A stretch of 64,000 nucleotides of DNA, taken from IMG/VR virus record IMGVR_UViG_3300048507_000465, positions 18,017 to 82,016 of that record; one strand, given 5' to 3'. This document shows positions 1-64,000 of this stretch, one piece after another. This stretch comes from a virus. The notes beneath the pieces are model-generated. The model saw nothing but the letters and a program-made list of their open reading frames with translations, made no database searches and was not told the origin of the DNA. Position 1 is the first letter of the stretch. The number at the start of each line of letters is the position of its first letter. The position numbers and the translations under genes were made by a program.

Positions 1-1
1 T

Positions 2-145
2 GATCCTAATAAACAACAAAGATTAATACTTGAACAACCAAGGCATATACTTAAACCCAAAGAAAGAAAATATGTGGATCTTTGGATGGGGTTAATAAAG
101 AAACATAAATGGGAACCTTTCTTAAACTGGAACAATTACCAATAA
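2..145 (+). CDS. C-terminal end of an unidentified upstream gene (5' truncated by window edge)
   Basis: An open frame enters from the left edge and ends at a TAA at 143-145, giving 47 residues with no start codon. The visible tail is basic and aromatic, with the segment WMGLIKKHKWEPF, and has no recognisable domain. Codon use and AT content match the plus-strand genes that follow. The next gene begins 31 nt downstream, so it is probably the last part of the gene preceding the small membrane protein. No function can be assigned from this fragment. Confidence 0.5.
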   Translation, partial: DPNKQQRLILEQPRHILKPKERKYVDLWMGLIKKHKWEPFLNWNNYQ

Positions 146-176
146 CCACATATAATTAATATCAATTGCGGGAACA

Positions 177-401
177 ATGATAATACTTAAATATATTCTA
201 TACTACTTACTTCTAGGAGTTGGCTTTAACTTTATATGGGATTTACTTATTTCTATTTTAAAACACGGGCCCTATGTAAAAGAAGAACATAGATTAGAAA
301 ATAATGAAAGGATTTTCATGTGTTTAGTTTGGCCATACGGCACATTCTTAATACTTTACCACCTGTATATTGCACTAAATAAAAAAAATAAAGATGACTA
401 A
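177..401 (+). CDS. Small membrane protein, unknown function
   Basis: The 74-residue product has a hydrophobic N-terminal stretch (residues about 4-26, IILKYILYYLLLGVGFNFIW), a charged middle (HRLENNER) and a second hydrophobic stretch near 45-66. It therefore probably crosses the inner membrane twice. It overlaps the start of the UvdE gene by 8 nt, which suggests translational coupling. The family is not recognised. Small membrane proteins of this sort are common in early or middle phage regions. The ATG follows an A/T-rich leader without a Shine-Dalgarno sequence, as elsewhere in the window. Confidence 0.6.
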   Translation: MIILKYILYYLLLGVGFNFIWDLLISILKHGPYVKEEHRLENNERIFMCLVWPYGTFLILYHLYIALNKKNKDD

Positions 402-1317
402 CTATGGATATTGTTGCATTAATATGCAACTTAGAAAGCAGAAACCAAGTATTACTACAAATCGTTCTATGATTAAACGTACGTTTATGGCTAAAGGCCC
501 AGACTATGCATCAGAACTTATTGTACAAAATGTACGAGACCTACGTGAAATTATTAAATGGAATGAGGCAAATGGTCTTAAACTTTATCGTATGTCTTCA
601 GATATTATGCCTTGGATGTCTGAGTACAATATTTCAGATCTTAAAGATTTTAAAATTATTAGAACTATTCTAGAAGACTGTGGCGATCTAGCTAGGGAGT
701 ACGGTCAGAGGATTACATTCCACCCTGGACCATTCGATGTCCTCGCATCACTAAATGAAAACGTAGTAACCAAATCTATTGCTGACCTCAACAAGCATGG
801 TGAAATATTCGACCTTATGGGTCTACCGCGTACTCCCTATGCTGCGATCAATATTCATGTCAATACTACACAAGGTGGTAAAGATGTTGCAATGCAAAGA
901 TTCGTAGATAACTTTCACTTACTTGATGCTTCAGTTCGTAAACGTCTAGTTGTTGAGAATGACGACAAGCAAAAACAGTATGCAACAGAAGATCTTTATC
1001 AAGGTATTCACAACAAGATTGGTATTCCTATTACATTTGACTATCATCACCATTGGTGCCATCCAGGAGAATTGACTCAAGAGGAGGCTCTTAAGTTGGC
1101 TTCTACTACTTGGCCTAAAGATATTAAACAACTTTGCCATTATTCTTCATGTAAGCAAATCCATGAAGATGCGACAGTAATGGCTAGGGCTCATGCCGAC
1201 TACATATATGAACATATCAATACTTATGGGTTAGATCTCGATATTGAACTTGAGGCTAAAGCTAAAGAAATGGCAGTTCAAAAATATATGAAACAATTTG
1301 CAACACAATTAGTATAA
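394..1317 (+). CDS. uvdE: UV damage endonuclease (UvdE family)
   Basis: This 307-residue protein has the length and motif order of UVDE, the TIM-barrel endonuclease that nicks DNA 5' to UV photoproducts and starts alternative excision repair. Visible hallmarks are the N-terminal MTNYGYCCIN, the strand motif LYRMSSDIMPW, ITFHPGP, the metal-ligand segment VVENDD and the His-rich FDYHHHWCHPG. UVDE enzymes bind divalent metals through His/Glu residues in these segments. It overlaps the upstream small membrane gene by 8 nt and is followed 18 nt later by another small membrane gene. T4 uses the unrelated pyrimidine-dimer glycosylase DenV for this job, so UvdE is a functional replacement. Family assignment is firm; activity is inferred. 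Confidence 0.92.
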   Translation: MTNYGYCCINMQLRKQKPSITTNRSMIKRTFMAKGPDYASELIVQNVRDLREIIKWNEANGLKLYRMSSDIMPWMSEYNISDLKDFKIIRTILEDCGDLAREYGQRITFHPGPFDVLASLNENVVTKSIADLNKHGEIFDLMGLPRTPYAAINIHVNTTQGGKDVAMQRFVDNFHLLDASVRKRLVVENDDKQKQYATEDLYQGIHNKIGIPITFDYHHHWCHPGELTQEEALKLASTTWPKDIKQLCHYSSCKQIHEDATVMARAHADYIYEHINTYGLDLDIELEAKAKEMAVQKYMKQFATQLV

Positions 1318-1335
1318 ACCTTAAATAATTATTAT

Positions 1336-1530
1336 ATGACAAAGTTTTTAAACACATTAAAATCAAATTTTAAATTCTTAACTAGCCAATGGTTTTCCTT
1401 TATCGGTTTACTTTGGATGGGAGCATCTTTCATTTATATTGGCAAGGCTCAATTTTGGATAGTTTTAGGATTTGCAATTCTTTTTACTGGTGTACAAAAT
1501 ATTATTAACGAAATTAGACTAAAGAATTAA
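1336..1530 (+). CDS. Small two-helix membrane protein, unknown function
   Basis: This 64-residue product has a short basic N-terminus followed by two hydrophobic segments, roughly residues 17-33 (WFSFIGLLWMGASFIYI) and 37-55 (AQFWIVLGFAILFTGVQNI). The pattern is that of a small inner-membrane hairpin protein. It sits 18 nt after uvdE and 2 nt before the next gene, inside one transcription unit that ends at the terminator near 1816. The size and topology would also suit a holin-like protein, but no lysis enzyme is adjacent, so no function is claimed. Confidence 0.6.
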   Translation: MTKFLNTLKSNFKFLTSQWFSFIGLLWMGASFIYIGKAQFWIVLGFAILFTGVQNIINEIRLKN

Positions 1531-1532
1531 AT

Positions 1533-1781
1533 ATGGATTTAAAAGTAGATGCTCTAAGAGCAAAATACCAAGCAGAAAAACTTGAAGCAATCGCAACACT
1601 AGAGGTATACGTAAAGAATGCAGCAGGAATCGGAGAACACCCGCAAATCATCGAAGAAATGGCAAAGCTTGTTGAACAAGTAGCAAACGCCAACGACTGT
1701 ATTGAAGCATTAGATGAGATTTTTATTAGATCCACAGATGATTCTACTAACGTATCACCAGAAGGCTCCGTAAATAGTTGA
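1533..1781 (+). CDS. Small acidic helical protein, unknown
   Basis: The product has 82 residues, mostly predicted alpha-helical (ALRAKYQAEKLEAIATLEVY), and an acidic middle. It is the last gene before the strong terminator at 1816-1847. It follows the upstream gene by 2 nt. No family is recognised. The heptad-like spacing of Leu/Ile/Ala suggests a small coiled-coil or helical-bundle protein. Confidence 0.6.
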   Translation: MDLKVDALRAKYQAEKLEAIATLEVYVKNAAGIGEHPQIIEEMAKLVEQVANANDCIEALDEIFIRSTDDSTNVSPEGSVNS

Positions 1782-1815
1782 TTTATTTAGGCTAGACATA
1801 AACGACTTAAGGAGC

Positions 1816-1847
1816 AAAGGGACCTATTAATTTAGGTCCCTTTTTTT
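1816..1847 (+). terminator. Rho-independent terminator
   Basis: A perfect 11-bp inverted repeat (1816-1826 pairing with 1833-1843, core GGGACC/GGTCCC) has a 6-nt loop TTAATT and runs into seven T residues (1841-1847). It ends the transcription unit containing uvdE and lies just before the first GATATATAAT element, so it insulates the late block downstream. Confidence 0.9.
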
Positions 1848-1851
1848 GTTT

Positions 1852-1862
1852 GATATATAATA
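1852..1862 (+). promoter_or_regulatory. Late-promoter-like element GATATATAATA
   Basis: An exact copy of the 11-mer GATATATAATA directly follows the terminator. It ends only 1 nt before the ATG at 1864, so if it is a -10-type element the message would be nearly leaderless or the protein would start further in. The same 11-mer recurs at 23087, 38139, 46418, 52514 and 56932, each time just before a gene start. Confidence 0.55.
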
Positions 1863-1863
1863 A

Positions 1864-2544
1864 ATGAAGCATATTAAATCAAAAGCTATATTTGAAAGAT
1901 ATACAAAACTAGATTCTATCTCTAATAAACTATTAGGTGATTGCTTTAGACAGTGGGTATTAGATTTTAAGAACGGTAAAAAATCTTCTAGCTACTCATT
2001 TGAAGTACAGAATCCAGGGTTAACATTTGACTTAAACTGCTCTATCTATTTTAAAGGTAAAGGATTTGAGGTCCTAAACTCTACTGGAGCTGATGGTAGA
2101 GATGAAGACGATGATGGTGATTGGCAAGATCCATTTATTAATGTAGACTTTGCTTGTAACCCAGATTGGTTACCTACTTATTGGGAAGAGATTTACTTTG
2201 TATTAGCAGATGTCTTAAGACATGAGATCGAACACATTACTCAAGATGGTATTGATATTGGTAATTATAGAAAGGGTAAACCTAATGAACCAGATGATAT
2301 GATGAGAATGATGATTAATAATGGTATGTTATCTAAGATGTATTATTTACTACTACCTAAAGAAGTGGATGCAAATTTACAAGGCTTAAGATTTGAGGCT
2401 AAGAAGAGAGGTGAGAAGACCATTGATGCTGTAAATAGATACTTAGACTCAAAAGAAGAGATGGGAGAGATAAATAGTAAAGAAAGAGCAGAAGTCCTAG
2501 TTAAATGGGAAGCTCGTGCAAAACAATTAGGATTTAAACTATGA
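1864..2544 (+). CDS. Zincin-like predicted metallopeptidase with capsid-targeting-like N-terminus
   Basis: The 226-residue protein carries a classic HExxH zinc motif, VLRHEIEHITQ, with HEIEH at residues 120-124. A conserved-looking acidic segment, LPKEVDANLQGL (Glu167), could supply the third ligand. A very acidic stretch at 79-88 precedes the active site. The N-terminus MKHIKSKAIFERY resembles the short N-terminal motif shared by many neighbours. HExxH proteins of this layout occur in T4-like phages without known substrates. It is first in a tightly packed run (next gene overlaps by 4 nt). The zincin call rests on motif and spacing. Whether it is a packaged protease or a structural relic is open, and it is unrelated to the gp21-type prohead protease. 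Confidence 0.65.
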   Translation: MKHIKSKAIFERYTKLDSISNKLLGDCFRQWVLDFKNGKKSSSYSFEVQNPGLTFDLNCSIYFKGKGFEVLNSTGADGRDEDDDGDWQDPFINVDFACNPDWLPTYWEEIYFVLADVLRHEIEHITQDGIDIGNYRKGKPNEPDDMMRMMINNGMLSKMYYLLLPKEVDANLQGLRFEAKKRGEKTIDAVNRYLDSKEEMGEINSKERAEVLVKWEARAKQLGFKL

Positions 2545-2831
2545 GACATTTAAAACAATTTAAAAACTTTATTAACGAGGGTGGAGACCCTGAAAAGAAA
2601 AAAGCTATTAGGGATAAAATACGTGACTTAGATAAAAAGGAAGATGACTTAATGAAGAAGAAGGCTGAAAACGCTAAGAAAATGATGGCGGAAGAAGATA
2701 ATCTAAAAGCAGAGATTTTAAACCTTACAACTCAGAAGTTAGCTATGCAGAAAGCTATAGTAAAAATAGATCTTAAAATATCTACACTTAAGCTTAAACA
2801 AGAAAACGCAAAACCAACACAAACAACATGA
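2541..2831 (+). CDS. Small coiled-coil protein with capsid-targeting-like N-terminus
   Basis: The 96-residue product begins MRHLKQFKNFINEGGD, which fits the shared MKxIxxFxxFxNE pattern with a possible [LI]xE cleavage site after INE. The rest is a long, highly charged heptad-patterned helix rich in Lys, Glu and Asp. It overlaps the zincin gene by 4 nt and the next gene by 4 nt, so translation is probably coupled. By analogy with T4, a small Lys-rich protein with such an N-terminus would be an internal head or scaffold-core protein. That role is inferred. Confidence 0.7.
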   Translation: MRHLKQFKNFINEGGDPEKKKAIRDKIRDLDKKEDDLMKKKAENAKKMMAEEDNLKAEILNLTTQKLAMQKAIVKIDLKISTLKLKQENAKPTQTT

Positions 2832-3184
2832 AGCATTTAATTCATTTTAATGACTTTGTTTTAGAGAACAGAAAAAATAAACCCAATATTAAGAAAAAGG
2901 TTAAAAAGATTAATAAGGTTATTAATAAGCAGTATGATAAAATAGAAAAAGAAACTGCTAGGGCTAAAGAGTTAGCATCAAAACCTGATGTAACTGATAA
3001 AATGTCGGCTACTCTATCTAGAATGAAAGTACAACTAGCTCAAGCAGAAGCTCAGAAACAAGCTGTTAGAAAAAATGTGGAAATTAAAAAAGCTCAGATT
3101 AGAACTGCTAAAGATCAAGCTAAATCAGGTGATGAATTAGAAAAGAAAGCTAAAGAAACTAAAAAAGAAGAGTCTGATAAATAA
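2828..3184 (+). CDS. Lys-rich coiled-coil protein with capsid-targeting-like N-terminus
   Basis: The protein has 118 residues and starts MKHLIHFNDFVLENRK, again matching the shared motif with a Leu-x-Asn position where cleavage would be expected. The remainder is an almost uninterrupted, very basic and acidic coiled coil (for example LAQAEAQKQAVRKNVEIKKA). It resembles the preceding protein in design, if not clearly in sequence. Such short charged helical proteins match T4 internal proteins and prohead-core proteins in composition. Start and stop overlap or abut the neighbouring genes (4-nt overlap upstream, 3 nt to the next). Confidence 0.7.
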   Translation: MKHLIHFNDFVLENRKNKPNIKKKVKKINKVINKQYDKIEKETARAKELASKPDVTDKMSATLSRMKVQLAQAEAQKQAVRKNVEIKKAQIRTAKDQAKSGDELEKKAKETKKEESDK

Positions 3185-3187
3185 CCT

Positions 3188-4864
3188 ATGAAGTATATTC
3201 AAACTCTTACTGAAAAGGGAAAGCTTAAATGGCAAGACTCTGATGCGCCGGATGCTAATGGTAGATTTAAAGACTTAAGTCCTAAAGATCTAGCAGCATG
3301 GTTAATTAAAACCAGAAAGGGTGATATGAAAAAGATTAGTGGTTCACTAAGTCAACAAGTTGCATTTAATAAAAACGACGATCCTGAATACGCAAAGAAA
3401 ATGGATAAGACTAGAACAGAAGTCTACAAGCAAATGGATAGAGAAGATCTATTAGAATCTGTCTTAAACGAAGAGGATTCATATAACGATTATCCAGCTG
3501 CTGCAAAGAAGAATGCACAGATGGCTATTGATTGGAAAGAGAAGTATGGTAGAGATGAAGTACCTGCTGGGACTCCAGTTGGTTGGGCAAGAGCTCATCA
3601 ATTAGCTAAAGGTGAAAAGATCTCAGCAGATACTGTAAAGAGAATGTCTGCATTTAATAGACACAGAAAAAATTCATCAATTGCACCAGAACATAAAGAC
3701 GAACCTTGGAAAGATAATGGCTATGTAGCTTGGTTAATCTGGGGTGGCGACGAAGGTGTTGATTGGGCAATTGAAAAATCAAAAGAAATAGACGCTATGA
3801 AAGAGTCAAAACAAATGAAGTACATTAAACCACTTAACGAAAGAGCTAAACACACATCAACTGATTTTTCTAAACCAGGTAACGATGGTGATATTTACTT
3901 TTCAAAAAGAGAAGGTGACGCAGTCGGCGTTAGATTAGGAGATAAATTACAAATGATTTATGTTTTTCAAGAAGAACCTAAATTAGGAAGGATTCAAAAG
4001 TCAGATAAACGTTGGGAAAACATGGGTCCAGCTTCTGAAGAACTTTTAATTGATTTAAGAGGTAGAGAAGAAGGTAAAATCTTATTTAAGTTTGTTTCTA
4101 CACTTGAAGAATCAGTTAATGAAGGTAAGATGCCGAAGAAATATATTGGCAACGATGAGATAGTCTATCTTAAAACTAAAGAGGATTCAAGAGGTGCTCA
4201 TTACAACCTTTACTACAAAGGGCACGATATTGATAAAGGTGGTCGTAGGTTTGGTAGTGAAAAAGAGCTAGAAGATTTTGCAGCTAATTATATTTTATCT
4301 AACCAATTGTATAAGAAACTAAGGTATGAAGATTCAATACCTTTACCAGAGTCTGTTAATGAAAGTCTTGGTTCTTATGAATATAATAAGTGGATTAAAG
4401 AGAATGGTAAAATTAAATACCCTAAATGGGTTACAGTAACTCGTAAAGAAATTATTAAAAAGGGATTAATGGATTCAGTATATGATTCTGAATCTCACAA
4501 CATGTCTATTTGGATTAACTCTTTAGGTAAGAATTTCTTTGTAATTAACGCTGACTCAAAGAAGAGAGAAAAAGAGTTTGGTAAAAACGGTTCTGCATTT
4601 ATTAATGCATATTACAATGATATAACTGGATATACCGCTTTTGCATGGGAAGCTGCTACAATTTGCCTAGAACTTATTAAACACATAGAGGACAGAATTG
4701 CTAATGGGGAGGAATATGAACCGGCGTACTATTTAGCTAAAGAATATTTTAATAATTTTGGGATGGATACTAAAAGAAGTAGAGTATTTGATTCTACAGT
4801 TAAAAAGCTAAGTAATTATATGGCTGATAATAATCTTGATTCTATGGATTATATGAATAGGTAA
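3188..4864 (+). CDS. Multidomain, polyprotein-like candidate internal head protein
   Basis: This 558-residue protein is a string of small modules separated by near-identical linkers. The N-terminus is MKYIQTLTEKGK. ESVLNE lies at residues 90-95, a second copy of the head motif MKYIKPLNER at 210-219, and ESVNE at 308-312 and 388-392. Module 1 (about 10-88) holds LSPKDLAAWLIKTR. Module 2 (about 98-203) is a domain common in phage head proteins, with TPVGWARAHQLAKGE and AWLIWGGDEGVDWAI. Modules 3-5 are not recognised. The linkers fit the T4 gp21 cleavage rule ([LI]xE, here V/L at P3). I infer a packaged polyprotein cut during head maturation. No enzymatic function is claimed. Confidence 0.7.
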   Translation: MKYIQTLTEKGKLKWQDSDAPDANGRFKDLSPKDLAAWLIKTRKGDMKKISGSLSQQVAFNKNDDPEYAKKMDKTRTEVYKQMDREDLLESVLNEEDSYNDYPAAAKKNAQMAIDWKEKYGRDEVPAGTPVGWARAHQLAKGEKISADTVKRMSAFNRHRKNSSIAPEHKDEPWKDNGYVAWLIWGGDEGVDWAIEKSKEIDAMKESKQMKYIKPLNERAKHTSTDFSKPGNDGDIYFSKREGDAVGVRLGDKLQMIYVFQEEPKLGRIQKSDKRWENMGPASEELLIDLRGREEGKILFKFVSTLEESVNEGKMPKKYIGNDEIVYLKTKEDSRGAHYNLYYKGHDIDKGGRRFGSEKELEDFAANYILSNQLYKKLRYEDSIPLPESVNESLGSYEYNKWIKENGKIKYPKWVTVTRKEIIKKGLMDSVYDSESHNMSIWINSLGKNFFVINADSKKREKEFGKNGSAFINAYYNDITGYTAFAWEAATICLELIKHIEDRIANGEEYEPAYYLAKEYFNNFGMDTKRSRVFDSTVKKLSNYMADNNLDSMDYMNR

Positions 4865-4885
4865 CATATAATAAAATATTAGCAA

Positions 4886-4895
4886 GATATATAAA
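4886..4895 (+). promoter_or_regulatory. Late-promoter-like element GATATATAAA
   Basis: A one-mismatch relative of GATATATAATA lies in the 50-nt gap before the BACON/Ig-type gene, ending 19 nt before its ATG. The gap is otherwise A-rich and lacks a Shine-Dalgarno sequence. Confidence 0.4.
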
Positions 4896-4914
4896 AAAAC
4901 AAAGAAATTAAAAT

Positions 4915-6171
4915 ATGGCTGTCGATCATACTAGAACTATAACTGTCACACCTGCTGGATCAAACTATACGGTAGTATCAGATGCTGCGATGGAATCTGG
5001 AGTTCAATGGGTTTCTACTACTAAAACTACTGATAATAATGGTGTTGCAGATGTTTGGACTATTACAATACAACAAAATACATCTAGTGGTAGAGTTGCT
5101 ACAATTACAGCGACACATAGCAATAATAATACTGATACTATAACTGTTAACCAGGCTGGAGTTAATCCGGATAATACTGCTCCTGTTATTACATTACTAG
5201 GAGATAGTTCAATAAGTGTTGATGTTGGTGCGTCTGACTGGATCGACGATGGTGCTACCGCCGTTGATGAAACTGATGGAGATATTTCTAATAATATACA
5301 AGTTGTAGATAATGTAGATCTTAACACAATAGGAGTTTATTCAGTTACATATAATGTAAATGATGCTGCCGGAAATCCTGCAGTAGAAGTTGTAAGAACT
5401 GTAAATGTTGTTGCTCAAACAATTGATGTACAATGGCAATTAATACCATTTAATTTAACTGGTGCATATATTAGCTTAACAGATGGCGGAGCGGAGTGGC
5501 AAGGTAGTCCTAGTCAAACAACAAGCGTTGCAAGCGGGGGAAGTCATACACAGTTTTTTTATGCAGTTCCAAATAATGGAAAAGTATTTAATACTACGTC
5601 GGATGTTCAATTTCAATCAGGAGGTGCTCAGGTAAGTACTTTAAAAACTGCAAATGGAAGTATTAAAATAGAATTAATATTAAACAATGTTACTTCAAAT
5701 GTTGTATGGAGTGAAAATATTTCAGGTACTGCGTATACAATACCTACAGCGGGTGCTATGGCTTTTAGAGAATTAACAAGTTCAGGCGGTACAAGTGTCG
5801 GAACTTATACTGGAGGTCAAGTTACTAATAGTGTTAGAAATTATCAATGGATTAATAATACAGGTACTGAAAATAATAATCAAGCTTTATTGATTAATCT
5901 AGAAGATGCTGGTGGAATTGATTTAACATGGGATCCTACAGAAACTAATGCACATAATTTAGCAGGATATGTTTATCTATCAACAAGCGCAGATGGTAGT
6001 ACTGTTGATAATTCTACTATTTTAAATACTAATGAATGGATTCATAATGTTAGTTTAAGTAATTCAGATGGAACTAATTCTACTGGAGACTTTCATGCCT
6101 CGTTTATTTTTGACGATGGTGATGATGGAACTATAAATCCAAATAACCAAACATTAAATAATCAAAATTAA
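4915..6171 (+). CDS. Ig-like surface protein with BACON-like and DUF5011-like domains
   Basis: The product has 418 residues. Residues 1-82 resemble a BACON domain, ending in the typical NTDTITVNQAG. Residues 86-165 resemble DUF5011/HYR-type Ig folds (TAPVITLLGD, GVYSVTYNVNDAAGNP). The last 250 residues are a Thr/Ser/Asn-rich beta region I do not recognise. The DUF5011-like segment resembles one in the 2764-residue fibre protein. BACON is typical of Bacteroidetes carbohydrate-binding proteins. A likely role is head decoration (Hoc-like) or host/glycan attachment. Placement among candidate head proteins favours head decoration, but a fibre role cannot be excluded. Confidence 0.7.
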   Translation: MAVDHTRTITVTPAGSNYTVVSDAAMESGVQWVSTTKTTDNNGVADVWTITIQQNTSSGRVATITATHSNNNTDTITVNQAGVNPDNTAPVITLLGDSSISVDVGASDWIDDGATAVDETDGDISNNIQVVDNVDLNTIGVYSVTYNVNDAAGNPAVEVVRTVNVVAQTIDVQWQLIPFNLTGAYISLTDGGAEWQGSPSQTTSVASGGSHTQFFYAVPNNGKVFNTTSDVQFQSGGAQVSTLKTANGSIKIELILNNVTSNVVWSENISGTAYTIPTAGAMAFRELTSSGGTSVGTYTGGQVTNSVRNYQWINNTGTENNNQALLINLEDAGGIDLTWDPTETNAHNLAGYVYLSTSADGSTVDNSTILNTNEWIHNVSLSNSDGTNSTGDFHASFIFDDGDDGTINPNNQTLNNQN

Positions 6172-6177
6172 AAGAAA

Positions 6178-6915
6178 ATGGTACAGGACGAAATAATAAG
6201 TGGACCAGTAACAACCCAATCAACCATTAGCTACTCCCCATCATATACTTTATCATATGATGCTAATGGCGGTACTGGCTCTATGGTTACACAAAGTGGT
6301 TCTAACCAGTATACCATCCATAATAGTTTTGGTTTTACTAGAAGTGGATACGTTCCTCAAAATATAGCATTTAATACTTCCGGAGCTGGTACTGGAACAA
6401 GTTATGATTTAGGTGATTCTATTACTCTAACAGGAAATACTACACTATATGCACAGTGGACTTTAACTGGAGGATCAAGTTCTTCAGGTGGAGATACATT
6501 TTACATATGCGTAACTCACCCCCTAGATGCTACTAAAAAAACTATTGTAGCATATACGACTCCTGTAATAGCTACAAACTTAAACTTTGCTTTTACTACA
6601 GCATCTCCTCAGAATGTAAGTAATAGCGCAGGCTCATTAACTCTGCAATTTAGTGCAGATTCTGCTCCTGCTATTGGAGATTTTAGTTCTACTGGTAGTT
6701 GGTTAACTATAGATCCTGCTACATATACGTTCTCTTCAGGAAGTGGATCGTTTAATGTTTCTTATGGCTCAAATTCTAGTTTATCAGGTGCGAGTAGTAG
6801 GAATAGTACTATATCCTATAATAATGTTTCTAATATCGGTACTTCGTCAGTGTTAGTTACACAAGCGGGGAATGTGGGTACCTACAATCCAAATGAAAAT
6901 GCCGGATTTGGCTAA
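6178..6915 (+). CDS. Surface protein with Listeria-Bacteroides repeat and BACON domain
   Basis: The protein has 245 residues. Residues about 21-98 form a Listeria-Bacteroides (InlB B-type) repeat, with YTLSYDANGGTG, FGFTRSGYVPQNIAFNTSG and NTTLYAQW. Residues about 140-231 form a BACON domain (LTLQFSADSAP, WLTIDPATYTF, SVLVTQAG). It starts 6 nt after the preceding Ig-type gene, so the two are probably co-translated and may form one surface structure. Both domain types occur in bacterial cell-surface adhesins. Their presence points to a Bacteroidetes gene pool. The predicted role is decoration or glycan binding. Confidence 0.75.
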   Translation: MVQDEIISGPVTTQSTISYSPSYTLSYDANGGTGSMVTQSGSNQYTIHNSFGFTRSGYVPQNIAFNTSGAGTGTSYDLGDSITLTGNTTLYAQWTLTGGSSSSGGDTFYICVTHPLDATKKTIVAYTTPVIATNLNFAFTTASPQNVSNSAGSLTLQFSADSAPAIGDFSSTGSWLTIDPATYTFSSGSGSFNVSYGSNSSLSGASSRNSTISYNNVSNIGTSSVLVTQAGNVGTYNPNENAGFG

Positions 6916-6958
6916 GCCGGGTGGATAATAATTATATTAATAAATAAAAACAAATAAA

Positions 6959-7582
6959 ATGGCAAAAAAAATACTATCATTCGAAGAATACGCTGCAAAA
7001 ATAAATGCACCTAACGTTTCTGAAGAAGAAAACGAAGAGTGCCCGTGTGGTACTGATGAAGAAGGTAACTGTTTAGAATGTGAAGAAGGAACAGAAAAAC
7101 CAGCTGAAGAAATAGAAGACGAAGAAGTTGAGTCTGAAGAAGACGAAGAAGTTGAGTCTGGAGAAGACGACGATGACGACGATGACGATGATGAAGAAGA
7201 CGATGATGACGATGACGACGACGATGATGATGACGATGATGACGATGATGAGTCTGAAGAAGTTGAAGTAGAAGATGCTGGAGAAACAGAAGCCCCGGTA
7301 ACTGTAGAAGAGATGTTATCTGAAGGTTACAAAAAAGTAGTTGAAGCTGCATGTGCTTACGAAAAAGACGAATACCAAGATCATACGTTAGAAATGTACA
7401 TGAAAGAGAACGCTGCTCTAGTAGCAACTCTTGCTGCAAAAGCGATGGAAGAGGGTTATGGTGAAGCAAAAGAAACTGAACTAACTCAAGAAATGTACGA
7501 AGCAGTATGTAACGAAATAAAAGATGCGTATTGTAAGAAAATTGAAGAGTTAAAAGAGACTTACGGTGCTGGAAAGGAATAA
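6959..7582 (+). CDS. Extremely acidic poly-Asp protein with capsid-targeting-like N-terminus
   Basis: The 207-residue product starts MAKKILSFEEYAAKI, a variant of the shared head-targeting motif. It then has a Cys-rich segment (residues 28-41, CPCGTDEEGNCLEC) that could bind metal. An acidic tract holds a short internal repeat DEEVES and a run of almost only Asp at 70-97. A helical C-terminal half (about 112-207) follows. Prohead-core proteins of T4 (gp67, gp68) are likewise very acidic, so a scaffold-core or internal-head role is plausible but unproven. Alternatively the Asp tract may bind cations or mimic DNA. Confidence 0.65.
   Translation: MAKKILSFEEYAAKINAPNVSEEENEECPCGTDEEGNCLECEEGTEKPAEEIEDEEVESEEDEEVESGEDDDDDDDDDEEDDDDDDDDDDDDDDDDDESEEVEVEDAGETEAPVTVEEMLSEGYKKVVEAACAYEKDEYQDHTLEMYMKENAALVATLAAKAMEEGYGEAKETELTQEMYEAVCNEIKDAYCKKIEELKETYGAGKE
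7166..7249 (+). repeat. GAY microsatellite encoding poly-Asp
   Basis: An 84-nt stretch of GAC/GAT codons (with two GAA) encodes the Asp run of the acidic protein. Mixed use of GAC and GAT breaks perfect triplet identity, which would reduce slippage. The tract length is a plausible point of variation between related phages. Confidence 0.85.
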
Positions 7583-7589
7583 TACAACT

Positions 7590-8219
7590 ATGAAATTCAT
7601 AAAATCAATTAACGAATTAAACGAAGCACGTCAAGCCCCTGCTAAAAAACTATTTAAGATGGTAGTTAAAGGTAGCACTTCTGAAATTGAAGGTCAAAAG
7701 ATCTCTAAGGAAATGGCTCAAGCTGCATTAGACTGGTTTGATAGATCTACTTATGCTAGAAAATACGAAAAGCAGGTTAAGACTGCTGGTATGGGAGCTG
7801 TTGCTCCACTAATCTTTGGTGACTATTGGGGTATTAAGAAAACTATTCCTTCTAAACTTAAAGCAGAATTTAAAGAGCTACAACAAGTATATAAAAGAGA
7901 AATGGCAGCTGAGTCAATTTTAACTGAGTCAGATGCAACTCCTACAATGTTATTAGCTCAAGAGATTGAAGGTGCTGAATACCACATGGCTTTCTCAGAC
8001 GGTGGTATTGGTGTAGATGCTAGATCGACTAAGAAGACTTGGGAAGATGGAGTACCGGTACTTAAGTATATTGCAAGAGCACCTAAGAAATCAGTAGAAA
8101 TACCAAAGGGTAAATTTGAAGTAGTTATCGATGATAAATACGGATGGTACTACTGGGAGAACAAGGGTATCTGGTATGGAATGGAACAAGATGGAGAAGC
8201 ACCTCCATTTGAGTATTAA
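7590..8219 (+). CDS. Candidate internal head protein, unknown fold
   Basis: I place the start at the ATG at 7590, 7 nt after the upstream stop, because the product then begins MKFIKSINELNEARQ, the shared head-targeting motif with a candidate site after LNE. An upstream ATG at 7566 would add eight residues and overlap the previous gene. The 209-residue product has a central AESILTES segment (about residues 109-116), similar to the ESVNE linkers of neighbouring proteins, that splits it into two halves. The C-terminal half is rich in aromatics (YGWYYWENKGIWYG). The fold is not recognised. Confidence 0.7.
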   Translation: MKFIKSINELNEARQAPAKKLFKMVVKGSTSEIEGQKISKEMAQAALDWFDRSTYARKYEKQVKTAGMGAVAPLIFGDYWGIKKTIPSKLKAEFKELQQVYKREMAAESILTESDATPTMLLAQEIEGAEYHMAFSDGGIGVDARSTKKTWEDGVPVLKYIARAPKKSVEIPKGKFEVVIDDKYGWYYWENKGIWYGMEQDGEAPPFEY

Positions 8220-8236
8220 AAAAAAGAACCACTATT

Positions 8237-8302
8237 ATGAATTGCGAATGTCAAGTATGTAAGTGTGGAACGTCATGTAATTGCTCTTGTTGCGATTGCT
8301 AA
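8237..8302 (+). CDS. Cys-rich metallothionein-like micropeptide (21 aa)
   Basis: A 21-codon ORF encodes a peptide with nine cysteines at positions 3, 5, 8, 10, 14, 16, 18, 19 and 21. The pattern is CxCxxCxC, then CGTSC, then CxCxCCxC. This is the C-x-C and C-C arrangement of metallothioneins, which bind Zn, Cu or Cd through thiolate clusters. It fills most of the 153-nt gap between the head protein and the dCMP deaminase and lies before a hairpin at 8330. There is no Shine-Dalgarno sequence, as is usual here. The peptide is too short for standard gene finders. Chance is unlikely given the regular Cys spacing, but expression is unproven. Confidence 0.5.
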   Translation: MNCECQVCKCGTSCNCSCCDC

Positions 8303-8329
8303 GCAGGCACACATTTTAATAAACTTTTT

Positions 8330-8370
8330 AAAGAGTCTGTGTATAACAATAGTAACATAGACTCTTTTTT
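8330..8370 (+). terminator. Terminator-like hairpin abutting the dCMP deaminase start
   Basis: A 13-bp stem with one G-T pair (8330-8342 with 8355-8367; AAAGAGTCTGTGT and ACATAGACTCTTT) and a 12-nt loop is followed by a T run to 8370. The deaminase ATG lies only 2 nt after the T run. It may terminate the upstream late run, or act as a leader hairpin limiting translation of the deaminase. Confidence 0.75.
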
Positions 8371-8372
8371 AT

Positions 8373-8879
8373 ATGCCTAGAATACCAGTAGACTTAATTT
8401 ATATGCAGATGGCTTATCAGATAGCCAAGCTATCCTATGCTAAACGTAGACGCGTTGGTTGTATTATCGTGAAAGATACACAAGTAATATCAACTGGATA
8501 TAACGGTACGCCACATGGCTTTGAAAATGATTGTGAAGAAGTACAGGTAAGAGAGATAGAGAATGTTAATCATAAAAAAGTCTTAGAAGAAAAGGGCTAT
8601 GAATGTGAAGACTCATGTTGTTCTAAAGAGGTAACTAAAAGAGAAGTCTTACATGCAGAATCAAATGCATTAGCGAAAGTAAGCAAATCAACACTATCTT
8701 CAGAAGGCGCAGATATGTATGTTACAACTTGCCCATGTTTTGATTGCGCAAAATTAATTATTCAAGCAGGTATTGCAAGAGTATTCTATTCAGAAGACTA
8801 TAGAGATATGGGAGGAGTAGAACTACTAGAACGTGCAGGTATTGAAGTAAAAGCAGTTATATGTTGGAACGCGGAATAG
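8373..8879 (+). CDS. cd: dCMP deaminase (deoxycytidylate deaminase)
   Basis: The protein has 168 residues with the zinc-dependent cytidine/deoxycytidylate deaminase signature: HAE at 94-96 (ligand His94, catalytic Glu96) and PCFDC at 121-125 (ligands Cys122 and Cys125). The N-terminal RRRVGCIIVKD and TGYNGTPHG are typical of dCMP deaminases such as T4 Cd. An insertion at about 54-88 holds four extra Cys and a His, which may form the second zinc site known from T4-type enzymes. The enzyme makes dUMP from dCMP for dTTP synthesis. Its stop overlaps the helicase start by 19 nt, indicating coupling. The start codon lies 2 nt after a terminator-like hairpin. Confidence 0.95.
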   Translation: MPRIPVDLIYMQMAYQIAKLSYAKRRRVGCIIVKDTQVISTGYNGTPHGFENDCEEVQVREIENVNHKKVLEEKGYECEDSCCSKEVTKREVLHAESNALAKVSKSTLSSEGADMYVTTCPCFDCAKLIIQAGIARVFYSEDYRDMGGVELLERAGIEVKAVICWNAE

Positions 8880-10594
8880 CCGAAATCATAAATGAGGCAC
8901 TAGTCACAAATGTATTTGGCAAAGACTTTAAATTTAGAGAGGGTCAAAGAGAGGCTATTGAAGCTATTTGTAATCACTATCTCCAAGATCCAGAAGGGAC
9001 TATTATCTTAGATGCCCCAACTGGAAGTGGTAAATCACTAATTGCTATGTGGTCCGCACACGTCTTAAAAGAACTTGGTAAAAGAGGTTATTTAGTAACC
9101 TCTGATCTAATGCTACAAGATCAGTATGAAGAAGACTTTAAAAGGCTAAAACTTAATTGGCCCAGTATAAGAGGAGTAGACAACTATAATTGTAATGTAA
9201 ACGATCTGCCATTCTCACTTGCTGATTGTAAGATGAAAGGTATTGGGTATGAAGCTGCTGAGAAACTTCCATGCTGGAATAACTGTGGGTATCTTCAGGG
9301 CAGAAAGCGCGCGAAGGAGCTACCTGTAGCTCTCTTCAACTATTCATATTATCTAATACAAAGGAATTATGTAGAGGATAAGATGCAAGAACAAGACAGA
9401 GAGATACCATTTCCTATAAGAGACTTTGTATTCTTTGATGAAGCACATAAGGTAGACAGTATAGTACAATCACACTTTAGTCCTAGAATAGACAGAACAA
9501 CTACAAAGATATTTAAAGAGGTAAACAAGTTTGTACAGAAGCAGGCCATTAGTGCTGCCTGGGTATCTGAGAACAGAATAGAAGATATAGTCGACCGCTT
9601 AATGCGGGAAGACGATCACCAAGAGTTGATGAGGCACATCAGCGAGTTCAGAGGTATTGCCGTGGTTTACCGCAAGGTCAGATCGGCGGCCCTAAAACAA
9701 AGTAAGTCAAGGTTTAAAGGGGGAGATGTCCCTAAGGATTGGCAGACTTTTTTTGGACGAATGGATAGACTTAAAGATATATGGTGTAAGTTTGATGACT
9801 ATTATGATATAATTAAAGAACTTGGTATGGACGCGATTGTTATTGATCGTAAAGAAACTGAAACTAAATTCTTATGTTTGGAAGAGGCAATGATGATTGA
9901 TAAATTCTTACAAAAGAAAAGTGGCTTTAAAGTCTTTATGTCAGCGACTCTAGGGGATATTAGATCATTTGCAAAACATACTAGTATGGGAGCTGCAAAG
10001 GTTATTAGGATGAACAATAATTTTGATTACAAAAAATCCCCCGTGGTTTTCGTCAATAGGCACAAATTGTCTTTTAGAGAACGCGAACAAAATCTCCCCA
10101 AGGTCATAAAGGTTCTTGACAAGATCTTGGAGAAGCACAAAGGACAAAGTGGAATTATTCACGCCGGTTCCTATCAGTTCATGAATGAAATAAATGCTCA
10201 GTCTAAACATAGTTTTAATTTCATAACCTATGATGTAGCCAAGGAGAGGCAAGGTGCAATTAGAAATTTTAACGAACAAGATGGTAAAATACTTGTAGGT
10301 CCTTCTCTGTTAGAAGGTTTAGACCTGAAAGATGACAAGTCCAGATTTCAGATCTTCTTTAAAGTACCATATCCATCATTGGGAGATCCACTCGTAAAGG
10401 CTAAAATGTCTGCATTCCCAGGATGGTATGATTGGAAAACAGGAATTGCAATACAACAAGGTGCAGGAAGATCGATTAGATCTAAAGACGATTGGGCAAT
10501 AACATATATTTTAGACGCATGTTTTAGAAGTTTATCTAATAAAAAAGATTTCTTTCCACCGTCGTTTGAAGAAAGAATAAAAACAATTTACTAA
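8861..10594 (+). CDS. DinG/XPD-like superfamily 2 DNA helicase with Fe-S cysteines
   Basis: The 577-residue protein has Walker A APTGSGKS at 52-59 and the DEAH box FFDEAHKVD with DEAH at 193-196. Motif III is MSATLGD. Later motifs include GPSLLEGLDLKDD and motif VI QGAGRSIRS. Between Walker A and DEAH lie four cysteines (111, 123, 138, 142) at the place where XPD and DinG carry their 4Fe-4S cluster. It is therefore probably an iron-sulfur 5'-3' helicase for repair or R-loop/D-loop resolution. It overlaps the dCMP deaminase gene by 19 nt. It is distinct from the UvsW-type helicase at 55432. Confidence 0.88.
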   Translation: MLERGIAEIINEALVTNVFGKDFKFREGQREAIEAICNHYLQDPEGTIILDAPTGSGKSLIAMWSAHVLKELGKRGYLVTSDLMLQDQYEEDFKRLKLNWPSIRGVDNYNCNVNDLPFSLADCKMKGIGYEAAEKLPCWNNCGYLQGRKRAKELPVALFNYSYYLIQRNYVEDKMQEQDREIPFPIRDFVFFDEAHKVDSIVQSHFSPRIDRTTTKIFKEVNKFVQKQAISAAWVSENRIEDIVDRLMREDDHQELMRHISEFRGIAVVYRKVRSAALKQSKSRFKGGDVPKDWQTFFGRMDRLKDIWCKFDDYYDIIKELGMDAIVIDRKETETKFLCLEEAMMIDKFLQKKSGFKVFMSATLGDIRSFAKHTSMGAAKVIRMNNNFDYKKSPVVFVNRHKLSFREREQNLPKVIKVLDKILEKHKGQSGIIHAGSYQFMNEINAQSKHSFNFITYDVAKERQGAIRNFNEQDGKILVGPSLLEGLDLKDDKSRFQIFFKVPYPSLGDPLVKAKMSAFPGWYDWKTGIAIQQGAGRSIRSKDDWAITYILDACFRSLSNKKDFFPPSFEERIKTIY

Positions 10595-10611
10595 TTTTAA
10601 ATATAATAAAT

Positions 10612-10839
10612 ATGGGATTTAATAAATTACATATTCCAGATCTGGATTACTTAAAAGAATCTTTAAAATCAAAAGGTAACGATGAGTTTGTAGATTTTTG
10701 GAAAAGAAGATATATTAAGGCTGACGCTATTATAGGTCCGCCGGATTCACATGATTTTATTAAACAAATTCTAGATCGTGAGTATAATTATAGAACAACT
10801 GGTCAAACTAGTATTGACTTTGATAAAGTTGATGAATAA
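10612..10839 (+). CDS. Small protein of unknown function
   Basis: The product has 75 residues, begins MGFNKLHIPDLDYLKESL, is charged, and is predicted to be mainly helical. It opens the tail/baseplate run after a 17-nt gap holding an AAATATAATAA sequence loosely like the late element. No family is recognised. Position before several other small proteins and the baseplate genes suggests a morphogenesis accessory role. Confidence 0.6.
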   Translation: MGFNKLHIPDLDYLKESLKSKGNDEFVDFWKRRYIKADAIIGPPDSHDFIKQILDREYNYRTTGQTSIDFDKVDE

Positions 10840-10849
10840 AAATAAAAAT

Positions 10850-11470
10850 ATGGCAACAACAGAAACTAAACCAAAAATTTATGTTTGGTACAAAACTGAG
10901 AGAGCAGGTGATACTGTAACAGTAAAACAAACTGATGGAGACTTTACAATATTTACAGATGGTACAAGATGTAGAACTTCTTTAATTAATGAAATGTTGA
11001 TAGAGGCTAAAAGTGAAGCCAATGCACTGGATTTAGCACAACCCTTTCTTTCTTTTAATAAAGACAGTGGGCCAGGAGGTCCCAAAGAAACTAAGGCTAT
11101 TCAAGAAATTGAAGAGGTAAATCCTTCTAAAGATACTCAACCTACTGCAGAAGTAAATGTAATGTTAGAGATGTTAAAGAAGATTAGTGCTAAAAATACT
11201 ATTACTATGCCACTTGAATTAAATATACCATCTAATGAAGTATATGATTTGTTTAAAGATCAGATGGATATTACAAAAGCAGATTTAAATGAGCAGATTT
11301 TGGCGCTTATATTAAGCCAGATAAATAATTTACAAGAACAATTAAAGCCTCAAGCTGAGGAATTTATTAAAAACTACTATAATGGCAAAACAAACAGAAA
11401 AAACACTAACAGCAGAAGAAACTCAACAAATAGCGGAGGCGACGCAAGCGCCCCAGACATCACCTACTAG
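10850..11470 (+). CDS. Unknown protein, possible tail-assembly factor
   Basis: I choose the ATG at 10850 (MATTETKPKIYVWYKT), which follows the upstream stop by 10 nt and has the A-rich AAAATAAAAAT leader typical of this genome. An earlier ATG at 10778 would lie inside the previous gene. The 206-residue product has a beta-rich N-terminus, a low-complexity middle (about 70-100), a segment TITMPLELNIPSNEVYDLF and a helical region. Its low-complexity Asn/Ser tail is encoded in the overlap with the next gene. The 89-nt overlap in the +1 frame is reminiscent of frameshift-linked tail chaperone pairs, but no slippery site is obvious. Confidence 0.6.
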   Translation: MATTETKPKIYVWYKTERAGDTVTVKQTDGDFTIFTDGTRCRTSLINEMLIEAKSEANALDLAQPFLSFNKDSGPGGPKETKAIQEIEEVNPSKDTQPTAEVNVMLEMLKKISAKNTITMPLELNIPSNEVYDLFKDQMDITKADLNEQILALILSQINNLQEQLKPQAEEFIKNYYNGKTNRKNTNSRRNSTNSGGDASAPDITY

Positions 11471-11837
11471 TATGAATAGACGTCAAAGACGTTATATGCT
11501 AAAACAACAAGGTGTATTAAAGTATTTAAGTAAGTTAAACTTCTTAGGAGAGGTTAGGTCTAATTTTAGAAATAATAATATAGAAAATGGTAGAAAATTA
11601 CATCAACAGAATATTGATGCTAACGAAAAAATAAATCATACTATATTAGAAAATAAATTAGAGTCTTTAAAAGCTTCGTGGATAGAAATAGGCTATAATA
11701 AAAGTGAAATAAATAAATTAGAAGAAGCATGGTCTTTATCTGCTATTAAAGATAAATCTTCTAGAAAAGAAGATAAAAAAACTATTAAAAAATTACAGAA
11801 AGAAGTGAGAGAATCATTTCAATCTAGAAAAAAGTAA
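11382..11837 (+). CDS. Unknown basic helical protein; start uncertain
   Basis: The 151-residue frame opens at an ATG inside the previous gene (89-nt overlap). A second in-frame ATG at 11472, just 1 nt past the upstream stop, gives a 121-residue protein beginning MNRRQRRYMLKQQG. The first 30 residues of the long form are Thr/Gln/Ala/Glu-rich and disordered-looking. The rest is a charged helical protein with a Lys-rich tail. No family is recognised. The long form has the typical AACTACTATAATGGC context, so both starts remain possible. Confidence 0.55.
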   Translation: MAKQTEKTLTAEETQQIAEATQAPQTSPTSMNRRQRRYMLKQQGVLKYLSKLNFLGEVRSNFRNNNIENGRKLHQQNIDANEKINHTILENKLESLKASWIEIGYNKSEINKLEEAWSLSAIKDKSSRKEDKKTIKKLQKEVRESFQSRKK

Positions 11838-11842
11838 ACTAT

Positions 11843-12166
11843 ATGATTACTATTAGTATAGAACCTGCGGATAACGGTGTGGTTAAATATTTAATTGACG
11901 ATAATGTTAATGGAGGTGGGGAAGAATATACATCAAGGGTTGTTTATGACTTTGATGGCTATTTAGGAAGAGCTCAACAGGTTAAGTTTTTAAAAGACTT
12001 AGTGTTGGATTTAGGCTTAAGTACTGGTAGTGATATTGATCGTGAACAATTGCAGATCAAAACAGACTGGGGTTTAAAATTTATCCCAGATGAAAACCAA
12101 ATAAAAACAAGAATCAATCAACTGCAAAAAGAAATAAAAAGGCTTGATTCTTTAATAAAGAAATGA
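11843..12166 (+). CDS. Small protein of unknown function
   Basis: The 107-residue product has a beta-rich N-terminal two-thirds (MITISIEPADNGVVKYLIDD) and a C-terminal amphipathic helix (IKTRINQLQKEIKRLDSLIK). It begins 5 nt after the previous gene and its stop overlaps the next start by 4 nt. The family is not recognised. Location among small genes before the baseplate module suggests a tail or baseplate assembly role. Confidence 0.6.
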   Translation: MITISIEPADNGVVKYLIDDNVNGGGEEYTSRVVYDFDGYLGRAQQVKFLKDLVLDLGLSTGSDIDREQLQIKTDWGLKFIPDENQIKTRINQLQKEIKRLDSLIKK

Positions 12167-12570
12167 AACTACACGTAGAAGGTGTATGGTGTAAAACTAG
12201 AACTGAGTTTGAAAAATTAGCAAAGTCTGGTGAATACGATTTAACAGTCTCTTATTTTGACATATTTAATAGATTGATAAAATCAGATCCTTATAGTAAG
12301 GAGCCATCAGATATTATAGTATCTCTTTATATTAGAAAGTTAATTCAGAAATTAATTAATGATTCTATTGAAAAAGAAAAAGAAGGAGCTAAAATGCTTT
12401 ATATGTTTAAAAACCTAGATACTACAGCTGTTCTAGGATTTAAAGGGTTTGTTAATGATTTAACTGAAACCCCATGTGATTTAGATCTAGTTATTGTTAA
12501 TAGATGCGATTATCCTAAAAAAGGAGTATTAAGCAAATTTGACAATGTTAGATTTATAGACAATGATTAA
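12163..12570 (+). CDS. Unknown protein of the tail/baseplate block
   Basis: The 135-residue product starts MKLHVEGVWCKTRTEFEKL and has mixed alpha/beta composition. It overlaps both neighbours (4 nt upstream, 8 nt downstream), consistent with a translationally coupled assembly operon. No known domain is visible. Confidence 0.6.
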   Translation: MKLHVEGVWCKTRTEFEKLAKSGEYDLTVSYFDIFNRLIKSDPYSKEPSDIIVSLYIRKLIQKLINDSIEKEKEGAKMLYMFKNLDTTAVLGFKGFVNDLTETPCDLDLVIVNRCDYPKKGVLSKFDNVRFIDND

Positions 12571-13156
12571 ACATAAAATATTTTCAAAAGGTGAATATAT
12601 CCAGGCTCTTATATCTACAACACAAGCGCCTAATATACTAATACCAGTTAGAGGCTTAATATATGATGTTAAGTTTGATGACGTTAACCCAAGATACCAA
12701 ATAAGAATTAAAAAGTTTTATGACCAAATAAGTTTTTTAAAAAGAAATCTATTTGGTGGTAGGTTTATTAGAGACTTTGAGGGTAAAGAAACTAGAGTTA
12801 ATCTTAAAAGAAAAGAATATAATACGGTTAAAGATCTTGAGGATAGAGTTTTTAATGGAGATAAGTGGAAGCAATATCTTATTTGTGTAGACTCTGTATT
12901 TTGCGTAAAGACTAAAGCTGAACAAGGTGTATTATTTAATAAAATACAGGATTTTCAGGTAGAAATGGGTATTAAAGATCTTTTTAATCTAACAAATAGG
13001 TCTGTGTATAGTGGTCAATATAATTTTCATACTAAAGGAGAATACTTAAAGTCATTACAAAAATTTTTAGGAGATAGATATATTAACGACGAATGGGCTG
13101 ATGACGTGTTATATAGACCTAATCATAATGAGTTAGACCGCGGAGAGTGGATTTAA
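12563..13156 (+). CDS. Unknown protein of the tail/baseplate block
   Basis: The 197-residue product is rich in Lys, Arg and aromatics, with segments IPVRGLIYDVKFDDVNPRYQ and FLKRNLFGGRFIRDFEGKET that suggest a beta-rich structural or chaperone protein. It overlaps the preceding gene by 8 nt and ends the small-gene cluster. A 54-nt gap with a GATATATATAAA element precedes the next gene. No family is recognised. Confidence 0.6.
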   Translation: MIKHKIFSKGEYIQALISTTQAPNILIPVRGLIYDVKFDDVNPRYQIRIKKFYDQISFLKRNLFGGRFIRDFEGKETRVNLKRKEYNTVKDLEDRVFNGDKWKQYLICVDSVFCVKTKAEQGVLFNKIQDFQVEMGIKDLFNLTNRSVYSGQYNFHTKGEYLKSLQKFLGDRYINDEWADDVLYRPNHNELDRGEWI

Positions 13157-13180
13157 CATATTAGTGTATTATATTTCACG

Positions 13181-13192
13181 GATATATATAAA
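13181..13192 (+). promoter_or_regulatory. Late-promoter-like element GATATATATAAA
   Basis: A variant of the GATATATAATA element in the 54-nt gap before the 583-residue baseplate gene ends 18 nt before its ATG. It marks a break in an otherwise coupled run. Confidence 0.4.
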
Positions 13193-13210
13193 AAATAAAA
13201 AAGATACTAC

Positions 13211-14962
13211 ATGCCCTTTTTATTACAAAATGAATATGATGTTACAAATCCGATAACAGGTGTTTCAAATCATGTATATGAATACTTAGATGTTGATACC
13301 AGAGCTGTCGTTAAAACTACAGAAAAAAAGACTGATGTAGTTGAAGAAGATCCTGCTGAAGCAGAGGAACCAACACCCGCAGGTACTACAACCTTTATTG
13401 AAGATGGAGAGGGTGCCGGTAGCTCAATATATGGGGATGCCGCCACAGGTTCTAGGACATATAAAATTAAAGATCCTAAAAAAGAAATAAACGCCGGAGA
13501 TGGTGTTAAATCTTTATATAATAAATGGTCTTTACACTCATATAAGAATACTGCCAAAGGAACTCAAAGAGGTAAGAATGATTATCAAAACTATAACAAA
13601 ACTGTTATGGATGGTAATGACGATAATATATTAAATCCTACTGCTAGAAGAATTGTACAATATGCTTCGGATAATGGTGGTTTAGGATATAATTATAGCT
13701 TTAGTGATTTTATACAAACAGAACACTACGGCCAAATTTCAAACGAATACTTAATTACATTAAGAAGATTTGCATATCCTATACAGGATGATATTATGAA
13801 TGTACAGGGGCTGGATAGTAAAGGCAATCCTATAGATTTAGGTCAGCCCGATTTAGCTAGGTGTGTAACCTGGATGTCGCCTGCATTAGGTAATGATATG
13901 AAAGAAATCTTAAAGTTTGGTACTGAATTTCCATGGAAAGAAGTAGAGTCGGAAATTCAAAAAGTAGCTGGTAATGCTAAAAAAAGAGGTAAGCTAGGAG
14001 AAATGATGGATGGGTCCTCATTAGGTAGAGCAGTTGAAGCAGGTCTTAATGGGTATAGTGCAGCTCAAGCTGAAACTATTAGAGATAAAGGTGCTGGTTT
14101 TGACCCAATGGGAGAAACTTACCCAAATAAAGTATTTGGTCCTTTAAATGTTATTAAGAAAGTTTTATCAAGAGAGCAAGGCTTAAACTTTAATAGTGAA
14201 TTTAACTTAACGTTTCACTATGATTTAAGAGGTTTCTTTAATACATCACCAAAGGTCGCATTCATGGATACACTGTCGAACGTTTTAGCATTGACATATA
14301 ATAATGCTCCTTTCTGGGGAGGTGCTGTTAGATATACTGGAAGTGGCTCTGTAGGTAAACCTTTTGGCGATTTTGACAAATTAAAAAACGGAGATTATGC
14401 AGGGTTTATGGGTAGTTTAGCTACTCAATTAAAATCTTCAATGGGAGCTGCATTTGATGATGTAGGTAAAGCTGCTAAAGGACTTATGAATGGTAAGGGT
14501 ATTAATGCATTAGGTGACTCTAAAATTATGGATAATATTATTGGAGGTGGACTAATGAAATTAATGAATGGTCCACAAGGTGGTGCTGTAATTAATGCAT
14601 TCTTAACTGGAGATCCAACAGGGCAATGGCATATGACTGTAGGTAATCCTATGAATCCTATTATGGTTTGTGGAAATTTAGCTTTACAATCTTCTAGTGT
14701 AGAATTTGAAGGACCTTTAGGTTATGAAGGATTCCCAAGTAAAATGAAAGTTACGGTTGCTTTAAAACCTGCAAGACCTAGGGATAAAGGTGAAATTGAA
14801 AGTATGTTTAATGCTGGTAGGGGTAGAGTTTATTTACAACCAGAAGTTGAAGGTTCAGTAGATCTAGACAAAATTATGGATGTATCTGCTTATGGAAATG
14901 CAGATAGAGGTAAACTAACTAAAGGTTTTGCAACAAAATTATCAGACTTTAACGCAGGCTAA
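13211..14962 (+). CDS. Baseplate/tail structural protein (probable)
   Basis: The protein has 583 residues. The N-terminal 100 residues are acidic and low-complexity. The middle holds FNLTFHYDLRGFFNTSPKVA and VLALTYNNAPFWGGAVRY, followed by a Gly/Ala/Met-rich stretch. A C-terminal beta domain contains GNPMNPIMVCGNLALQSSSV and GPLGYEGFPSKMKVTVALK. Similar C-terminal segments occur in myovirus baseplate proteins near the tube-baseplate junction. This match is from memory of family patterns, so the subtype is uncertain. It ends in a TAATG overlap with the gp53-like gene, supporting a shared baseplate operon. Confidence 0.6.
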   Translation: MPFLLQNEYDVTNPITGVSNHVYEYLDVDTRAVVKTTEKKTDVVEEDPAEAEEPTPAGTTTFIEDGEGAGSSIYGDAATGSRTYKIKDPKKEINAGDGVKSLYNKWSLHSYKNTAKGTQRGKNDYQNYNKTVMDGNDDNILNPTARRIVQYASDNGGLGYNYSFSDFIQTEHYGQISNEYLITLRRFAYPIQDDIMNVQGLDSKGNPIDLGQPDLARCVTWMSPALGNDMKEILKFGTEFPWKEVESEIQKVAGNAKKRGKLGEMMDGSSLGRAVEAGLNGYSAAQAETIRDKGAGFDPMGETYPNKVFGPLNVIKKVLSREQGLNFNSEFNLTFHYDLRGFFNTSPKVAFMDTLSNVLALTYNNAPFWGGAVRYTGSGSVGKPFGDFDKLKNGDYAGFMGSLATQLKSSMGAAFDDVGKAAKGLMNGKGINALGDSKIMDNIIGGGLMKLMNGPQGGAVINAFLTGDPTGQWHMTVGNPMNPIMVCGNLALQSSSVEFEGPLGYEGFPSKMKVTVALKPARPRDKGEIESMFNAGRGRVYLQPEVEGSVDLDKIMDVSAYGNADRGKLTKGFATKLSDFNAG

Positions 14963-15786
14963 TGGATTTAAGAACTATCATAAATAAAACTATAAGCGGT
15001 GTCAAGTATATTATGACACAGCCTACTATGATGTTTAGAAATAAACAAAATGTAGAAATAATAGCTACTCATATTGTAAAGGAAGACGACTTAGGAAGAC
15101 CTGATTTAATTGCCCTTGAACATTACAATGATGATAGTAAAACCGATGTTATTTTAAAATGGAACGGTATATCGGATCCGTTTTCTTTACAAGTAGGAGA
15201 TGTTTTAGAAATACCTAATGACCAAGTACCTTTCTATAAATTAGAAAGACCTATGAGGTTTGAAGATAATATTGTTAAAAACGAATTTATACAAAGTAAA
15301 CGTCTAACTAAAAAAGATCAAGCAAGGTTAGAGGCTCTTAAAAAGAAATATAATAAAGAAACCTTATTGCCACCTAATGTGATTCCTTTAGGAAAGAAGA
15401 ATTATAGATTTGACGGTGATGGGACTGTTGTTTTAGGAGCACAAGCTCAAAATGATGCTGTAGTAGATTCTATAGTTAGCGACTTGTCTAATAAACAAAA
15501 CAATATTTCTTCTGGTGTTGGCGCTGGTTCTGGTGTTGGTGCTGGTTCTGGTGTTGGTGCTAGTGGCGGAATTAGTAGCGGTGCTGGTAAGGGTCTTACA
15601 GAAACTCAACTAGATAACGCGCTGGGTTCTGGTAATGGAGGTGGTTCTGGAGCTGGTGCAGGATCTGGTTCAGGTGTTGGCGGAGGTACTGCTGATTCTA
15701 CTGGAGGTGCTGCTGGAGATGGAAGTGCACCACAATCTACTGGTAATGGTAATAATATTGCTAACGACGGAGCTCCGTGTAATTAA
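14962..15786 (+). CDS. Baseplate wedge protein, gp53-like with LysM-like fold
   Basis: Residues about 30-85 match the LysM-like core of T4 gp53 wedge proteins, with DLGRPDLIALEHYNDD, ILKWNGISDPFSLQVGDVLE and a closing IP. In T4, gp53 stabilises the wedge inner ring and joins wedges around the hub. The 274-residue protein continues through a charged helical segment to a long Gly/Ser/Ala/Val linker-like tail (about 170-270) that T4 gp53 lacks. The start overlaps the previous stop by 1 nt. The tail may be flexible or repeat-expanded and is encoded by GVGAGS repeats. Confidence 0.72.
   Translation: MDLRTIINKTISGVKYIMTQPTMMFRNKQNVEIIATHIVKEDDLGRPDLIALEHYNDDSKTDVILKWNGISDPFSLQVGDVLEIPNDQVPFYKLERPMRFEDNIVKNEFIQSKRLTKKDQARLEALKKKYNKETLLPPNVIPLGKKNYRFDGDGTVVLGAQAQNDAVVDSIVSDLSNKQNNISSGVGAGSGVGAGSGVGASGGISSGAGKGLTETQLDNALGSGNGGGSGAGAGSGSGVGGGTADSTGGAAGDGSAPQSTGNGNNIANDGAPCN
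15514..15566 (+). repeat. 18-nt tandem repeat encoding GVGAGS
   Basis: Two complete 18-nt units of GGTGTTGGYGCTGGTTCT plus a partial third encode Gly-Val-Gly-Ala-Gly-Ser in the tail of the gp53-like protein. Further imperfect Gly/Ser codon repeats continue to about 15690. Such tandem repeats can change copy number. Confidence 0.8.
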
Positions 15787-15796
15787 TAATTAAGAA

Positions 15797-17308
15797 ATGG
15801 CAGATTTAGATCACCACATATTAGCGGTTGTAGAACCGGCTATATTACCCACAGAGATCAAACTTGATAATTTAGGTGAAGATGGTGGTGGAGCAAAACA
15901 AACTAAAAATATTGGTTCAGTAAAACCCTTTGTTTTAGTTAATTCATATCAGTTTGGACCTGAGGATATTGAATCTTTTGATTTAGTTTTAAGTGGTATT
16001 GTTCCTAAATGTAGTTTAGTTTTAGCTGATAATAAAAACGCATTTGGTGTAGAATCATATCCTAGAGATGGGGATTTCTTTACAATATTATTAAATTCAA
16101 AACAACAAGAAACTTTTAAGTCAGTTCATATGGATTTTGATATTGCATCAGTAGAAGTCGCTCCGGCAACAGAGGGGACTACTCCTACTATTACATTAGA
16201 AGGTGTATGTAAAGTCCCTAGATTATATGCCGAAGATTGTCAAACTTTAGAATCTGGATCTTCATTAGATCATTTAGAATTAGTGGCTAGAGATTTAGAA
16301 TTAGGAGTTGCTACAAATATAGATTCTACTAATGATTCACAATCTAGAATACAAGCGTTTGTAACATATTCTGATTTTATTAAATCAATTGTAGAAGATT
16401 CATACATTTCCGACGATGCGTTTACAGTTTATCATATAGACCAGTGGTATTATGTTAATTATGTTGATATTAATAAAATATTTAATTCTAAAAACCCAAA
16501 GCTAGATGAACTAATGACTGTATTAAATTCTTTTGGAGCATCTATGGTCGAGGGCGCTGAAGCTGAAGAGGGTGGTGAAAATAAGGGTGATAATATTGAA
16601 ACTCCACTTTTACTAACAAATCATAAAGACATGAAAGGTCTTAATAATTACGTTGAAGGACATGAGATGATTAATAACTCTGCCTCAGTTAGTTTAGCAG
16701 CTGGATACGCTAGAACTGTACAAATATATGATAATAATTCTGAACCTGGAGAAAGATTTCAAGATTTTAAAATAGAAGCACTAACAACAGAAGAGCTTTC
16801 AGATATTGAAGAACCTTTAAGAGGTAATAGAAAAGATACTAGACATGAAGATCAAGTAAAGTATAAATATATCGGAAGGCAAAACGCAGGTGAAGATGGC
16901 TTAGGTAATACACATGCTAATGCAGCCTTTTCAAAGCTACATAATAAGCAAAACCAAATGGAAATACAAAAAATGAAAGTTAAACTTACTTTAGCTTCAT
17001 TTAACCCATCGATCTATAAGTATATGAAAATACCTTTATTAATGTATCACTATGATGGTGCTAAAATAGAGGCACAAGCAATAGGAAATAAAAAGAGAGA
17101 AGACGCCGGTTTTTCAGAAAGACCGTTCGGTGCTGGTAGATCTGAGGATACAGATAACCGACCTAGCCAGTCTTTAGATCAATTTTTAAGTGGACATTAT
17201 ATTATTGAAAATATAGATTATACCTATGCAAAAGGTACTAGTGGTATTAGGCAAGAGGTAACTCTTATTAGAAGAGAATGGCCTACAAGAATAAAGAACT
17301 TAGAATAA
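15797..17308 (+). CDS. Baseplate hub-like structural protein (probable)
   Basis: The 503-residue protein is beta-rich and acidic, with FGPEDIESFDLVLSGIVPKC, a central segment DLELGVATNI and DAFTVYHIDQWYYVNYVDIN. The C-terminus includes SGHYIIENIDYTYAKGTSGI and RQEVTLIRREWP. The ending, a short 'binding/identity then test of beta strands' pattern, resembles hub proteins of the gp27/gpD type that trimerise under the spike. Gene order supports this: it lies two genes upstream of the gp5-type spike. Assignment is by layout and composition rather than a diagnostic motif. Confidence 0.5.
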   Translation: MADLDHHILAVVEPAILPTEIKLDNLGEDGGGAKQTKNIGSVKPFVLVNSYQFGPEDIESFDLVLSGIVPKCSLVLADNKNAFGVESYPRDGDFFTILLNSKQQETFKSVHMDFDIASVEVAPATEGTTPTITLEGVCKVPRLYAEDCQTLESGSSLDHLELVARDLELGVATNIDSTNDSQSRIQAFVTYSDFIKSIVEDSYISDDAFTVYHIDQWYYVNYVDINKIFNSKNPKLDELMTVLNSFGASMVEGAEAEEGGENKGDNIETPLLLTNHKDMKGLNNYVEGHEMINNSASVSLAAGYARTVQIYDNNSEPGERFQDFKIEALTTEELSDIEEPLRGNRKDTRHEDQVKYKYIGRQNAGEDGLGNTHANAAFSKLHNKQNQMEIQKMKVKLTLASFNPSIYKYMKIPLLMYHYDGAKIEAQAIGNKKREDAGFSERPFGAGRSEDTDNRPSQSLDQFLSGHYIIENIDYTYAKGTSGIRQEVTLIRREWPTRIKNLE

Positions 17309-17324
17309 GAAAGATAAATAATAT

Positions 17325-18629
17325 ATGGCTGATTTTACAAAAGGTATTAATGAATTTAGAAAGGGTACACGTCTTCGTAAAATAAACGAAGATCCTACGT
17401 ATCTTAGTTTCTTCTTTATGTTCGATGACCAGAGTAGAATGGAGTCTCCTCTTTTATCGGGAGCTGCTAGAGATTATTTAACTAAAGTGCTTAGATCAGA
17501 TGAGGGTAATAAATATGCTCAAAATCTAGATAACTTTAAAAAAGTACTTTTTAAAATTAATAAAGAACTGCCTTGGTTTTGGCAAACAGTTTCCGGGATT
17601 GATGCTGCATTGACATACCAAAAAATGATAGAGCCGTGGTGGGGTGCTGCAGATAATAAACTTGAAATTGAATGCTTAGAGGAAAATATAGAACTAACAG
17701 CATTTGGTTTAATGGATTTATATAAGAGAGCTTGTTTTGATTTTACAAGATGGGTTGAAGTAATACCACATAATCTTAGACATTTTACAATGTACGTTTA
17801 TATAACTGAAGTTAGAACAATACAACAAGATACTAACGCTCCTAACTTAGGTTTAAGAGATAATCCAGAAAGTGGTAATAATTCTTCTAGGTCAGCTCCG
17901 CCAGAAGGCAAGATTAAGGGAATAAACCCTGAAATGTCTTTAACTGCTAAACCATATATTAAATTAAAATTTGAACATTGTGAGTTTGATATTGATAGTA
18001 TCGCATCAATGTTTGCGGATATAAATAAAAACCCTGAGGCTGTAAAACCTAAAATTGCTATTAAGTGGAATAGTGTTAAACAGGTAGAACAAAAGCTAGG
18101 TGATAATTTAATTGTAGAAGAAGATAATAATACAATATCGGATGCAATACCTACTCCTGAAAAATATAATACAACACCACTTGACCCTAAAGATTATGTA
18201 CAAGGTAAATTAGATAGTGCTGTATCTGGTTTTACAGATGCTGCTAAATCTAAATTTGGTAATCTAAAAGATGGTATTGCAGGGGGTAATAATAGTGAAA
18301 TAGGTAATGCGTTTGGAGACTCTACCGGCGGATTAACAAGTGCTGCATTAAACGCAGCTGAAGAAAAGCTTTTATCTAAGTTATTTATGGGTAATGTCCA
18401 TGGTGTTAATTTAGGTAATATACAAAACGCTATTAGATCTGGAAGTATAAACGCATTAGGTAGTTTAGTTGGAGATTTAATAGGAGGCTTTGGAAGTGGA
18501 TCGTCTAGTGTTGGCGAAAAGGTATATAGCAGTACATTTAATAATGATGAATTAGGAGATGAAAGTGTTTACGAGCCGGGTGTTGATTCATCTGCTGATG
18601 GTAACTTAAACGATAACGTACATGAATAA
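17325..18629 (+). CDS. Baseplate/tail-tube-associated structural protein (probable)
   Basis: The product has 434 residues. The first 200 contain DPTYLSFFFMFDDQSRMESP, ELPWFWQTVSGIDAALTYQK and NLRHFTMYVYITEVRTIQQ. The last resembles beta strands of tube-type proteins of contractile tails. Residues about 285-434 are Gly/Asn/Ser-rich with several Ala-rich helices. It overlaps the spike gene by 8 nt. A role at the tube-baseplate interface (T4 gp48/gp54 position) is likely but not proved. Confidence 0.5.
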   Translation: MADFTKGINEFRKGTRLRKINEDPTYLSFFFMFDDQSRMESPLLSGAARDYLTKVLRSDEGNKYAQNLDNFKKVLFKINKELPWFWQTVSGIDAALTYQKMIEPWWGAADNKLEIECLEENIELTAFGLMDLYKRACFDFTRWVEVIPHNLRHFTMYVYITEVRTIQQDTNAPNLGLRDNPESGNNSSRSAPPEGKIKGINPEMSLTAKPYIKLKFEHCEFDIDSIASMFADINKNPEAVKPKIAIKWNSVKQVEQKLGDNLIVEEDNNTISDAIPTPEKYNTTPLDPKDYVQGKLDSAVSGFTDAAKSKFGNLKDGIAGGNNSEIGNAFGDSTGGLTSAALNAAEEKLLSKLFMGNVHGVNLGNIQNAIRSGSINALGSLVGDLIGGFGSGSSSVGEKVYSSTFNNDELGDESVYEPGVDSSADGNLNDNVHE

Positions 18630-19338
18630 CGGTGAATTATTTAGAGACAATTTACGTGATGCTCATTGGTTAGGAGAGGTAGTTGATATTGAAGACCCTC
18701 TTCTTCAAGGTAGAGCAAGGGTAAAGGTATATGGTAAATTTGACAAGTTAACAAACGATGCTATTCCATGGGCAACACCACAGAATAGAGAGGCTCCTGG
18801 TATGCATGTTGTACCTAGAGTTGGTGATATTGTTGCAGTTAGATTTGATAATGGAAATATCTACCACCCAGAATACTGGTTTCAAGTAGATCAAAACGAA
18901 GATTTAAAAGCAGATATTCTAGAAGCTTCAAGTGCTCCACATGATGTTATCTCATTAGTATACGATGCTGAAAGAAATGTAAGAATTTACCACTCTCCAG
19001 AAGATGGCCTAGTAATTACAAGAGGCGAAGGCGCAAAAGAAAGGCCTATGCTTCAAATCGACGAAGAAGGTTTTATTAAGATCTCAACGGATGCTAAAAT
19101 CTTTATGGATTGTGGTGATATATTTGTATCTAATACCGGAGAGGGCGGAGCAGATGAAACTGAACCTGCAGTAAGAGGACAGTCTTTACAAGATTGGCTA
19201 CAAGCTTTATTAGATGACTATAATGCACATATACATCCAACAGGTGTCGGACCATCAGGTCCTCCAATGCCTCCTACTCCAGCAACAGTAGCAAAACTAT
19301 CTAGCACTCATATTAACTATCAACAAAAAGGTAAATAA
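18622..19338 (+). CDS. Baseplate central spike protein, gp5/VgrG-type OB fold
   Basis: The 238-residue protein opens with a gp5-type OB domain (residues about 12-95): WLGEVVDIEDPLLQGRARVK, then IPWATPQNREAPG and VPRVGDIVAVRFDNGNIYHP. A beta-prism stretch (about 105-170) follows. The C-terminal tip segment DYNAHIHPTGVGPSGPP has an HxH pair (His203, His205), like the iron-binding tips of P2/phi92-type spikes. There is no lysozyme domain, unlike T4 gp5. It would form the trimeric needle under the hub that pierces the outer membrane. It overlaps the upstream gene by 8 nt. Confidence 0.82.
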   Translation: MNNGELFRDNLRDAHWLGEVVDIEDPLLQGRARVKVYGKFDKLTNDAIPWATPQNREAPGMHVVPRVGDIVAVRFDNGNIYHPEYWFQVDQNEDLKADILEASSAPHDVISLVYDAERNVRIYHSPEDGLVITRGEGAKERPMLQIDEEGFIKISTDAKIFMDCGDIFVSNTGEGGADETEPAVRGQSLQDWLQALLDDYNAHIHPTGVGPSGPPMPPTPATVAKLSSTHINYQQKGK

Positions 19339-19340
19339 TT

Positions 19341-21260
19341 ATGCCAGCAAATTGGGGAGCATTTATTCCAGCGTTAGCAAGTACATTACAAAGCCAGAAG
19401 TTTACTAAACCAGGTGGAGCTGGTATTTCTTATGAGCTTCCGGTGCAAGATTCTGTAGTTGGAAATCCCGCTAATGCCGTATTAAAATCTAACCAGGCAG
19501 ATTATATTAATTCTTTTAATGCTAATCCACTTTCTGGTAGATATGATTTTGGTAAAGAAGTTGCTCAACATTATTTAGACGCTGTAAAGAATATGGCACA
19601 AACTCACGTTGGGGAATTACATATTAATAACGGGGGTGCTGAGACACTTTTAAAAGAAGGGTATGGTATTGCATTCGAAAGACTTTTAAGAGAGGGAGAT
19701 ATACCTCTACAAGACCAATACGATGAGGATGGTAATCTGATTGAGATGGGTAAAGAGTCTCATCCTGCATATGCTGATTTCTGCCCAGAGGTTAAAGAAC
19801 CAGACGCAGAAGCTTTAGCTAAAATTGAAGCTGAAAACACTAAAGCATTTAATGCATTTGCGAATGGTGAAAATATTCAAAACTATAATCTACATAAATT
19901 TAAGTTTTATCAATTCCCATGCCTGACAGGTGAAGAAACTCAAAGAGAATTAGAAGTTGTCTTTGCTACTAGGATTTTAATGGGTTATCAGATGATGACT
20001 ACAGGAGAGCAAAGGTGGGATTACTTTGTTTGGGTTTGTCATTTAGGTAAAGCTAATTATGATACCACTGCTTATTATGGTAATTACAGTGGTATACAAG
20101 GTAGGCCATACCGTAATATATCTACTAGATGTAGAAACGATATTAATAATGCTGGTTATGAATATACAGAATTAGCTGATAATGTATCTAAGCTTGCAAA
20201 AGATGCCCTTTTAGCAGCACATCCTGTAGCTGAAGATGATGGATATTACATAGGTGTTAGTTCTGCAATAAAAAAGAGAATTAAAAGAGGCCCAGTAAAT
20301 GAAATAGAATACCCTACACTAGAGGATGAATCTGGTAAAGATATTACTCCGGATTTTTGTCCTATTAATCCATATAAAATACAAGTGGCTTATGACTTTG
20401 AAGAGGATAGCCAAAGACCTAAGATTCTAACATCGAATGTAGTAGCAACATTTACATATTATCCAGGTACTAGAGAAACTGATGGTAATTTCGGTTCTAA
20501 TAACGATGTTCCATTTATTACTAATAACCTAAAATGTGAATTTAGGAAAAATGGGTTGCATTATGAAAAGACTACTAATTGGGTAAAACAGAAGTATGAG
20601 GTTAATGAGTGGAAGAAGAAATGGAGAAGAGTCCCACCTGAAGGTAAATTACTAGCAGCTGCTAGAGCAAGTGATGATCTTAAATTTATGGGTAAGTCAT
20701 CTCCTACTTATGCCTTCTTAGCATTAGGTTGGAATGGTGATAATTTTACTGGAGGAGAAGCCGGAACTCAATATAAGTTTGAGTATCATAGAGCATATTG
20801 TGCAGTTAAAGCTGCTGAAAATTGTGAAGAACCAATGACTGAAGTCGGACATCCATGGGATCCAAGTGGAACTACTCCTGGTGGTAAATCATTTAGCGGA
20901 GATCCTTATATGATGATGGCAAGAGTTACAATAGCATATTGGTATGCTTGTATTGTTAAACCATTTAAGCCAACCCCATCTGCACCACCAGCCCTAATAC
21001 CAGCACCACTAACAGGAATTTACATTCCAATCTATTATGGAAGTGCAAATCGTCTAGCGAATAATCTGAGAAGAGCTTGGAATACAGGTAAATCTTTTGC
21101 AACACCTGGAACTCAGGCTCCAGCATCAAATGCAACCGCAACTGCAGTAGCAGGAGCTTATGCGTTACATTTATTAGAGTTTAAATTATTATACCTTGGA
21201 GGTATACCAACTCCCGCAGGACCAGTTCCGATGGTAGGTTTTGTACCGATTGTATTTTAA
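19341..21260 (+). CDS. Large baseplate-associated structural protein, unknown subtype
   Basis: The 639-residue protein starts 2 nt after the spike gene. The N-terminus (MPANWGAFIPALASTLQSQK) and the hydrophobic, Pro/Gly-rich C-terminal segment stand out. The C-terminus contains GIYIPIYYGSANRLANNLRR and ends TPAGPVPMVGFVPIVF. The central region has several Trp/Tyr-rich motifs and KIQVAYDFEED. The C-terminus, with IPTPAGPVP and the HLLEFKLLYLGG helix, looks membrane-contacting and sits next to the spike. I infer a hub-tip or membrane-contact component, with no firm homologue. Confidence 0.5.
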   Translation: MPANWGAFIPALASTLQSQKFTKPGGAGISYELPVQDSVVGNPANAVLKSNQADYINSFNANPLSGRYDFGKEVAQHYLDAVKNMAQTHVGELHINNGGAETLLKEGYGIAFERLLREGDIPLQDQYDEDGNLIEMGKESHPAYADFCPEVKEPDAEALAKIEAENTKAFNAFANGENIQNYNLHKFKFYQFPCLTGEETQRELEVVFATRILMGYQMMTTGEQRWDYFVWVCHLGKANYDTTAYYGNYSGIQGRPYRNISTRCRNDINNAGYEYTELADNVSKLAKDALLAAHPVAEDDGYYIGVSSAIKKRIKRGPVNEIEYPTLEDESGKDITPDFCPINPYKIQVAYDFEEDSQRPKILTSNVVATFTYYPGTRETDGNFGSNNDVPFITNNLKCEFRKNGLHYEKTTNWVKQKYEVNEWKKKWRRVPPEGKLLAAARASDDLKFMGKSSPTYAFLALGWNGDNFTGGEAGTQYKFEYHRAYCAVKAAENCEEPMTEVGHPWDPSGTTPGGKSFSGDPYMMMARVTIAYWYACIVKPFKPTPSAPPALIPAPLTGIYIPIYYGSANRLANNLRRAWNTGKSFATPGTQAPASNATATAVAGAYALHLLEFKLLYLGGIPTPAGPVPMVGFVPIVF

Positions 21261-21670
21261 CCCCAGTCCTTTTCGAAAGTGTACCAATGGTCTGCGGACG
21301 CACAGTCACGAAGAGCATCAAGAACCATATAAACCTTTTCGTCAATAGTTAGATTGTTTAGAACGGCGCCTACGTGCATCTCAATTAGTTCATCAGAGTC
21401 AAGGTAAGAAGATACATGTCCAGCAATTCCAGTAACCAATCTATAAGCATTATCTTTTACGCTGTTGTATCTAATACCTGAATGATAATCAGTATAAGTA
21501 TCTACTTCAGATGCTTGTTTAATCATTTTATCCCAGAGTTTATCGCCGAGTAAGTCTCGAACCTCTTGGCAAATAGATTGAATCTGGTCTTTGTGTTTAA
21601 GAACAGCTTGATAGCCTGAACCACCAACCCCGTTACATTTGATTTCTTTATAGTTAAATTGTTTATTCAT
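21257..21670 (-). CDS. Minus-strand early gene, unknown function
   Basis: The 137-residue protein, begins MNKQFNYKEIKCNGVGGSGY, is acidic and mostly helical, and is not recognised. It runs against the surrounding late genes and its stop overlaps the converging baseplate gene by 4 nt. Its upstream region (21684-21727) is nearly the same as that of the minus-strand operon at 52106-52396, with a host-type promoter. That suggests early expression and a host-takeover or regulatory role. The role is inferred only from promoter and orientation. Confidence 0.75.
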   Translation of the reverse strand: MNKQFNYKEIKCNGVGGSGYQAVLKHKDQIQSICQEVRDLLGDKLWDKMIKQASEVDTYTDYHSGIRYNSVKDNAYRLVTGIAGHVSSYLDSDELIEMHVGAVLNNLTIDEKVYMVLDALRDCASADHWYTFEKDWG

Positions 21671-21683
21671 ATTATTTAGTTTT

Positions 21684-21727
21684 AATTACAGTACTAATAT
21701 ACGAAAAATAATTGACATAAAAAAATT
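21684..21727 (-). promoter_or_regulatory. Host-like early promoter, copy A
   Basis: Read on the minus strand, TATATTAG (complement of 21694-21701) lies 19 nt downstream of a TTTTT run. This fits the Bacteroidetes -33 TTTG / -7 TAnnTTTG pattern with one change in the -7 box. A 27-bp core (21684-21710) is identical to the one at 52411-52437. The gene starts about 24 nt downstream. Confidence 0.7.
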
Positions 21728-21787
21728 ATTCGGTAATTATTTTGTAGGAAAAGCCAGCTTTTTTAACGCTGCAGCTAAAATAAAGGT

Positions 21788-21797
21788 GATATATATT
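21788..21797 (+). promoter_or_regulatory. Late-promoter-like element GATATATATT
   Basis: A near-match to GATATATAATA in the divergent 149-nt gap 21671-21819, ending 22 nt before the plus-strand ATG at 21820. The rest of the gap holds only the minus-strand promoter and AT-rich sequence. Confidence 0.4.
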
Positions 21798-21819
21798 ATG
21801 CAGCATTAATTAAAAACAT

Positions 21820-23088
21820 ATGATCGCAAAAAAATTATTTAAGTGGAATCGATTTGACTTACCTATAAAGCATTTATTTTTAAAGTTTTATAGTAAAGGT
21901 ATTAAATCTGATTTTGCTGAAAACGCATATAAGGAGCATTTAAAGTTATGGAATAATTTTAAAGAATACGGCAATCCTAATAAAAACACATACGATGCTT
22001 TTAAATCTGATTTTATTAATATTTTTAATGATATAAAAAATAATAATTTTAATTGGGAAAAGTCACCGGTAGTAATAGATAATAATGATTTCTTACTAAA
22101 TGGAGCACATAGAGCTGCATCCGCGAGTTTATTAGAAAAGCATGTTGAGTGTAAAATCGGAAGTGAGTTAAATAGAGATGGTCAAAAAATATGTGACTAT
22201 AGAATGTTTAATAACTTAAACCTTTCTCAGCAGTATAAAGACGCTGCTGCATTAGAACTTGCTAGACTTAATTCCGAAGAACATCTTATTATTAGTTTAT
22301 TTCCAGCAGCGACACATAGTAGAACTGTAGTAGAAAATATTATTTCTAAATACTGTGGAATTTCATATAAAAAGGATATATGGCTTAATAATACAGGTGC
22401 GTTTAATTATATGCTTCAACTGTATAAAGGAGAAGCATGGGCAGGAGGTTGGTCAAATAATTTTGCTGGATTTAGAGAGAAGGCAAGATTATGTTTTACT
22501 AATGAAACTACTCCAATGGTAGTTTACTTAGTAAATTTATCTGATTTAAAAATCGCTAGACAACTTAAAGAAGAAATACGAAAAGTGTATAATATCGGAA
22601 ACCATTCAGTTCATATTAATGATACTCCTGAAGAAACCTTACGTTTAGCAAGATGTTTATTTAATGAAAATAGTATTCATTTTTTAAACAATGCAGAATT
22701 AAAAAATTATACAAATTTCTTAAATCAATTAGATTATTTTAAAAACAATATAAACGAAAATAATTTAGATATTGAAGATTATTGTATTACTGCAAGTTCT
22801 GTTCTTTCAATATATGGTTTAAGAGAAGGTAACGACATAGATTATATCCACCACGATAACATAAAAATAGAAGGCAACTCTATGGTTAGTAGCCACAATA
22901 CTTACGGTGAAAACCTATATCCATATAAATATGATGAAATAATATACAATCCTCAACATCACTTTTATGCGGGTGGTATAAAATTCACATCTTTAGATAT
23001 TGTTAAAAAACTTAAAGAAAAAAGAGGCGAAGAAAAAGACGTAATCGACATAAAATTGATTGATAATTTTTTAAAGAAAATAGGTTGA
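21820..23088 (+). CDS. ParB-like and nucleotidyltransferase-like fusion protein (accessory)
   Basis: The 422-residue protein is very AT-rich, with many Asn, Lys and Ile codons. Residues about 80-103 resemble a ParB/sulfiredoxin-type motif: SPVVIDNNDFLLNGAHRAAS, with GAHR. The C-terminal part has SSVLSIYGLREGNDIDYIHH (about 328-347), a minimal nucleotidyltransferase pattern with the GLRExxDID acidic pair. Similar architectures occur in bacterial polysaccharide or capsule loci with unknown activity. It lies between baseplate genes behind its own late-type element, typical of a moron gene. Host-surface modification is a hypothesis; domain calls are moderate. Confidence 0.55.
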   Translation: MIAKKLFKWNRFDLPIKHLFLKFYSKGIKSDFAENAYKEHLKLWNNFKEYGNPNKNTYDAFKSDFINIFNDIKNNNFNWEKSPVVIDNNDFLLNGAHRAASASLLEKHVECKIGSELNRDGQKICDYRMFNNLNLSQQYKDAAALELARLNSEEHLIISLFPAATHSRTVVENIISKYCGISYKKDIWLNNTGAFNYMLQLYKGEAWAGGWSNNFAGFREKARLCFTNETTPMVVYLVNLSDLKIARQLKEEIRKVYNIGNHSVHINDTPEETLRLARCLFNENSIHFLNNAELKNYTNFLNQLDYFKNNINENNLDIEDYCITASSVLSIYGLREGNDIDYIHHDNIKIEGNSMVSSHNTYGENLYPYKYDEIIYNPQHHFYAGGIKFTSLDIVKKLKEKRGEEKDVIDIKLIDNFLKKIG

Positions 23089-23097
23089 TATATAATA
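23087..23097 (+). promoter_or_regulatory. Late-promoter-like element GATATATAATA
   Basis: An exact copy of the 11-mer overlaps the TGA stop of the preceding gene and lies 36 nt before the ATG of the S1-domain gene. It is followed by an A/T-rich leader without a Shine-Dalgarno sequence. Confidence 0.6.
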
Positions 23098-23133
23098 TGT
23101 TACTAAGATAGTATAACTTTTAAATAAAAATAA

Positions 23134-24426
23134 ATGTCAGACAAAAAAAGAAGAAGAATTGGCAATGACGCCAATACAGTAGTTGTAACAGATCCTACTT
23201 CAGTTACACAAGAAGAAGCTAACACAAACACTAAAGTTAGCGAAGATCAAGAATCTAAAAACCCACACGCAGAATTTTACGACGAAAATGGAGAGTTTCT
23301 TTGGGAGAAATACGAAGGTACTTGCCCGACTCATTATAGGAAACCAAACCCCCACATTAGGACAAATAACGGAGATAAGGTATTTTCAAGAGAACCGTAT
23401 GCACAAGAGCTATACGATAAAATGGAAGCGCACGGCCAGGATATTAAGCCTAATGTTTTTGTAGGTGAAATTCACGCAGGTATAATATATGCAATTGATA
23501 GTACTTGGATTACTGTTGATATTGGATATAGAGAGTTAGTCTATGTAAAGTTTGGAAAAGAATCTGAAGAAGTTCGACAGTCTTCTGTTGGTGATGAAAC
23601 TGCAGTTTTAATTACAGAAACTAAAGGTACATTAACTGGAAGTATTTCAGGTGGTGTTAGACAGAAAACTTTTATGGATCTTAGAGATGCAATTGAAGAG
23701 GGTAGAACTGCATGGATTGGTAAGGTCGATAATATGATTGAGAACGGAGGATATACCGTAAGTGTACAAGGAATTAAATGCTTTATGCCAGGTTCTTTAG
23801 CAGGTATTAATAAGCTTTCTAATTTTGAATCTATAATTGGAGAAGAATTATATGTAGTTCCGGTTAGTTTTTCACCGGACAGGGGTACAATAGTAGTATC
23901 ACATAGGAAATATTTACAGGCGTTAATTCCTACTGAAATAGAAAATTTAAAGCAAACTTTAGAAGAAGAAAAGACTGGTAAAGTAACAGGTACTGCTAAA
24001 TACGGAGTATTTGTTGAATTTAGCAAATGCTTAACTGGTATGATTCATAATAATGATTTAGATGAAGAAACTTTAAGTAAGTTTAAATCAAGAGAAATTA
24101 AGCCTGGGGACTCTATTAATTTTAAGGTTAAAGATATTGTTAGTAATACTAAAATAACATTAACTCAAAAGGAAGTTGTAAATGTTAATCCATGGTTAAA
24201 TATATCACAAAAATATACAATACCATCTACAGTTGAAGCTATTGTAAAGTCTAAAAAAGATTATGGTTTATTCATAAATATAGAAGATGGCATTACTGGA
24301 TTGTTACATGTTAGTGAACTAACACCAGAAACTATGTCGGTATTTAGTTCTGGTGATAAAATTACTGTACAGATTACAAGAATAGACGAAGATGCTATGA
24401 AAGTATTTTTAAAGATGCCTCAATAA
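23134..24426 (+). CDS. Ribosomal protein S1-like protein with four S1 repeats
   Basis: The 430-residue protein has a disordered, charged N-terminus (1-60), a short helical linker and four S1/OB repeats at about 107-177, 191-258, 281-347 and 361-430. The last two are the most typical: KVTGTAKYGVFVEFSKCLTG with MIHNNDL, and DYGLFINIEDGITGLLHVSE. Bacterial S1 has four to six repeats and delivers mRNA to the 30S subunit. Bacteroidetes rarely use Shine-Dalgarno pairing and depend on S1 and leader unstructuredness. The phage copy may favour phage messages or replace host S1. It is an accessory gene among baseplate genes with its own promoter-like element. Confidence 0.85.
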   Translation: MSDKKRRRIGNDANTVVVTDPTSVTQEEANTNTKVSEDQESKNPHAEFYDENGEFLWEKYEGTCPTHYRKPNPHIRTNNGDKVFSREPYAQELYDKMEAHGQDIKPNVFVGEIHAGIIYAIDSTWITVDIGYRELVYVKFGKESEEVRQSSVGDETAVLITETKGTLTGSISGGVRQKTFMDLRDAIEEGRTAWIGKVDNMIENGGYTVSVQGIKCFMPGSLAGINKLSNFESIIGEELYVVPVSFSPDRGTIVVSHRKYLQALIPTEIENLKQTLEEEKTGKVTGTAKYGVFVEFSKCLTGMIHNNDLDEETLSKFKSREIKPGDSINFKVKDIVSNTKITLTQKEVVNVNPWLNISQKYTIPSTVEAIVKSKKDYGLFINIEDGITGLLHVSELTPETMSVFSSGDKITVQITRIDEDAMKVFLKMPQ

Positions 24427-24443
24427 CTATCTAAGAAGAGCTT

Positions 24444-24453
24444 GATATATATT
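24444..24453 (+). promoter_or_regulatory. Late-promoter-like element GATATATATT
   Basis: A one-to-two-mismatch relative of the late element in the 51-nt gap before the amidoligase-like gene, ending 24 nt before its ATG. It is the same variant as that at 21788. Confidence 0.4.
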
Positions 24454-24477
24454 GAAAGATAATATCATACTCTTAAT

Positions 24478-25791
24478 ATGCAAAAATTAAACCAAAAGTC
24501 AGAAAGAAGCTCGATCCTTAATGGTAGTCAGATAGGGATCGAGTTTGAATTCTATTCTAATTTAGAACTGGATGAGACTAAAGAGTCTTTATCTAAACTT
24601 TTAAATAGAAAAATTAAGCTAGAAGATAAAGCTCATTCTGATTTTCAACCAAGCGCAGAAGTTTTTAAAATGGAGCCGGACATGTCTGGTGGTATTGGGC
24701 TAATTGAATTAGTTACAGGTCCTATGCCGTATAGGAGTGCTAGGGTTGTTATTATGAAAATGTTAGGATGGATTAGAGAGAATGGTTATACAACTGACCG
24801 TGCCTCTATCCACTTAAATATGTCTTTTAACCCAGATTACTTAGAAGACATTGATATGGTTTCTAAAATGAATATTTTAAAGTTTATTTTAGAATTTGAT
24901 GAAAAGAGAGTCTATAAATATTTCCCAAATAGAGAGAATTCGACATACGCTAAATCTATTAAATGGGTTATGCCAAAAAACGAAGCGTTCTATTACAATG
25001 AGAACTTAATTAGTTCAGATAACTTTACATTTGCTAATACTAAATATTATGGTATTAACTTTGAAAAGGCACAAAAGAATTATTTAGAGTTTAGATATAT
25101 TGGGGGTAAAGATTATGAAAAAAGGTATGATGATATTATGCATCTTGCCGAATCTTTTATTATGGCTGTTTGGAGATCTTGTTATAGTCCAGTGTTTACG
25201 ACTGAGAATAAAATAGAATTAAAAAGGATTTTAGATAAAAATAGACCTCTTATGGAAATGTTAAAAGACTATTCCGCCGTAAATAAATATTGGCCTAAGA
25301 TAAATATATTAGTAGATTTACAAGATGCTGAACAGATTATTAGAGTACAATGGAATAGGTTTAAGAAAAAAGTCTTAGAATTATTATCAGAAGGATCTTT
25401 AGAATCTGGAACTATTAACTATGACTCCGATTACTCTGTTGTTCAAGTTAAAGATGGTATATTTAAAACTGCTTACTTATTAAATGACTTTGAATTTATA
25501 GATTGTGAAATCTCAGGTAACATTGAAAACTCGGAAATTTACGGGGGCAAGGTTACAGGAGCACAAATACTTAGATCAAATTTATATAAAAGTGTTGAAA
25601 TTATGGATTCAAAAGTAGAATCATCATACGTACATGGAAGTTGTACTTTAAAAAATTGTTATGTGTTTGGCAAAGACGGTATTTTTAAAGGTAAAATGGA
25701 AGGTGGTATTTTTAGAGAAGGCGGCGTGGGACCTCATGCTAGATTTTCTGATGAGACTGAAGTAATTGTAAGTAAAAAAATTAAAACATAA
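24478..25791 (+). CDS. Amidoligase-like protein with C-terminal beta-helix-like region
   Basis: The 437-residue protein begins with an amidoligase (COOH-NH2 ligase) pattern: SQIGIEFEFYSNLEL (Glu22 and Glu24), then GLIELVTGPMPYRSARVVI and RASIHLNMSFNP. The family is thought to join carboxyl and amino groups in peptide or cell-wall-like conjugates. The last 100 residues have strand repeats such as IDCEISGNIENSEIYGGKVT and VESSYVHGSCTLKNCYVFGK, which look like a right-handed beta-helix of a virion protein. I see no typical ATP-grasp motif beyond the acidic pair, so activity is uncertain. It precedes the neck-like gene by 1 nt. Confidence 0.62.
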   Translation: MQKLNQKSERSSILNGSQIGIEFEFYSNLELDETKESLSKLLNRKIKLEDKAHSDFQPSAEVFKMEPDMSGGIGLIELVTGPMPYRSARVVIMKMLGWIRENGYTTDRASIHLNMSFNPDYLEDIDMVSKMNILKFILEFDEKRVYKYFPNRENSTYAKSIKWVMPKNEAFYYNENLISSDNFTFANTKYYGINFEKAQKNYLEFRYIGGKDYEKRYDDIMHLAESFIMAVWRSCYSPVFTTENKIELKRILDKNRPLMEMLKDYSAVNKYWPKINILVDLQDAEQIIRVQWNRFKKKVLELLSEGSLESGTINYDSDYSVVQVKDGIFKTAYLLNDFEFIDCEISGNIENSEIYGGKVTGAQILRSNLYKSVEIMDSKVESSYVHGSCTLKNCYVFGKDGIFKGKMEGGIFREGGVGPHARFSDETEVIVSKKIKT

Positions 25792-25792
25792 A

Positions 25793-26641
25793 ATGAGTGA
25801 AATTAGAAGCGGTACTAGCGGTTTAGATAGTCCAAGAAACTTTGGTGGTAATTGTTTAAACGATTTCTTAGCAGAAATAGGTGACGACTTAACAGGTGCT
25901 TGTATGGTTCCTGTAAATTTACCGCAAAAAGAAATTATGAATATAGTTAAAAGAGCTAAGAAATGGTTCTATAAACAATATGAAGATTCTGTTCAAGAAA
26001 ATTACTACCACGTACCGAAAGAAGTATTTGAATCTGATTACTTTAAAAAGAATAGATGCTTAAATTTACCAGGTCCTAGCGGGGTTAATGGTGAAGAAGG
26101 TGGCGCTGTATATTCTGTGTTTGGGGTTTATGATACTGGTTCTGGTTTTAATGGAACTGGCTCTGGGTTAGATTTAAGATTTCAAGGCGGACAAGACTTT
26201 GCTTTAGAAAAAATGTTATTTAGAGGAATGTACGATGGCTCTGGCCCAGCTGAAGCAGCAGAAGAACTACAATATTACGTTTTAAACGCTTCTATGGCAG
26301 ATCTATCTAGACAAATTTTAGAGAACCCTATTAGTTTTCAATATGCCAGATTGAACGGTAAGTTAAAAATAATGGGAGATACTCCAAAGGGAGACTTAAT
26401 ATTACAGGTATACGAAACTATATCTGATTGCGCACTTTATTCTGATGAAATATTTTTTAGATATGTAAGTGCTAGGGTAAAACAATCATTAGGTGCTAAG
26501 TTAGGCATCTTTAAATTTGCATTACCTGGTAATGTAGAGTTTGATTATGACGCTATTAAAGACATGGGAGACACCGAGTTAGAGTCGATAATAGAAGAAA
26601 TTAAAGGCGACGAGGGCGTGGATTGGATGTTCCACTCATAA
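25793..26641 (+). CDS. Probable neck/head-tail connector structural protein
   Basis: The 282-residue protein has CMVPVNLPQKEIMNIVKRAK, KKWFYKQYEDSVQENYYHVP and, near the end, FFRYVSARVKQSLGAKLGIF followed by FDYDAIKDMGDTELESIIEE. This type of protein (Pro-led N-terminus, 'RAKKWFYK' helix, connector-like C-terminus) occurs near neck or tail-completion genes in T4-related phages. The precise T4 counterpart (gp13, gp14 or gp15) cannot be decided here. A Gly/Ser-rich insertion lies at about 98-130. It follows the amidoligase-like gene by 1 nt and precedes gp25 by 20 nt. Confidence 0.45.
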   Translation: MSEIRSGTSGLDSPRNFGGNCLNDFLAEIGDDLTGACMVPVNLPQKEIMNIVKRAKKWFYKQYEDSVQENYYHVPKEVFESDYFKKNRCLNLPGPSGVNGEEGGAVYSVFGVYDTGSGFNGTGSGLDLRFQGGQDFALEKMLFRGMYDGSGPAEAAEELQYYVLNASMADLSRQILENPISFQYARLNGKLKIMGDTPKGDLILQVYETISDCALYSDEIFFRYVSARVKQSLGAKLGIFKFALPGNVEFDYDAIKDMGDTELESIIEEIKGDEGVDWMFHS

Positions 26642-26661
26642 TAAGCCGAATACATATATAA

Positions 26662-27018
26662 ATGGATTTTTATATTAAAGACATAGGTGACCCAAATTAC
26701 CAATCGAGTACAGTTCAATCGAATGGTGAGGTAGAACAATTAACACAACAAATTGAAACTATCTTATTTACAAATAGAAGAGATATTTTAGGATCTCCTG
26801 GGTTTGGTTGTAATTTAGAAGATATGGTTTACTCTATGGGTATGAATGACTATCAAATTAGATCTACAATTACAGATCAGATATTTGCGTATTGTCCATT
26901 AGCTACAAAATATAATGTAAATGTAAATGTCAACTTTTTTAAAGGAGAAGTAAGGGATATTGCATTTATTGATATTACTGTGAATAATAAGTATTTAATT
27001 CAAGTAAATCTAAGATAA
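26662..27018 (+). CDS. Baseplate wedge subunit, gp25/GPW family
   Basis: The 118-residue protein matches the gp25-like family in length and motif order: an N-terminal MDFYIKDIGDPNY, VEQLTQQIETILFTNRRDIL, then GSPGFGCNLEDMVYSMGMND and a two-strand C-terminus. gp25 forms part of the wedge core and touches the first sheath ring in T4-like and R-type tails. Its location just before the gp6/J-like gene is the standard order in contractile tails. A weak ACATATATAA sequence lies directly before the start. Confidence 0.88.
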   Translation: MDFYIKDIGDPNYQSSTVQSNGEVEQLTQQIETILFTNRRDILGSPGFGCNLEDMVYSMGMNDYQIRSTITDQIFAYCPLATKYNVNVNVNFFKGEVRDIAFIDITVNNKYLIQVNLR

Positions 27019-27035
27019 AAACGGATAAATAAATA

Positions 27036-28865
27036 ATGGCAGAATTAAAATTTTTATCAAGCGTCAGAGCTACCGCGAATCAAATTAAAACAGATTCGCG
27101 TACATATATCTCAAGGGTATACAAAAGAGCTGATACGCTTTTTACCGAGGCATCACCATTTGCTCAAATAATTTCAGTATTTTCTGAGTTATATGAGTTA
27201 ATAATGTTTTATATAGAGGATGCGCTCGTAGAACAAAACATATATACAGCACAACAGGCAGAATCCATATATGGAATGTCTAGGCTTACTGGACATGATG
27301 CAACTAGGGGTTTTGCAGCTACTGGAGAAATTCAATTTAGATGGAAGCCAGGAGCAGACTTAAGTAAAATAGCTGGAACTGGTTTAAATATAGATTCTAG
27401 GGCAGAATTAAAATTTGATGTAAATGGTTTAACATATACATTACTTACGTCTAAAGATAGATTTAGATTAGAAAAATCTAATATGACTCAAATTACTACT
27501 CCAATTATACAAGGTCAGTTTGAATCTCAAACTTTTACTGGAACTGGTGAAAACTTACAGTCCTTTAATATACAAACAGTATCTTTAACTGATCATTCTA
27601 AAGTTAGCGTATCTGTTAATGGAGAACGATGGGCTAAACACGAGTCGTTATATGATTTATTAAATAATGAAAAGGGCTATTTATTAAAAACAGGAATTTC
27701 AGGTGGAATAGATTTGTATTTTGGCAACGGTGCGTTCGGCGCAGTTCCAATTGCAGGGTCAGCAATAGAAGTAGAATATGTTAAACATGTTGGATTTTCT
27801 GGAAATTTAGATGACGGGCAAGATCTTACTGTAAAATGGGATGCGGATGGTACAGATTCATTAGGTAACGAACATGACCTAAATGAATATTTAGATGTTA
27901 CTATTACTTCATCACCAAAGATGGGAGCAGATAGAGAGTCTACTGATTTTACTAAAATTATGACACCTCTCGCTAGTAAATCTTTTGTTTTAGCAACACC
28001 AGATAATTATGAATACTTCTTATCAAGATATGGTTTATTCTCGTATATAGATGCCTATAATACTACATCAGACCAATATTTAGATGATGATAATGTTATC
28101 TACATATTTGCAGTGCCGGATGTAAAAAGAAAATTAGCAAAGTCACAGGATTATTTTTCTATCCCGGAGAACGAAATGTTTTTTGACCAAAATGAATATG
28201 ATAAAATGTCTAAAGTATTACAGGATAGTGGACAACAAATGGTAACTACTGAAGTTGTGTTTGTTCAGCCTAAGGTTAGAAAATATAGTATGGATATTAA
28301 TGTTAGATATTTTGAAGGGTTTACAAAACAAGAAATATTTACAGATATTAGAGCGAAGGTAAGTGATTATCTTTTAAATATTACTAGAAGGGATAAATTA
28401 CCAAAGTCTGATATTATTTATATTTTAGAAGAGATAGAAGGCGTGGATGCTGTTAACGTTAGATTTATATCTGAGACTGAAGAAACTGCTAGAAGGTTGG
28501 GTTATTTTGAATCTAAAACTATTTCTGTAGTTCCACAAGAGCCTGTTATTTTAGAAGAGATTGGAAATGGAAAGCAAAAGTATATTTTCTTTAAGCAAGT
28601 TGAAGAGGTTCAAACCGTAAAGGTCGATGATACGACACAGATACCATATACAGTAGCAGGTTTAGATGAGTGGGGAGATATTATTATGGAGAAAGAAGAA
28701 GTTGCAGTATTTAGAGGTGGATGGCAAGATAGAGATGGTGACGATATAGTAGATGAAGCATTAATAAATGCTGAAGCTGCACTAAGTGTTAATTTTGACG
28801 AAACACCAGTACCTAGAACTATTTATACTAGAGTTCAGGCTGGAAATAGAAAAGCATTGAAGTAA
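27036..28865 (+). CDS. Baseplate wedge protein, gp6/J-like
   Basis: The 609-residue protein has the arrangement of baseplate J/gp6 wedge proteins. Its helical N-terminus contains FTEASPFAQIISVFSELYEL and FYIEDALVEQNIYTAQQAES. A beta domain (about 90-290) follows. Late in the protein are RKYSMDINVRYFEGFTKQEI and DIIYILEEIEGVDAVNVRFI, typical of J-like domains. gp6 closes the wedge ring around the hub. Neighbours gp25-like (upstream, 17 nt) and a small protein plus gp7-position protein (downstream) complete the wedge block. Confidence 0.8.
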   Translation: MAELKFLSSVRATANQIKTDSRTYISRVYKRADTLFTEASPFAQIISVFSELYELIMFYIEDALVEQNIYTAQQAESIYGMSRLTGHDATRGFAATGEIQFRWKPGADLSKIAGTGLNIDSRAELKFDVNGLTYTLLTSKDRFRLEKSNMTQITTPIIQGQFESQTFTGTGENLQSFNIQTVSLTDHSKVSVSVNGERWAKHESLYDLLNNEKGYLLKTGISGGIDLYFGNGAFGAVPIAGSAIEVEYVKHVGFSGNLDDGQDLTVKWDADGTDSLGNEHDLNEYLDVTITSSPKMGADRESTDFTKIMTPLASKSFVLATPDNYEYFLSRYGLFSYIDAYNTTSDQYLDDDNVIYIFAVPDVKRKLAKSQDYFSIPENEMFFDQNEYDKMSKVLQDSGQQMVTTEVVFVQPKVRKYSMDINVRYFEGFTKQEIFTDIRAKVSDYLLNITRRDKLPKSDIIYILEEIEGVDAVNVRFISETEETARRLGYFESKTISVVPQEPVILEEIGNGKQKYIFFKQVEEVQTVKVDDTTQIPYTVAGLDEWGDIIMEKEEVAVFRGGWQDRDGDDIVDEALINAEAALSVNFDETPVPRTIYTRVQAGNRKALK

Positions 28866-28866
28866 T

Positions 28867-29139
28867 ATGTCATTATATAAAGATTTATTTTCATATAAAA
28901 AGAAAAGGCTATACAAGGTTTCTAAGCATAGAAAGGATGCTAGATTAAATATTAGCTATGATTATCAGTCTAATGGTCTATTACACAGGATGTTATCTAA
29001 ACATATTCAACGTAATAAAATTATACAAAACTTTATTGGATTTTTAGATGATTATCTATTAAACTCATTAAGGGGTGTAAAATATTTAAAGGGATATAAA
29101 AATTATACAGTAGAAAAAGAAGATAAAAGTATTAGATAA
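28867..29139 (+). CDS. Small basic baseplate-block protein
   Basis: The 90-residue, Lys/Arg/Tyr-rich product (MSLYKDLFSYKKKRLYKVSK) lies 1 nt after the gp6-like gene. It overlaps the next gene by 1 nt (TAATG). It is encoded in a coupled wedge operon, and its basic, helical composition suggests a small structural or assembly factor. No family is recognised. Confidence 0.6.
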   Translation: MSLYKDLFSYKKKRLYKVSKHRKDARLNISYDYQSNGLLHRMLSKHIQRNKIIQNFIGFLDDYLLNSLRGVKYLKGYKNYTVEKEDKSIR

Positions 29140-31892
29140 TGTGGAGTAATTTAAGATTTTTTAATGGAGTGACTTCCGAATTTCAATTTACACAATCTAT
29201 AATAGATGGTGTTTGGGAAGGTAATATCTTTATGCCTGAAGTATCTACTCAGTTATACGAGACTATTAATCTTTTTATATTGGAAGATTGTACTGTAAAT
29301 GGAGAGCCTGGTATTAATAAACCGGTTTCCCCTGATAACACTATTACTAAATTTAAGTTTGAATGGGAACCGACTCCTATCGGAGACTCTGAGGATATTA
29401 TCATGTATGGTACTACGATTAACGAGGGTAAGGCCATAATTAAAGAAATTAAATCCCAAGAACTAGATTTAGCTCTATTTTCAACAATTGATTCTCAGGA
29501 TTCTAATTATTTAAAAGATCTTAACACTGGTGAGAATGTGGCACTGCAGGTTAATTTTGCTATTAACTCAATAGTGGAAGGTCCTCATGGTAGAACTCTT
29601 TTAATATATGCAGGTGGTGATATTATTGCTCGTATTAGATTTTATGGAGAAGTTGAGGGTGAAGATGAAAGATTGAAAGTTTTGTTAGCTAACTTTGGTG
29701 CAACATTAGATGATTCTGATTTTTTATTATTTAAGTCACATGATATTTCAGAGATGTCGCCTGATTACCAACTATTAAATCAAAAAAGAAAAGAATTATT
29801 ACTAGAGCTACATAATATAAAGCCGTTTGTTGGAACATATAAAGCAATATTAAACGCAATAGATTTTTTCGGATATGATAAAGTAACTCTTAAAGAGTAT
29901 TGGATAAATGTAGATAAAGGCTCTAAAACTTTTGGTAAGCTCCATGCAGTTCCTGTACCTAATGCTTCAGTTAGGGGAGAGATGACTAGAAAACTATTAA
30001 AGTTTAAAGTTCCATCTGCTACTCAAAAGAAAACTAGTAGATTTTCATTAGTTTATAGATTAAACGAGCCTAATGGAACGTTTGACCAGTGGGATATTCC
30101 TAATGTTGAAGAAACTTTTGATTATACCCCAGATGAAGTACTAATTAAATTATATGGGTTAAAGGCAAAGTTACAAAAAGATTATTTACCGCTTGAAGCT
30201 AAGATAATTGATATTACCGGAGAAGGTGATTATTTTACAAATAGAAATTTAAATATTTGGAAAATTCAAAACCCAATTGGCTTTTTTACAGAGGGTCATA
30301 GGATTAAATTTGATGTGTTTCCAAATGATAGAGACCTTTATATTGAAGATACTTCAAATGTTTTAAAATCCATATTAGACCAAAATGATAGTTCTAGTAA
30401 CTATGATAGTTTTTTAAACCTTAAGCCAGCAGAAGAAGGTACTTTAACAATGTCTCAAAGGACTGAAATGAAAAACATATACGAGGAGTTTTACAAAACA
30501 TACCATGACAGAGATTTAAATTCATATAATGAAAATATTCCGATCGGTTGCCCCGTTATTTTAGACGGAGTTCCTTCATTTGATGATATATGGGATGAGG
30601 CTAATTTTGTCTGGGATGATGCTGTTGATGCAAATCAAAACTTAAGAGTAACATGGGATAATTGGTGGAAAAAATGGGTTTATGAAATTGAATGGTTAAT
30701 TGACGGGCCTAATGGCCTACACCAGGAATATAGAGGTCCTGTAGATGATTTTAAAAGATTGCCTGTTAGTTTACCATACCCTGGATCTTATACTGTTGAG
30801 ATGAGAATTTATGACTTGTTTGGTCATATGTCTTTCTATAAAGAAAAGGATTTATTTGAAGTTAAGTTAAAAGACTTAGAGTTATATGGTATCTATAAAT
30901 GGTTAGATACTGATATTAGTAATAAAACTTTTACATGGAATAAAAAAGATTTAGATTGGAATCAATCTGGTGGGTATTGGGATTTTTCACAAGATAATTA
31001 TACAAAAATAGAAGATCATATTTCAACGTTTTATTTAACAATGGATAGATCTAATTATGTACATGTAGAAGAAGACCAGGGTGTAAGGTTTTCAACTGTT
31101 AGAAGGTATGTAGATCCATATTCTGATTCTGGTTTTAGTGAAACTGCAGGACCATACCAATGGGATGAGAGTACTTTTAGGTGGAAAGACACTAATAATC
31201 TATGGTGGGAAGCAATGAGGGTCGGCCCTGATTTAGCATCTTCGTTTAAAATAGATTGGATCGAACAAGGGGATACTCTTAGAATTATATTTAAAGATCC
31301 GACCACGGGTACAACAAATACTGCTAACCATGTTATTACATCTCCAACACCAGCAAATGCACAGGATGTTTCTGCTTGGGAAGCAATCGCAAACGAATTA
31401 AGAAGTAGTAATAACTTTGTATTATCTAAATTTAATTTTAACCACGTTATTAATGATGCTAATAATGATAATATAATAGATACTTTCTTTTTTATCCTGG
31501 TAACAGGTAAAGAATATTCAAAAACTTATGATTTTGAAAGTGTTAGAATCATTAAATCTAACCCTGCTTCAATTTCAGCAGTTAGTGGTGAAAACCATGT
31601 AAAACATTACAATCCTACATGGGATGATACGAGAGTATTTAAAAACCATGCAACCGTAGAAAGGTCTACGCATTTAACTATATCAACTGATATTTCTAAG
31701 TTTCCTGGAGCTAAAAATCCTAAATGGACTATTACTAATCTAAGTAACCCAGAAATCAATGATATATACTATAATAATATGTGGCTTACGTATATTTTCA
31801 AGGAACCGGGTGATTACGAAATCCAACTTGAAGCGGAAGATACATATAATAACAAAAACGCCATAAGGCGTAATATGATAAAAGTAAAATAA
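29139..31892 (+). CDS. Large baseplate wedge protein in gp7 position
   Basis: The product has 917 residues. The N-terminal third contains MSPDYQLLNQKRKELLLELH and IKPFVGTYKAILNAIDFFGY, a wedge motif in which a helix-turn precedes YDKVTLKEYW. The C-terminal two-thirds holds Trp-rich repeats (WDDAVDANQNLRVTWDNWWK, then KWVYEIEWLIDGP) and Ig-like strands, ending in DYEIQLEAEDTYNNKNAIRR. PKD-like segments such as YPGSYTVEMRIYDLFGHMSF suggest inserted Ig/PKD domains. Position after gp6-like fits T4 gp7, but sequence identity with gp7 is not visible. Confidence 0.6.
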   Translation: MWSNLRFFNGVTSEFQFTQSIIDGVWEGNIFMPEVSTQLYETINLFILEDCTVNGEPGINKPVSPDNTITKFKFEWEPTPIGDSEDIIMYGTTINEGKAIIKEIKSQELDLALFSTIDSQDSNYLKDLNTGENVALQVNFAINSIVEGPHGRTLLIYAGGDIIARIRFYGEVEGEDERLKVLLANFGATLDDSDFLLFKSHDISEMSPDYQLLNQKRKELLLELHNIKPFVGTYKAILNAIDFFGYDKVTLKEYWINVDKGSKTFGKLHAVPVPNASVRGEMTRKLLKFKVPSATQKKTSRFSLVYRLNEPNGTFDQWDIPNVEETFDYTPDEVLIKLYGLKAKLQKDYLPLEAKIIDITGEGDYFTNRNLNIWKIQNPIGFFTEGHRIKFDVFPNDRDLYIEDTSNVLKSILDQNDSSSNYDSFLNLKPAEEGTLTMSQRTEMKNIYEEFYKTYHDRDLNSYNENIPIGCPVILDGVPSFDDIWDEANFVWDDAVDANQNLRVTWDNWWKKWVYEIEWLIDGPNGLHQEYRGPVDDFKRLPVSLPYPGSYTVEMRIYDLFGHMSFYKEKDLFEVKLKDLELYGIYKWLDTDISNKTFTWNKKDLDWNQSGGYWDFSQDNYTKIEDHISTFYLTMDRSNYVHVEEDQGVRFSTVRRYVDPYSDSGFSETAGPYQWDESTFRWKDTNNLWWEAMRVGPDLASSFKIDWIEQGDTLRIIFKDPTTGTTNTANHVITSPTPANAQDVSAWEAIANELRSSNNFVLSKFNFNHVINDANNDNIIDTFFFILVTGKEYSKTYDFESVRIIKSNPASISAVSGENHVKHYNPTWDDTRVFKNHATVERSTHLTISTDISKFPGAKNPKWTITNLSNPEINDIYYNNMWLTYIFKEPGDYEIQLEAEDTYNNKNAIRRNMIKVK

Positions 31893-31898
31893 ACTAAA

Positions 31899-32465
31899 AT
31901 GGCAAACATTACTGAAATCTTAGGTACCGACTCGGTATCGTCTTCAAGACCAACTATTAATAGTAACTTTGAGTTATTAAATGATGAATTGGCATCGGTA
32001 ACTGCATTATTAAATCCTACTACTTCTGTAATAGAGAATTTGACTAGTGCAACTACAAACTCTTTAACCGTAAATGATAATGGTAACCTTTTTGTTGTAA
32101 CATCAGGTGGTGCAATATGTACTACTTCTTTACAAGCAAATGGTACATTTACATTAGGTGGTAAATTTGTAAAGTCTGGATCACTTGGTACTCCATCTAC
32201 TCCGACTACAACAAATACACCGTCATCGATTACTAAGAGTAATTACTTTATTGATGCAGATTTTACAATTCCAACAGCAGTTGATGGTGTTGAAGTAACC
32301 CTTTTAAATGTAGGAAGTTCTGCAACTGCAGTTCTTGCTGGTACAGGAGGCGTTACTTTAGGAGCAACTTCAATATCTTTGGATGGACTTAACTCTACTG
32401 TAACTTTAAGATGTTTTGAAAACAAATGGTTTGTAATAAGCTCAAACGCTTGTACAATCTCATAA
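31899..32465 (+). CDS. Short baseplate-attached fibre-like protein
   Basis: The 188-residue protein starts MANITEILGTDSVSSSRPTI then NSNFELLNDEL, a short helix-forming adaptor similar to the N-terminus of the collagen-like fibre at 46483. The rest is Thr/Ser/Gly-rich beta sequence (ATTNSLTVNDNGNLFVVTSG), typical of trimeric fibre or spike-tip proteins. It begins 6 nt after the gp7-position gene. Likely a small baseplate-bound fibre or tip; no enzyme motif is visible. Confidence 0.6.
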   Translation: MANITEILGTDSVSSSRPTINSNFELLNDELASVTALLNPTTSVIENLTSATTNSLTVNDNGNLFVVTSGGAICTTSLQANGTFTLGGKFVKSGSLGTPSTPTTTNTPSSITKSNYFIDADFTIPTAVDGVEVTLLNVGSSATAVLAGTGGVTLGATSISLDGLNSTVTLRCFENKWFVISSNACTIS

Positions 32466-32491
32466 TAATAAATTAAACCGAAACCTAATAG

Positions 32492-34432
32492 ATGGCAACT
32501 CCTTTAGTTAGAATACCACAGCCACAAGGTGGCACCATGTATGCTTTTGCATCGTCTGCAAGAGATATGACTAGAGCGTTTAATAGTGCTGACTTAAATT
32601 TCGAATTTAGTAAATTTGCTTTACTAGATTTACCGGACTTTACAGACTCTGTTAATAACTCTAATACTATCGATTTCCAGACTAATCTTAAGCAACCTTC
32701 TGGACAGGCTTATGTTGCGGGTCAACCTAACGTTGATTTTGCACAGACCTTTCAGAACTATGCGTTAAATATGGAAGAACTTTTAGCAAAAGATGATGAT
32801 TATGATCCGATCATACTTCAATCTGATGCAGAAAAGATTTTCTTTAAGTGGTTATCAGCGTTAGGGGCTATCGACTTTAGGGCAACAGATTCTAACGAAT
32901 CTTCAACTGGAGCATATGCTGAAAATGAGACTATTACTCAAGTTGGTAGTAGTTATGATAAGGTAGTAAAATATCTTGGATCAATAGACGCTGAAAACGA
33001 TGTTGCATATAAAGGGAATACGTATCATGAGGTTTATATTAACGTACCTACTTCTGTAGGTTCTACTCCGCTAGTACTTTTTAAGCCTACGGGGTATAAT
33101 ACAACTGCAAATAAATTATATTTGTCAGATGTTAATGCACAAAACATAGAGGGCAGAGAGGGCCAAGTACACCCTGATCCTAATATTAATTTATTACCAG
33201 TAGTAGATGAGTATACACTAAGTTCAGGTGCGTATTACGATATTGCTACTAATTCAACTAATTCAGTACAAATCGATTTTGATACTGCTTCGTATGAACC
33301 GGTGCAAAATAACCCAGATGTAAAGTCTTTATTAGACTACTCTAAAACAGGACAACAATTTAAATTTAATGCCGTATTAGTTTATTATGATTTATATAGT
33401 TCGTCTATTCCTGCAAATAGAGCAACAAATTTATATGGTATTTTAATACTAGATGATATACAAGATGCATATGGCCCTGGTACAAAAATACACGAACAAA
33501 TTAAGTTTAAGCCAAATGAAGTAACTGGCCTAAATGGTAATGCATATTCTTTAAAATTAAATCTTAAATTTAATTCATCGCTTGATAATGTTGGTGTTGA
33601 AACTAGTGTAAATGATTTCACTACGTTCTCTATGGATTTATTCATGGATACGACTACAGCACTTGAAAATGCAACAGACTTGCTTTTACAAGCAAATAAT
33701 AGATATGCTAAAATTGTAGATAGATTAGATAGTTTAGAAAATTTAATTTTAGGAACTGCTAAAGCTACGGAGTTAGAGAATAGAATAAAAGAGGTTGAAG
33801 ATGATTTAGTGGCAAGCTCTTTACAATTACAAGATTCTAGTGCTTTATTAACTTTAATTAATAATGCGCATGGAAAGATTAATTCATTAATAGATGGAAC
33901 AATCCCTGTTGAATTACAATATAATACAGATGTAATATTTGCTGGTAAAGGTACAACCGTAGATAAATCAGTTGCTGGTAAAATAAAGGTTAACAACTCG
34001 GTTGTCGGATACACTTTAAGTGAATTATTTAAATGGGATATTGCATCTAGTGTGGTTTTAACGCAAATTAATACAAGTAATTTATTTTCACCACAAGATG
34101 CAAACACAATAGGTATTTGGTCTAAACTAGTTCCATTTACAAATAGATTAAGTTTAAAAAATATTTTAGATTCTGGGTCGCTCAGCCAAAATTTAAATAT
34201 ATACATTGACGATTCCACTAACGGATGGTCTGCAGGTCAAACTATTAAAATAGCTTTTGATCCGATTGCAGTTAACGGAAATAATATTAAAATTTGGACA
34301 GGGGCAACTACATCATTCGATAAACCGATTGCAAATATTGACCCTAGTCAATTATTAAGCACATCTCCGTATATCGAGATTGTTTGTATAGATCCAACTA
34401 ATTATATTTTTGAAGCAGATATTTTAAGATAA
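32492..34432 (+). CDS. Baseplate structural protein, unknown subtype
   Basis: The 646-residue protein begins MATPLVRIPQPQGGTMYAFA and is beta-rich, with LLPVVDEYTLSSGAYYDIAT and FNAVLVYYDLYSSSIPANRA. A helical segment (about 390-450, with NRYAKIVDRLDSLENLIL and LENRIKEVEDDL) looks like a trimeric coiled coil, followed by a mixed C-terminal domain. It is in the position of T4 gp8 or gp9 (after gp7 position), so a wedge or fibre-attachment role is plausible. The stop is followed by the next ATG 1 nt later. Confidence 0.55.
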   Translation: MATPLVRIPQPQGGTMYAFASSARDMTRAFNSADLNFEFSKFALLDLPDFTDSVNNSNTIDFQTNLKQPSGQAYVAGQPNVDFAQTFQNYALNMEELLAKDDDYDPIILQSDAEKIFFKWLSALGAIDFRATDSNESSTGAYAENETITQVGSSYDKVVKYLGSIDAENDVAYKGNTYHEVYINVPTSVGSTPLVLFKPTGYNTTANKLYLSDVNAQNIEGREGQVHPDPNINLLPVVDEYTLSSGAYYDIATNSTNSVQIDFDTASYEPVQNNPDVKSLLDYSKTGQQFKFNAVLVYYDLYSSSIPANRATNLYGILILDDIQDAYGPGTKIHEQIKFKPNEVTGLNGNAYSLKLNLKFNSSLDNVGVETSVNDFTTFSMDLFMDTTTALENATDLLLQANNRYAKIVDRLDSLENLILGTAKATELENRIKEVEDDLVASSLQLQDSSALLTLINNAHGKINSLIDGTIPVELQYNTDVIFAGKGTTVDKSVAGKIKVNNSVVGYTLSELFKWDIASSVVLTQINTSNLFSPQDANTIGIWSKLVPFTNRLSLKNILDSGSLSQNLNIYIDDSTNGWSAGQTIKIAFDPIAVNGNNIKIWTGATTSFDKPIANIDPSQLLSTSPYIEIVCIDPTNYIFEADILR

Positions 34433-34433
34433 T

Positions 34434-37400
34434 ATGAATACTAATAACTCAATATCCAACTCGCTAAAAAAGCTACTCGAAATTAATACAAATTCCTTAA
34501 AGGCATTTGAAAGAATAAACGAGGCTGTAACTACAGATCAGAAGAATATTCAATTAGAACTTCTTACTGAAGATGGTGGTACTAAGCTAGTTTCTATACC
34601 CGGATTTAATTTTATGAAAAGAGAGCTAGATAGGTTAGATACTAATCTTAAAGCTTTAACTGGATTGGGAAAAGGTAGTACTAAAATTAAACTACCAGAT
34701 GGAACTTTTCAAAATATTATTACATCTGAATTAAGTACTCCTGCTAATGATATTAGTATAGTTGCTAGACCTATTACATTTTCTACAAAACCTAATTATT
34801 TTGCAGAAGATTTTCTTAACCCTATACTTAAAACATCAATAGATGTAAGTGGCCAATTGCCAAACGACACGGAAAGGGTTTTAATTAAAAGAATTATATT
34901 TGATTCTACGAATCAAGTTGCAGTAGATTTCTTTAATGATAATTATAGAAACCAAGAAGAGATTGATTATTTAACAGCTCTTAGAGATATTACTAATAGC
35001 AATATTAGCTATATAGTTGACGAGGATTTAAGGGATATGCCATATAGAACTGGACAATATACTGGAAAGTTTGATGTTATATCAATTTCTAACTCCCAAA
35101 GAGAAGTTATTGTAAATGGTGTTACTACTAAAGCTGCTATTAAATTATATACATTAGATAGTTTAACTTATTCTGATAAATCTAAAGATCTAGATGATAC
35201 TGAATTACTACGCGTAGGTGATGAATTGATGGTTACTGGTGGATCTAAAAATACAAGATATAAAATCAGTAAGCTTGATGCTTCGACTCGTCAGGTTGAA
35301 TTAGAATTAGTCGAGGGATACCAACCTATTAAGATTGGAGGTTCTGTTTTAAGCATCTATAAAACTGAAGATGATAACTTACAAGTAGATATTCCATGTG
35401 GATTTAACGAAAGGGTGCTAATGTTTATGAAGGCAGTAGATCCTGTTTCTAAATTATTAGCAGAAAACTGGTCTCCTGGTATTGGGTTTTACACAAACGA
35501 GCTTACAATAACACAGGAAAACGGGCAAGAAATTACATTAGCAGATTTTTACAAAGATGAAGTTGCTGATTTTGCTAAAATGATTGAAGCGATTAAAACT
35601 GATTCAATTCCTCCTGCAACAGTAGGTGTCACGCCAGATGCCCCAGTATTAGATACTTCTAATTTTAAAGTTGTACAAATTAATAGCCATTTAACAGCAA
35701 ATGACGCTAAAGATAAAATTAAAAAATTAAATTCAGATAAAGTTTCTGTAGACGAAGCTATTAAAAAACTGGATGAGACTATTACTAAGAAAAGATCTGA
35801 GATAGCTACTAAAAAATATGAGTCTAAAGTTCAAAGAGATAAAGATAAAAATGAACTTAATTCATTAATTGAAGAGAGGGCTTCTGAGGCTAAGTTATTT
35901 AATTCCATAGTAACACAAATACAAAGTATTTCAAGCGAATCTAATAGCACTAAAATATCTCCTAAGTATAGAGTTAGAGGCTTTTGGGCAATTCCAAAAC
36001 CAAAGACTGTAGCTGCTACATTAGACCAGCAAGTTGTACAGTTTATTGTACAGTATAGATACTTATCTACTTCAGGTAAATCTGGAAATGCAGCTCAACT
36101 TAAATTTACAGATGATGGTAGAGAAAAAACAGCGGTATTTTCAAATTGGGTAGAATTTAAAACTAAACCTAGACCTAGGGCTAAATCTATAGATAGTGAT
36201 GGTAATGTTTCTAATAAGTTTACATGGCAAGAGTCTAAAATAGAAGATGGACAAGAGATTAATTTTAATCAATTAGATATTCCTATAAACCAGGGTGAAT
36301 TAGTAGAAATTAGAGTTAAATCTATTTCTGAAGCGGGCTATCCTGCAAACCCAATTATGTCAGATTATTCTGAGTCTATTTCAATGAACTTCCCGGAAGC
36401 TGAAATTGATACTACAGATACAGATGCCATTGTTCAACAAAATATAGCTGAACTTGCTAGAGTAAGAATGAACGAAGAATTAACTTCGCAGGGTGTTTAT
36501 ACACATGTTGAAGATTCGTTTACTGCTAATGAGAGTTATTATGCTCACGTTGCTACAAATATTGCATCGGGATTCTTATCAGAAGAACAAAAACCAATAT
36601 CTGTATATGATAAAATTGCAGAATTAGAAGCTCAAATTACAGCATTGAAAGGCGAGGTAGAGGCTGAAGTAGGGGAATTAGTAGTTAAAATAGTAGATGA
36701 CGCAGGTGTTGTTACAAATATTAACCCAGATACTACAACTCAATTATTTGCTGGATATTATGTTGATGAGGTTGCTGACCTAACAATTAGAAAAGGACAT
36801 ATTGTAACTAAAACATATAAGCTTCTTTTAGAAAATAGTAAATCTACTAAATTAGAATTAGTTTCTAGATTAATAGGTGATAGAACTAAATCAGCTTATA
36901 GATCTGCTAATGCAAGTTCTTTAGATAGTACAAATGGATTTGGTATTTCTACAAACGATAGTGGCGGTAATACACCAGATGTCAAAATAGATTCAGATAC
37001 TTATTACTTAACAGAAGGTAGGTATGAGTTAGCTCCGATACAATACCAGAATGTAGATCCTAGTTCATCTGATAACCTTAATGATTCTCCGTATCAATCA
37101 GCACAAAGAAGAGGTCAATTTGTATATAGTAGATATATGGATGTTGCAAATCAAAATCCACATTATTTAATTGAACCGACGGAAACTCAAGTAGGTAATT
37201 ATACTATATCAGACTATGAATACCCATTAAGCTATGATAATACTGCTTATGCAGCAGGTGGTAATACTGATTTCATATGGTCAGGTGATTTTAATGATTA
37301 TGCTGGTACATGGGACGCATCCAAAGTTCAAGTTACTAGTACAAATACAGTAGGTTTATATGATTACAATAGGGGTCTTTTTATACATAAAGACCATCCT

Positions 37401-38111
37401 TTCTTAGAAAATGTATGGGAAGATGCAGTTGCTAATAGTAATACTACGGATTTAAGTGCCGTTAAAAATAGTATGATATTCTCTATGCCTAAAACTGCTA
37501 CAATAGCAACAGGTGCTACTTTATTTAGCTTTTTTGGATATGATAATTCATTAGATGTTGTAAAAGCTAAACAACAGATGGCATACCATAGTGGAACAAA
37601 TTTAAATGAATCGGGCGGTAACCTTGATAGATCTATTAAAATGTCATTTGACGAGGCCGACCAATACTTACTGGGCGGTAGATCTTGTGGAGCTTTCTTA
37701 TTTATGTCTCCAGTAAATATGGATACGTTAAAAGTTGGAGGCGAAACTAGAAAAAGTAAAAAAGAAATAAAACCTAAGAAAAGTAACGAATCTAACGCAG
37801 TATCTGTAGATCTTACATTCCAATATAGAATGACAGATTATTATGGTAATAATGAAGAACTGGATACTGGTAGAGTTGGAGGTTTTGCTAGATTAGCCTA
37901 TAATAATTTGACATATACTAAGAAAATGGGATTAGATATTTTTGATAAGTATGGTGAACAATTTTCTTTTGATTTAGAAGTATTTGCTAAGTATAGCCCT
38001 AAGGGTAAAAACTTAAACTCTATAAAAGCTGCTAGATTAACTAGAAATGTTACAAGTACTCCAATCCAACCATGGTATACTCAAGTCGGAGGTAGGAATA
38101 TTCTGCAATAA
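34434..38111 (+). CDS. Very large baseplate wedge protein (gp10 position)
   Basis: The 1225-residue protein has a helical N-terminus with SLKAFERINEAVTTDQKNIQ. Beta-rich domains fill about 80-400. A charged coiled coil occupies about 425-510 (DEAIKKLDETITKKRSEIAT). An Ig-like region follows, with RVRGFWAIPKPKTVAATLDQ. The C-terminal 450 residues are rich in Asn, Tyr and Ser. No homologue is certain; size and order suggest the outermost wedge or a fibre-joining protein. The next gene follows a 75-nt gap with an exact late-type element. Confidence 0.55.
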   Translation: MNTNNSISNSLKKLLEINTNSLKAFERINEAVTTDQKNIQLELLTEDGGTKLVSIPGFNFMKRELDRLDTNLKALTGLGKGSTKIKLPDGTFQNIITSELSTPANDISIVARPITFSTKPNYFAEDFLNPILKTSIDVSGQLPNDTERVLIKRIIFDSTNQVAVDFFNDNYRNQEEIDYLTALRDITNSNISYIVDEDLRDMPYRTGQYTGKFDVISISNSQREVIVNGVTTKAAIKLYTLDSLTYSDKSKDLDDTELLRVGDELMVTGGSKNTRYKISKLDASTRQVELELVEGYQPIKIGGSVLSIYKTEDDNLQVDIPCGFNERVLMFMKAVDPVSKLLAENWSPGIGFYTNELTITQENGQEITLADFYKDEVADFAKMIEAIKTDSIPPATVGVTPDAPVLDTSNFKVVQINSHLTANDAKDKIKKLNSDKVSVDEAIKKLDETITKKRSEIATKKYESKVQRDKDKNELNSLIEERASEAKLFNSIVTQIQSISSESNSTKISPKYRVRGFWAIPKPKTVAATLDQQVVQFIVQYRYLSTSGKSGNAAQLKFTDDGREKTAVFSNWVEFKTKPRPRAKSIDSDGNVSNKFTWQESKIEDGQEINFNQLDIPINQGELVEIRVKSISEAGYPANPIMSDYSESISMNFPEAEIDTTDTDAIVQQNIAELARVRMNEELTSQGVYTHVEDSFTANESYYAHVATNIASGFLSEEQKPISVYDKIAELEAQITALKGEVEAEVGELVVKIVDDAGVVTNINPDTTTQLFAGYYVDEVADLTIRKGHIVTKTYKLLLENSKSTKLELVSRLIGDRTKSAYRSANASSLDSTNGFGISTNDSGGNTPDVKIDSDTYYLTEGRYELAPIQYQNVDPSSSDNLNDSPYQSAQRRGQFVYSRYMDVANQNPHYLIEPTETQVGNYTISDYEYPLSYDNTAYAAGGNTDFIWSGDFNDYAGTWDASKVQVTSTNTVGLYDYNRGLFIHKDHPFLENVWEDAVANSNTTDLSAVKNSMIFSMPKTATIATGATLFSFFGYDNSLDVVKAKQQMAYHSGTNLNESGGNLDRSIKMSFDEADQYLLGGRSCGAFLFMSPVNMDTLKVGGETRKSKKEIKPKKSNESNAVSVDLTFQYRMTDYYGNNEELDTGRVGGFARLAYNNLTYTKKMGLDIFDKYGEQFSFDLEVFAKYSPKGKNLNSIKAARLTRNVTSTPIQPWYTQVGGRNILQ

Positions 38112-38138
38112 ACCCACATTAGATAGTTAATAATCTTA

Positions 38139-38149
38139 GATATATAATA
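38139..38149 (+). promoter_or_regulatory. Late-promoter-like element GATATATAATA inside an inverted repeat
   Basis: An exact 11-mer lies 37 nt before the ATG of the giant fibre gene. It is flanked by a 7-bp inverted repeat: AATCTTA (38132-38138) directly upstream and TAAGATT about 37 nt later. The region can therefore fold into a weak stem around the element. Confidence 0.6.
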
Positions 38150-38186
38150 GAGAAAGAAATATCTCTATAATAAGATTTTAAACTAA

Positions 38187-41100
38187 ATGGCACAATTAAT
38201 ATTAAAAGGTACTTTACAGACTAGTGCAGCTGATGCATTTGCTAACGGCCCTAGTAATGTAACCCAACAAACTCTATATTGGGATGATAGCAATAACGCA
38301 ACATTTGGCGCAGGTACTGATTTATTTACGGATGCCGGCATGGATCCCCTTACAGATACATTTACGCCAGGAAGCAATGGTTGGTGGTATACTATAGATG
38401 GAAATAGAGCAATTCAAATTGATGGTACCGCAAACTTAGGTCGAGTTTTAGATATTGAAAACGGCCCTATAATTACTTTAAATGGGGATTCTACTGAATA
38501 TTATACAGTCGGGTCAACATGGACCGACGCAGGTGCTACTGCTACTGATGTAGAAGATGGTAATGTAACTGGTATCACTATGGCAGGCGCGACCAGCGGC
38601 GATACTTTAAATTCTACGGGAAATACTTCAATTACATATGATGTATCAGATTCAGATAATTATCCAGCTTTAACAGTAACTAGACTACTAACCGTATATT
38701 CTTACGATACATTTTCAGCATCAGCATCAACAGTTGACGAGGGTGGTACTATTATATTTACATTAAATGGTACTAATATTCCAGGTGGTACTACAATACC
38801 ATACGCTGTAACTGGTATTAGTTCTGCGGATTTATCATCAGGTTCAACTGATGGAATGTCTGGTAGTATTACGGTAGATTTTGGTACTGGTAGTTTAACT
38901 TTTACATTAAATGAAGATTTAACAACAGAGTCAGCAGAGACTTTGACCGTTACATTAGATCCACAAACACTGGGAGATTCTAATGGAGCAGATGTAGGTT
39001 CTCTTTCTGATTCAGTTACCGTTAATGATACTAGTATTGGAAACGACCCTCCTACTATAATTGTAGATCCATTGTTAGTTAGTGTTACTAATGATATTAA
39101 TGATGGAAACTTAGAGTGGGTATCTATTAATTTAGGTAATAATATAAGTGGTAATACCGACAACGACCCATTAACTTATACAATATTAGACCCGGGAAAT
39201 TTTAACGGAAGTTTAGCAGAATCACAGGGAGGTAGTGTCATTTCACAATGGCCACATGCTATTGCTAATAATGGTAGTACTATATGGTATACTCCAGGTA
39301 ATGTATTTAATCAAGGCTCTGAAAGTTTTGATTACAAGGTAGATGATGGAACTAATGATGCTACGGGAACTGTAACCGTAACAGTTTCTCCACCAGTAAA
39401 TACAGCTCCGACTGCGGAAAATTATACAGGAATCTCCCTTGATGGAGAAATATCAAATACCGCAACTAGATCTTATGAGTTTCAAAGAAAGCACTCAGTT
39501 ACACCTTCTGCTCAAATAGGAGAAACATATAGCTTTCAATGGGTAGATGATTCAAATGGTACTAATGTATTAACAATTGGCCAGTTAAATAACTCATTAA
39601 GCCACGGTACAGTTGCTATTACAGCAGGTGATGGTACCGGAGAGTGGTTTACGTATACACTTAATAATAATGTAGATTTAAATCCTAGTAGCTCTCAACT
39701 TACAGAGACTTTTTATTATCAAATAACTGAAACTAATACTACGGAGTCTTATTCTGCTAGGGGTCAAATAGATCTAAGCATACAACCTCCTGGAAATACA
39801 CCACCCCAATTTACCACACCTGGTAGTTCTCCACATTCAGTGAGTGTTGATCAGTTTAGTTTTGTAAATATTAATATAGCTGTAACAGATGGAGATGGAG
39901 ATAATATTACATTTAATGCTACACAACCACCAAGTGGGCAGGGTGCTGTAGATATTTCTAATTTAGGTATAAACGGTACTATAAAATATACACCTGGGTC
40001 ATATCAGGGTAATACTACATTTACCCTTACGGCAAACGATCCATACGGTGGAAGTGCTTCTATGCTGTTTAATGTTACAGTAAATGCTAGTCCATATGTT
40101 GCAGTAAGAATTAGCCCATGGGGAAGTTCATCTTCAATTGCTTGTAACGATTCTCGAGGCTCTCAAAATTATTATTTAAACACAGCACAAGCTGTAACGT
40201 TAAATGAATTAACAATAGGAGATTCTATTTACGTAAGTACAGCCCTTAGTGATACGTGGGCGCCTATTGACGCTGCATTTGGTTGGGTTTCAGTTGCAGA
40301 AGCAACCGACTTAGGAAATGTTATATCATATAAGATTGATACTAATGGTATTATTGAGGAAGTGGTTGCATGTCAAGTTACTGGAGGTCAAGCGTGGCCA
40401 ATAGAAATAGGTTCTTCGTCATCGGTAAATGCATATTGTAATTTGCAGTCGTTTCAAACAGGTATAGTTTATCAAAATATTAGTGAATTTAAACCAAATG
40501 GTGTTACGCCTTTTACGCTAGGTGATGTTGTTGAGGCTGGCGGTCAGTTATTTAATTCAGAATATTATGCTAATGCGTATGCAGGTCAGACGGCTCCGGC
40601 AAATATTGCACTAGGAGATGGCCTTTACAACTTTGTTAGCTCGTATGGTAAATATTATTCTTATCAAAATGGAGTTTGGCAAATAAACACAGATACTAGT
40701 TCGCCTTATTACAATACGACTACATTTGGTTGTCCACCTGAAGTTACATGGGAGGTTAAAAGTTTAACTGTAAAATGGTTACCAGAACAACCTACAGAAA
40801 TAGGGTATATTTGTAATGCTACTTCAGCTGAGCTTGAGGATATTACAATTTACTATAAAGTTCCACAGGGAATAACATATACTTTAAAGGATTTAGCTAT
40901 AAATCAAAAGAGAATTTTTACTAGCGAATCAGCCGCTTTATCAAACGATTATAGTCAACTATTTCAATCAGCGGTTTTACTATATTTTGGTAAGTATTTT
41001 ATTTGGAATAATGATGATGAAACAGGTTATACGGGAGCTGTACAATGGTATGGTTTTAATTCAATTACTAATGAGATTGAACTTGCTAACATTGGAAGTT

Positions 41101-44100
41101 CGGGAGGTGTTTGTTTATCTCCAGGTAACCAAGATTACATTAGAGAAGAACATACTGGGCTTTCTTATGAAATAGGTAGTTCAACTGGAACTAGACCTAA
41201 TGCGTATTATGCTTTTTATGGATGTGAAGTGCAATTAGATGCTGGTATTCCAGGAGGAGATTCATACTGGCCTTTATATGTAATAGACGGATTTCATACT
41301 GCTGATTTAAATTCTACGTCATTTGTTAAAGATTTTATTAGTACAGTAGGCGATACTGTTACACATATTAAGTCTAGTGAATGTATGACTTTAAAGCATA
41401 AAGTATGGGGGCTTAATATACAAGACGCAATTAATCAGCTAGAAGATAATATATCAGTATATAGACAGGATAGGATTAGGGCAATTGCAATAAACCCACA
41501 AGATATAGGTATAGGGAGTCAGTCTATTATTTCATATGGATATAGTGATTGTGGAGGATGTCTTACAAATCCAGAAACTGTAAATACATATCAATTTCCT
41601 ATAGTAGAAGATTTTGAAATATTAAATAGGACAATACCTAATTTTAATTTAGAGACTAATTATGAATTAGATAACGTATCTAAACCGTTATTAAGAACAA
41701 ATCCAAAATTATCAACTAATGCTAAATTAGTAGCCAACCTCAACGATCAAGTTTTTATTGAAAGTATTGACGCTACTAAGGAGTTGGCTTCAGTTTCATA
41801 TAAAAGGTGGGAAGTTAATAAAGATGGACAGTATTCATATGACTTAAAAAAGTTTTATGAATTTAGTTATACAACATCTGACATTATGTATGCTACTAAA
41901 GTAGAATACTCAGATTATGCAGTACAAGAGACCTTTGATAAACAAATTGAAGAACTATATCAATACGGTACTAAATATAATTACTCTAAACTACACGATG
42001 AAGACTATAGAATTTTCGCACCAATTTGGTTAGATAAAGCTATACCTAGAAAATTTGTAATATTTAGAGTTAGTGATCCTACATCTTCTGTTGATTTTGA
42101 TAATAGGAGTATGTTTAATAATATGCAGGATTTATTAAAAAATTCTGAAATAATAAAAACATTTGATTTAACTAAAGATTCTACATTGGGTTCTTATATA
42201 AGGAATCATATGGAGGATGAGGGCTTCCCAAAGACTCCAATTACTTTTAACTTTGACGAAAATGAAAAAAGTACGTTTAACGGTATTGATTTAAAAAAGG
42301 GTGGTTTTACTAAGAAGGGTGAGTTTTTACATGATGATTTTGTAAAAGCAGATGCGCCTCTTATTTCAAGTAATCAACTAATAACTGATGGGTTTGAAAG
42401 AAATAATATAGCATGTGCTAATTTATTAAACTTAGAGTTTTTATTCAATGATGATTTAGTATCGGATTATGGTATTAATAGATATTTTGGAGTGTACGTT
42501 AATGATATAGATTCTGGATATGGGTCTATTTCTACTTCTGAAAACGGTAATATAGTTTTTGATATATTAAATAGTAATATTAATAATGATAGCTGGTCTG
42601 CTATTCCATCATTTAAACATATATCTCAGACTCCAACTATTGGGTATGTTTCGATAAGTGATGAATACTATAAAATTTCTTCTAGAAGTAATTATATTCC
42701 TAAAAATTTAAACGTTGTAGTTGAAGATTCAGGTAACAAGATACCTAATGAAATTAAAATAGCTCCAAACGGTAATTCTATTGATATTACTAGAAACAAA
42801 GAAGCTGGGTTTGATTTTATTAAAATGGAACTTATATCAACTCCTAATACTAACGATAAGTTTACTATATTTTCTTCTAAAGAATCTTCGTATGCTATTA
42901 AATTTGTTAGACTTGCGGAGGGTGAAAACTGGAGTATTTATTTTAATGAGTATGGTGTACAAAAGGTAGTTCCATTCCAGACTGGTTCTAGTTTATTAAC
43001 TACATTTATTAACATTAAAAATGAATTTTTAAATTTAGGATTTTCTAATATTAAAATAGATTGGGACTTAGATAAAAGTACATTATATGTAACAGAGTTA
43101 CAGTCTACCCTCGGGGATTTAGAGCTTTATATTAAATCAACAGATCAATCTTATACTAGCTTAGCAAATGCAGTTGCAATACAAACCTCTTTTAACTTAG
43201 ATAACTCAACATATATTGCTTCAGATCAAATTAGTGCTGGTAATTTTAGTAGTACTACATATTCTAGTAATGGTACATTAGGCCAGATAACTAAAGCATT
43301 AGTATCTTGTATTACAAATTCTGCGCAAACTGATTTTAACGTATTACATGAAACAGGGTCAAATATATTTTATATTAAATCTAAAGTAAAGGGCTACAAG
43401 CTTTTACAAAGTGGAGTTTTAGTTCCTAAAGAAAACTCTATAGATTTTTTAAATATAGAAAATTTAGATACTAATTCTTTATTAAATCTTCACGATGAGA
43501 GCCTAAATTCAATAGCAGTAACTAATAATATTTATTACATGAGCGGTGGTAACTCTGCTAATAAGTCAGTTTATGTTTCTTTAGATTCTGTTGCGGATGT
43601 AAATATAGGTGATTATATAGAGACTAAAAAATTAAACGTATATAATAAAATTATAGATATTGTAGACGACGTCGATAGAATTCCAACAACATTTAAAAGA
43701 TTAATACTAGAACGTGAAAACGATTTAGATTCTGGAGAAATTAAAATATATGCGGATAATCTTGCTAGAATAGGTTTATTTTCAGCGTTTGATATACATG
43801 ATATGAATTTTGATTTTTATGATACTTCAAACTCAGATCTTAAAGAGTTAAAATATGAAAATTCTGCTACTATTAATTATATACCAGAGGAGAGTACTTC
43901 AGGAACTGAAGATGAAGTTGCAGTATTTAGTAATGATTATGATTTAACACCTAGTAATTATTTTACAGGTATTAGTGATGTATTACCGGAGGAGCTTGCA
44001 GATCAATATAATGAAATAAAACTTTATACTGAGTATGATAGATTAAATGAAAATAATCTTAAAGAGTTTGCTTTAAATTCTAGAGTAGTTCCTAATATTA

Positions 44101-46481
44101 ATAAATGGGTATTAAAAGATACTTTAACTGTAAGAGAACAACCATATTATTTAAATGCCAATGAAGCATTTGGTAGAACTAATTTTGCGCCTGACTTTTC
44201 TAACCCAGGTAGAGATAGATTAGGAATGACACATGAGTGGTTTTATTTAGATAAAATACCTAAATACTTACAATATAATCAGTTAAATGATACTTTTAGT
44301 TATTTAAACTTTAATGAAGATTTTGATTTACAACCTATTCATTTTAAAAGTACATCTTTTGATTATTTTGATAGATTTATGATAAGCGACGGGTTTGAAA
44401 TTAAAGATAACTATGGTATAGTTTCTTTTATTAAAACAAACCTTAAAAAGAAATATACTGTTGTAGATGGCGGTAATGATACATCATTTGCAAGTACTAT
44501 ATTTAAAGGTTTAAGAGTTAATTTTAAAAGTAGAAAAGAATTTGAAAATATAACATCCTCCGATTTTATTAAAAATTCAGAATTTAATGGGTATAAGTTT
44601 AGTACTATTGTTAAAGTTAAGACGGGTCAAGCGTCTAATGATATTTCATACGAGATTATTCAAAATAAAGCTTTTAATTTTGTAGTATTTTTTATTACAG
44701 TATCCTTAGACGATTTATGGTCTAATAATTCTATTAATAGAAAACTATTGTATGAAATGAATCATAGCCTTGTTTGGACCGGAAATCCTGGGTTTGAAGT
44801 TTTTCAATATTCTGATGTTAAAATCTCCGGAGCTATGAATTTAAATAGTTTAAATACAACAGATCCGACTGCAATAGATTATTTAGTATTAACAGGTTTA
44901 ACACATGATGATGGGTCAATACCTCAATTTATAGAACAAATAAATACTGATGATGATAATCAATATGGAGTATTAAAAGTAACTATTAATGCAGATTCAG
45001 GTCCAAATAATATATACTTACCCATAGCTTCAGTAAACGATCAAGATGAGCTAGTTCTTTCTGGAGTTCCGATGGATAGCGAAACAGGTGGGAATCCAGT
45101 ACCTTTGTATAATTTACCGGACTACTTACAATTAGAAGCTGAGTATAACTATTTAAAGGGTGGTAAAAATGCTTTTAAAAATATTCTAGATAGTTTATCA
45201 ATATCTAATGTATATCAGTTGTTAAAACAAAATGATGGTCAGATAGTTTATACTACAATAGAAGAGGACGGAACTTCTTTAAATAATAGATTTCAAATAG
45301 AATTCGAAGATGGTAATGAGGTAATAAAAGAATCGTTCTTGCTTACAACCACAGATACCGATAAACCAAAATCATTTAAATTATCTAAGGGTAATATAGG
45401 TTTTGAATTAATAGCCGGTGATATTTACTATCCGTTTTTAGTTAGACATAACGGTGATTACACTGTGGATACTAAGCCTGTAATTACGTTTACTGATACA
45501 TATTCACACTTTAAAACTAACGATTTACAATCTACTATTAATTCATCTGAGTTAGCGTTTGAAGAGCAGATGTATAAACATTCTTTAACCGATGTTGAAG
45601 AAATTAATTTGGCTAGAGATTATTATAGAAGATATAATAGGTGTGGTACTGCTTTTAATCTAGGGTTTGTACAAGATGATGGAACTCATGATAATAATTG
45701 GGGTATAATTAAAAACCATTTTTATAGAAAGGTAAATGAAATAAATACATCAGGTGTTACAAAACTATCAACTTCTACTGAGAAACTACCTTTGTATCCT
45801 CTAATTGGTGAAATAGCTATAGATAAAAAAGACGTTAATGTATTTAGATCTTCATGGGATAAAAATTATTATACCAGAGCTCTATCTGGCGGCGGCTCAG
45901 AATTAGTTCCAGGTACATTTGAAACTAAAGAAGAAAAATCATATTTAGGCTCTACTGTAATGAAACCTAAAGATTCATATAGCTTAATTAATTTTAACGT
46001 TGATTATGTAGGTAGCCAAGAATCACAAGATAAAATATTATTAAATGGAAATAATAAAGGAGATATTGTTGTTTTTGAAAATAAAGAAAACATATACATT
46101 GATTTTTATATTGATTCTTTAATTAAGAAGACTTTATCTAATGATGGTATTTTAAATTCTATTTCAAGGTATGTCACTGCTGAAAATTCAGCTGGAGATA
46201 AATCTACTATTAAAGATGATGTTGAGTTTTATATTACTAAGAATCTAGTTAATTTGTTTACAGTAAATTCTATTAAATTATATACTAGCAGAATTAAGGG
46301 TATTAAATCTGAGATACTTACTACTGCTAATATTGATACTTTAGATGATGGTGGGTTTGAATTAGATAAAAACTTTACATTTAAGCAACATAAACAAAAG
46401 CCCCTTAATTTTAGATTGATATATAATAAAAGATTAGGTTACTCTTATAGAATTAGACCTATGGTAAAAATAAAGTCATAA
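38187..46481 (+). CDS. Giant multidomain fibre/adhesin protein (2764 aa)
   Basis: The N-terminal 700 residues are a chain of surface domains. A short adaptor is followed by a DUF5011-like fold (about 93-171, with TEYYTVGSTWTDAGATATDV). A Calx-beta-like domain (about 173-285) contains STVDEGGTIIFTLNG. Cadherin/VCBS-like repeats follow, with GSESFDYKVDDGTNDATG and ITVAVTDGDGDNITFN-type strands. The remainder, from about residue 1100, is a long phage-specific region, beginning near RTNPKLSTNAKLVANLNDQV, with many aromatic, beta-rich stretches. It is most likely the long tail fibre or a baseplate-linked adhesin. The mosaic layout suggests surface domains grafted onto a conserved phage core. Confidence 0.75.
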   Translation: MAQLILKGTLQTSAADAFANGPSNVTQQTLYWDDSNNATFGAGTDLFTDAGMDPLTDTFTPGSNGWWYTIDGNRAIQIDGTANLGRVLDIENGPIITLNGDSTEYYTVGSTWTDAGATATDVEDGNVTGITMAGATSGDTLNSTGNTSITYDVSDSDNYPALTVTRLLTVYSYDTFSASASTVDEGGTIIFTLNGTNIPGGTTIPYAVTGISSADLSSGSTDGMSGSITVDFGTGSLTFTLNEDLTTESAETLTVTLDPQTLGDSNGADVGSLSDSVTVNDTSIGNDPPTIIVDPLLVSVTNDINDGNLEWVSINLGNNISGNTDNDPLTYTILDPGNFNGSLAESQGGSVISQWPHAIANNGSTIWYTPGNVFNQGSESFDYKVDDGTNDATGTVTVTVSPPVNTAPTAENYTGISLDGEISNTATRSYEFQRKHSVTPSAQIGETYSFQWVDDSNGTNVLTIGQLNNSLSHGTVAITAGDGTGEWFTYTLNNNVDLNPSSSQLTETFYYQITETNTTESYSARGQIDLSIQPPGNTPPQFTTPGSSPHSVSVDQFSFVNINIAVTDGDGDNITFNATQPPSGQGAVDISNLGINGTIKYTPGSYQGNTTFTLTANDPYGGSASMLFNVTVNASPYVAVRISPWGSSSSIACNDSRGSQNYYLNTAQAVTLNELTIGDSIYVSTALSDTWAPIDAAFGWVSVAEATDLGNVISYKIDTNGIIEEVVACQVTGGQAWPIEIGSSSSVNAYCNLQSFQTGIVYQNISEFKPNGVTPFTLGDVVEAGGQLFNSEYYANAYAGQTAPANIALGDGLYNFVSSYGKYYSYQNGVWQINTDTSSPYYNTTTFGCPPEVTWEVKSLTVKWLPEQPTEIGYICNATSAELEDITIYYKVPQGITYTLKDLAINQKRIFTSESAALSNDYSQLFQSAVLLYFGKYFIWNNDDETGYTGAVQWYGFNSITNEIELANIGSSGGVCLSPGNQDYIREEHTGLSYEIGSSTGTRPNAYYAFYGCEVQLDAGIPGGDSYWPLYVIDGFHTADLNSTSFVKDFISTVGDTVTHIKSSECMTLKHKVWGLNIQDAINQLEDNISVYRQDRIRAIAINPQDIGIGSQSIISYGYSDCGGCLTNPETVNTYQFPIVEDFEILNRTIPNFNLETNYELDNVSKPLLRTNPKLSTNAKLVANLNDQVFIESIDATKELASVSYKRWEVNKDGQYSYDLKKFYEFSYTTSDIMYATKVEYSDYAVQETFDKQIEELYQYGTKYNYSKLHDEDYRIFAPIWLDKAIPRKFVIFRVSDPTSSVDFDNRSMFNNMQDLLKNSEIIKTFDLTKDSTLGSYIRNHMEDEGFPKTPITFNFDENEKSTFNGIDLKKGGFTKKGEFLHDDFVKADAPLISSNQLITDGFERNNIACANLLNLEFLFNDDLVSDYGINRYFGVYVNDIDSGYGSISTSENGNIVFDILNSNINNDSWSAIPSFKHISQTPTIGYVSISDEYYKISSRSNYIPKNLNVVVEDSGNKIPNEIKIAPNGNSIDITRNKEAGFDFIKMELISTPNTNDKFTIFSSKESSYAIKFVRLAEGENWSIYFNEYGVQKVVPFQTGSSLLTTFINIKNEFLNLGFSNIKIDWDLDKSTLYVTELQSTLGDLELYIKSTDQSYTSLANAVAIQTSFNLDNSTYIASDQISAGNFSSTTYSSNGTLGQITKALVSCITNSAQTDFNVLHETGSNIFYIKSKVKGYKLLQSGVLVPKENSIDFLNIENLDTNSLLNLHDESLNSIAVTNNIYYMSGGNSANKSVYVSLDSVADVNIGDYIETKKLNVYNKIIDIVDDVDRIPTTFKRLILERENDLDSGEIKIYADNLARIGLFSAFDIHDMNFDFYDTSNSDLKELKYENSATINYIPEESTSGTEDEVAVFSNDYDLTPSNYFTGISDVLPEELADQYNEIKLYTEYDRLNENNLKEFALNSRVVPNINKWVLKDTLTVREQPYYLNANEAFGRTNFAPDFSNPGRDRLGMTHEWFYLDKIPKYLQYNQLNDTFSYLNFNEDFDLQPIHFKSTSFDYFDRFMISDGFEIKDNYGIVSFIKTNLKKKYTVVDGGNDTSFASTIFKGLRVNFKSRKEFENITSSDFIKNSEFNGYKFSTIVKVKTGQASNDISYEIIQNKAFNFVVFFITVSLDDLWSNNSINRKLLYEMNHSLVWTGNPGFEVFQYSDVKISGAMNLNSLNTTDPTAIDYLVLTGLTHDDGSIPQFIEQINTDDDNQYGVLKVTINADSGPNNIYLPIASVNDQDELVLSGVPMDSETGGNPVPLYNLPDYLQLEAEYNYLKGGKNAFKNILDSLSISNVYQLLKQNDGQIVYTTIEEDGTSLNNRFQIEFEDGNEVIKESFLLTTTDTDKPKSFKLSKGNIGFELIAGDIYYPFLVRHNGDYTVDTKPVITFTDTYSHFKTNDLQSTINSSELAFEEQMYKHSLTDVEEINLARDYYRRYNRCGTAFNLGFVQDDGTHDNNWGIIKNHFYRKVNEINTSGVTKLSTSTEKLPLYPLIGEIAIDKKDVNVFRSSWDKNYYTRALSGGGSELVPGTFETKEEKSYLGSTVMKPKDSYSLINFNVDYVGSQESQDKILLNGNNKGDIVVFENKENIYIDFYIDSLIKKTLSNDGILNSISRYVTAENSAGDKSTIKDDVEFYITKNLVNLFTVNSIKLYTSRIKGIKSEILTTANIDTLDDGGFELDKNFTFKQHKQKPLNFRLIYNKRLGYSYRIRPMVKIKS
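46418..46428 (+). promoter_or_regulatory. Late-promoter-like element GATATATAATA inside coding sequence
   Basis: An exact copy of the 11-mer lies within the last codons of the giant fibre gene (encoding LIYNK), 54 nt before the ATG of the collagen-like fibre gene. It is the only exact copy I found inside a coding region and could drive the downstream genes separately. Confidence 0.5.
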
Positions 46482-46482
46482 A

Positions 46483-47307
46483 ATGGCCATTAATATTCAA
46501 GAAATACTACACCCTAGTGACTCTGACAATATAAAGTTTGAGAAGATTAACTATAACTTTGATCAGATTTTAGCTAACGGAGGAGGTCTAGAAGGATCTA
46601 AAGGGCAAAAAGGAAGTCAAGGTATCCAAGGTTTAACTGGCGCCGATGGTGCAACTGGGCCGCAGGGGCAAAAAGGTGAATCTGGCGAATCTTCTAGCCC
46701 ATGGGCAAAAATAGAAGTTGCAGGTTCTGGTGCGAATATTAGCCGTACATTACTTAAGCCTAAACCAGATAGTGACGAACATACTCCAGTAATTTGGTTA
46801 GGAGATCCAGCTTTTAGTAATTCTAACAATATAGATGGAGATTCTACGTCTAGATCTACTTTAAATGTAGGTAGATATTTTGAGTATGATGCTGGGAGTA
46901 TAGCACCATATCCTGGAACTGGATATATTTCACTACACCATGATTCAACTAAAAAGTTACATGTGACTAGTGCAGATGATGATGGGACAGATCCTGCTAG
47001 AATTATATTTCAAACTAGTTGGGACGGCTCTAGTAATACTGATGATTTTAGAATATTTTTAAATGCGGATGTTGTAGTTAAACAAACTCTTAAACTTGCT
47101 AATAATACCTCTAATATTACTACATATGAAGCAGGTATGTTAAGATATAATCCTACTACTAAAACGTTTCAAGGCTTTGTTGATGCTGATGGAAATGGAG
47201 CTGCTTGGACAGATTTCTGTATGGCGCCATGTGGAGTTGGTGGAGGTACAGTAGGTTTTGATGATACATCAGACTTAAATGTGGATACTGACGGTAATCT
47301 AATATAA
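46483..47307 (+). CDS. Collagen-like tail fibre protein
   Basis: The 274-residue protein starts MAINIQEILHPSDSDNIKFE, an adaptor like that at 31899, and continues NYNFDQIL. Eleven Gly-X-Y triplets fill residues 38-70 (GSKGQKGSQGIQGLTGADGA and onward), expected to form a short collagen triple helix. A globular beta C-terminal domain of about 200 residues follows, probably a trimeric tip. It follows the giant fibre gene by 1 nt. Together they resemble a fibre and its companion. Receptor or glycan is unknown. Confidence 0.78.
   Translation: MAINIQEILHPSDSDNIKFEKINYNFDQILANGGGLEGSKGQKGSQGIQGLTGADGATGPQGQKGESGESSSPWAKIEVAGSGANISRTLLKPKPDSDEHTPVIWLGDPAFSNSNNIDGDSTSRSTLNVGRYFEYDAGSIAPYPGTGYISLHHDSTKKLHVTSADDDGTDPARIIFQTSWDGSSNTDDFRIFLNADVVVKQTLKLANNTSNITTYEAGMLRYNPTTKTFQGFVDADGNGAAWTDFCMAPCGVGGGTVGFDDTSDLNVDTDGNLI
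46594..46692 (+). repeat. Collagen-type Gly-X-Y codon repeat
   Basis: A 99-nt stretch encodes eleven uninterrupted Gly-X-Y triplets (residues 38-70 of the fibre). Triplet repeats of this kind are prone to copy-number change and length variation in tail fibres. Confidence 0.85.
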
Positions 47308-47310
47308 ATT

Positions 47311-48117
47311 ATGAAGGATAAAATAAAAAATATATTATCAAATAGGACTCTGGTAACTTTTGTTGCGGGAGCCCTTCTATGTTTATTATTTCTTAAACAA
47401 TGCAATAGTATTGAGAACTTAAAACAAGATGTAAAATTAGCACAAGAAGATGCTGGTAGACAACTCAATAACTTTAAGGCTGCTCAAGACTCAGTTACAA
47501 TACTAAGAAATGATAATGGGGATCAGCTTGCTCAAATCAGATCTTTTGAATTTGATTTATCAAAACTAGAATCTAGCCAAGCTAAGTTAACTAAAAAGTA
47601 TAAAAAAGCGTTAGCACTTAATGATGACTTAAAAGACGTTAATTCATTAATATCTGCTAATTTAGAAATTACAGATAGCTTAGATGTAAGTACTACAACT
47701 GAGGCTATTGATACTTCAACTACTAAAGTTACATTTAAATCTACTGAAGATTTTGGTGGTGGTAACTCTAGAAAACTAACAGGGTTTTCAACTTTTAAAT
47801 ATGAATTTGAAAAATTTAAAGTACTGGAAACTAAATTTGAATTAACACAAACTCTAAGCCTAATGGCCGCGATTGAAAATGTGGATGGTGCTGATAGATT
47901 AAAGCTGTCAACAAGCTATCCGGGATTAGAGATTAAAGATATTGAAAATATCAACCTAGTTAATACCAGGTTAAATAGAAAATCAGAAAAGAAAGCTGGT
48001 TGGGGAATTGGTGTAGGAATAGGTTATGGTATTAATTTAAATAATAATCAAGTGATTAGTACGGGCCCTTCGATAGGGGTCGGCTTATATTGGTCACCAA
48101 AATTTTTAAGATTTTAA
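47311..48117 (+). CDS. Membrane-anchored coiled-coil protein, candidate spanin
   Basis: The 268-residue protein has an N-terminal signal-anchor (TFVAGALLCLLFLKQC, about residues 16-31) followed by a charged coiled coil (about 33-115). The middle is beta-rich. The final 40 residues contain GWGIGVGIGYGINLNNN and end PSIGVGLYWSPKFLRF, terminating in Phe. A C-terminal aromatic ending with alternating strands resembles outer-membrane beta signals. Inner anchor, periplasmic coiled coil and outer-membrane-type end together suggest a spanin-like bridge for lysis. There is no lipobox (LKQC does not fit). No lysin is adjacent, so this is a hypothesis. Confidence 0.5.
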   Translation: MKDKIKNILSNRTLVTFVAGALLCLLFLKQCNSIENLKQDVKLAQEDAGRQLNNFKAAQDSVTILRNDNGDQLAQIRSFEFDLSKLESSQAKLTKKYKKALALNDDLKDVNSLISANLEITDSLDVSTTTEAIDTSTTKVTFKSTEDFGGGNSRKLTGFSTFKYEFEKFKVLETKFELTQTLSLMAAIENVDGADRLKLSTSYPGLEIKDIENINLVNTRLNRKSEKKAGWGIGVGIGYGINLNNNQVISTGPSIGVGLYWSPKFLRF

Positions 48118-50187
48118 ATGGCACAAGCATCAAGATATTATAGAATAGACCAAGATATTTTACTTGAGTTTATCTACCATGACCAAAGCGATCCTGAAAA
48201 ATATCGCATTGAGGTAGATGATAATGGTAGTGAAGTAATGTTTTTAGATACAGTGGACCAAGATCCATTTTCACCTAGACATTTACTTAATGAATTAGGT
48301 AGCGCAGTCGTCAACTTTGATGTTACTAGTGTATCTGGTTATATTGCAGTTGAAAATTTTGCGGGCAGGACTTTATTACTAGAGAGTGGTAAAACATATA
48401 AATTTGACTTAAGTGCTTTAGCTAATCCTGCTGATTTTTCAATTACTGGTAATTTAGGAATATACAACTTTTCTGCAGTAACAAATATTGGTGAATTTAC
48501 ACCAAGTACTAATGGTAAAATAGAGTATGAATATCCTGGATTAATAGGCGGTAAAATAATTATTGATAATAGGGCTAATCCTCTTTTTGCATCCCCAGAT
48601 GAAGCTACGGGAAATGATATTAATCAAACTATCGGAAGATACCATGCTGTAAAAGCTCCTGGAAACGATAATACAAAATATGCACTTTTAGGTTATGACT
48701 CTACTGGTGCATATGAAATGCATAACTTTATTAATAATACATCAGAGTGGTTAGGTGGTAATGAAGCAGATCTATTAAATTATCAAACTGAAGCTACGGC
48801 TAATATTAATTGGGTTTTATATGATTCGGTTAAATTACACTTAAGATCCGGATTTAGTTTTGATTCAAGAGGATACGAAGGGTTTTTATTCGAAATACTT
48901 TCAGAAAGAAATACTACAGTTAAAAACTTTTTAACTCAACTAGTTTATTTAAATACTAGTAACTATGAGTTTTCTAATCCCAAACCTTTTATTTTAGGAG
49001 AGACTTTATGGTCTAAATTTATTAATCTTAAAATACCTTCTTTAGTAAATCAAAACGCAGAATTTAATGATAGGTTTTATGGTGATGGTACAATAGGTTC
49101 TAGTGATTTAAATCCACTTTCTAATTATCAAATTAGATTTAAACTTATAGATAGTTTATATAAAAGTAATGGTAAAGATTATTTTAATACTGGAGAAGAA
49201 AATATATTTACAGTTTCTAGAGAAGATGAATATGCAGATTTTACGCTTACAGTAGAAGACGCTGCAGATGGAGATTACTTTAACATATACGGTGAAAAGG
49301 ATAATTCAATAAATGCATTCGAGGCTTATGTTTTAAATAGGATAAGAACTTCATCAGATGATATTGTTGTAATATATGACATAGATGTATATGAACAAAT
49401 AAGTACTAGCCAAGTTAAATCTCAATCTATTACGTTTACGCAATATGAAAGTTTTAATGATCCGATAGTATTTAGACCTGTAATTAAAAACGCTGGAGTT
49501 GCTGTTAATTTTTCAATAGAAGCGACTATGAGAATTTACAACCAAACTGATAATACCCAAATTGTGAAGAGGTCTAGTTTAACAGTTAACCAAGCATCTA
49601 AATATGGTAAAAAATTATCGTCTTTAAAGATTGACAATCCTAATATATTAACTGAGGTCTATAATGTATTACCAAATTTAAGTAGCGGTAAAGTTATATC
49701 AGGTTTTATTACAGATAATCTACCTAGATCTACTAAGTTCGTACCTGCTTTCGTTGAAAGACATAATGTTATCGCAAGTACATCAAAGGTTAATTTAAAC
49801 GGAAGTGGTAATAATGATATGATAAAAGAAGTTGAAGAGTTTGAGACTAGCGACTTCGTAGAGTCTAGTGATTTATTAATAGAGGTTGCTCCCTTTGCGT
49901 CTTACTATAAATTTGTAATAGGTAAAAGAAAGAATGACGATTTTGATTTAATTTCTTTTGAAAACGCAGAGAGAATTATATTATCATTTAATGATGGAGC
50001 TACTAAATTAAAGTTTAATAATATCTACAATAAAGATATTGATACATCTAAGGGTGAAGTTTTATTTATGATTAACGAGGCTAATGCTTCTAATATTAGA
50101 GGTATGAAAACTAATTCTTTTTATATTAGTGTTGATAATGGTAAAGATGAGACTATGGTTACTAAAGGTAAATTTACTATAGGATAA
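48118..50187 (+). CDS. Large virion structural protein, unknown subtype
   Basis: The 689-residue beta-rich protein starts MAQASRYYRIDQDILLEFIY directly after the previous stop. Segments include LEYEYPGLIGGKIII-like strands and the Ig-like FADFTLTVEDAADGDYFNIY region, and the protein ends FYISVDNGKDETMVTKGKFT. It overlaps the tube-like gene by 1 nt. Neighbours and beta-rich composition point to a tail, fibre or baseplate component. No catalytic motif is visible and no T4 counterpart can be named. Confidence 0.5.
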   Translation: MAQASRYYRIDQDILLEFIYHDQSDPEKYRIEVDDNGSEVMFLDTVDQDPFSPRHLLNELGSAVVNFDVTSVSGYIAVENFAGRTLLLESGKTYKFDLSALANPADFSITGNLGIYNFSAVTNIGEFTPSTNGKIEYEYPGLIGGKIIIDNRANPLFASPDEATGNDINQTIGRYHAVKAPGNDNTKYALLGYDSTGAYEMHNFINNTSEWLGGNEADLLNYQTEATANINWVLYDSVKLHLRSGFSFDSRGYEGFLFEILSERNTTVKNFLTQLVYLNTSNYEFSNPKPFILGETLWSKFINLKIPSLVNQNAEFNDRFYGDGTIGSSDLNPLSNYQIRFKLIDSLYKSNGKDYFNTGEENIFTVSREDEYADFTLTVEDAADGDYFNIYGEKDNSINAFEAYVLNRIRTSSDDIVVIYDIDVYEQISTSQVKSQSITFTQYESFNDPIVFRPVIKNAGVAVNFSIEATMRIYNQTDNTQIVKRSSLTVNQASKYGKKLSSLKIDNPNILTEVYNVLPNLSSGKVISGFITDNLPRSTKFVPAFVERHNVIASTSKVNLNGSGNNDMIKEVEEFETSDFVESSDLLIEVAPFASYYKFVIGKRKNDDFDLISFENAERIILSFNDGATKLKFNNIYNKDIDTSKGEVLFMINEANASNIRGMKTNSFYISVDNGKDETMVTKGKFTIG

Positions 50188-50738
50188 TGATATTAAATAG
50201 TAGAAATAATGCGTATGACTTTAGGTTTCCTAGAAAGTTTATTCCAACTGAAGTTGCTGAAAAATATTCAAAGTATTTAAATAAAGTACCTGGTGCTCTT
50301 TTATCAGAACCTGTTGACTTTATTAATTATTCAATACAAGGACTTAATATCCCAGGCTTATCTTTTGATCCAATTACTCAAGCGGATAATGATGGAACTA
50401 CAAGATACCATAGAGGTGCAGTTCCAATTCAAAATACAATAACACGAGAGTTTACAGTAACTTTTCAGTTATTAGATGGATTTATTAATTATTGGATTAT
50501 GATGGACACTCTACTTTATTATTATGCTAGGACAACTAAAGAGCCTTATATCAATCCTATGACTTTAAGGATTTTAGATGCGGAAGGTAGTTCAGTAGCC
50601 TATATGGAATTTAGTGGTATTATCATGAATTCAATAAACGAATTAAACTTAAATATGGCAGAAAACGTATCTGATTTTAGTACGTTTGAATGTACATTTT
50701 TCTATAATAAATTAGATTTAAGATTAGAAATAGATTAA
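50187..50738 (+). CDS. Tail-tube-like structural protein (probable)
   Basis: The 183-residue protein has the length and strand pattern of contractile-tail tube proteins (T4 gp19 type): EFTVTFQLLDGFINYWIMMD, then a MDTLLYYYARTT helix and MTLRILDAEGSSVAYMEFSG. Near the end is NVSDFSTFECTFFYNKLDLR. gp19 is 163 residues. It could instead be a tube-initiator or minor tube protein, since the true major tube gene often lies next to the sheath gene, which is absent here. The start overlaps the previous stop by 1 nt. Confidence 0.55.
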   Translation: MILNSRNNAYDFRFPRKFIPTEVAEKYSKYLNKVPGALLSEPVDFINYSIQGLNIPGLSFDPITQADNDGTTRYHRGAVPIQNTITREFTVTFQLLDGFINYWIMMDTLLYYYARTTKEPYINPMTLRILDAEGSSVAYMEFSGIIMNSINELNLNMAENVSDFSTFECTFFYNKLDLRLEID

Positions 50739-50741
50739 TAA

Positions 50742-50750
50742 GATATATAC
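50742..50750 (+). promoter_or_regulatory. Late-promoter-like element GATATATAC
   Basis: A variant of the late element lies 3 nt before the ATG at 50754, the same tight spacing seen at 1852. Both tight cases precede genes for capsid-targeted proteins. Confidence 0.35.
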
Positions 50751-50753
50751 ATT

Positions 50754-51122
50754 ATGAAAACATTTAATGATTATTTAGTTGAGCAACAATTGACTGAAAC
50801 AGATATGCAACTTTTACAAGAAGGACTTCAACAAGAGTGGACTCAAGATTTAGAAGATAAAGTTGACTTTGCTTTAGAGCAATTCGTACAACAATACCAA
50901 AAAGAAGATGGTACTTTTGAATTGGATAGATTAGAAGAAGCTTTTGTAAATGAAGGGCTTTTGGGTTCTATCTTTGGTGGTTTAGCTGGATTTGCTTTAG
51001 GTAAATCTGTTGGTAAAGTTATTGCTAAAGTACTTGGTATTCAAAAAGGTATTTTCTACGATTTATTAACATCTCGTTTAGTCGGTGCCGCGCTAGGTGC
51101 TGCAATGGGTAAAAGAATGTAA
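50754..51122 (+). CDS. Capsid-targeted prohead-core-like protein with glycine-rich membrane-active tail
   Basis: The 122-residue protein starts MKTFNDYLVEQQ, almost the T4 capsid-targeting sequence (MKTYQEFIAE). A helical acidic part (about 12-60) follows. FVNE ends at residue 67. A Gly-zipper-rich tail then begins GLLGSIFGGLAGFALGKSVG and runs to GAALGAAMGKRM (68-122). The VNE site fits the gp21-type [LIV]xE cleavage rule, so cleavage would free a 55-residue amphipathic, membrane-active-looking peptide. T4 prohead-core proteins gp67/gp68 are similarly small and cleaved to internal peptides. I infer a head-core role and possible membrane activity of the tail. Confidence 0.7.
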   Translation: MKTFNDYLVEQQLTETDMQLLQEGLQQEWTQDLEDKVDFALEQFVQQYQKEDGTFELDRLEEAFVNEGLLGSIFGGLAGFALGKSVGKVIAKVLGIQKGIFYDLLTSRLVGAALGAAMGKRM

Positions 51123-51123
51123 A

Positions 51124-51795
51124 TTGAATCTAGTTACGGTTGACTTCTCGCTTAATTCCCCTGGTATTTGTATCTGGCAATCTAGTACAAACAGGTATCA
51201 CTTTATCTCATATCTTAAACCTAATTCAGGCACAAAAGCCGAACAACGAAGGCAAGAAGAAATAGAGCAATTTCCAGACGTATCTTTAATTCATCAACCT
51301 GATTGGAAAGCTTCAGTTGGTGATTATTCTAAAAATGAGTTTGCTAAAATAATAAGATACAAGACTACAGCCGAACATCTTATTAAATTAATTACAGGGA
51401 TTACACAAACTACAGAAGATTATCATATAGCATTTGAGGGTTCGTCGTACGGATCTAAAATGGGAACTAATAATATTATTGATATGGCAGCAGGTGCAGC
51501 TATATTAAAAGAACAAATGATTTCAAAACTCGAGGTCAAAAATTTACTGACCGTTGCACCTACTACTATTAAGAAGCATGCTGGTAAAGGGAATATGAAT
51601 AAAGCTGCTCTTTGGATGTCATTCTTAAATAATGTATGTGAATCTCCTGAGTTAGCTAACAGTTCTCTACATAAATACTGTGTCTCTGAAATTGGTGAGG
51701 TTAAAAAAGTGCCGAAGCCGTTTGATGATCTAGTCGATGCTTGGTTTCTTAATCATTACCTAGCCACTAAACTTGGGGAAAATTTGCCAGACTAA
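51124..51795 (+). CDS. RuvC-like (RNase H-fold) endonuclease
   Basis: I choose a TTG start at 51124, one nt past the upstream stop, because the first conserved strand (MNLVTVDFSLNSPGICIW, Asp7) starts there. An ATG at 51097 would add nine residues in an overlap. The 223-residue protein shows the RuvC-type acidic order: TVDFS (Asp), FEGSSYG (Glu), and a late KPFDDLVDAWFLNHY pair of Asp residues. Such phage enzymes resolve Holliday junctions or branched DNA before packaging. It is unrelated in sequence to T4 endonuclease VII. It faces the minus-strand operon across a 150-nt gap. Confidence 0.75.
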   Translation: MNLVTVDFSLNSPGICIWQSSTNRYHFISYLKPNSGTKAEQRRQEEIEQFPDVSLIHQPDWKASVGDYSKNEFAKIIRYKTTAEHLIKLITGITQTTEDYHIAFEGSSYGSKMGTNNIIDMAAGAAILKEQMISKLEVKNLLTVAPTTIKKHAGKGNMNKAALWMSFLNNVCESPELANSSLHKYCVSEIGEVKKVPKPFDDLVDAWFLNHYLATKLGENLPD

Positions 51796-51798
51796 CCA

Positions 51799-51882
51799 AG
51801 TCTCTGCTTCAAGCCCTCATCTGGTACTAGTCTCTGCTTACAGACTTAAAGCTTACTTCCAGAACCTTATCTGGCTTTGGCT
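51799..51882. repeat. Short direct repeats and hairpin in convergent gap
   Basis: The 150-nt gap between the converging genes holds two copies of AGTCTCTGCTT (51799-51809 and 51829-51839). It also has a CCAGA/TCTGG stem with a 6-nt loop at 51859-51874, flanked by CTTAAAG copies. There is no long T run. It may be a weak bidirectional stop or a small RNA; no gene is seen in it. Confidence 0.4.
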
Positions 51883-51945
51883 TAAAGACATTACTTATAT
51901 GCTAGTTCCCAGAAAAGGTTTCAAAAAACTTCAATAAATCTTAAA

Positions 51946-52104
51946 TTAATTATGATAGCCTAAGATTAGGTTAATTCTGGTAGGGATAACTACCTTAGTA
52001 TTACAACTATCACAGCACTTTCCTTTATTGACAACAGGAGCAGGATTATTACCATACTCCCCTTTAATAGTCTTTTTGCAAATTACACATTTAAAATCTT
52101 TCAT
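51946..52104 (-). CDS. Small zinc-ribbon-like protein
   Basis: I place the start at the ATG complementary to 52102-52104, one nt after the upstream stop on this strand. A longer in-frame reading to 52299 lies wholly antisense-shifted within the other gene and has no domain. The 52-residue product MKDFKCVICKK... has CxxC at Cys6/Cys9 and CCxxC at Cys30, Cys31 and Cys34, with the loop YGNNPAPVVNKGKCC. This compact zinc-ribbon type is common in phages and bacteria as a small regulatory or nucleic-acid-binding protein. It is co-transcribed with the 96-residue gene from an early-type promoter. Confidence 0.75.
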   Translation of the reverse strand: MKDFKCVICKKTIKGEYGNNPAPVVNKGKCCDSCNTKVVIPTRINLILGYHN

Positions 52105-52105
52105 A

Positions 52106-52396
52106 TTAGCAGTATGAGTTAATTTTTTCCATTCGTTCTTTCCAATGTTTTGCAACGTTCTTAGAAAATTCCTCTTCAGGATGATTAAATGCATACCAAA
52201 GATCTTGGATGTTAATCGGACCAGCACCACCGATCTCGTTTTCAATCCATTCACAGAACGCGTAGAGCGAGTCTGCTTCATTGATGTATAAACTCTCATA
52301 AATATAATGATAACCCTCTGTAAAGCTTCCAGTTTGCTTAGCCCCCATTAAAAGAAGGTCTTTATTTCTTTCTGATAAATTTAATTTTGTATTCAT
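52106..52396 (-). CDS. Minus-strand early gene, unknown acidic protein
   Basis: The 96-residue, acidic, helical protein starts MNTKLNLSERNKDLLLMGAK and has a Trp-rich middle (YAFCEWIENEIGG, LWYAFNHPEEEF). It leads a two-gene minus-strand operon with the zinc-ribbon gene 1 nt downstream. Its promoter region shares a 27-bp identical core with the other minus-strand gene (21257-21670). No family is recognised. Orientation and promoter suggest early expression. Confidence 0.72.
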   Translation of the reverse strand: MNTKLNLSERNKDLLLMGAKQTGSFTEGYHYIYESLYINEADSLYAFCEWIENEIGGAGPINIQDLWYAFNHPEEEFSKNVAKHWKERMEKINSYC

Positions 52397-52410
52397 ATAG
52401 TTTAATTTTT

Positions 52411-52454
52411 AATTACAGTACTAATATACGAAAAATATCTGACATAAAAAAATT
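52411..52454 (-). promoter_or_regulatory. Host-like early promoter, copy B
   Basis: On the minus strand TATATTAG (complement of 52421-52428) lies 19 nt downstream of a TTTTT run. The 27-bp core 52411-52437 equals 21684-21710, and a second block TGACATAAAAAAATT is also shared. The gene starts about 24 nt downstream. Two copies with so much identity indicate a conserved early-promoter cassette. Confidence 0.7.
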
Positions 52455-52513
52455 CTGAGGCAATTATTTTAGAAAAGATATTAACATAATATGAAGAAAC
52501 AAAACCAAACTTA

Positions 52514-52524
52514 GATATATAATA
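52514..52524 (+). promoter_or_regulatory. Late/middle-promoter-like element GATATATAATA before replication block
   Basis: An exact 11-mer copy lies 27 nt before the ATG of the 56-residue gene and about 280 nt before the SSB gene. It diverges from the minus-strand early promoter 60 nt away. Its presence before replication genes suggests the element is not restricted to structural genes. Confidence 0.5.
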
Positions 52525-52551
52525 AGTATAATAAACAAAGTAACGATTAAC

Positions 52552-52722
52552 ATGTTAATTACTACAGAATACCTTCAACTCATTAAAATCCTAGACACAC
52601 TAGTGGCAGCGAACCAACTCACAAATGTTGAGAAATCAGAGTTACTCCACAAATCAGGGCTGATTAAGCTAAAGGATGGAGCATGGAAGGATCCTTCTGG
52701 AGCTATGTTATCAGTTAATTGA
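52552..52722 (+). CDS. Small protein of unknown function (56 aa)
   Basis: A 56-codon frame, ATG at 52552 to TGA at 52720-52722, begins MLITTEYLQLIKILDTLVAA and ends WKDPSGAMLSVN. It is helical with a Lys-rich middle (LLHKSGLIKLKDGAWK). It follows a GATATATAATA element by 27 nt and precedes the SSB gene by 85 nt. No family is recognised. Codon use matches that of the neighbouring genes, and it accounts for most of the otherwise gene-free stretch 52397-52807. Confidence 0.55.
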   Translation: MLITTEYLQLIKILDTLVAANQLTNVEKSELLHKSGLIKLKDGAWKDPSGAMLSVN

Positions 52723-52763
52723 AACTATTGTATATTGTACAACTATAAGGTAACGAAAGAACA

Positions 52764-52805
52764 TTAAAGTAATTTCAAGTATTAAACAATTAAACAATTT
52801 AAAAG
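52764..52805 (+). promoter_or_regulatory. Candidate autogenous operator of the SSB gene
   Basis: The leader just before the SSB ATG has four TTAAA units (52764, 52782, 52790, 52799), the last three at 8-9 nt spacing: ATTAAACAATTAAACAATTT. T4 gene 32 mRNA has a comparable series of UUAAA units next to its start, to which gp32 binds to repress its own translation. A TTGTA-TATTG-TACAA stem at 52728-52742 lies upstream. Confidence 0.5.
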
Positions 52806-52807
52806 TT

Positions 52808-53731
52808 ATGAGTGATTCATTTGACATTTTTAATTTAGGCGTGGAAGATGTGGAGACACACCAGCCTGAAAGAACTTCAACAAACGAAGTTTACAAACCA
52901 ACTGCCGATGATGGCAAAGACGGAACGTACAAAGCATTAATTAGATTTGTACCTAATCCAGAGAACCCAAGAAAATCTTTGGTTCAAAAATACGTACACT
53001 GGTTAACTAACTCTTCTGGAGATGGTAAACTAGTAGACTCACCTCAAACAATCGGAGAACACTGCCCTATTGCAGATGTATTCTGGAAGTTGAGAAAATC
53101 AGATTCTGCTGTAGACAGAAAAGCTTCTGAAAAGCTTAAAAGACGTCAACAGTATTATTCTCTTATTAAGATCATTAAAGATCCACAAAATCCAGAAATG
53201 GAAGGTACTTACAAAGTATTTAAATTTGGATATAAGATTAAAGAGAAGATTGACTCTGAATTGAAGCCAGACTTCGGTGAGCCAACACAAGTATTCGACC
53301 TATTTGAAGGTAAGAACTTCGAGCTTGTTATTACAAGACAAGGTGAGTACAATAACTACGACAAATCTAAATTCTCTTCTAACAAATCTGCAGTAATCAT
53401 GGGCGATGCTCCAGCAGAAAGAACGAAAGAGACTATGGGCGCTATCAAAGAAGAATTAGAGAATGCACCATCTTTAGCACAATACGACTACAAAGCTTGG
53501 GACGAAGATACAAGAGCTTTCGTAAACAACGTATTGAGAATGTACCTTAATCCAGGTGATGATATTGCAGCAGTAACTTCTGCTCCAAAATCTGCTCCAG
53601 CTCCAAAGGCAAAAGTAACTGAAACTGCAACTGCAGGATCTGCTGCGCCAACAAAGGCTGAAGCACCAGCTGAAAGTAAGGTAACTACAGATGATGATTT
53701 AGATTCTTTCCTAGATGACCTCAACATCTAA
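52808..53731 (+). CDS. Single-stranded DNA-binding protein, gp32-like
   Basis: The 307-residue protein has the gp32 layout: an N-terminal cooperative segment, an OB core (LIRFVPNPENPRKSLVQKYV and KYVHWLT) and a C-terminal Ala/Pro-rich linker. It ends in an acidic tip, DDDLDSFLDDLNI (295-307), as in T4 gp32, where the tip recruits replication proteins. T4 gp32 binds zinc through one His and three Cys. Here only one Cys is present (EHCPIADVFWKLR, Cys86), so that zinc site is lost. The primase gene overlaps its end by 17 nt. Confidence 0.9.
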   Translation: MSDSFDIFNLGVEDVETHQPERTSTNEVYKPTADDGKDGTYKALIRFVPNPENPRKSLVQKYVHWLTNSSGDGKLVDSPQTIGEHCPIADVFWKLRKSDSAVDRKASEKLKRRQQYYSLIKIIKDPQNPEMEGTYKVFKFGYKIKEKIDSELKPDFGEPTQVFDLFEGKNFELVITRQGEYNNYDKSKFSSNKSAVIMGDAPAERTKETMGAIKEELENAPSLAQYDYKAWDEDTRAFVNNVLRMYLNPGDDIAAVTSAPKSAPAPKAKVTETATAGSAAPTKAEAPAESKVTTDDDLDSFLDDLNI

Positions 53732-54794
53732 TAACATACAATTAACTGAAGAGCTTAAGAGTAGAATAAAAGTTGCACTAAAACAAGTTTGTGTAGAGCA
53801 TCATTCTACCCCTAACAAGCAGCTGCTTAAAGACATGCCAGGGCGAATAACCTTGGCATGTCCTTATTGCGGTGACTCTCATGAAGATGATACCAAGAAA
53901 AGAGGTAACATGTATTGGGACACACTTCAGTATCATTGTTACAATTGTTCTCACCACACTAATCTTCATACGTTCTTAAAAGACCATGAAGTTAGAATGC
54001 CTAATACAGGCGACTCATTTACGATTATTGACTATATTAAAGAGAACAAACAACAGGTTAGTCAAGAACAAGTATTACAGAATGCAAGTCTTAAAAGCGT
54101 CCAAGACTTAGCGTTAACCGTAGATGAATTTAAAACTATATTTGGCGCTAAAGAAATTACACCAGGCGAATGGATTTGGTTTCAACTTAAAGATAGGTTG
54201 TTACATAAAAAAGTGGATGACTTTCTTTTCTCCCCTAAAGGCAATAGGCTTTGGATTTTAAATAAGGGTATGGAAGGTAAAATTATCGGCGCACAATCCA
54301 GACGAATGAAAGGTTATGGGTCTAGGTATCTTACCTATGACTTGCCTAAATTATATGAAGAATGGAAGAAGCCATTAGAGTTAGCACCAGAACAAATGAC
54401 AAAACTGGCAAAGGCTTCTACCCTATTCGGTATCATGCAAGTAAACTTTCAACAACCAGTAACTTTGTTTGAAGGTCCAATTGATGCCAAGTTTATGCAT
54501 AACTCTATTGCCCTAGCAACAGCAGGTAGATCGACAGAAGAATTTGACGAAATGGCGACGGTCAGATATATGTTCGATAATGATGCAACAGGTAAAAAGA
54601 AAATGATTGAGAAGCTTAAGAGAGGCAGACCAGTATTTATGTGGTCTAAATTTCTAGATGATTTTAAGCTAGATACATATAATATCAAAGATCTAAACGA
54701 TTTGATGAAAGTATGTTACCAGCAGAAATCTGATGCTTGGAAACAAATAGAAAATTATTTTACATCAAGCAATTTAGACTTATGGTACGTATAG
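53715..54794 (+). CDS. DNA primase, DnaG/gp61-like with zinc finger and Toprim
   Basis: The 359-residue protein starts with a CPYC...CYNC zinc finger (Cys49, Cys52, Cys75, Cys78). The Toprim-type core has LFEGPIDAKFM (Glu253) and MFDNDATGKKK (Asp288, Asp290), the catalytic acidic residues of DnaG/gp61 primases. T4 gp61 (342 residues) makes RNA primers with helicase gp41. It overlaps the SSB gene by 17 nt at the start and the next small gene by 13 nt at the end. No gp41 helicase gene is adjacent in this window. Confidence 0.9.
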   Translation: MTSTSNNIQLTEELKSRIKVALKQVCVEHHSTPNKQLLKDMPGRITLACPYCGDSHEDDTKKRGNMYWDTLQYHCYNCSHHTNLHTFLKDHEVRMPNTGDSFTIIDYIKENKQQVSQEQVLQNASLKSVQDLALTVDEFKTIFGAKEITPGEWIWFQLKDRLLHKKVDDFLFSPKGNRLWILNKGMEGKIIGAQSRRMKGYGSRYLTYDLPKLYEEWKKPLELAPEQMTKLAKASTLFGIMQVNFQQPVTLFEGPIDAKFMHNSIALATAGRSTEEFDEMATVRYMFDNDATGKKKMIEKLKRGRPVFMWSKFLDDFKLDTYNIKDLNDLMKVCYQQKSDAWKQIENYFTSSNLDLWYV

Positions 54795-54991
54795 AAGAAA
54801 TGGAAGATACATTAGAGGATTTTTTTAAGGACAGCGACCGCTTCAAGAAGATGCGCATGCTAATTGATTTCGAGATGCCAGAGTTTAAGACTGATAATCC
54901 CGATATAAAATTTAGCAAACCTAAACTTAAGAAGGGCGAAAAAGCCGCAAAGTTTATTAAGCCAGATAGGAACAAACCGTCGCTATTTTAA
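54782..54991 (+). CDS. Small replication-block protein, unknown
   Basis: With start at ATG 54782 (overlapping the primase by 13 nt) the product is 69 residues, beginning MVRIEEMEDTLEDFFKDSDR, acidic at the N-terminus and Lys-rich at the C-terminus. An earlier in-frame ATG at 54737 and a later one at 54800 are possible. Located between primase and UvsY-like genes, it may be a small helicase loader, a transcription co-activator or an accessory factor. None of these is demonstrated. Confidence 0.55.
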   Translation: MVRIEEMEDTLEDFFKDSDRFKKMRMLIDFEMPEFKTDNPDIKFSKPKLKKGEKAAKFIKPDRNKPSLF

Positions 54992-55002
54992 TATAAAAAT
55001 AA

Positions 55003-55425
55003 ATGAGTAACGAAAAAATATTAGCACTAGATCAGAAGTTAAGTGCACAGAGAAACGAATGGTCTACAACTATTAGAGGTCTTGCACAAAGTCTTCGTAA
55101 TCTAAATACAATGGAGGTTACGATTGCAGATGTATTATCTTCTAGGCAGACTCTCGTAGATCAAATGGCATATATAAATGTCAAAATAAAACAACAAAAG
55201 AAAACTATTTCTGCAAGATACAGAGAAGCCTATATTAGATACTATAATTACGACTATAAATTAGGTGAAAAGCAGAAAGAGAAATTCTTAGAGAATGACT
55301 TAGCAGATGATAATATGATTTTGTCACATTTAGAAAATCAAATGGATTGGCTAAGGGATTCCGTAAAAACATTAGATAATATGGGCTTTGCTATTAGAAA
55401 TAGGCTGGCTCTAAAAGATCTATAA
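55003..55425 (+). CDS. uvsY: UvsY-like recombination mediator protein
   Basis: The 140-residue all-helical protein is close to T4 UvsY (137 residues) in length. It has ISARYREAYIRYYNYDYKLG and the C-terminal helix TLDNMGFAIRNRLALKDL, which parallels the T4 C-terminal GFAIKHI segment. UvsY loads the UvsX recombinase on gp32-coated ssDNA. Immediate downstream uvsW-type helicase and upstream gp32 and primase reproduce the T4 partnership. Identity is moderate by eye, but synteny supports it strongly. Confidence 0.8.
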   Translation: MSNEKILALDQKLSAQRNEWSTTIRGLAQSLRNLNTMEVTIADVLSSRQTLVDQMAYINVKIKQQKKTISARYREAYIRYYNYDYKLGEKQKEKFLENDLADDNMILSHLENQMDWLRDSVKTLDNMGFAIRNRLALKDL

Positions 55426-55431
55426 CAAACA

Positions 55432-56940
55432 GTGGAGTTAACGTTAACAGATAATAAGCAGTTCTTGCGTGTGGATGAGGCGACCGAAATGGAAGTTGAA
55501 CAACTCAACATCACACTAAATAGACGTATTGAATCTTGGAGATTTCATCCCCTGGTTAAGAAGGGTTTATGGGATGGTTACATCTCATATATTAAAGATG
55601 ACAAGTGGATTCCATCTGGCCTTTGGCGAGAAGTAATGAATATGTGTAAGCAGTATAAATATGAGCTTAAACTAAATGGCATTACAAGACTATTTGATAC
55701 TAATATAAAAGCTGCAGACTTTGAAGCATGGGCAATGGATTTCTTTGATGGTTCAGAGATACAACCTAGAGATTATCAAATTGAAGCTGCATATAATATC
55801 CTTAAATTTAGAAATTGTCTAAGTGAATTGGCTACATCGGCTGGTAAAACTCTTATTTCATTTATGGTAATATCTTACCTATTAGAAAAACAAAAGGCTG
55901 GTAGAATTCTTTTTATTGTACCTAATGTCTCACTTGTTGTTCAGGGTTCAGAAGATTTCCAAGACTATAACTGGAGAAACCAAGCTAATATAAAAGTACA
56001 ACAGATTTATTCCGGTCAAAAGATTAGACCAGGTCGAAATGTAGTAATAGGAACATATCAATCCCTAGTTAAAAAGGATAAAGAGTATTTCCAACAATTT
56101 GATGCAGTACTTATTGATGAAACACATAAGGCTAAATCACAATCTATTAAAACTATCCTACAAAAATGTACAGCAGCTAATTATAGGTTTGGACTTTCAG
56201 GTACAATTCCAAAAGCTGGTAGCCTAGATAGATTAACACTTATGGCTTATACTGGTCCTGTAATCACAGAGGTCAGTGCAAATTTCTTACAAGAAGAAGG
56301 TTTTATTGCAGGTTGTAAAGTAAAAGTAATAAAAATGGATTATGCTGCTGAGAGTACTAAGAATGCTTTTAGAGAAATGTCCCAAAATAGATATGAGAGT
56401 AAAGACGTCTATAAATTTGAAAGCAATTATGTTATACAGTCGCCAGGTCGGCTTGCATTTATTTGTAGCATTATTTCCAGAGTTAAAGGCAATGGTCTTG
56501 TCTTGTTCCATAGGATTGAACATGGTAAAAAGATTTATGAGAAATTGCGCCAAGAGTCTGAAAAGAATGTTTACTATGTAGACGGAAATACGGATAAAGA
56601 TATTAGAGAAGAATACAAAAAGAAAATGGAAGCAGGCGCTGAAATTATTATTGTAGCCTCTTATGGTACATTCTCAACTGGTATATCAATTAATAAGATA
56701 CACAATATATTCTTTACAGAGTCCTTTAAATCCGAAGTGATTATTAGACAATCAATAGGTAGGGGACTAAGAAAGCACAAGTCTAAAACTGATGTAAATA
56801 TCATAGATTTCGTAGATGACCTATCCTCCCCGGATTGGGATAACTACTTAATTAGACATGCTAAAGCTAGGCAGAAGATCTATAGAGAGCAGAAGTTCCC
56901 GTTTGAGGTAAAAAATGTGACATTTGAAGGGGATATATAA
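55432..56940 (+). CDS. uvsW: UvsW-like DNA/RNA helicase (superfamily 2)
   Basis: The 502-residue protein starts with GTG at 55432 (6 nt after the upstream stop). It has Walker A-like LATSAGKTLI (SAGKT at 136-140), DETH at 229-232 (VLIDETHKAK), LSGTIPKAG, IIVASYGTFSTGISIN and QSIGRGLRKHKSKT. T4 UvsW (503 residues) unwinds R-loops and branched DNA and switches replication from origin-dependent to recombination-dependent. The near-identical length and adjacency to uvsY support orthology. It ends at a stop overlapping a GATATATAATA element. Confidence 0.92.
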   Translation: MELTLTDNKQFLRVDEATEMEVEQLNITLNRRIESWRFHPLVKKGLWDGYISYIKDDKWIPSGLWREVMNMCKQYKYELKLNGITRLFDTNIKAADFEAWAMDFFDGSEIQPRDYQIEAAYNILKFRNCLSELATSAGKTLISFMVISYLLEKQKAGRILFIVPNVSLVVQGSEDFQDYNWRNQANIKVQQIYSGQKIRPGRNVVIGTYQSLVKKDKEYFQQFDAVLIDETHKAKSQSIKTILQKCTAANYRFGLSGTIPKAGSLDRLTLMAYTGPVITEVSANFLQEEGFIAGCKVKVIKMDYAAESTKNAFREMSQNRYESKDVYKFESNYVIQSPGRLAFICSIISRVKGNGLVLFHRIEHGKKIYEKLRQESEKNVYYVDGNTDKDIREEYKKKMEAGAEIIIVASYGTFSTGISINKIHNIFFTESFKSEVIIRQSIGRGLRKHKSKTDVNIIDFVDDLSSPDWDNYLIRHAKARQKIYREQKFPFEVKNVTFEGDI

Positions 56941-56942
56941 TA
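56932..56942 (+). promoter_or_regulatory. Late-promoter-like element GATATATAATA
   Basis: An exact 11-mer copy overlaps the uvsW stop codon and lies 32 nt before the ATG of the 637-residue head-type protein. It starts the second block of capsid-targeted proteins. Confidence 0.6.
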
Positions 56943-56974
56943 CAATACTAAAATAATAAAATAAAATTATTAAC

Positions 56975-58888
56975 ATGGGATCAATAAAATTAAAATCTTT
57001 TTCTTCATTTGCACATAGCCACAAAATAGACGCTGCTGCTAAATTAGAAGAAGAAAAAATGCTTGCTAGAAATAAGGCAGCAGATAAATTTAAAGCATTA
57101 CTAAATGACTTTAATGTAACTTCAATTAAAGAACTTAAAGAAGATGATAAAAAATCTTTTTTTTCTAAATTAGGGAATTCTGAAATATCAGAGTCTTTAG
57201 CAATTATTGAAGAGGGAACAAGATCTCAAATCGGTAAAATCAAAAAGAACGGAAAAATCTCAACAGTGTATATGCACTATGATGGTTACCCAGACCATAT
57301 GTTACCTACAATTAAAAAGGGTTACAAAGATGGAAAGGCAGTAGACACTCTACTGAAGAAAGGGGGTGGTTCAGGTCTAGAAGTAAATGTAGACGATATT
57401 AAATTCTACGGCGACAAGACCACTACTGACGGGAATATGAAAGATACTGAGAAGTTTGTAAAAGACGCTGCTAATAACGGCGGAGCTGAATTCATCTACC
57501 TATATTCTGAAAGAGATTCTAAATGGTACATGGTTGATGTTTATGACAGTTACGATTTAGTTCCAGCATTTGAATCTATGATAATCAATGAATCATTTAA
57601 ACCAAGTAAAGGTAACGCAAGAGACGCAAAGAAGGTTTCTAAGTTTTTAAATACATTCTTTATGAAGCATTCTGCAATTGCAAACTCTGAAAGTTTTTTA
57701 GGAGCATGCAGATACTTATTATCTGAGTCATTAACAGACGCTAACTTCCACTCATACAGAGACCCAGTAAGTAAAGCACTAGGGGGTAAGATTAGTACTA
57801 TTATGGTAGATGTTGAAAGCCTGGGTGGTATGTCATTACCAATCGGTAAGAAAACACTTATGAACTTATTAGACGAACACTATTCTGGTGTAGCTAATGC
57901 AGCTGGATGGTCAGGTATCGGTATTGTTGAAGGTATGGCATTATTCTTAGATGGATTTGGTTACTCTCAACCAGCACAAAAAATAGTAGATGCATTTAAT
58001 TTAATATGGGCTAATGAGTCTGTAATGAATGAAGGTAATGCATTTTTAGCAGCAAGAGCGAAAGCGATTGAAGAAGATGCTGAAGAATTTGAATTTAACG
58101 GCAAGAAATTTCCTGTGATTAAAGAGGACCTAGAAATTGAAGAGGTTACAGAAGGCGATACTGCTAAAGTTTCTAAAAAAGAAATTCAATTCCATTTGGA
58201 TGCGTTTGAAAAAGGAGATATTGAAGGTGAGGATTTAGCACAAGCTATTGGAGAAATACTTTATGGTAAGTTAAGAGAAAGCGATAAAGCTCAAGACCCA
58301 GGGGAAGAAGTTCCAGGTGGTGAAGAGTCTGATGAAACTGAAGAGCAATTTCCAGATGATTTTGATGCAACAAATCCTGCTGAAATGGGCAAGATGACTA
58401 ATGAAGATGAAGTTACTGAAGCTAAATTCGTAAAAGATTTTGATAAAGATGTTTTAGATGCTGAAACCAAAGCAGATATAACAACTTATTATCCATCAGC
58501 TAAATTCTTTATGGGTAAAATGACACACTTCTTTGGAGAACTAGAACCAAACTTATTCTTTAAAGCTTACTATGCTAAATACTATAAAGAAGATACAGGC
58601 AAGAAAATTGATGGTGAATTTAAAATCACTTCAATCTATTCTGAAAAGGGTAGTAGATATGTAAACCTATATGTTGAATCTGCAGATACGGTAGAAGCTC
58701 CAACAGTAAATGAAGCTGAAGTAAAATCAGATGAAGAATTTAAAGAGTATGCATTCACTGTTTTAGGAAAAGCATTTGGAGATAAATTTGACGAAGAAAA
58801 AGCACAAGAAGTAGTAGACGGTTTATTGTCTAAGCATGGTGACGATTATGGAGCCGCTGTTGGCGCATTAACTGCATCATTAGGATAA
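56975..58888 (+). CDS. Large multi-module candidate internal head protein
   Basis: The 637-residue protein begins MGSIKLKSFSSFAHSHK, a divergent head motif. Recurrent linker-type sites divide it into modules: ESMIINES at 200-207, NESVMNEGNA at 347-356, VTEGD at 391-395, EVTEAK at 489-494 and TVNEAEVK at 577-584. Module 1 contains SQIGKIKKNGKISTVYMHYD with the following GYPDHML, a domain widespread in phage proteins. After 348, AFLAARAKAIEEDAEEFEFN precedes another phage module, GKKFPVIKED. It looks like a polyprotein or multi-cleaved internal head protein. No enzymatic activity is visible. Confidence 0.65.
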   Translation: MGSIKLKSFSSFAHSHKIDAAAKLEEEKMLARNKAADKFKALLNDFNVTSIKELKEDDKKSFFSKLGNSEISESLAIIEEGTRSQIGKIKKNGKISTVYMHYDGYPDHMLPTIKKGYKDGKAVDTLLKKGGGSGLEVNVDDIKFYGDKTTTDGNMKDTEKFVKDAANNGGAEFIYLYSERDSKWYMVDVYDSYDLVPAFESMIINESFKPSKGNARDAKKVSKFLNTFFMKHSAIANSESFLGACRYLLSESLTDANFHSYRDPVSKALGGKISTIMVDVESLGGMSLPIGKKTLMNLLDEHYSGVANAAGWSGIGIVEGMALFLDGFGYSQPAQKIVDAFNLIWANESVMNEGNAFLAARAKAIEEDAEEFEFNGKKFPVIKEDLEIEEVTEGDTAKVSKKEIQFHLDAFEKGDIEGEDLAQAIGEILYGKLRESDKAQDPGEEVPGGEESDETEEQFPDDFDATNPAEMGKMTNEDEVTEAKFVKDFDKDVLDAETKADITTYYPSAKFFMGKMTHFFGELEPNLFFKAYYAKYYKEDTGKKIDGEFKITSIYSEKGSRYVNLYVESADTVEAPTVNEAEVKSDEEFKEYAFTVLGKAFGDKFDEEKAQEVVDGLLSKHGDDYGAAVGALTASLG

Positions 58889-58908
58889 AATAAATCTAAA
58901 AACTTCTT

Positions 58909-60180
58909 ATGAAGATATACACTAATTTTACAGAATTTTTAAACGAGAAACTCCAGGTAAACAACTTGGAGGATTTCGTATTTGAAGGTGGGGCAGCAGG
59001 GCATATGATGCACCCTTTCGATGACCACTCATTAACTTTTGCAGATTTCAAGACTATTGTTAAATCTTCATTACAAGGTGGTTTAGATTTCGAAGAGGCT
59101 GCAACTGAAAAGACTGATGGTCAAAACCTATTTGCAACTGTAAAAGATGGTCAAGCAATGTTTGCTAGAAATAAAGGGCAAATGATAAATCCACTAGACC
59201 TAAATGGTATCATTAAGATGTTTACTGGCCACGCGTCAAAGCTGGTTGAAGAAACATATATCTTTGCTGCTAAAGATCTAGCAGAGGCGCTCCCAGCGCT
59301 TAAGGATCAATCAATGTTCGCGAACGGATTGAATTTCGTTAATATGGAACTAATTTACTCTAAAAACCCTAATGTTATCTATTATGACAGAGATGTTATT
59401 CAATTTCATGGTATTGTAGAGACTGATGGTGAAGGTAATCAAACTGGAAAGCAAAATATTGCTACAGAACTAGTTAAAGCTCTTAAAGAATTAAAGTCAG
59501 ATGTTCAAAAGACGTTTACAATAATTCCCCCTCAAATTTTAAAGTTAGGAAAAGACATTAACTTTGATGAGAGAGTCGGCTATTACGAAAAGGCGATAAA
59601 TAAACTGAGAGATACTTATAGTCTATCAGATCAAGATGAGGTTAAAATGTATCACGAGATGTGGTGGAGAGGCCAAATCGAAGAGAACTTTGCAGACCTA
59701 GAACCGGCACATAAAGAGGGTTTACTTTTAAGATGGGCTTACTTAGATAAGAAGACACTTAAGTTAACTGCATTAAAGAAGGAATTAACACCGGAACAAA
59801 ATAAGGCTGTTAAAGATTTTGATGGTCAAAGAAATAAGAAGTATAAAGAAAACATTTTACCTTTTGAGAATCTATTTTTAGAGTTAGGTGCAGATGTTTT
59901 AAAGAACGCTTCTAATTTTGTAGCTGCTAATCCAGATGCTGAGAAAGCAAGATTACATAATCAGATTAGAACTGAAGCTGGCAAGATTAAAAAGAATGGC
60001 GACCTTACTCAAATTGAAAAGGTTGAAAAAGAACTAAAAAGACTAGAGGGAATTGGTGGTATTGAGTCGATCATCCCAACAGAAGGAGTGGTCTTTAAAT
60101 TTAAAGGAAAAACCTTTAAACTAACAGGTACTTTTGCTGCGATTAATCAGCTAATGGGTATCATAAAATACGGAAGATAA
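58909..60180 (+). CDS. Ligase-type nucleotidyltransferase with capsid-targeting-like N-terminus
   Basis: The 423-residue protein starts MKIYTNFTEFLNEKLQV, the shared head motif with a likely site after LNE. LEDFVFEGGAAG follows. Motif I of covalent nucleotidyltransferases is AATEKTDGQN (KTDG at 68-71, lysine 68 as candidate nucleotide acceptor). Motifs IV/V are seen in EGVVFKFKGKTFKLTG (392-407). The family includes RNA and DNA ligases. This branch occurs in T4-like marine phages with a similar head-type N-terminus. A packaged ligase or RNA-modifying enzyme is proposed. Substrate is unknown. Confidence 0.68.
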   Translation: MKIYTNFTEFLNEKLQVNNLEDFVFEGGAAGHMMHPFDDHSLTFADFKTIVKSSLQGGLDFEEAATEKTDGQNLFATVKDGQAMFARNKGQMINPLDLNGIIKMFTGHASKLVEETYIFAAKDLAEALPALKDQSMFANGLNFVNMELIYSKNPNVIYYDRDVIQFHGIVETDGEGNQTGKQNIATELVKALKELKSDVQKTFTIIPPQILKLGKDINFDERVGYYEKAINKLRDTYSLSDQDEVKMYHEMWWRGQIEENFADLEPAHKEGLLLRWAYLDKKTLKLTALKKELTPEQNKAVKDFDGQRNKKYKENILPFENLFLELGADVLKNASNFVAANPDAEKARLHNQIRTEAGKIKKNGDLTQIEKVEKELKRLEGIGGIESIIPTEGVVFKFKGKTFKLTGTFAAINQLMGIIKYGR

Positions 60181-62039
60181 TGGCATTACAGAATCTAAAA
60201 AAATATTTTGAAGGAGCTAATTCTAATGAGATTATGGATCTACTTAACAATAAGTGTATTGTTACAGAAAAAATAGATGCATCATCTTTTCATGTAAAAA
60301 GAGATAATACAGAAATATTATATTACAAGTCCGGCGAGAAACATAGTATGAATAGAATAGATCGTACTATTGTAAGATATTATGAAAACGCAATTAGGCA
60401 TTTTAAATCTATTTCAGAAGATTCTATTAAAGATATGCCTTTTGATTGGAAGTTCGGATTTGAGTATTTAGGAGATAACAAAACTATTGATATAGAATAT
60501 GATACTTTACCAAAGAATAACTTAGTATTAACCCATATTCAAGTTTTACAACCTTCTAATCCTAATAAAGTTAGAAAGGTAATTAGAGATACTAAAATTT
60601 TAAATAAATGGGCAGATATACTAAATGTAGCGCCACCGCCTGTTATTTTTGAAGGACTTTTACATTCAGGTCAAAAATCCGCTATTATAGATATTTTAGA
60701 AACTAGTATAAATGAGTTTGAAGATAGATTTGAAAACCCTGATAACCCTTCGTTTACTAGAGTGGTATATAATATTTTTAATGAAAATCAAAAGGCATCT
60801 GCTTTAATGAATGATTTATCAAAAGATGTATCTGGGTTTATTATTAATTTCCACGATGGTAAAAAGATAATACCTTTTGTTTTAGAAAAATTTAATAAAA
60901 AATCAAAAGTAGAAAGAAAACCATCTGACATGTATCAGATTTCTATATTAGATATGGTTGAACATTTTTCACAATTTGATATTGAATCTTTAGAATTAAA
61001 AAGCGAAGAATCAGATTCTAGATATTTAGAATTAATGTCTATAATGTTTAATGATTATATAAAAAGTAATGCTACAAAATATATTGGAGCTAAATTTGAT
61101 TCTGCAGATTTTGCAGAATCTCCAATGTTTGAATTAAATCATAAATTCTTAACAAACGAAAAAACATTAACTTTAGTACAAGATAAAATATTATCTGAGT
61201 TATTTAAAATTGCATTAGGTAGTTTTAGAAGAAAAAGACAAAAAGAAACAGATTTAATTAATATAGATCTTATGAATGAATTAAATTCTATTATTGATAA
61301 AATAGAAAGTAAGGCTATTGCTAAAGCTAACGAAGGGGATGTCCTTAATTTTAAACAATACTTGGTAAACCAAAAAATATCTGCTGAAGTAAAACCGGTT
61401 ATGGAAGCTTTAAAAGTAGACCATCCAGAAAAAGGTAAACAATTAGTAAATATGTTTGTTGGTAGATTCCAACCATTTACATTAGGACATGCTAAAGTTG
61501 TAGAAACAATCCATAAACAAAATGGTTACCCTGTAGTTATTCTATTAGTTAAAGCTAAGAATAAGAAAAAGGAAGATTCATTTAAGAGACCTTATGATGA
61601 GGCAACTCAAGTGGCTATGATAAACAGATTAAAGGGTAAATTACCTATTGAAGATATTTTTGTAATTCCAACTGGAGGCATTGATACCATGTTTAATGCA
61701 ATGCGACCTAAATACGAACCGGTATTATGGGGAACAGGAAGCGATAGAATGAAGACCTATGGTTATCAAGTAGATAAACAAGAATATAGAGATGCTCTAG
61801 ATGTTAGAGATGATTTTGGTTTATTTGAAATACCTAGAACAGGAAAGAACATATCGGCAACTCAAGTAAGAAATGCAATGTTAGATGGTGATGAGAAGCT
61901 CTTTAAGAAGTTAACTCCTAGACCACTACATAATATGTATGCTGAGTTAAAACAAAAATTAGAGGACTCGATGGGAGTTATGGCAGAATCTACAGAAGTA
62001 GAGTTCTTAACCTTCGATGATTTTATTAAGAATATATAA
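60180..62039 (+). CDS. Bifunctional ligase-type nucleotidyltransferase / NMN adenylyltransferase-like fusion
   Basis: The 619-residue protein fuses two catalytic modules. Residues about 1-250 are ligase-like, with EKIDASSFHVKR (Lys31 candidate acceptor), FGFEYLG and SGFIINFHDGKK. Residues about 422-590 are a cytidylyltransferase/NMNAT-type Rossmann fold, with NMFVGRFQPFTLGHAKVVET (TLGH at 434-437) and ISATQVRNAM (558-567). Between them VLNFKQYLVNQK (388-399) resembles an internal head-targeting motif, and the C-terminus ends EFLTFDDFIKNI. The ATG overlaps the previous stop by 1 nt. Possible roles are NAD metabolism, RNA capping or RNA repair. The fusion is clear, the substrate is not. Confidence 0.75.
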   Translation: MALQNLKKYFEGANSNEIMDLLNNKCIVTEKIDASSFHVKRDNTEILYYKSGEKHSMNRIDRTIVRYYENAIRHFKSISEDSIKDMPFDWKFGFEYLGDNKTIDIEYDTLPKNNLVLTHIQVLQPSNPNKVRKVIRDTKILNKWADILNVAPPPVIFEGLLHSGQKSAIIDILETSINEFEDRFENPDNPSFTRVVYNIFNENQKASALMNDLSKDVSGFIINFHDGKKIIPFVLEKFNKKSKVERKPSDMYQISILDMVEHFSQFDIESLELKSEESDSRYLELMSIMFNDYIKSNATKYIGAKFDSADFAESPMFELNHKFLTNEKTLTLVQDKILSELFKIALGSFRRKRQKETDLINIDLMNELNSIIDKIESKAIAKANEGDVLNFKQYLVNQKISAEVKPVMEALKVDHPEKGKQLVNMFVGRFQPFTLGHAKVVETIHKQNGYPVVILLVKAKNKKKEDSFKRPYDEATQVAMINRLKGKLPIEDIFVIPTGGIDTMFNAMRPKYEPVLWGTGSDRMKTYGYQVDKQEYRDALDVRDDFGLFEIPRTGKNISATQVRNAMLDGDEKLFKKLTPRPLHNMYAELKQKLEDSMGVMAESTEVEFLTFDDFIKNI

Positions 62040-62058
62040 ACAAATATAACATAATACT

Positions 62059-62454
62059 ATGAAAAGAATAGATACATTTGAAGCATTTACTCATAACACA
62101 GTTAATGAGAAAATAGCACTTGGATCTTACTACTTTAGTAAATACGCATTTGATGGTTTTGATTTACCAGCTAAAGGTGAAACTAGTTTCGCTTTAGTGC
62201 TACACAATACTGTAGAAGTAAATGGAGAATCAATGTATTTAAGATCTAAAAACGACCATAATGTTGGAGCTGGATTTAGACCTAAGGTTGTAACTGTTGC
62301 TGCAGATCAAGCATCTATAGAAGAAGCATATAAAACTCATGTAAAAATTGGAGGTAAAGGTGCAAACCTTTCAATCTCTTATGGATCATTTATTGTCAAG
62401 GGACAAAACTGTGCATATACAGAAATTGATGGTATAACAAAAAAGCTTAAATAA
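62059..62454 (+). CDS. Small capsid-targeted protein, tandem paralogue 1
   Basis: The 131-residue protein starts MKRIDTFEAFTHNTVNEKIA with a candidate cleavage site after VNE. The mature part is small and beta-rich, with LPAKGETSFALVLHNTVEVN. The same LPAKGET segment occurs in the next gene, indicating duplication. A weak AATATATAAA sequence lies just before it. The predicted role is a small internal head protein; the fold is unknown. Confidence 0.7.
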   Translation: MKRIDTFEAFTHNTVNEKIALGSYYFSKYAFDGFDLPAKGETSFALVLHNTVEVNGESMYLRSKNDHNVGAGFRPKVVTVAADQASIEEAYKTHVKIGGKGANLSISYGSFIVKGQNCAYTEIDGITKKLK

Positions 62455-62456
62455 TT

Positions 62457-62873
62457 ATGAAAAGAATAAAAACATTCGAAAGCTTTACTGGTAATAGTCG
62501 ACCAGTAAATGAAGCGACACCATACGGATATAAATACTACGATGGTTACTATGCATACAAGTGGGCGTATGATGACATGGGAGACTTTCTTCCTGCTAAA
62601 GGAGAAACTTATTGGCTAGTAAAAGCATATAATGAGGTATTATGTGACGGCGATAAGATAAAACTAGACGAAGGAAACGGATATATGACAAGACACATAG
62701 GTGTTTACAAAACCGAAGAGGAAGCAAAGAAAGTATATGATAAGGTAGTTAAAGAACGTCCTTTTAAAACTGAGATTTCATTTTCAATGGGAACATTATA
62801 TGCTAAAACTAAATTTGCCCGTGAGTATAACGAGACAGAAGGCGTTATGGGTAAAGTTAAAATAATGAGATAA
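62457..62873 (+). CDS. Small capsid-targeted protein, tandem paralogue 2
   Basis: The 138-residue protein starts MKRIKTFESFTGNSRPVNEA, again with VNE. It shares LPAKGET and the following strand layout with the previous gene, but the mature domain is more aromatic (YGYKYYDGYYAYKWAYDD). It follows 2 nt after its paralogue. As in T4 IP proteins, the mature part has diverged more than the targeting end. The function is unknown; an injected effector is a hypothesis. Confidence 0.7.
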   Translation: MKRIKTFESFTGNSRPVNEATPYGYKYYDGYYAYKWAYDDMGDFLPAKGETYWLVKAYNEVLCDGDKIKLDEGNGYMTRHIGVYKTEEEAKKVYDKVVKERPFKTEISFSMGTLYAKTKFAREYNETEGVMGKVKIMR

Positions 62874-62875
62874 CC

Positions 62876-63865
62876 ATGAAAAAATTCGAAGATTTCTTAA
62901 AAGAAGGTAAAAAGATACAAATTAAAAGAAGGTATACTGAGAACCATCCTGCTTCAACAGTAGGTAAAACTGCTAGCGTAAGAAACGCAGTACTTAAAGC
63001 AGTTAAAGATGGTGTAATCACAGAAGAAGAGTTTACTAAAATACTTTCTGAATTATCTGGTGACCATAGACAGTGGAGAACTAGAAATACAAAATATTTT
63101 AACGTTTCTGAAGAGGGTATTAAACTTTCAAAGTGGGGTCTTAGAATTTTAGCTGAATTAGATGAAGAACCTAAAGCTGCTGGGGTATTCGAAGCTACAG
63201 TAGTTATGGATGCAATGGATCCTAAATCAAAGATACTTAAAAAACTTTTAAAGAAACATAAAGTTACAATGAAAGTTTTAGATCCTAGTGGACCGAGTGG
63301 TTGGCCAGAAGTTGAGCTAACAGGTTCAAGAGAAGATCTACAATCAGTTTTAGCATCTCCTGATGGATGGGACGATCCAGAACTTGGAGAGTATATCGAA
63401 GAGTCAGCAGTTAATGAGAAGATCAAAGTTACTAAAGACGAATGGCCTTATATTGAATTTAAAGATGGTGGTAAAAAGCACAAAGTAGAATTTGATTACG
63501 AAGATATTATCGATGACCATGGTAACGAGGGTCAAGATCAATACTGGATCGGTAAAGATGAAGATGGTCAAGAATGGCAAATAGACGTTTCTGCTGATTA
63601 CAGGGGTGAAGTAATGGAGGTGTGGTTTGATACTTTAATAGTAGCAGAGAATAAGTTAGCAATTACCGAAAAATATGAAGTTATTTTTAGTGACGGTATA
63701 GTTCAAGGTAAAAAATTCAAACGCGAACAACAAGCACTTGATTTTATGAAGAAGGAGATTGCTTCTAATAAAAAACTAAGAGATATTGCAGTTTACAAAC
63801 CAGGAATGCACTCAACTACTCAAACTGAATTAGTTGTTAAATTCTGGGGAGACGGATCCTACTGA
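62876..63865 (+). CDS. Multi-module capsid-targeted protein
   Basis: The 329-residue protein starts MKKFEDFLKEGKKIQIKRRY, an [LI]xE-type site after LKE. At least three further segments follow: a helical part (about 30-97), an alpha/beta part with LLKKHKVTMKVLDPSGPSGW, then a junction EESAVNEKI (175-183). Next come a beta part with WPYIEFKDGGKKHKVEFDY, a junction ITEKYEV and a last compact module ending FWGDGSY. The linker-separated design is the same as in the proteins at 3188 and 56975. The following gene starts within 61 nt. Confidence 0.68.
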   Translation: MKKFEDFLKEGKKIQIKRRYTENHPASTVGKTASVRNAVLKAVKDGVITEEEFTKILSELSGDHRQWRTRNTKYFNVSEEGIKLSKWGLRILAELDEEPKAAGVFEATVVMDAMDPKSKILKKLLKKHKVTMKVLDPSGPSGWPEVELTGSREDLQSVLASPDGWDDPELGEYIEESAVNEKIKVTKDEWPYIEFKDGGKKHKVEFDYEDIIDDHGNEGQDQYWIGKDEDGQEWQIDVSADYRGEVMEVWFDTLIVAENKLAITEKYEVIFSDGIVQGKKFKREQQALDFMKKEIASNKKLRDIAVYKPGMHSTTQTELVVKFWGDGSY

Positions 63866-63925
63866 GATAATGTGTCTAAAAAAGATAAAGATTTAGCAAG
63901 TAAAAAATTACAAGAAAACATAAAT

Positions 63926-64000
63926 ATGGAAAATACATTTTCAATACACGAATCATTTTCAGCATTTACTGGAGCAAACGGATTCTTAAACGAAAAATTA
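63926..64000 (+). CDS. Start of another capsid-targeted protein (3' truncated by window edge)
   Basis: The ATG at 63926 opens a frame to the window edge that begins MENTFSIHESFSAFTGANGF and continues LNEKL. A GTG at 63872 in the same frame would add 18 residues but break the motif. The pattern of hydrophobic, Phe-rich residues and an LNE site matches the shared head motif, so the block continues beyond this window. Nothing more can be said of the protein. Confidence 0.6.
   Translation, partial: MENTFSIHESFSAFTGANGFLNEKL

Follow-up and report, generated by a model that had tools for sequence, protein, structure and literature searches.

A short bipartite peptide on otherwise unrelated phage proteins as a probable T4-type capsid targeting sequence

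Why would phage proteins that share little else begin with nearly the same few residues? The question arises from a stretch of 64,000 nucleotides, hereafter the window, which belongs to an 82-kb viral record (G000). A sequence-only reading of the window had proposed that at least ten of its proteins carry an N-terminus that targets them to the capsid, as in phage T4. By sequence, we describe here the tag, its sites, its genomic setting, and the similarities of the proteins that bear it. The tag is bipartite, with an aromatic-x-x-aromatic element followed by [LIV]xE. Our main expression called for a starting methionine, up to two residues, K or R, up to six residues, [FY]xx[FY] with no proline at xx, up to ten residues, and [LIV]xE, all within the first 28 residues. 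It matched 8/90 ORFs of G000 (2541, 2828, 6959, 50754, 58909, 62059, 62457, and 62876), a count that is partly circular because the expression was built on the examples of that reading and on knowledge of T4. Shuffled N-termini of the same record gave a mean of 0.18 and a maximum of 3, and none of 1,000 shuffles reached 8; the observation itself held. An F-only expression likewise matched eight of the 90 ORFs (shuffle mean, 0.05) and 0/405 internal methionine windows. The eight N-termini that had been named were all present at their starts. The figure of at least ten stood in part: eight proteins qualify by expression, and the rest only by weaker cases, namely ORF 63926, which is truncated, ORF 56975, whose FxxF lacks [LIV]xE, and ORF 60180, where the tag is C-terminal. 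The ORF at 1864, where the proposed range began, does not fit, as it is without [LIV]xE.

All of the ORFs concerned lie on the plus strand, and the [LIV]xE that ends each tag is a predicted processing site. Early in the window are a 96-aa ORF (2541..2831; tag MRHLKQFKNFINE, nt 2541-2579), which holds the sole exact match of a 21-base tag DNA pattern in its record, and a lysine-rich 118-aa ORF (2828..3184; tag MKHLIHFNDFVLE, nt 2828-2866), for which an Rz-spanin label (E 0.003) was set aside as probably reflecting a coiled coil. The 558-aa ORF that follows (3188..4864) is a weak case; its degenerate start, MKYIQTLTE, fails the expression, and it has an internal near-copy, MKYIKPLNE, and a partial match to phrog_2859. 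A 207-aa ORF (6959..7582; tag MAKKILSFEEYAAKINAPNVSE) has a start similar to those of ORFs in loci L142 and L145. Further along, a 122-aa ORF (50754..51122) begins with MKTFNDYLVE and ends in a glycine-rich, hydrophobic C-terminus after AFVNE; the F-only expression fits 45/64 members of its cluster. A 637-aa ORF (56975..58888) is partly tagged, having an FxxF start (MGSIKLKSFSSFAH) with [LIV]xE not directly after. It is followed by an RNA ligase-like protein that is tagged at the N-terminus (58909..60180; MKIYTNFTEFLNE, nt 58909-58947) and has a further glutamate, the invariant E26, ahead of GGAAGHM, and by a protein that joins an Rnl2-like ligase to a nucleotidyltransferase and has its tag at the C-terminus (60180..62039; MAESTEVEFLTFDDFIKNI, nt 61980-62036). 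Spaced tags open a 131-aa ORF (62059..62454; MKRIDTFEAFTHNTVNE, nt 62059-62109) and a 138-aa ORF (62457..62873; MKRIKTFESFTGNSRPVNE, nt 62457-62513). MKKFEDFLKE (nt 62876-62905) opens a 329-aa ORF (62876..63865); in relatives it corresponds to the first part of a single, longer ORF, which has 718 aa in G002 and 830 aa in G001. The last start (63926..64000; MENTFSIHESFSAFTGANGFLNEKL), with tag FSIHESFSAFTGANGFLNE before KL, is cut by the end of both window and record; its counterpart in relatives is a domain inside a longer ORF, and the matching tag is internal there. Searches for tRNAs and Rfam families gave no matches, and window positions 1-25000 had no DNA relatives in the phage collection.

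T4 and relatives of G000 are independent checks of the main expression. From 228 T4 ORFs it picked three, ipI, ipII, and ipIII, all internal head proteins, and nothing else; because 30/1000 T4 shuffles also reach three, it is the identity of these hits that counts and not their number. Matches were found in 5/43 ORFs of part of G002 (0/1000 shuffles reaching 5) and in 3/52 ORFs of part of G001 (3/1000 reaching 3). Stretches of G003 (2/85 ORFs; 34/1000 shuffles reaching 2) and LR756500 (2/78; 86/1000) had only two each, and S-PM2 had 1/62. A single match in a 50-kb stretch of RM378 (1/67 ORFs) was a portal ORF with a TTG start and was taken as chance. Could the motif simply reflect the composition of N-termini in AT-rich phages, where MK starts and MKK-type openings are common? 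An expression framed on examples invites that suspicion. We consider it highly improbable and reject it, since composition-keeping shuffles failed to reproduce the G000 count and the Bacteroidota phages gave 0/220 (PTm1, 0/117; pT24, 0/38; crAss-like phi14:2, 0/65). In addition, M1, K2, and E13 are invariant and F7 is nearly so across 19 otherwise unlike proteins whose rows were picked by tag (alignment A4). E13 is also nearly invariant among 35 homologues of ORF 58909 (A2), and [LI]xE ends the peptide in a further alignment of 23 rows chosen by tag (A5). Of 307 clusters, 27.6 had a tight pattern at their N-termini against 2.3 expected from interiors. Fused proteins are merged by single linkage, and the loci overlap or repeat records. 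At the DNA level, 19 family contigs (2.28 Mb; three contigs had none) contained the 21-base pattern 51 times and its reversed form twice, and seven comparison records (1.52 Mb) contained the pattern twice, once in the relative LR756500.

The tag also appears to be a unit of its own. At locus L034, tags are identical at 39/39 nt, and the next 60 nt are 28% identical; the same holds for T4 ipII and ipIII (30/30 nt, then 32%). Within the window itself, no two tags are near-identical in DNA. Relatives carry arrays of nine and seven consecutive tagged ORFs and a further ten in 7.8 kb. Such neighbors with near-identical starts could be read as one diverged paralogous family, and at L053 one pair of genes did arise by duplication (85% identical over the 60 nt after the tag). 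A common ancestry for the whole set is nonetheless very unlikely, and we reject it: no homologous mature pairs were found at E<0.01 within any of the three arrays, the cargo span different folds and Pfam families, and 56 tagged ORFs fell into 39 mature-domain clusters. The proposal that the mature domains are otherwise unrelated is thus supported. Those 56 ORFs should not be taken as frequencies, since the choice of regions was made because the DNA pattern is present in most of them; 28 of them lie among the 256 ORFs of 15 regions, two of which (L140 and L150) have no tagged ORF.

Tags are not confined to N-termini; C-terminal and junction tags exist as well. The C-terminal tag of ORF 60180 is kept in 65/72 homologues (46/52 distinct sequences) and, in the structure model, follows a linker (601-609) of low confidence, and four long fusions have the tag at junctions between their cargo. 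The C-terminal part of the claim rests on particular families, since there is no overall enrichment of a loose FxxF at C-termini (5.7/80 clusters; interior rate, 7.8%); the tight pattern was found at the C-termini of 4.9/307 clusters versus 2.3.

What does the tag precede? In ORF 58909, K68, D70, G71, E392, G393, and K404 are invariant in 35 sequences, which we take to be the KxDG motif and downstream EG..K elements of the ATP-dependent ligase superfamily. Its model matched VIA best (Z 8.6, rmsd 3.9, 183 aligned), a score to be weighed against the Z of 7-8 that is common for models with no clear match. Rows 1-34 of the structure matches were RNA or DNA ligases, and the first clearly unrelated row had Z 4.6. 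Foldseek returned nothing below E 0.001 (best, 0.006), and a PDB search by sequence gave unrelated weak hits only. A ligase fold is predicted from this model. ORF 60180 is likewise placed in the superfamily by its modeled fold, which resembles T4 Rnl2 (Foldseek E 2e-7). Cargo also include a putative CCA-type enzyme; the G002 nucleotidyltransferase fits only an expression without K/R and falls below the curated NCBI cut-offs. In relative G012, L138 8682-9440 is, by sequence, a homologue of the Thoeris defense inhibitor Tad3 (Pfam PF25185, 77.5 bits, cut-off 27; PDB 9b7d_B, E 4e-35, with residues 48-246 aligned to 7-190 of the 194-residue chain). Its PDB match begins at residue 48, after the SINE at 39-42 that ends a 42-residue leader. 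In relative G007, L152 2262-2801 may be a homologue of anti-CBASS Acb1 (Pfam, 28.3 bits, cut-off 27), an assignment that is weak, with E 0.37 against PDB Acb1 and a 2'-5' RNA ligase family scoring 30.1 bits (cut-off 27) on the same protein.

The head-gene setting was read from relatives. Synteny with G002 indicates that the 82-kb record stops short of the head genes, and no S77 protease was matched in it. Among 18 relative contigs, 13 encode a gp21-family (S77) protease over the Pfam cut-off. Between portal and protease, in the gp67/gp68 slot, 9/13 contigs (two pairs near-identical) have a clear aromatic-xx-aromatic tagged gene, three have a degenerate I/L-xx-F tag, and one has no gene. A test of similarity to the capsid arm gave p 0.009 over 11 contigs, of which related ones are not independent, but a contig's own capsid protein was the best scorer in only 2/11 (G001 and G011). 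In tagged clusters, [LIV]NE outside the N-terminal tag has a density of 4.1 per 1000 aa (1.0 when shuffled), but it is also raised in untagged clusters (1.9 versus 0.95) and in one stretch of tagless PTm1 (34 versus 14.5 expected). The residues after it show an excess of A (3.5x tagged, 2.9x untagged) and S (2.3x and 1.6x). These observations bear on whether the tag might instead dock proteins to another phage structure, such as the tail, a replication complex, or the membrane, in which case [LIV]xE would simply be where a short helix ends. A helicase gene (window 8861 and L137, 52% identical) does have tagged genes clustered upstream of it, and in PTm1 and pT24 a related protease-scaffold occurs without tags, so that such a head needs none. 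Still, we regard docking elsewhere as unlikely, given that T4 matches are confined to internal head proteins, that a tagged gene fills the gp67/gp68 slot, that 0/23 tail-block ORFs are tagged, and that [LIV]NE is in excess in tagged clusters.

We therefore favor, with a probability of roughly 0.87, reading this peptide as a T4-type capsid targeting sequence that ends in a predicted gp21-type cleavage site, as had been proposed. The reading rests on the same bipartite layout, the specificity of the T4 control, the gp21-family protease and gp67/68-position gene of relatives, and tag DNA that is identical ahead of unrelated domains both in T4 and in a relative. Packaging, cleavage, injection, and cargo activity we infer as follows. 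The FxxF half would attach the precursor to the prohead core; the scaffold of that core is, in this group, fused to the S77 protease. Once the shell is complete, the protease would cut after [LIV]xE, free the mature cargo inside the head, and leave it to be ejected with the DNA. The tag would serve as a movable module. It stands at the N-terminus of most cargo and at the C-terminus of ORF 60180, and in fused cargo it lies between domains, which the same cut would separate. Judging from the cargo that can be recognized, the set may act early, in RNA repair and counter-defense. Phages of this group may pack a large, exchangeable set of proteins that is injected with the DNA.

An even bet is the broader idea that, throughout the T4 superfamily, FxxF plus [LIV]xE is a load-and-release code that works regardless of position. 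At either terminus it would dock a protein of whatever kind to the prohead core, and placed between domains it would let one gene yield several packaged proteins. If so, the clade would have exchangeable cargo islands and virions with some tens of different proteins, including counter-defense and RNA-repair ones, that would act ahead of phage gene expression. Such a code would also account for the C-terminal propeptide of T4 Alt, which is removed after LTE-619 (PMC5694885). That propeptide contains FASF at 647, and FxxF is kept in 8/10 aligned Alt sequences having the region, inside a variable linker; two more FxxF lie outside the propeptide (250 and 498). A targeting role for it is our conjecture, and we claim no homology between Alt and ORF 60180. 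More generally, the tag would allow injected phage proteins to be listed from genomes alone. Most of these match no known family; among the recognizable cargo of relatives, one is by homology an inhibitor of bacterial immune defense, and a second may be one too. The tag may offer a route to new counter-defense proteins, a candidate role for the unexplained Alt propeptide, and additional tags with which to load proteins into phage heads.

Several known systems resemble parts of this arrangement. Searches of the open-licence PMC literature, in which subscription journals are mostly missing, found neither tags of this type described for the clade, nor a C-terminal capsid targeting sequence, nor tagged RNA ligases, nor a virion proteome for PTm1; a paper there on an N-terminal motif in RaK2 concerns tail spikes. 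P1 DarB has an N-terminal signal, as is proposed for tagged cargo here, which lies within 30 residues and suffices for packaging; unlike here, the accessible text reports that its authors found no consensus among Dar proteins and that P1 is without a separate scaffold (PMC9024508). SPN3US and phiKZ share a gp21-family protease and processed head proteins with this group, and the N-termini of gp53 and gp54 are identical. They differ in that their propeptides mostly exceed 100 residues, cleavage in SPN3US follows A-x-E, and the portion of the paper available describes no short tag on many proteins (PMC5694885). Polyvalent proteins (Iyer et al. 2017) are multidomain and predicted to be injected with DNA, like the fused cargo here, but the available part of that account describes no tag of this type or prohead cleavage between domains (PMC5512222).

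The closest comparison is with T4 itself. The leader MKTYQEFIAE, which had been attributed to Alt and internal proteins, does belong to IPII and IPIII; Alt does not begin so, and an N-terminal tag of this kind on Alt is rejected. The motif is also absent from the starts of gp21, gp22, gp67, and gp68. According to T4 experiments described in a review, residues 4 and 7 of IPIII target it to the core and residues 8 and 10 are processed (PMC9026906), and the two halves of our tag fall on these positions. IPI, IPII, and IPIII likewise join aromatic-xx-aromatic to [LI]xE, directly or spaced (FKEF..ITE in IPI), and they too have differing mature parts, with tag DNA identical between ipII and ipIII. 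The mature parts here differ from the small basic ones of T4 internal proteins: ORF 6959 has D or E at 87 of 207 residues and ORF 58909 is a 423-aa ligase-like protein, and we claim no homology. Unlike T4, this clade has more tagged genes per genome, large enzymes included, along with C-terminal and junction tags, fused cargo, and other hosts.

All eight N-termini named by the sequence-only reading were found in the sequence, and the motif proved commoner than chance. The bipartite expression (aromatic-x-x-aromatic, then [LIV]xE, within the first 28 residues) matches 8 of the 90 ORFs of the record, against 0.18 for shuffled N-termini, where 8 was never reached in 1000 trials; the form restricted to phenylalanine matched none of 405 internal Met windows. 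Counting one protein per cluster in 103 overlapping records (window plus loci), 5.5 of 84 clusters were tagged, compared with 0.12 for internal Met and 0.10 for shuffles. Within the clade, tag density is uneven: 5/43 in relative contig G002, 3/52 in G001, and 2/85 in G003 and 2/78 in LR756500, where the counts do not clearly exceed those of shuffles. In G007, 15 of 92 fetched ORFs are tagged, the fetching having been partly guided by the pattern. Outside the clade, the expression matched no ORF in PTm1 (0/117), pT24 (0/38), or phi14:2 (0/65) and one of 62 in S-PM2. Among the window's own ORFs, that at 1864-2544 (226 aa) contains HEIEH, a possible zinc-peptidase motif, and had no match in Pfam or PHROG. 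A conserved 122-aa tagged protein at 50754-51122 has a glycine-rich hydrophobic C-terminal segment directly after AFVNE, and a cut at this putative site would free it.

The internal head proteins of T4 provide a yardstick. Among 228 ORFs covering T4 positions 20001-168903, the same expression picks ipI, ipII, and ipIII, the internal head proteins of the T4 record. That count is equalled by 30 of 1000 shuffles, and the weight lies in the identity of the three rather than in their number. According to a review (PMC9026906), amber-suppressor work on IPIII assigned targeting mainly to residues 4 and 7 and processing to residues 8 and 10. In MKTYQEFIAE these are Y4, F7, I8, and E10, and the same positions are conserved in this clade. 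Likewise, the spaced form in IPI (MKTFKEF-TSTTTPVST-ITE) resembles the spaced tags of window ORFs 62059 and 62457. The suggestion of a T4-like capsid-targeting peptide is upheld: judged by sequence, there is strong evidence that these proteins carry a T4-type capsid targeting sequence, and we infer that the tagged proteins are present in the virion, cut, and injected.

At the DNA level the tag behaves as a unit. In T4, ipII and ipIII share 30/30 nt across the tag and then 32% over 60; two adjacent genes in locus L034 share 39/39 nt and then 28% over 60. G016 encodes nine tagged ORFs in succession, six with one 13-residue tag or a single-change version of it, and G012 encodes ten in 7.8 kb with other ORFs interspersed. 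In G007, seven successive tagged ORFs precede a short ORF without a tag, and next comes a helicase gene with 52% identity to the one at window 8861. Comparison of mature parts within these three arrays returned no homologous pair at E<0.01, which, with the drop in identity in L034, agrees with the earlier description of the mature domains as otherwise unrelated. Given this lack of homology, the stretch preceding the helicase gene, in which the window's left block is also situated, looks like a hypervariable cargo island.

The window (positions 18017-82016 of a virus record 82,016 bases long) encodes T4-type baseplate genes and a gp13-like neck gene; by eye, most gene starts lack an obvious Shine-Dalgarno sequence. 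With ORF 58909, an RNA ligase-like protein, as the query, 88 related loci were obtained and 80 kept. Because the nearest named records to the G002 capsid protein are LR756500, an uncultured 462-kb phage (48%), Prevotella Lak phages (37%), and Tenacibaculum phage PTm1 (35%), the host is probably a Bacteroidota species. Collagen-like Gly-x-y repeats occur in two ORFs (window 46483-47307; L004 94-1182), and L004 also has ORFs that by eye resemble small heat-shock proteins, DnaJ, and PhoH (8540-8914, 10374-11165, and 12029-12712).

Pfam S77, the family of the prohead protease gp21, matched 13 of 18 relatives and nothing in the window's own record. G002 carries a copy of ORF 58909 with 98% identity, and the downstream order there is portal, a 113-aa tagged ORF (MKIYKTFEEFITE), protease, and capsid protein, the names assigned by eye save for the last two. 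The T4 portal-protease slot is occupied by gp67 and gp68, which are annotated as core proteins of the prohead. A clear tag occupies this slot in 9 of 13 contigs (G001, G002, and G007-G013), after an inner Met in G007 and G008 and, in G011, by eye in a frame missed by the gene caller. Three contigs (G003, G004, and G015) have I or L replacing the first aromatic, with [LIV]xE also missing in G003 and G004, and G018 has no gene between portal and protease. In the relatives, the protease forms one protein with a long scaffold-like stretch in which YLAE, HVAE, and NE sites abound. PTm1 has a comparable fusion, annotated there as scaffold and protease; such a scaffold would carry its own destroyer. 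Fusions with many repeated [LIV]AE sites were seen in L098 (1813-3993, minus strand), L101, L104, and L106 (41854-43548). A second shared segment, GMGxVxLP...GSGD[VK], lies after an xxE site in the major capsid protein and also in dissimilar proteins encoded next to the head genes, some of which are of DUF3008 type (L098 321-1697, minus strand; L101 17041-18435; L005 14377-15108; L037 15443; L106 43618-45468 and 40795-41628). Its two copies per genome are strikingly alike in G001 and G011, and capsid-arm mimicry is possible. Proteins directly after the capsid gene start with FxxW or FxxI variants (FENWYSKIVES, FESWYKSITES) and may be further core proteins (L122 3200-4273, L123 3122-4366, and L125 3302-4312, in the reading direction used).

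The tag also occurs at C termini and junctions. Homologues of ORF 60180, an Rnl2-like ligase with a nucleotidyltransferase, end in a tag such as LTFEQFINKI in 65 of 72 cases, or in 46 of the 52 distinct sequences. In the predicted structure, residues 601-609 form a linker of low confidence, and the tag carries a short helix. Four of the other seven (L061, L062, L068, and L080) are fusions with another protein and have the tag at the junction (e.g., LLTFNDFINES), and L042, L084, and L108 have no tag. Since a loose C-terminal FxxF showed no enrichment across the clusters as a whole, support for C-terminal tags comes from the particular families described here. Members of the ORF 62876 family can be long and polyprotein-like (G002, 718 aa; G001, 830 aa; L043, 1076 aa), with parts set apart by ESVVNE or FESFSDFVGANFLNE; in the window, the last part has its counterpart in a tagged ORF of its own, 63926. 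The TGA at 63863-63865, which precedes it and ends ORF 62876, lies in a stretch that relatives such as L100 read through without a frame change, and reflects either a real gene split or an assembly error. Outside the N-terminal tag, the density of [LIV]NE per 1000 residues is 4.1 for the 51 tagged clusters (1.0 shuffled) and 1.9 for 256 others (0.95 shuffled); the window's tag blocks hold 9 where 2.5 are expected, and the helicase and tail block holds 15 where 11.1 are expected.

Some of the cargo is recognisable. ORF 58909 has invariant KTDG and EG..K residues, and its predicted model (pLDDT 86.6) retrieved RNA and DNA ligases in rows 1-34 of a structure comparison (best Z 8.6), with a best Foldseek E of only 0.006. 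The ORF 60180 model matched T4 Rnl2 (E 2e-7) and CoaD-type enzymes (2e-5), and the protein also scored above the cut-off of a nucleotidyltransferase domain model. One G002 protein, similar to CCA and poly(A) nucleotidyltransferases, starts MLESYSQYTLLLE|A. Relatives' islands encode a Tad3 homologue (PDB 9b7d, E 4e-35, matching from residue 48) whose leader comprises a tag and SINE at 39-42, an Acb1-like 2H protein (28.3 bits against a cut-off of 27), P-loop kinases resembling zeta toxins (one member in each of two sets), and ATP-grasp proteins. Most other tagged proteins had no Pfam family match. Among the window's tagged ORFs searched, there were no Tad3, Acb1, or kinase genes.

This kind of tag is already known; its scale, its C-terminal and junction use, and the recognisable cargo are new as far as searches of open-licence PMC literature tell. 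In T4 Alt, gp21 cuts after ITE-6 and LTE-619, and PMC5694885 treats what the two propeptides do as an open question. FASF occurs at 647 in the C-terminal propeptide, which is 63 residues long, and two further FxxF lie outside it. Among 11 aligned Alt-type sequences, one lacks the region and 8 of the other 10 retain FxxF inside a variable-length linker, the two Marfavirus sequences having SxxF in its place; we take the propeptide FxxF to be a putative C-terminal tag. Finally, phiKZ injects Tad1, according to a 2026 review (PMC13282480), which is a precedent for packed counter-defence.

Follow-up and report, generated by a model that had tools for sequence, protein, structure and literature searches.

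A conserved 122-residue protein of large T4-like phages with a capsid-targeting-like start and a near-invariant glycine-zipper tail, a candidate internal head peptide

The window, meaning the whole 64,000-nucleotide stretch analysed here, spans positions 18017-82016 of a viral fragment of 82 kb in IMG/VR. An open reading frame (ORF) of 122 codons lies at 50754-51122 on the plus strand, where the sequence-only reading had placed it, between the genes for a tail-tube-fold protein and a RuvC-like protein. The features of the locus are as follows.

50187..50738, plus strand: upstream neighbour, a tail-tube-fold protein whose homologs match phrog_45, a family that also holds T4 gp19 and gp54
50754..51122, plus strand: the whole ORF (122 residues), with a start like a capsid targeting sequence (CTS), an acidic half and a glycine-zipper tail
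50754..50783, plus strand: residues 1-10 (MKTFNDYLVE), capsid-targeting-like, with a candidate cut after Glu10
50754..50954, plus strand: residues 1-67, putative acidic pro-region, charge -14
50814..50822, plus strand: residues 21-23 (LQE), candidate protease site (LLQE/G)
50946..50957, plus strand: residues 65-68 (VNE/G), candidate protease site
50955..51119, plus strand: residues 68-122, predicted 55-residue cationic product, near-invariant
50964..51014, plus strand: residues 71-87, first glycine zipper (G71-G75-G79-G83-G87)
51084..51110, plus strand: residues 111-119, second glycine zipper (G111-G115-G119)
51097..51795, plus strand: downstream neighbour, a RuvC-like protein; this start was assigned mechanically, and the true start is probably near 51124

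Loci were searched via the upstream tube-fold gene so as to avoid finding only what was searched for, and were regarded as testable when they held at least 1.5 kb downstream of that gene. The 122-residue gene was found at 70/70 testable IMG/VR loci, directly adjacent to the tube-fold gene in 67 and then followed by the RuvC-like gene. As all 70 loci match the tube gene of the window at 79% identity or more, the 122-residue gene is universal within that group, to which the claim is confined. The same gene order occurs in LR756500, with one extra gene ahead of the RuvC-like gene. In the Lak megaphages the gene sits in a different place, with the gene of the prohead protease about 4 kb away, which favours a role inside the head. 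Against such a role, the gene in the window is surrounded by genes for tail and replication functions and not by head genes. Other genes upstream in the window include one at 47311-48117, three genes before the ORF, for an Rz-like protein (phrog_89, E 3e-4). This protein begins with a hydrophobic anchor, and its C-terminus, made of alternating strands rich in glycine with a final Phe, resembles an outer-membrane beta signature; it could be a one-piece spanin. The gene at 38187-46481 encodes a 2764-residue fibre- or adhesin-like protein with Ig- or cadherin-like repeats in its first part.

Scans of IMG/VR by the single protein and by alignments retrieved many relatives, and named ones were found in LR756500 (462 kb; 48% identity) and in 15 Lak megaphage genomes. 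In the fetched loci, 239 ORFs fit the family profile at E <1e-5, with zero weaker matches. The ORF is under purifying selection, with a median dN/dS of about 0.22 for residues 2-67 and about 0.11 for residues 68-122 (377 pairs, dS being near saturation). When the 78 proteins shared by the genomes G001 and LR756500 are ordered by identity, the whole protein comes 8th (52.9%, against 50.7% for the capsid protein); the tail alone is 73-75% identical, a figure biased upward by setting a segment against whole proteins. Based on this sequence conservation, the 122-residue protein is the product of a real ORF and a member of a new and strongly conserved family. Profile searches of Tenacibaculum phages PTm1 and pT24, Sphingomonas phage PAU, Chryseobacterium phage MA9V-2 and four 630-735-kb phages yielded no convincing relative, and the family therefore appears restricted to a subset of the capsid-related large phages. 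Weak profile matches occurred in LR745206 (E 0.4) and, for the N-terminal half, elsewhere in LR756500 (E 0.004). The bacterial genomes scanned held zero relatives, and sequence searches of Pfam, PHROG, NCBIfam and the PDB returned weak, compositional matches only. Matches to a chicken microvirus pilot protein (E 0.03) and a Mycobacterium phage tape-measure protein (E 0.06) were taken as chance.

In T4, the ten N-terminal residues of IPIII are enough for packaging, with positions 4 and 7 mattering for targeting and positions 8 and 10 for processing (PMC9026906). The start of the 122-residue protein (MKTFNDYLVE), set beside those of IPIII (MKTYQEFIAE) and IPI (MKTFKEF), has the key residues at positions 4 and 7 and at 8 and Glu10. 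The sequence-only reading had called it the closest match to the T4 targeting sequence in the window, and this holds across the 82-kb record: its BLOSUM62 score of 30 against the first 10 residues of IPIII is the highest among all called N-termini, ahead of MKKFEDFLKE at 62876 in second place, and is equalled at 0/22,598 internal positions. Among 58 relatives, position 4 is Phe in 55 and Tyr in 3 (58/58), Y7 is kept in 47/58, and L8 and E10 are each kept in 50/58, while positions 5, 6 and 9 vary. In this alignment the conserved N-terminal columns are the very ones that T4 mutations have shown to matter (4, 7, 8 and 10). The Lak homologs lack the MKTF..YL.E start, which weighs against an internal head protein.

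A tag rule drawn from the T4 positions ([FY]xx[FYHW][LIVMFT]xE within 17 residues) matched the N-termini of 5/85 proteins in the 82-kb record (0.14-0.18 expected), 8/240 in G001 (0.7-1.1 expected) and 20/449 in LR756500 (1.8-1.9 expected); in PTm1 the count was 2/264 (0.6-1.3 expected), without clear enrichment. Because the rules and thresholds were set after the sequence was seen, such small chance figures describe fit and not formal significance. The enrichment in the record, G001 and LR756500 indicates that the tag marks a subset of the proteins of this group, and by analogy with T4 the tagged proteins would be packaged.

The processing machinery expected for such a protein occurs in the relatives. 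Homologs of Peptidase_S77 (PF03420) and Gp23 (PF07068) score above the cut-off in 6/6 related genomes searched, Lak included, and the prohead protease in relatives is fused to a long acidic scaffold-like region rich in repeated [LVI]AE (L177, L179-L182, L163). Just after the catalytic region, RVNE/[SA] is invariant in 6/6 aligned protease sequences, again including Lak, which makes V-N-E a plausible site for this protease; C-terminal self-cleavage is known for the SPN3US protease. T4 gp21 cleaves after L/I-x-E, and phiKZ-like phages have different P3 residues at their cleavage sites. In the 122-residue protein, the Glu23 site has P1 Glu, a P3 of L/I/V/M and a small P1' residue in 58/58 relatives each, and the Glu10 site (YLVE) has L, I or V at P3 in all 50 relatives that possess Glu10. 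The Glu67-Gly68 pair is invariant (58/58), with P3 at position 65 being Thr in 31, Val in 15, Ile in 7 and another residue in 5. Thr (31/58) falls outside the T4 L/I-x-E rule, a point against processing in the head, and with P3 mostly other than L or I the FVNE-67 site is invariant yet less canonical than Glu10 and Glu23. A cut after FVNE-67 had been proposed from the sequence; the site is fully conserved, but it is not the sole candidate and Glu10 and Glu23 lie closer to the T4 rule. These patterns make cleavage at Glu10 and/or Glu23 likely, and they tip the balance modestly towards cleavage at Glu67, where Glu67-Gly68 might alternatively be a helix break required by the fold.

The 55-residue tail behind FVNE-67 reads as a glycine-zipper peptide, as had been claimed. 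Its glycine run 71-75-79-83-87, spaced i+4, appears in 0.8% of shuffled versions of this peptide, and these columns are kept in 57-58/58 relatives; lysines lie at 84, 88 and 92. The charge split is conserved, with medians of -14 for the first half and +6 for the tail, but it is weaker in Lak (-6 and +1), which counts against an internal head protein. The best 19-residue Kyte-Doolittle mean of the tail is 1.37, and residues 83-95 form the sole clearly amphipathic stretch (moment 0.58). Neither zipper helix attains the usual transmembrane hydrophobicity, a further point against the proposed role, and membrane activity of the tail may be regarded as plausible though standard criteria give no indication of it. 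The near-invariance of the motifs LLTSRLV and LGI-KG points to a defined oligomer or binding partner and away from a lytic peptide of generic type, and the conservation of the tail is easier to reconcile with a mechanical component than with a host-specific effector. The Pfam glycine-zipper families PF13488 and PF05433 have GxxxGxxxG in common with the tail and were rejected, as they score below the curated cut-offs (16.5 vs 25 bits and 15.0 vs 24.2 bits). AlphaFold, run with 38 and with 58 sequences, returned helical models with mean pLDDT of 60 and 64 and pTM of 0.44 and 0.54. Both place helices near 80-93 and 108-121, but with a confidence too low to tell the buried helical pair, which the sequence-only reading had named as a refutation, from a membrane hairpin. 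Foldseek searches of the PDB and BFVD with these models returned nothing below E 1, as expected from models of low confidence.

The T4 internal proteins, which are nonessential for growth on standard hosts, share several traits with the 122-residue protein. Like IPI, IPII and IPIII, it is small and has a short N-terminal targeting sequence with key positions 4, 7, 8 and 10, a predicted cut after residue 10, and a cationic mature part, the T4 proteins being described as basic. Beyond the targeting sequence, zero similarity to the three was seen. The mature parts of the T4 proteins diverge (PMC9026906), whereas the tail here is a near-invariant glycine-zipper pair, and we count this difference against an internal head protein. 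SPN3US gp47, a head protein that is essential and undergoes processing, has a predicted transmembrane helix at the N-terminus of its mature form and is thought to be ejected and then to meet the host membrane (PMC5694885). It is processed by a prohead protease, as predicted for the 122-residue protein, and in both a hydrophobic segment would open the mature part; gp47 is far larger, evolves fast and is cleaved at A-x-E, its transmembrane helix is a further difference, and the two are compared here by their described features. If the tail is membrane-active, gp47 would be a functional parallel. A weak positional parallel may also be drawn to T4, where alt, the gene of a packaged protein, lies just past gene 54 on the other strand; the present gene comes next after a tube-fold gene, one that belongs to the gp19/gp54 family.

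We propose that the 122-residue protein functions as an internal protein of the head in a T4-like phage. Its residues 1-10 would serve as a T4-type capsid targeting sequence that carries it to the core of the prohead, where a gp21-type protease would cut after Glu10, Glu23 and probably Glu67 and remove the acidic pro-region, leaving a 55-residue cationic two-helix glycine-zipper peptide inside the head. This peptide may then form a helical oligomer, exit with the DNA, insert in the host inner membrane and aid the passage of DNA or packed proteins, which is the weakest step. Packaging in the head appears highly probable. Action in the host membrane is the foremost idea for the tail yet a tentative suggestion, falling a little short of an even chance, and the whole explanation with that action included is held with the same reserve. 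The most likely account suggested by the sequence is an internal head peptide that is targeted to the core, matured by the protease and kept for a conserved mechanical function, perhaps one exerted in the host membrane when the DNA enters. We regard as speculative, and on balance unlikely, the stronger version in which the tail is a packaged, protease-released glycine-zipper hairpin that, at infection, assembles into a channel or a patch for fusion within the inner membrane of the host. It would then be a core part of a machine for DNA entry, hitherto unrecognised, in the large T4-like phages, Lak among them.

Several of these observations would also suit a protein that never touches a membrane. 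The zipper helices may form a buried soluble helical oligomer in the virion, for example at the inner portal face or in the core, with the targeting sequence and cuts merely placing and maturing the protein. Conservation on par with capsid and portal proteins, presence at every testable locus, invariant specific residues, the modelled helices (81-93 and 108-121) and a hydropathy under usual transmembrane values all agree with such a structural part, but the models are of low confidence, no structural relative was found, and a cationic glycine-rich composition is uncommon in a soluble bundle; we consider it rather unlikely. A minor core protein like T4 gp67, with a role in core assembly only and mostly lost after fragmentation, is quite improbable, even though the 122-residue protein is, like gp67 and gp68, small with several (here predicted) protease sites, and has an acidic first half. 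The T4 pair are prohead core proteins, and gp67 gets cut into small fragments. They occupy another genomic position, and in G001 a small gene at 146729-147097, between the likely portal and protease genes, already holds the gp67/68 place; hhalign of the family profile against gp67 and gp68 gave a probability of 0.2% for both, and the conserved part is the tail rather than the core-binding half. The kinship to gp67 entertained in the sequence-only reading is accordingly not borne out, while its observations stand, with a qualification as to which cleavage site fits best. Its head-core reading is supported by the targeting sequence, the T4-type machinery in relatives, the invariant Glu67-Gly68 and the acidic/cationic split.

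Two further possibilities place the tail in the membrane of the infected cell by other routes. As a prohead tether, the tail would sit on or in the inner membrane with the N-terminus on the core until the Glu67 cut frees the head at maturation, and the invariant candidate site does lie exactly at the border of the core-binding and hydrophobic halves. T4 proheads are built on the inner membrane and released after gp21 cleavage (PMC9026906, PMC9958956). Nevertheless, the tail is only moderately hydrophobic, and in T4 this role falls to the portal together with gp40 and YidC, which makes a tether improbable. A separate prohead tether is not known. A lysis or other inner-membrane protein outside the head, such as a holin-like hairpin, would account for the two glycine-rich helices and the basic C-terminus, and the Rz-like gene lies nearby; the N-terminal match would then be coincidental. 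This is very improbable, as one would not expect a holin to carry an acidic domain of 67 residues in which a targeting-type start is conserved and Glu sites are invariant, no holin family matches, and clear transmembrane segments are absent at this low hydropathy.

The passage of DNA and packed proteins across the inner membrane is less clear for contractile-tailed phages than for T7-like phages, in which internal proteins build the conduit. An internal head peptide with a conserved tag and a near-invariant glycine-zipper tail, encoded by every testable member of an uncultured group and with Lak relatives, would be a concrete candidate for this step, and one that can be tested cheaply as a peptide. 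The tag counts, such as that in LR756500 (20/449 vs about 2 expected), further suggest that tagging head cargo in the manner of T4 is a widespread habit of the group.

Other proteins with targeting-type starts were observed. In LR756500 (W01), the ORFs at 13446-14282, 180972-181730, 198758-199531 and 331856-332545 combine such an N-terminus (MKYI.EYEEF..E) with leucine-rich-repeat-like sequence and are possible packaged leucine-rich-repeat proteins. A 423-residue protein at 58909-60180 of the window continues after its targeting-type start with EGG..GHM.HPF; it occurs in three genomes, with homologs at G001:114092-115363 and LR756500:267941-269206, and searches of Pfam and PHROG gave zero matches. 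In G001:41838-42833 (L166:3838-4833), a targeting-type start precedes a protein matching the ribosomal S6 modification (RimK-like) family (phrog_2599), possibly a packaged host-takeover enzyme comparable to T4 Alt. A targeting-like start is joined to a glycine-rich hydrophobic segment in L185:2830 onward, after the capsid gene of G002, and in L081:15419-16270, beside the homolog of the 122-residue protein in LR756500.
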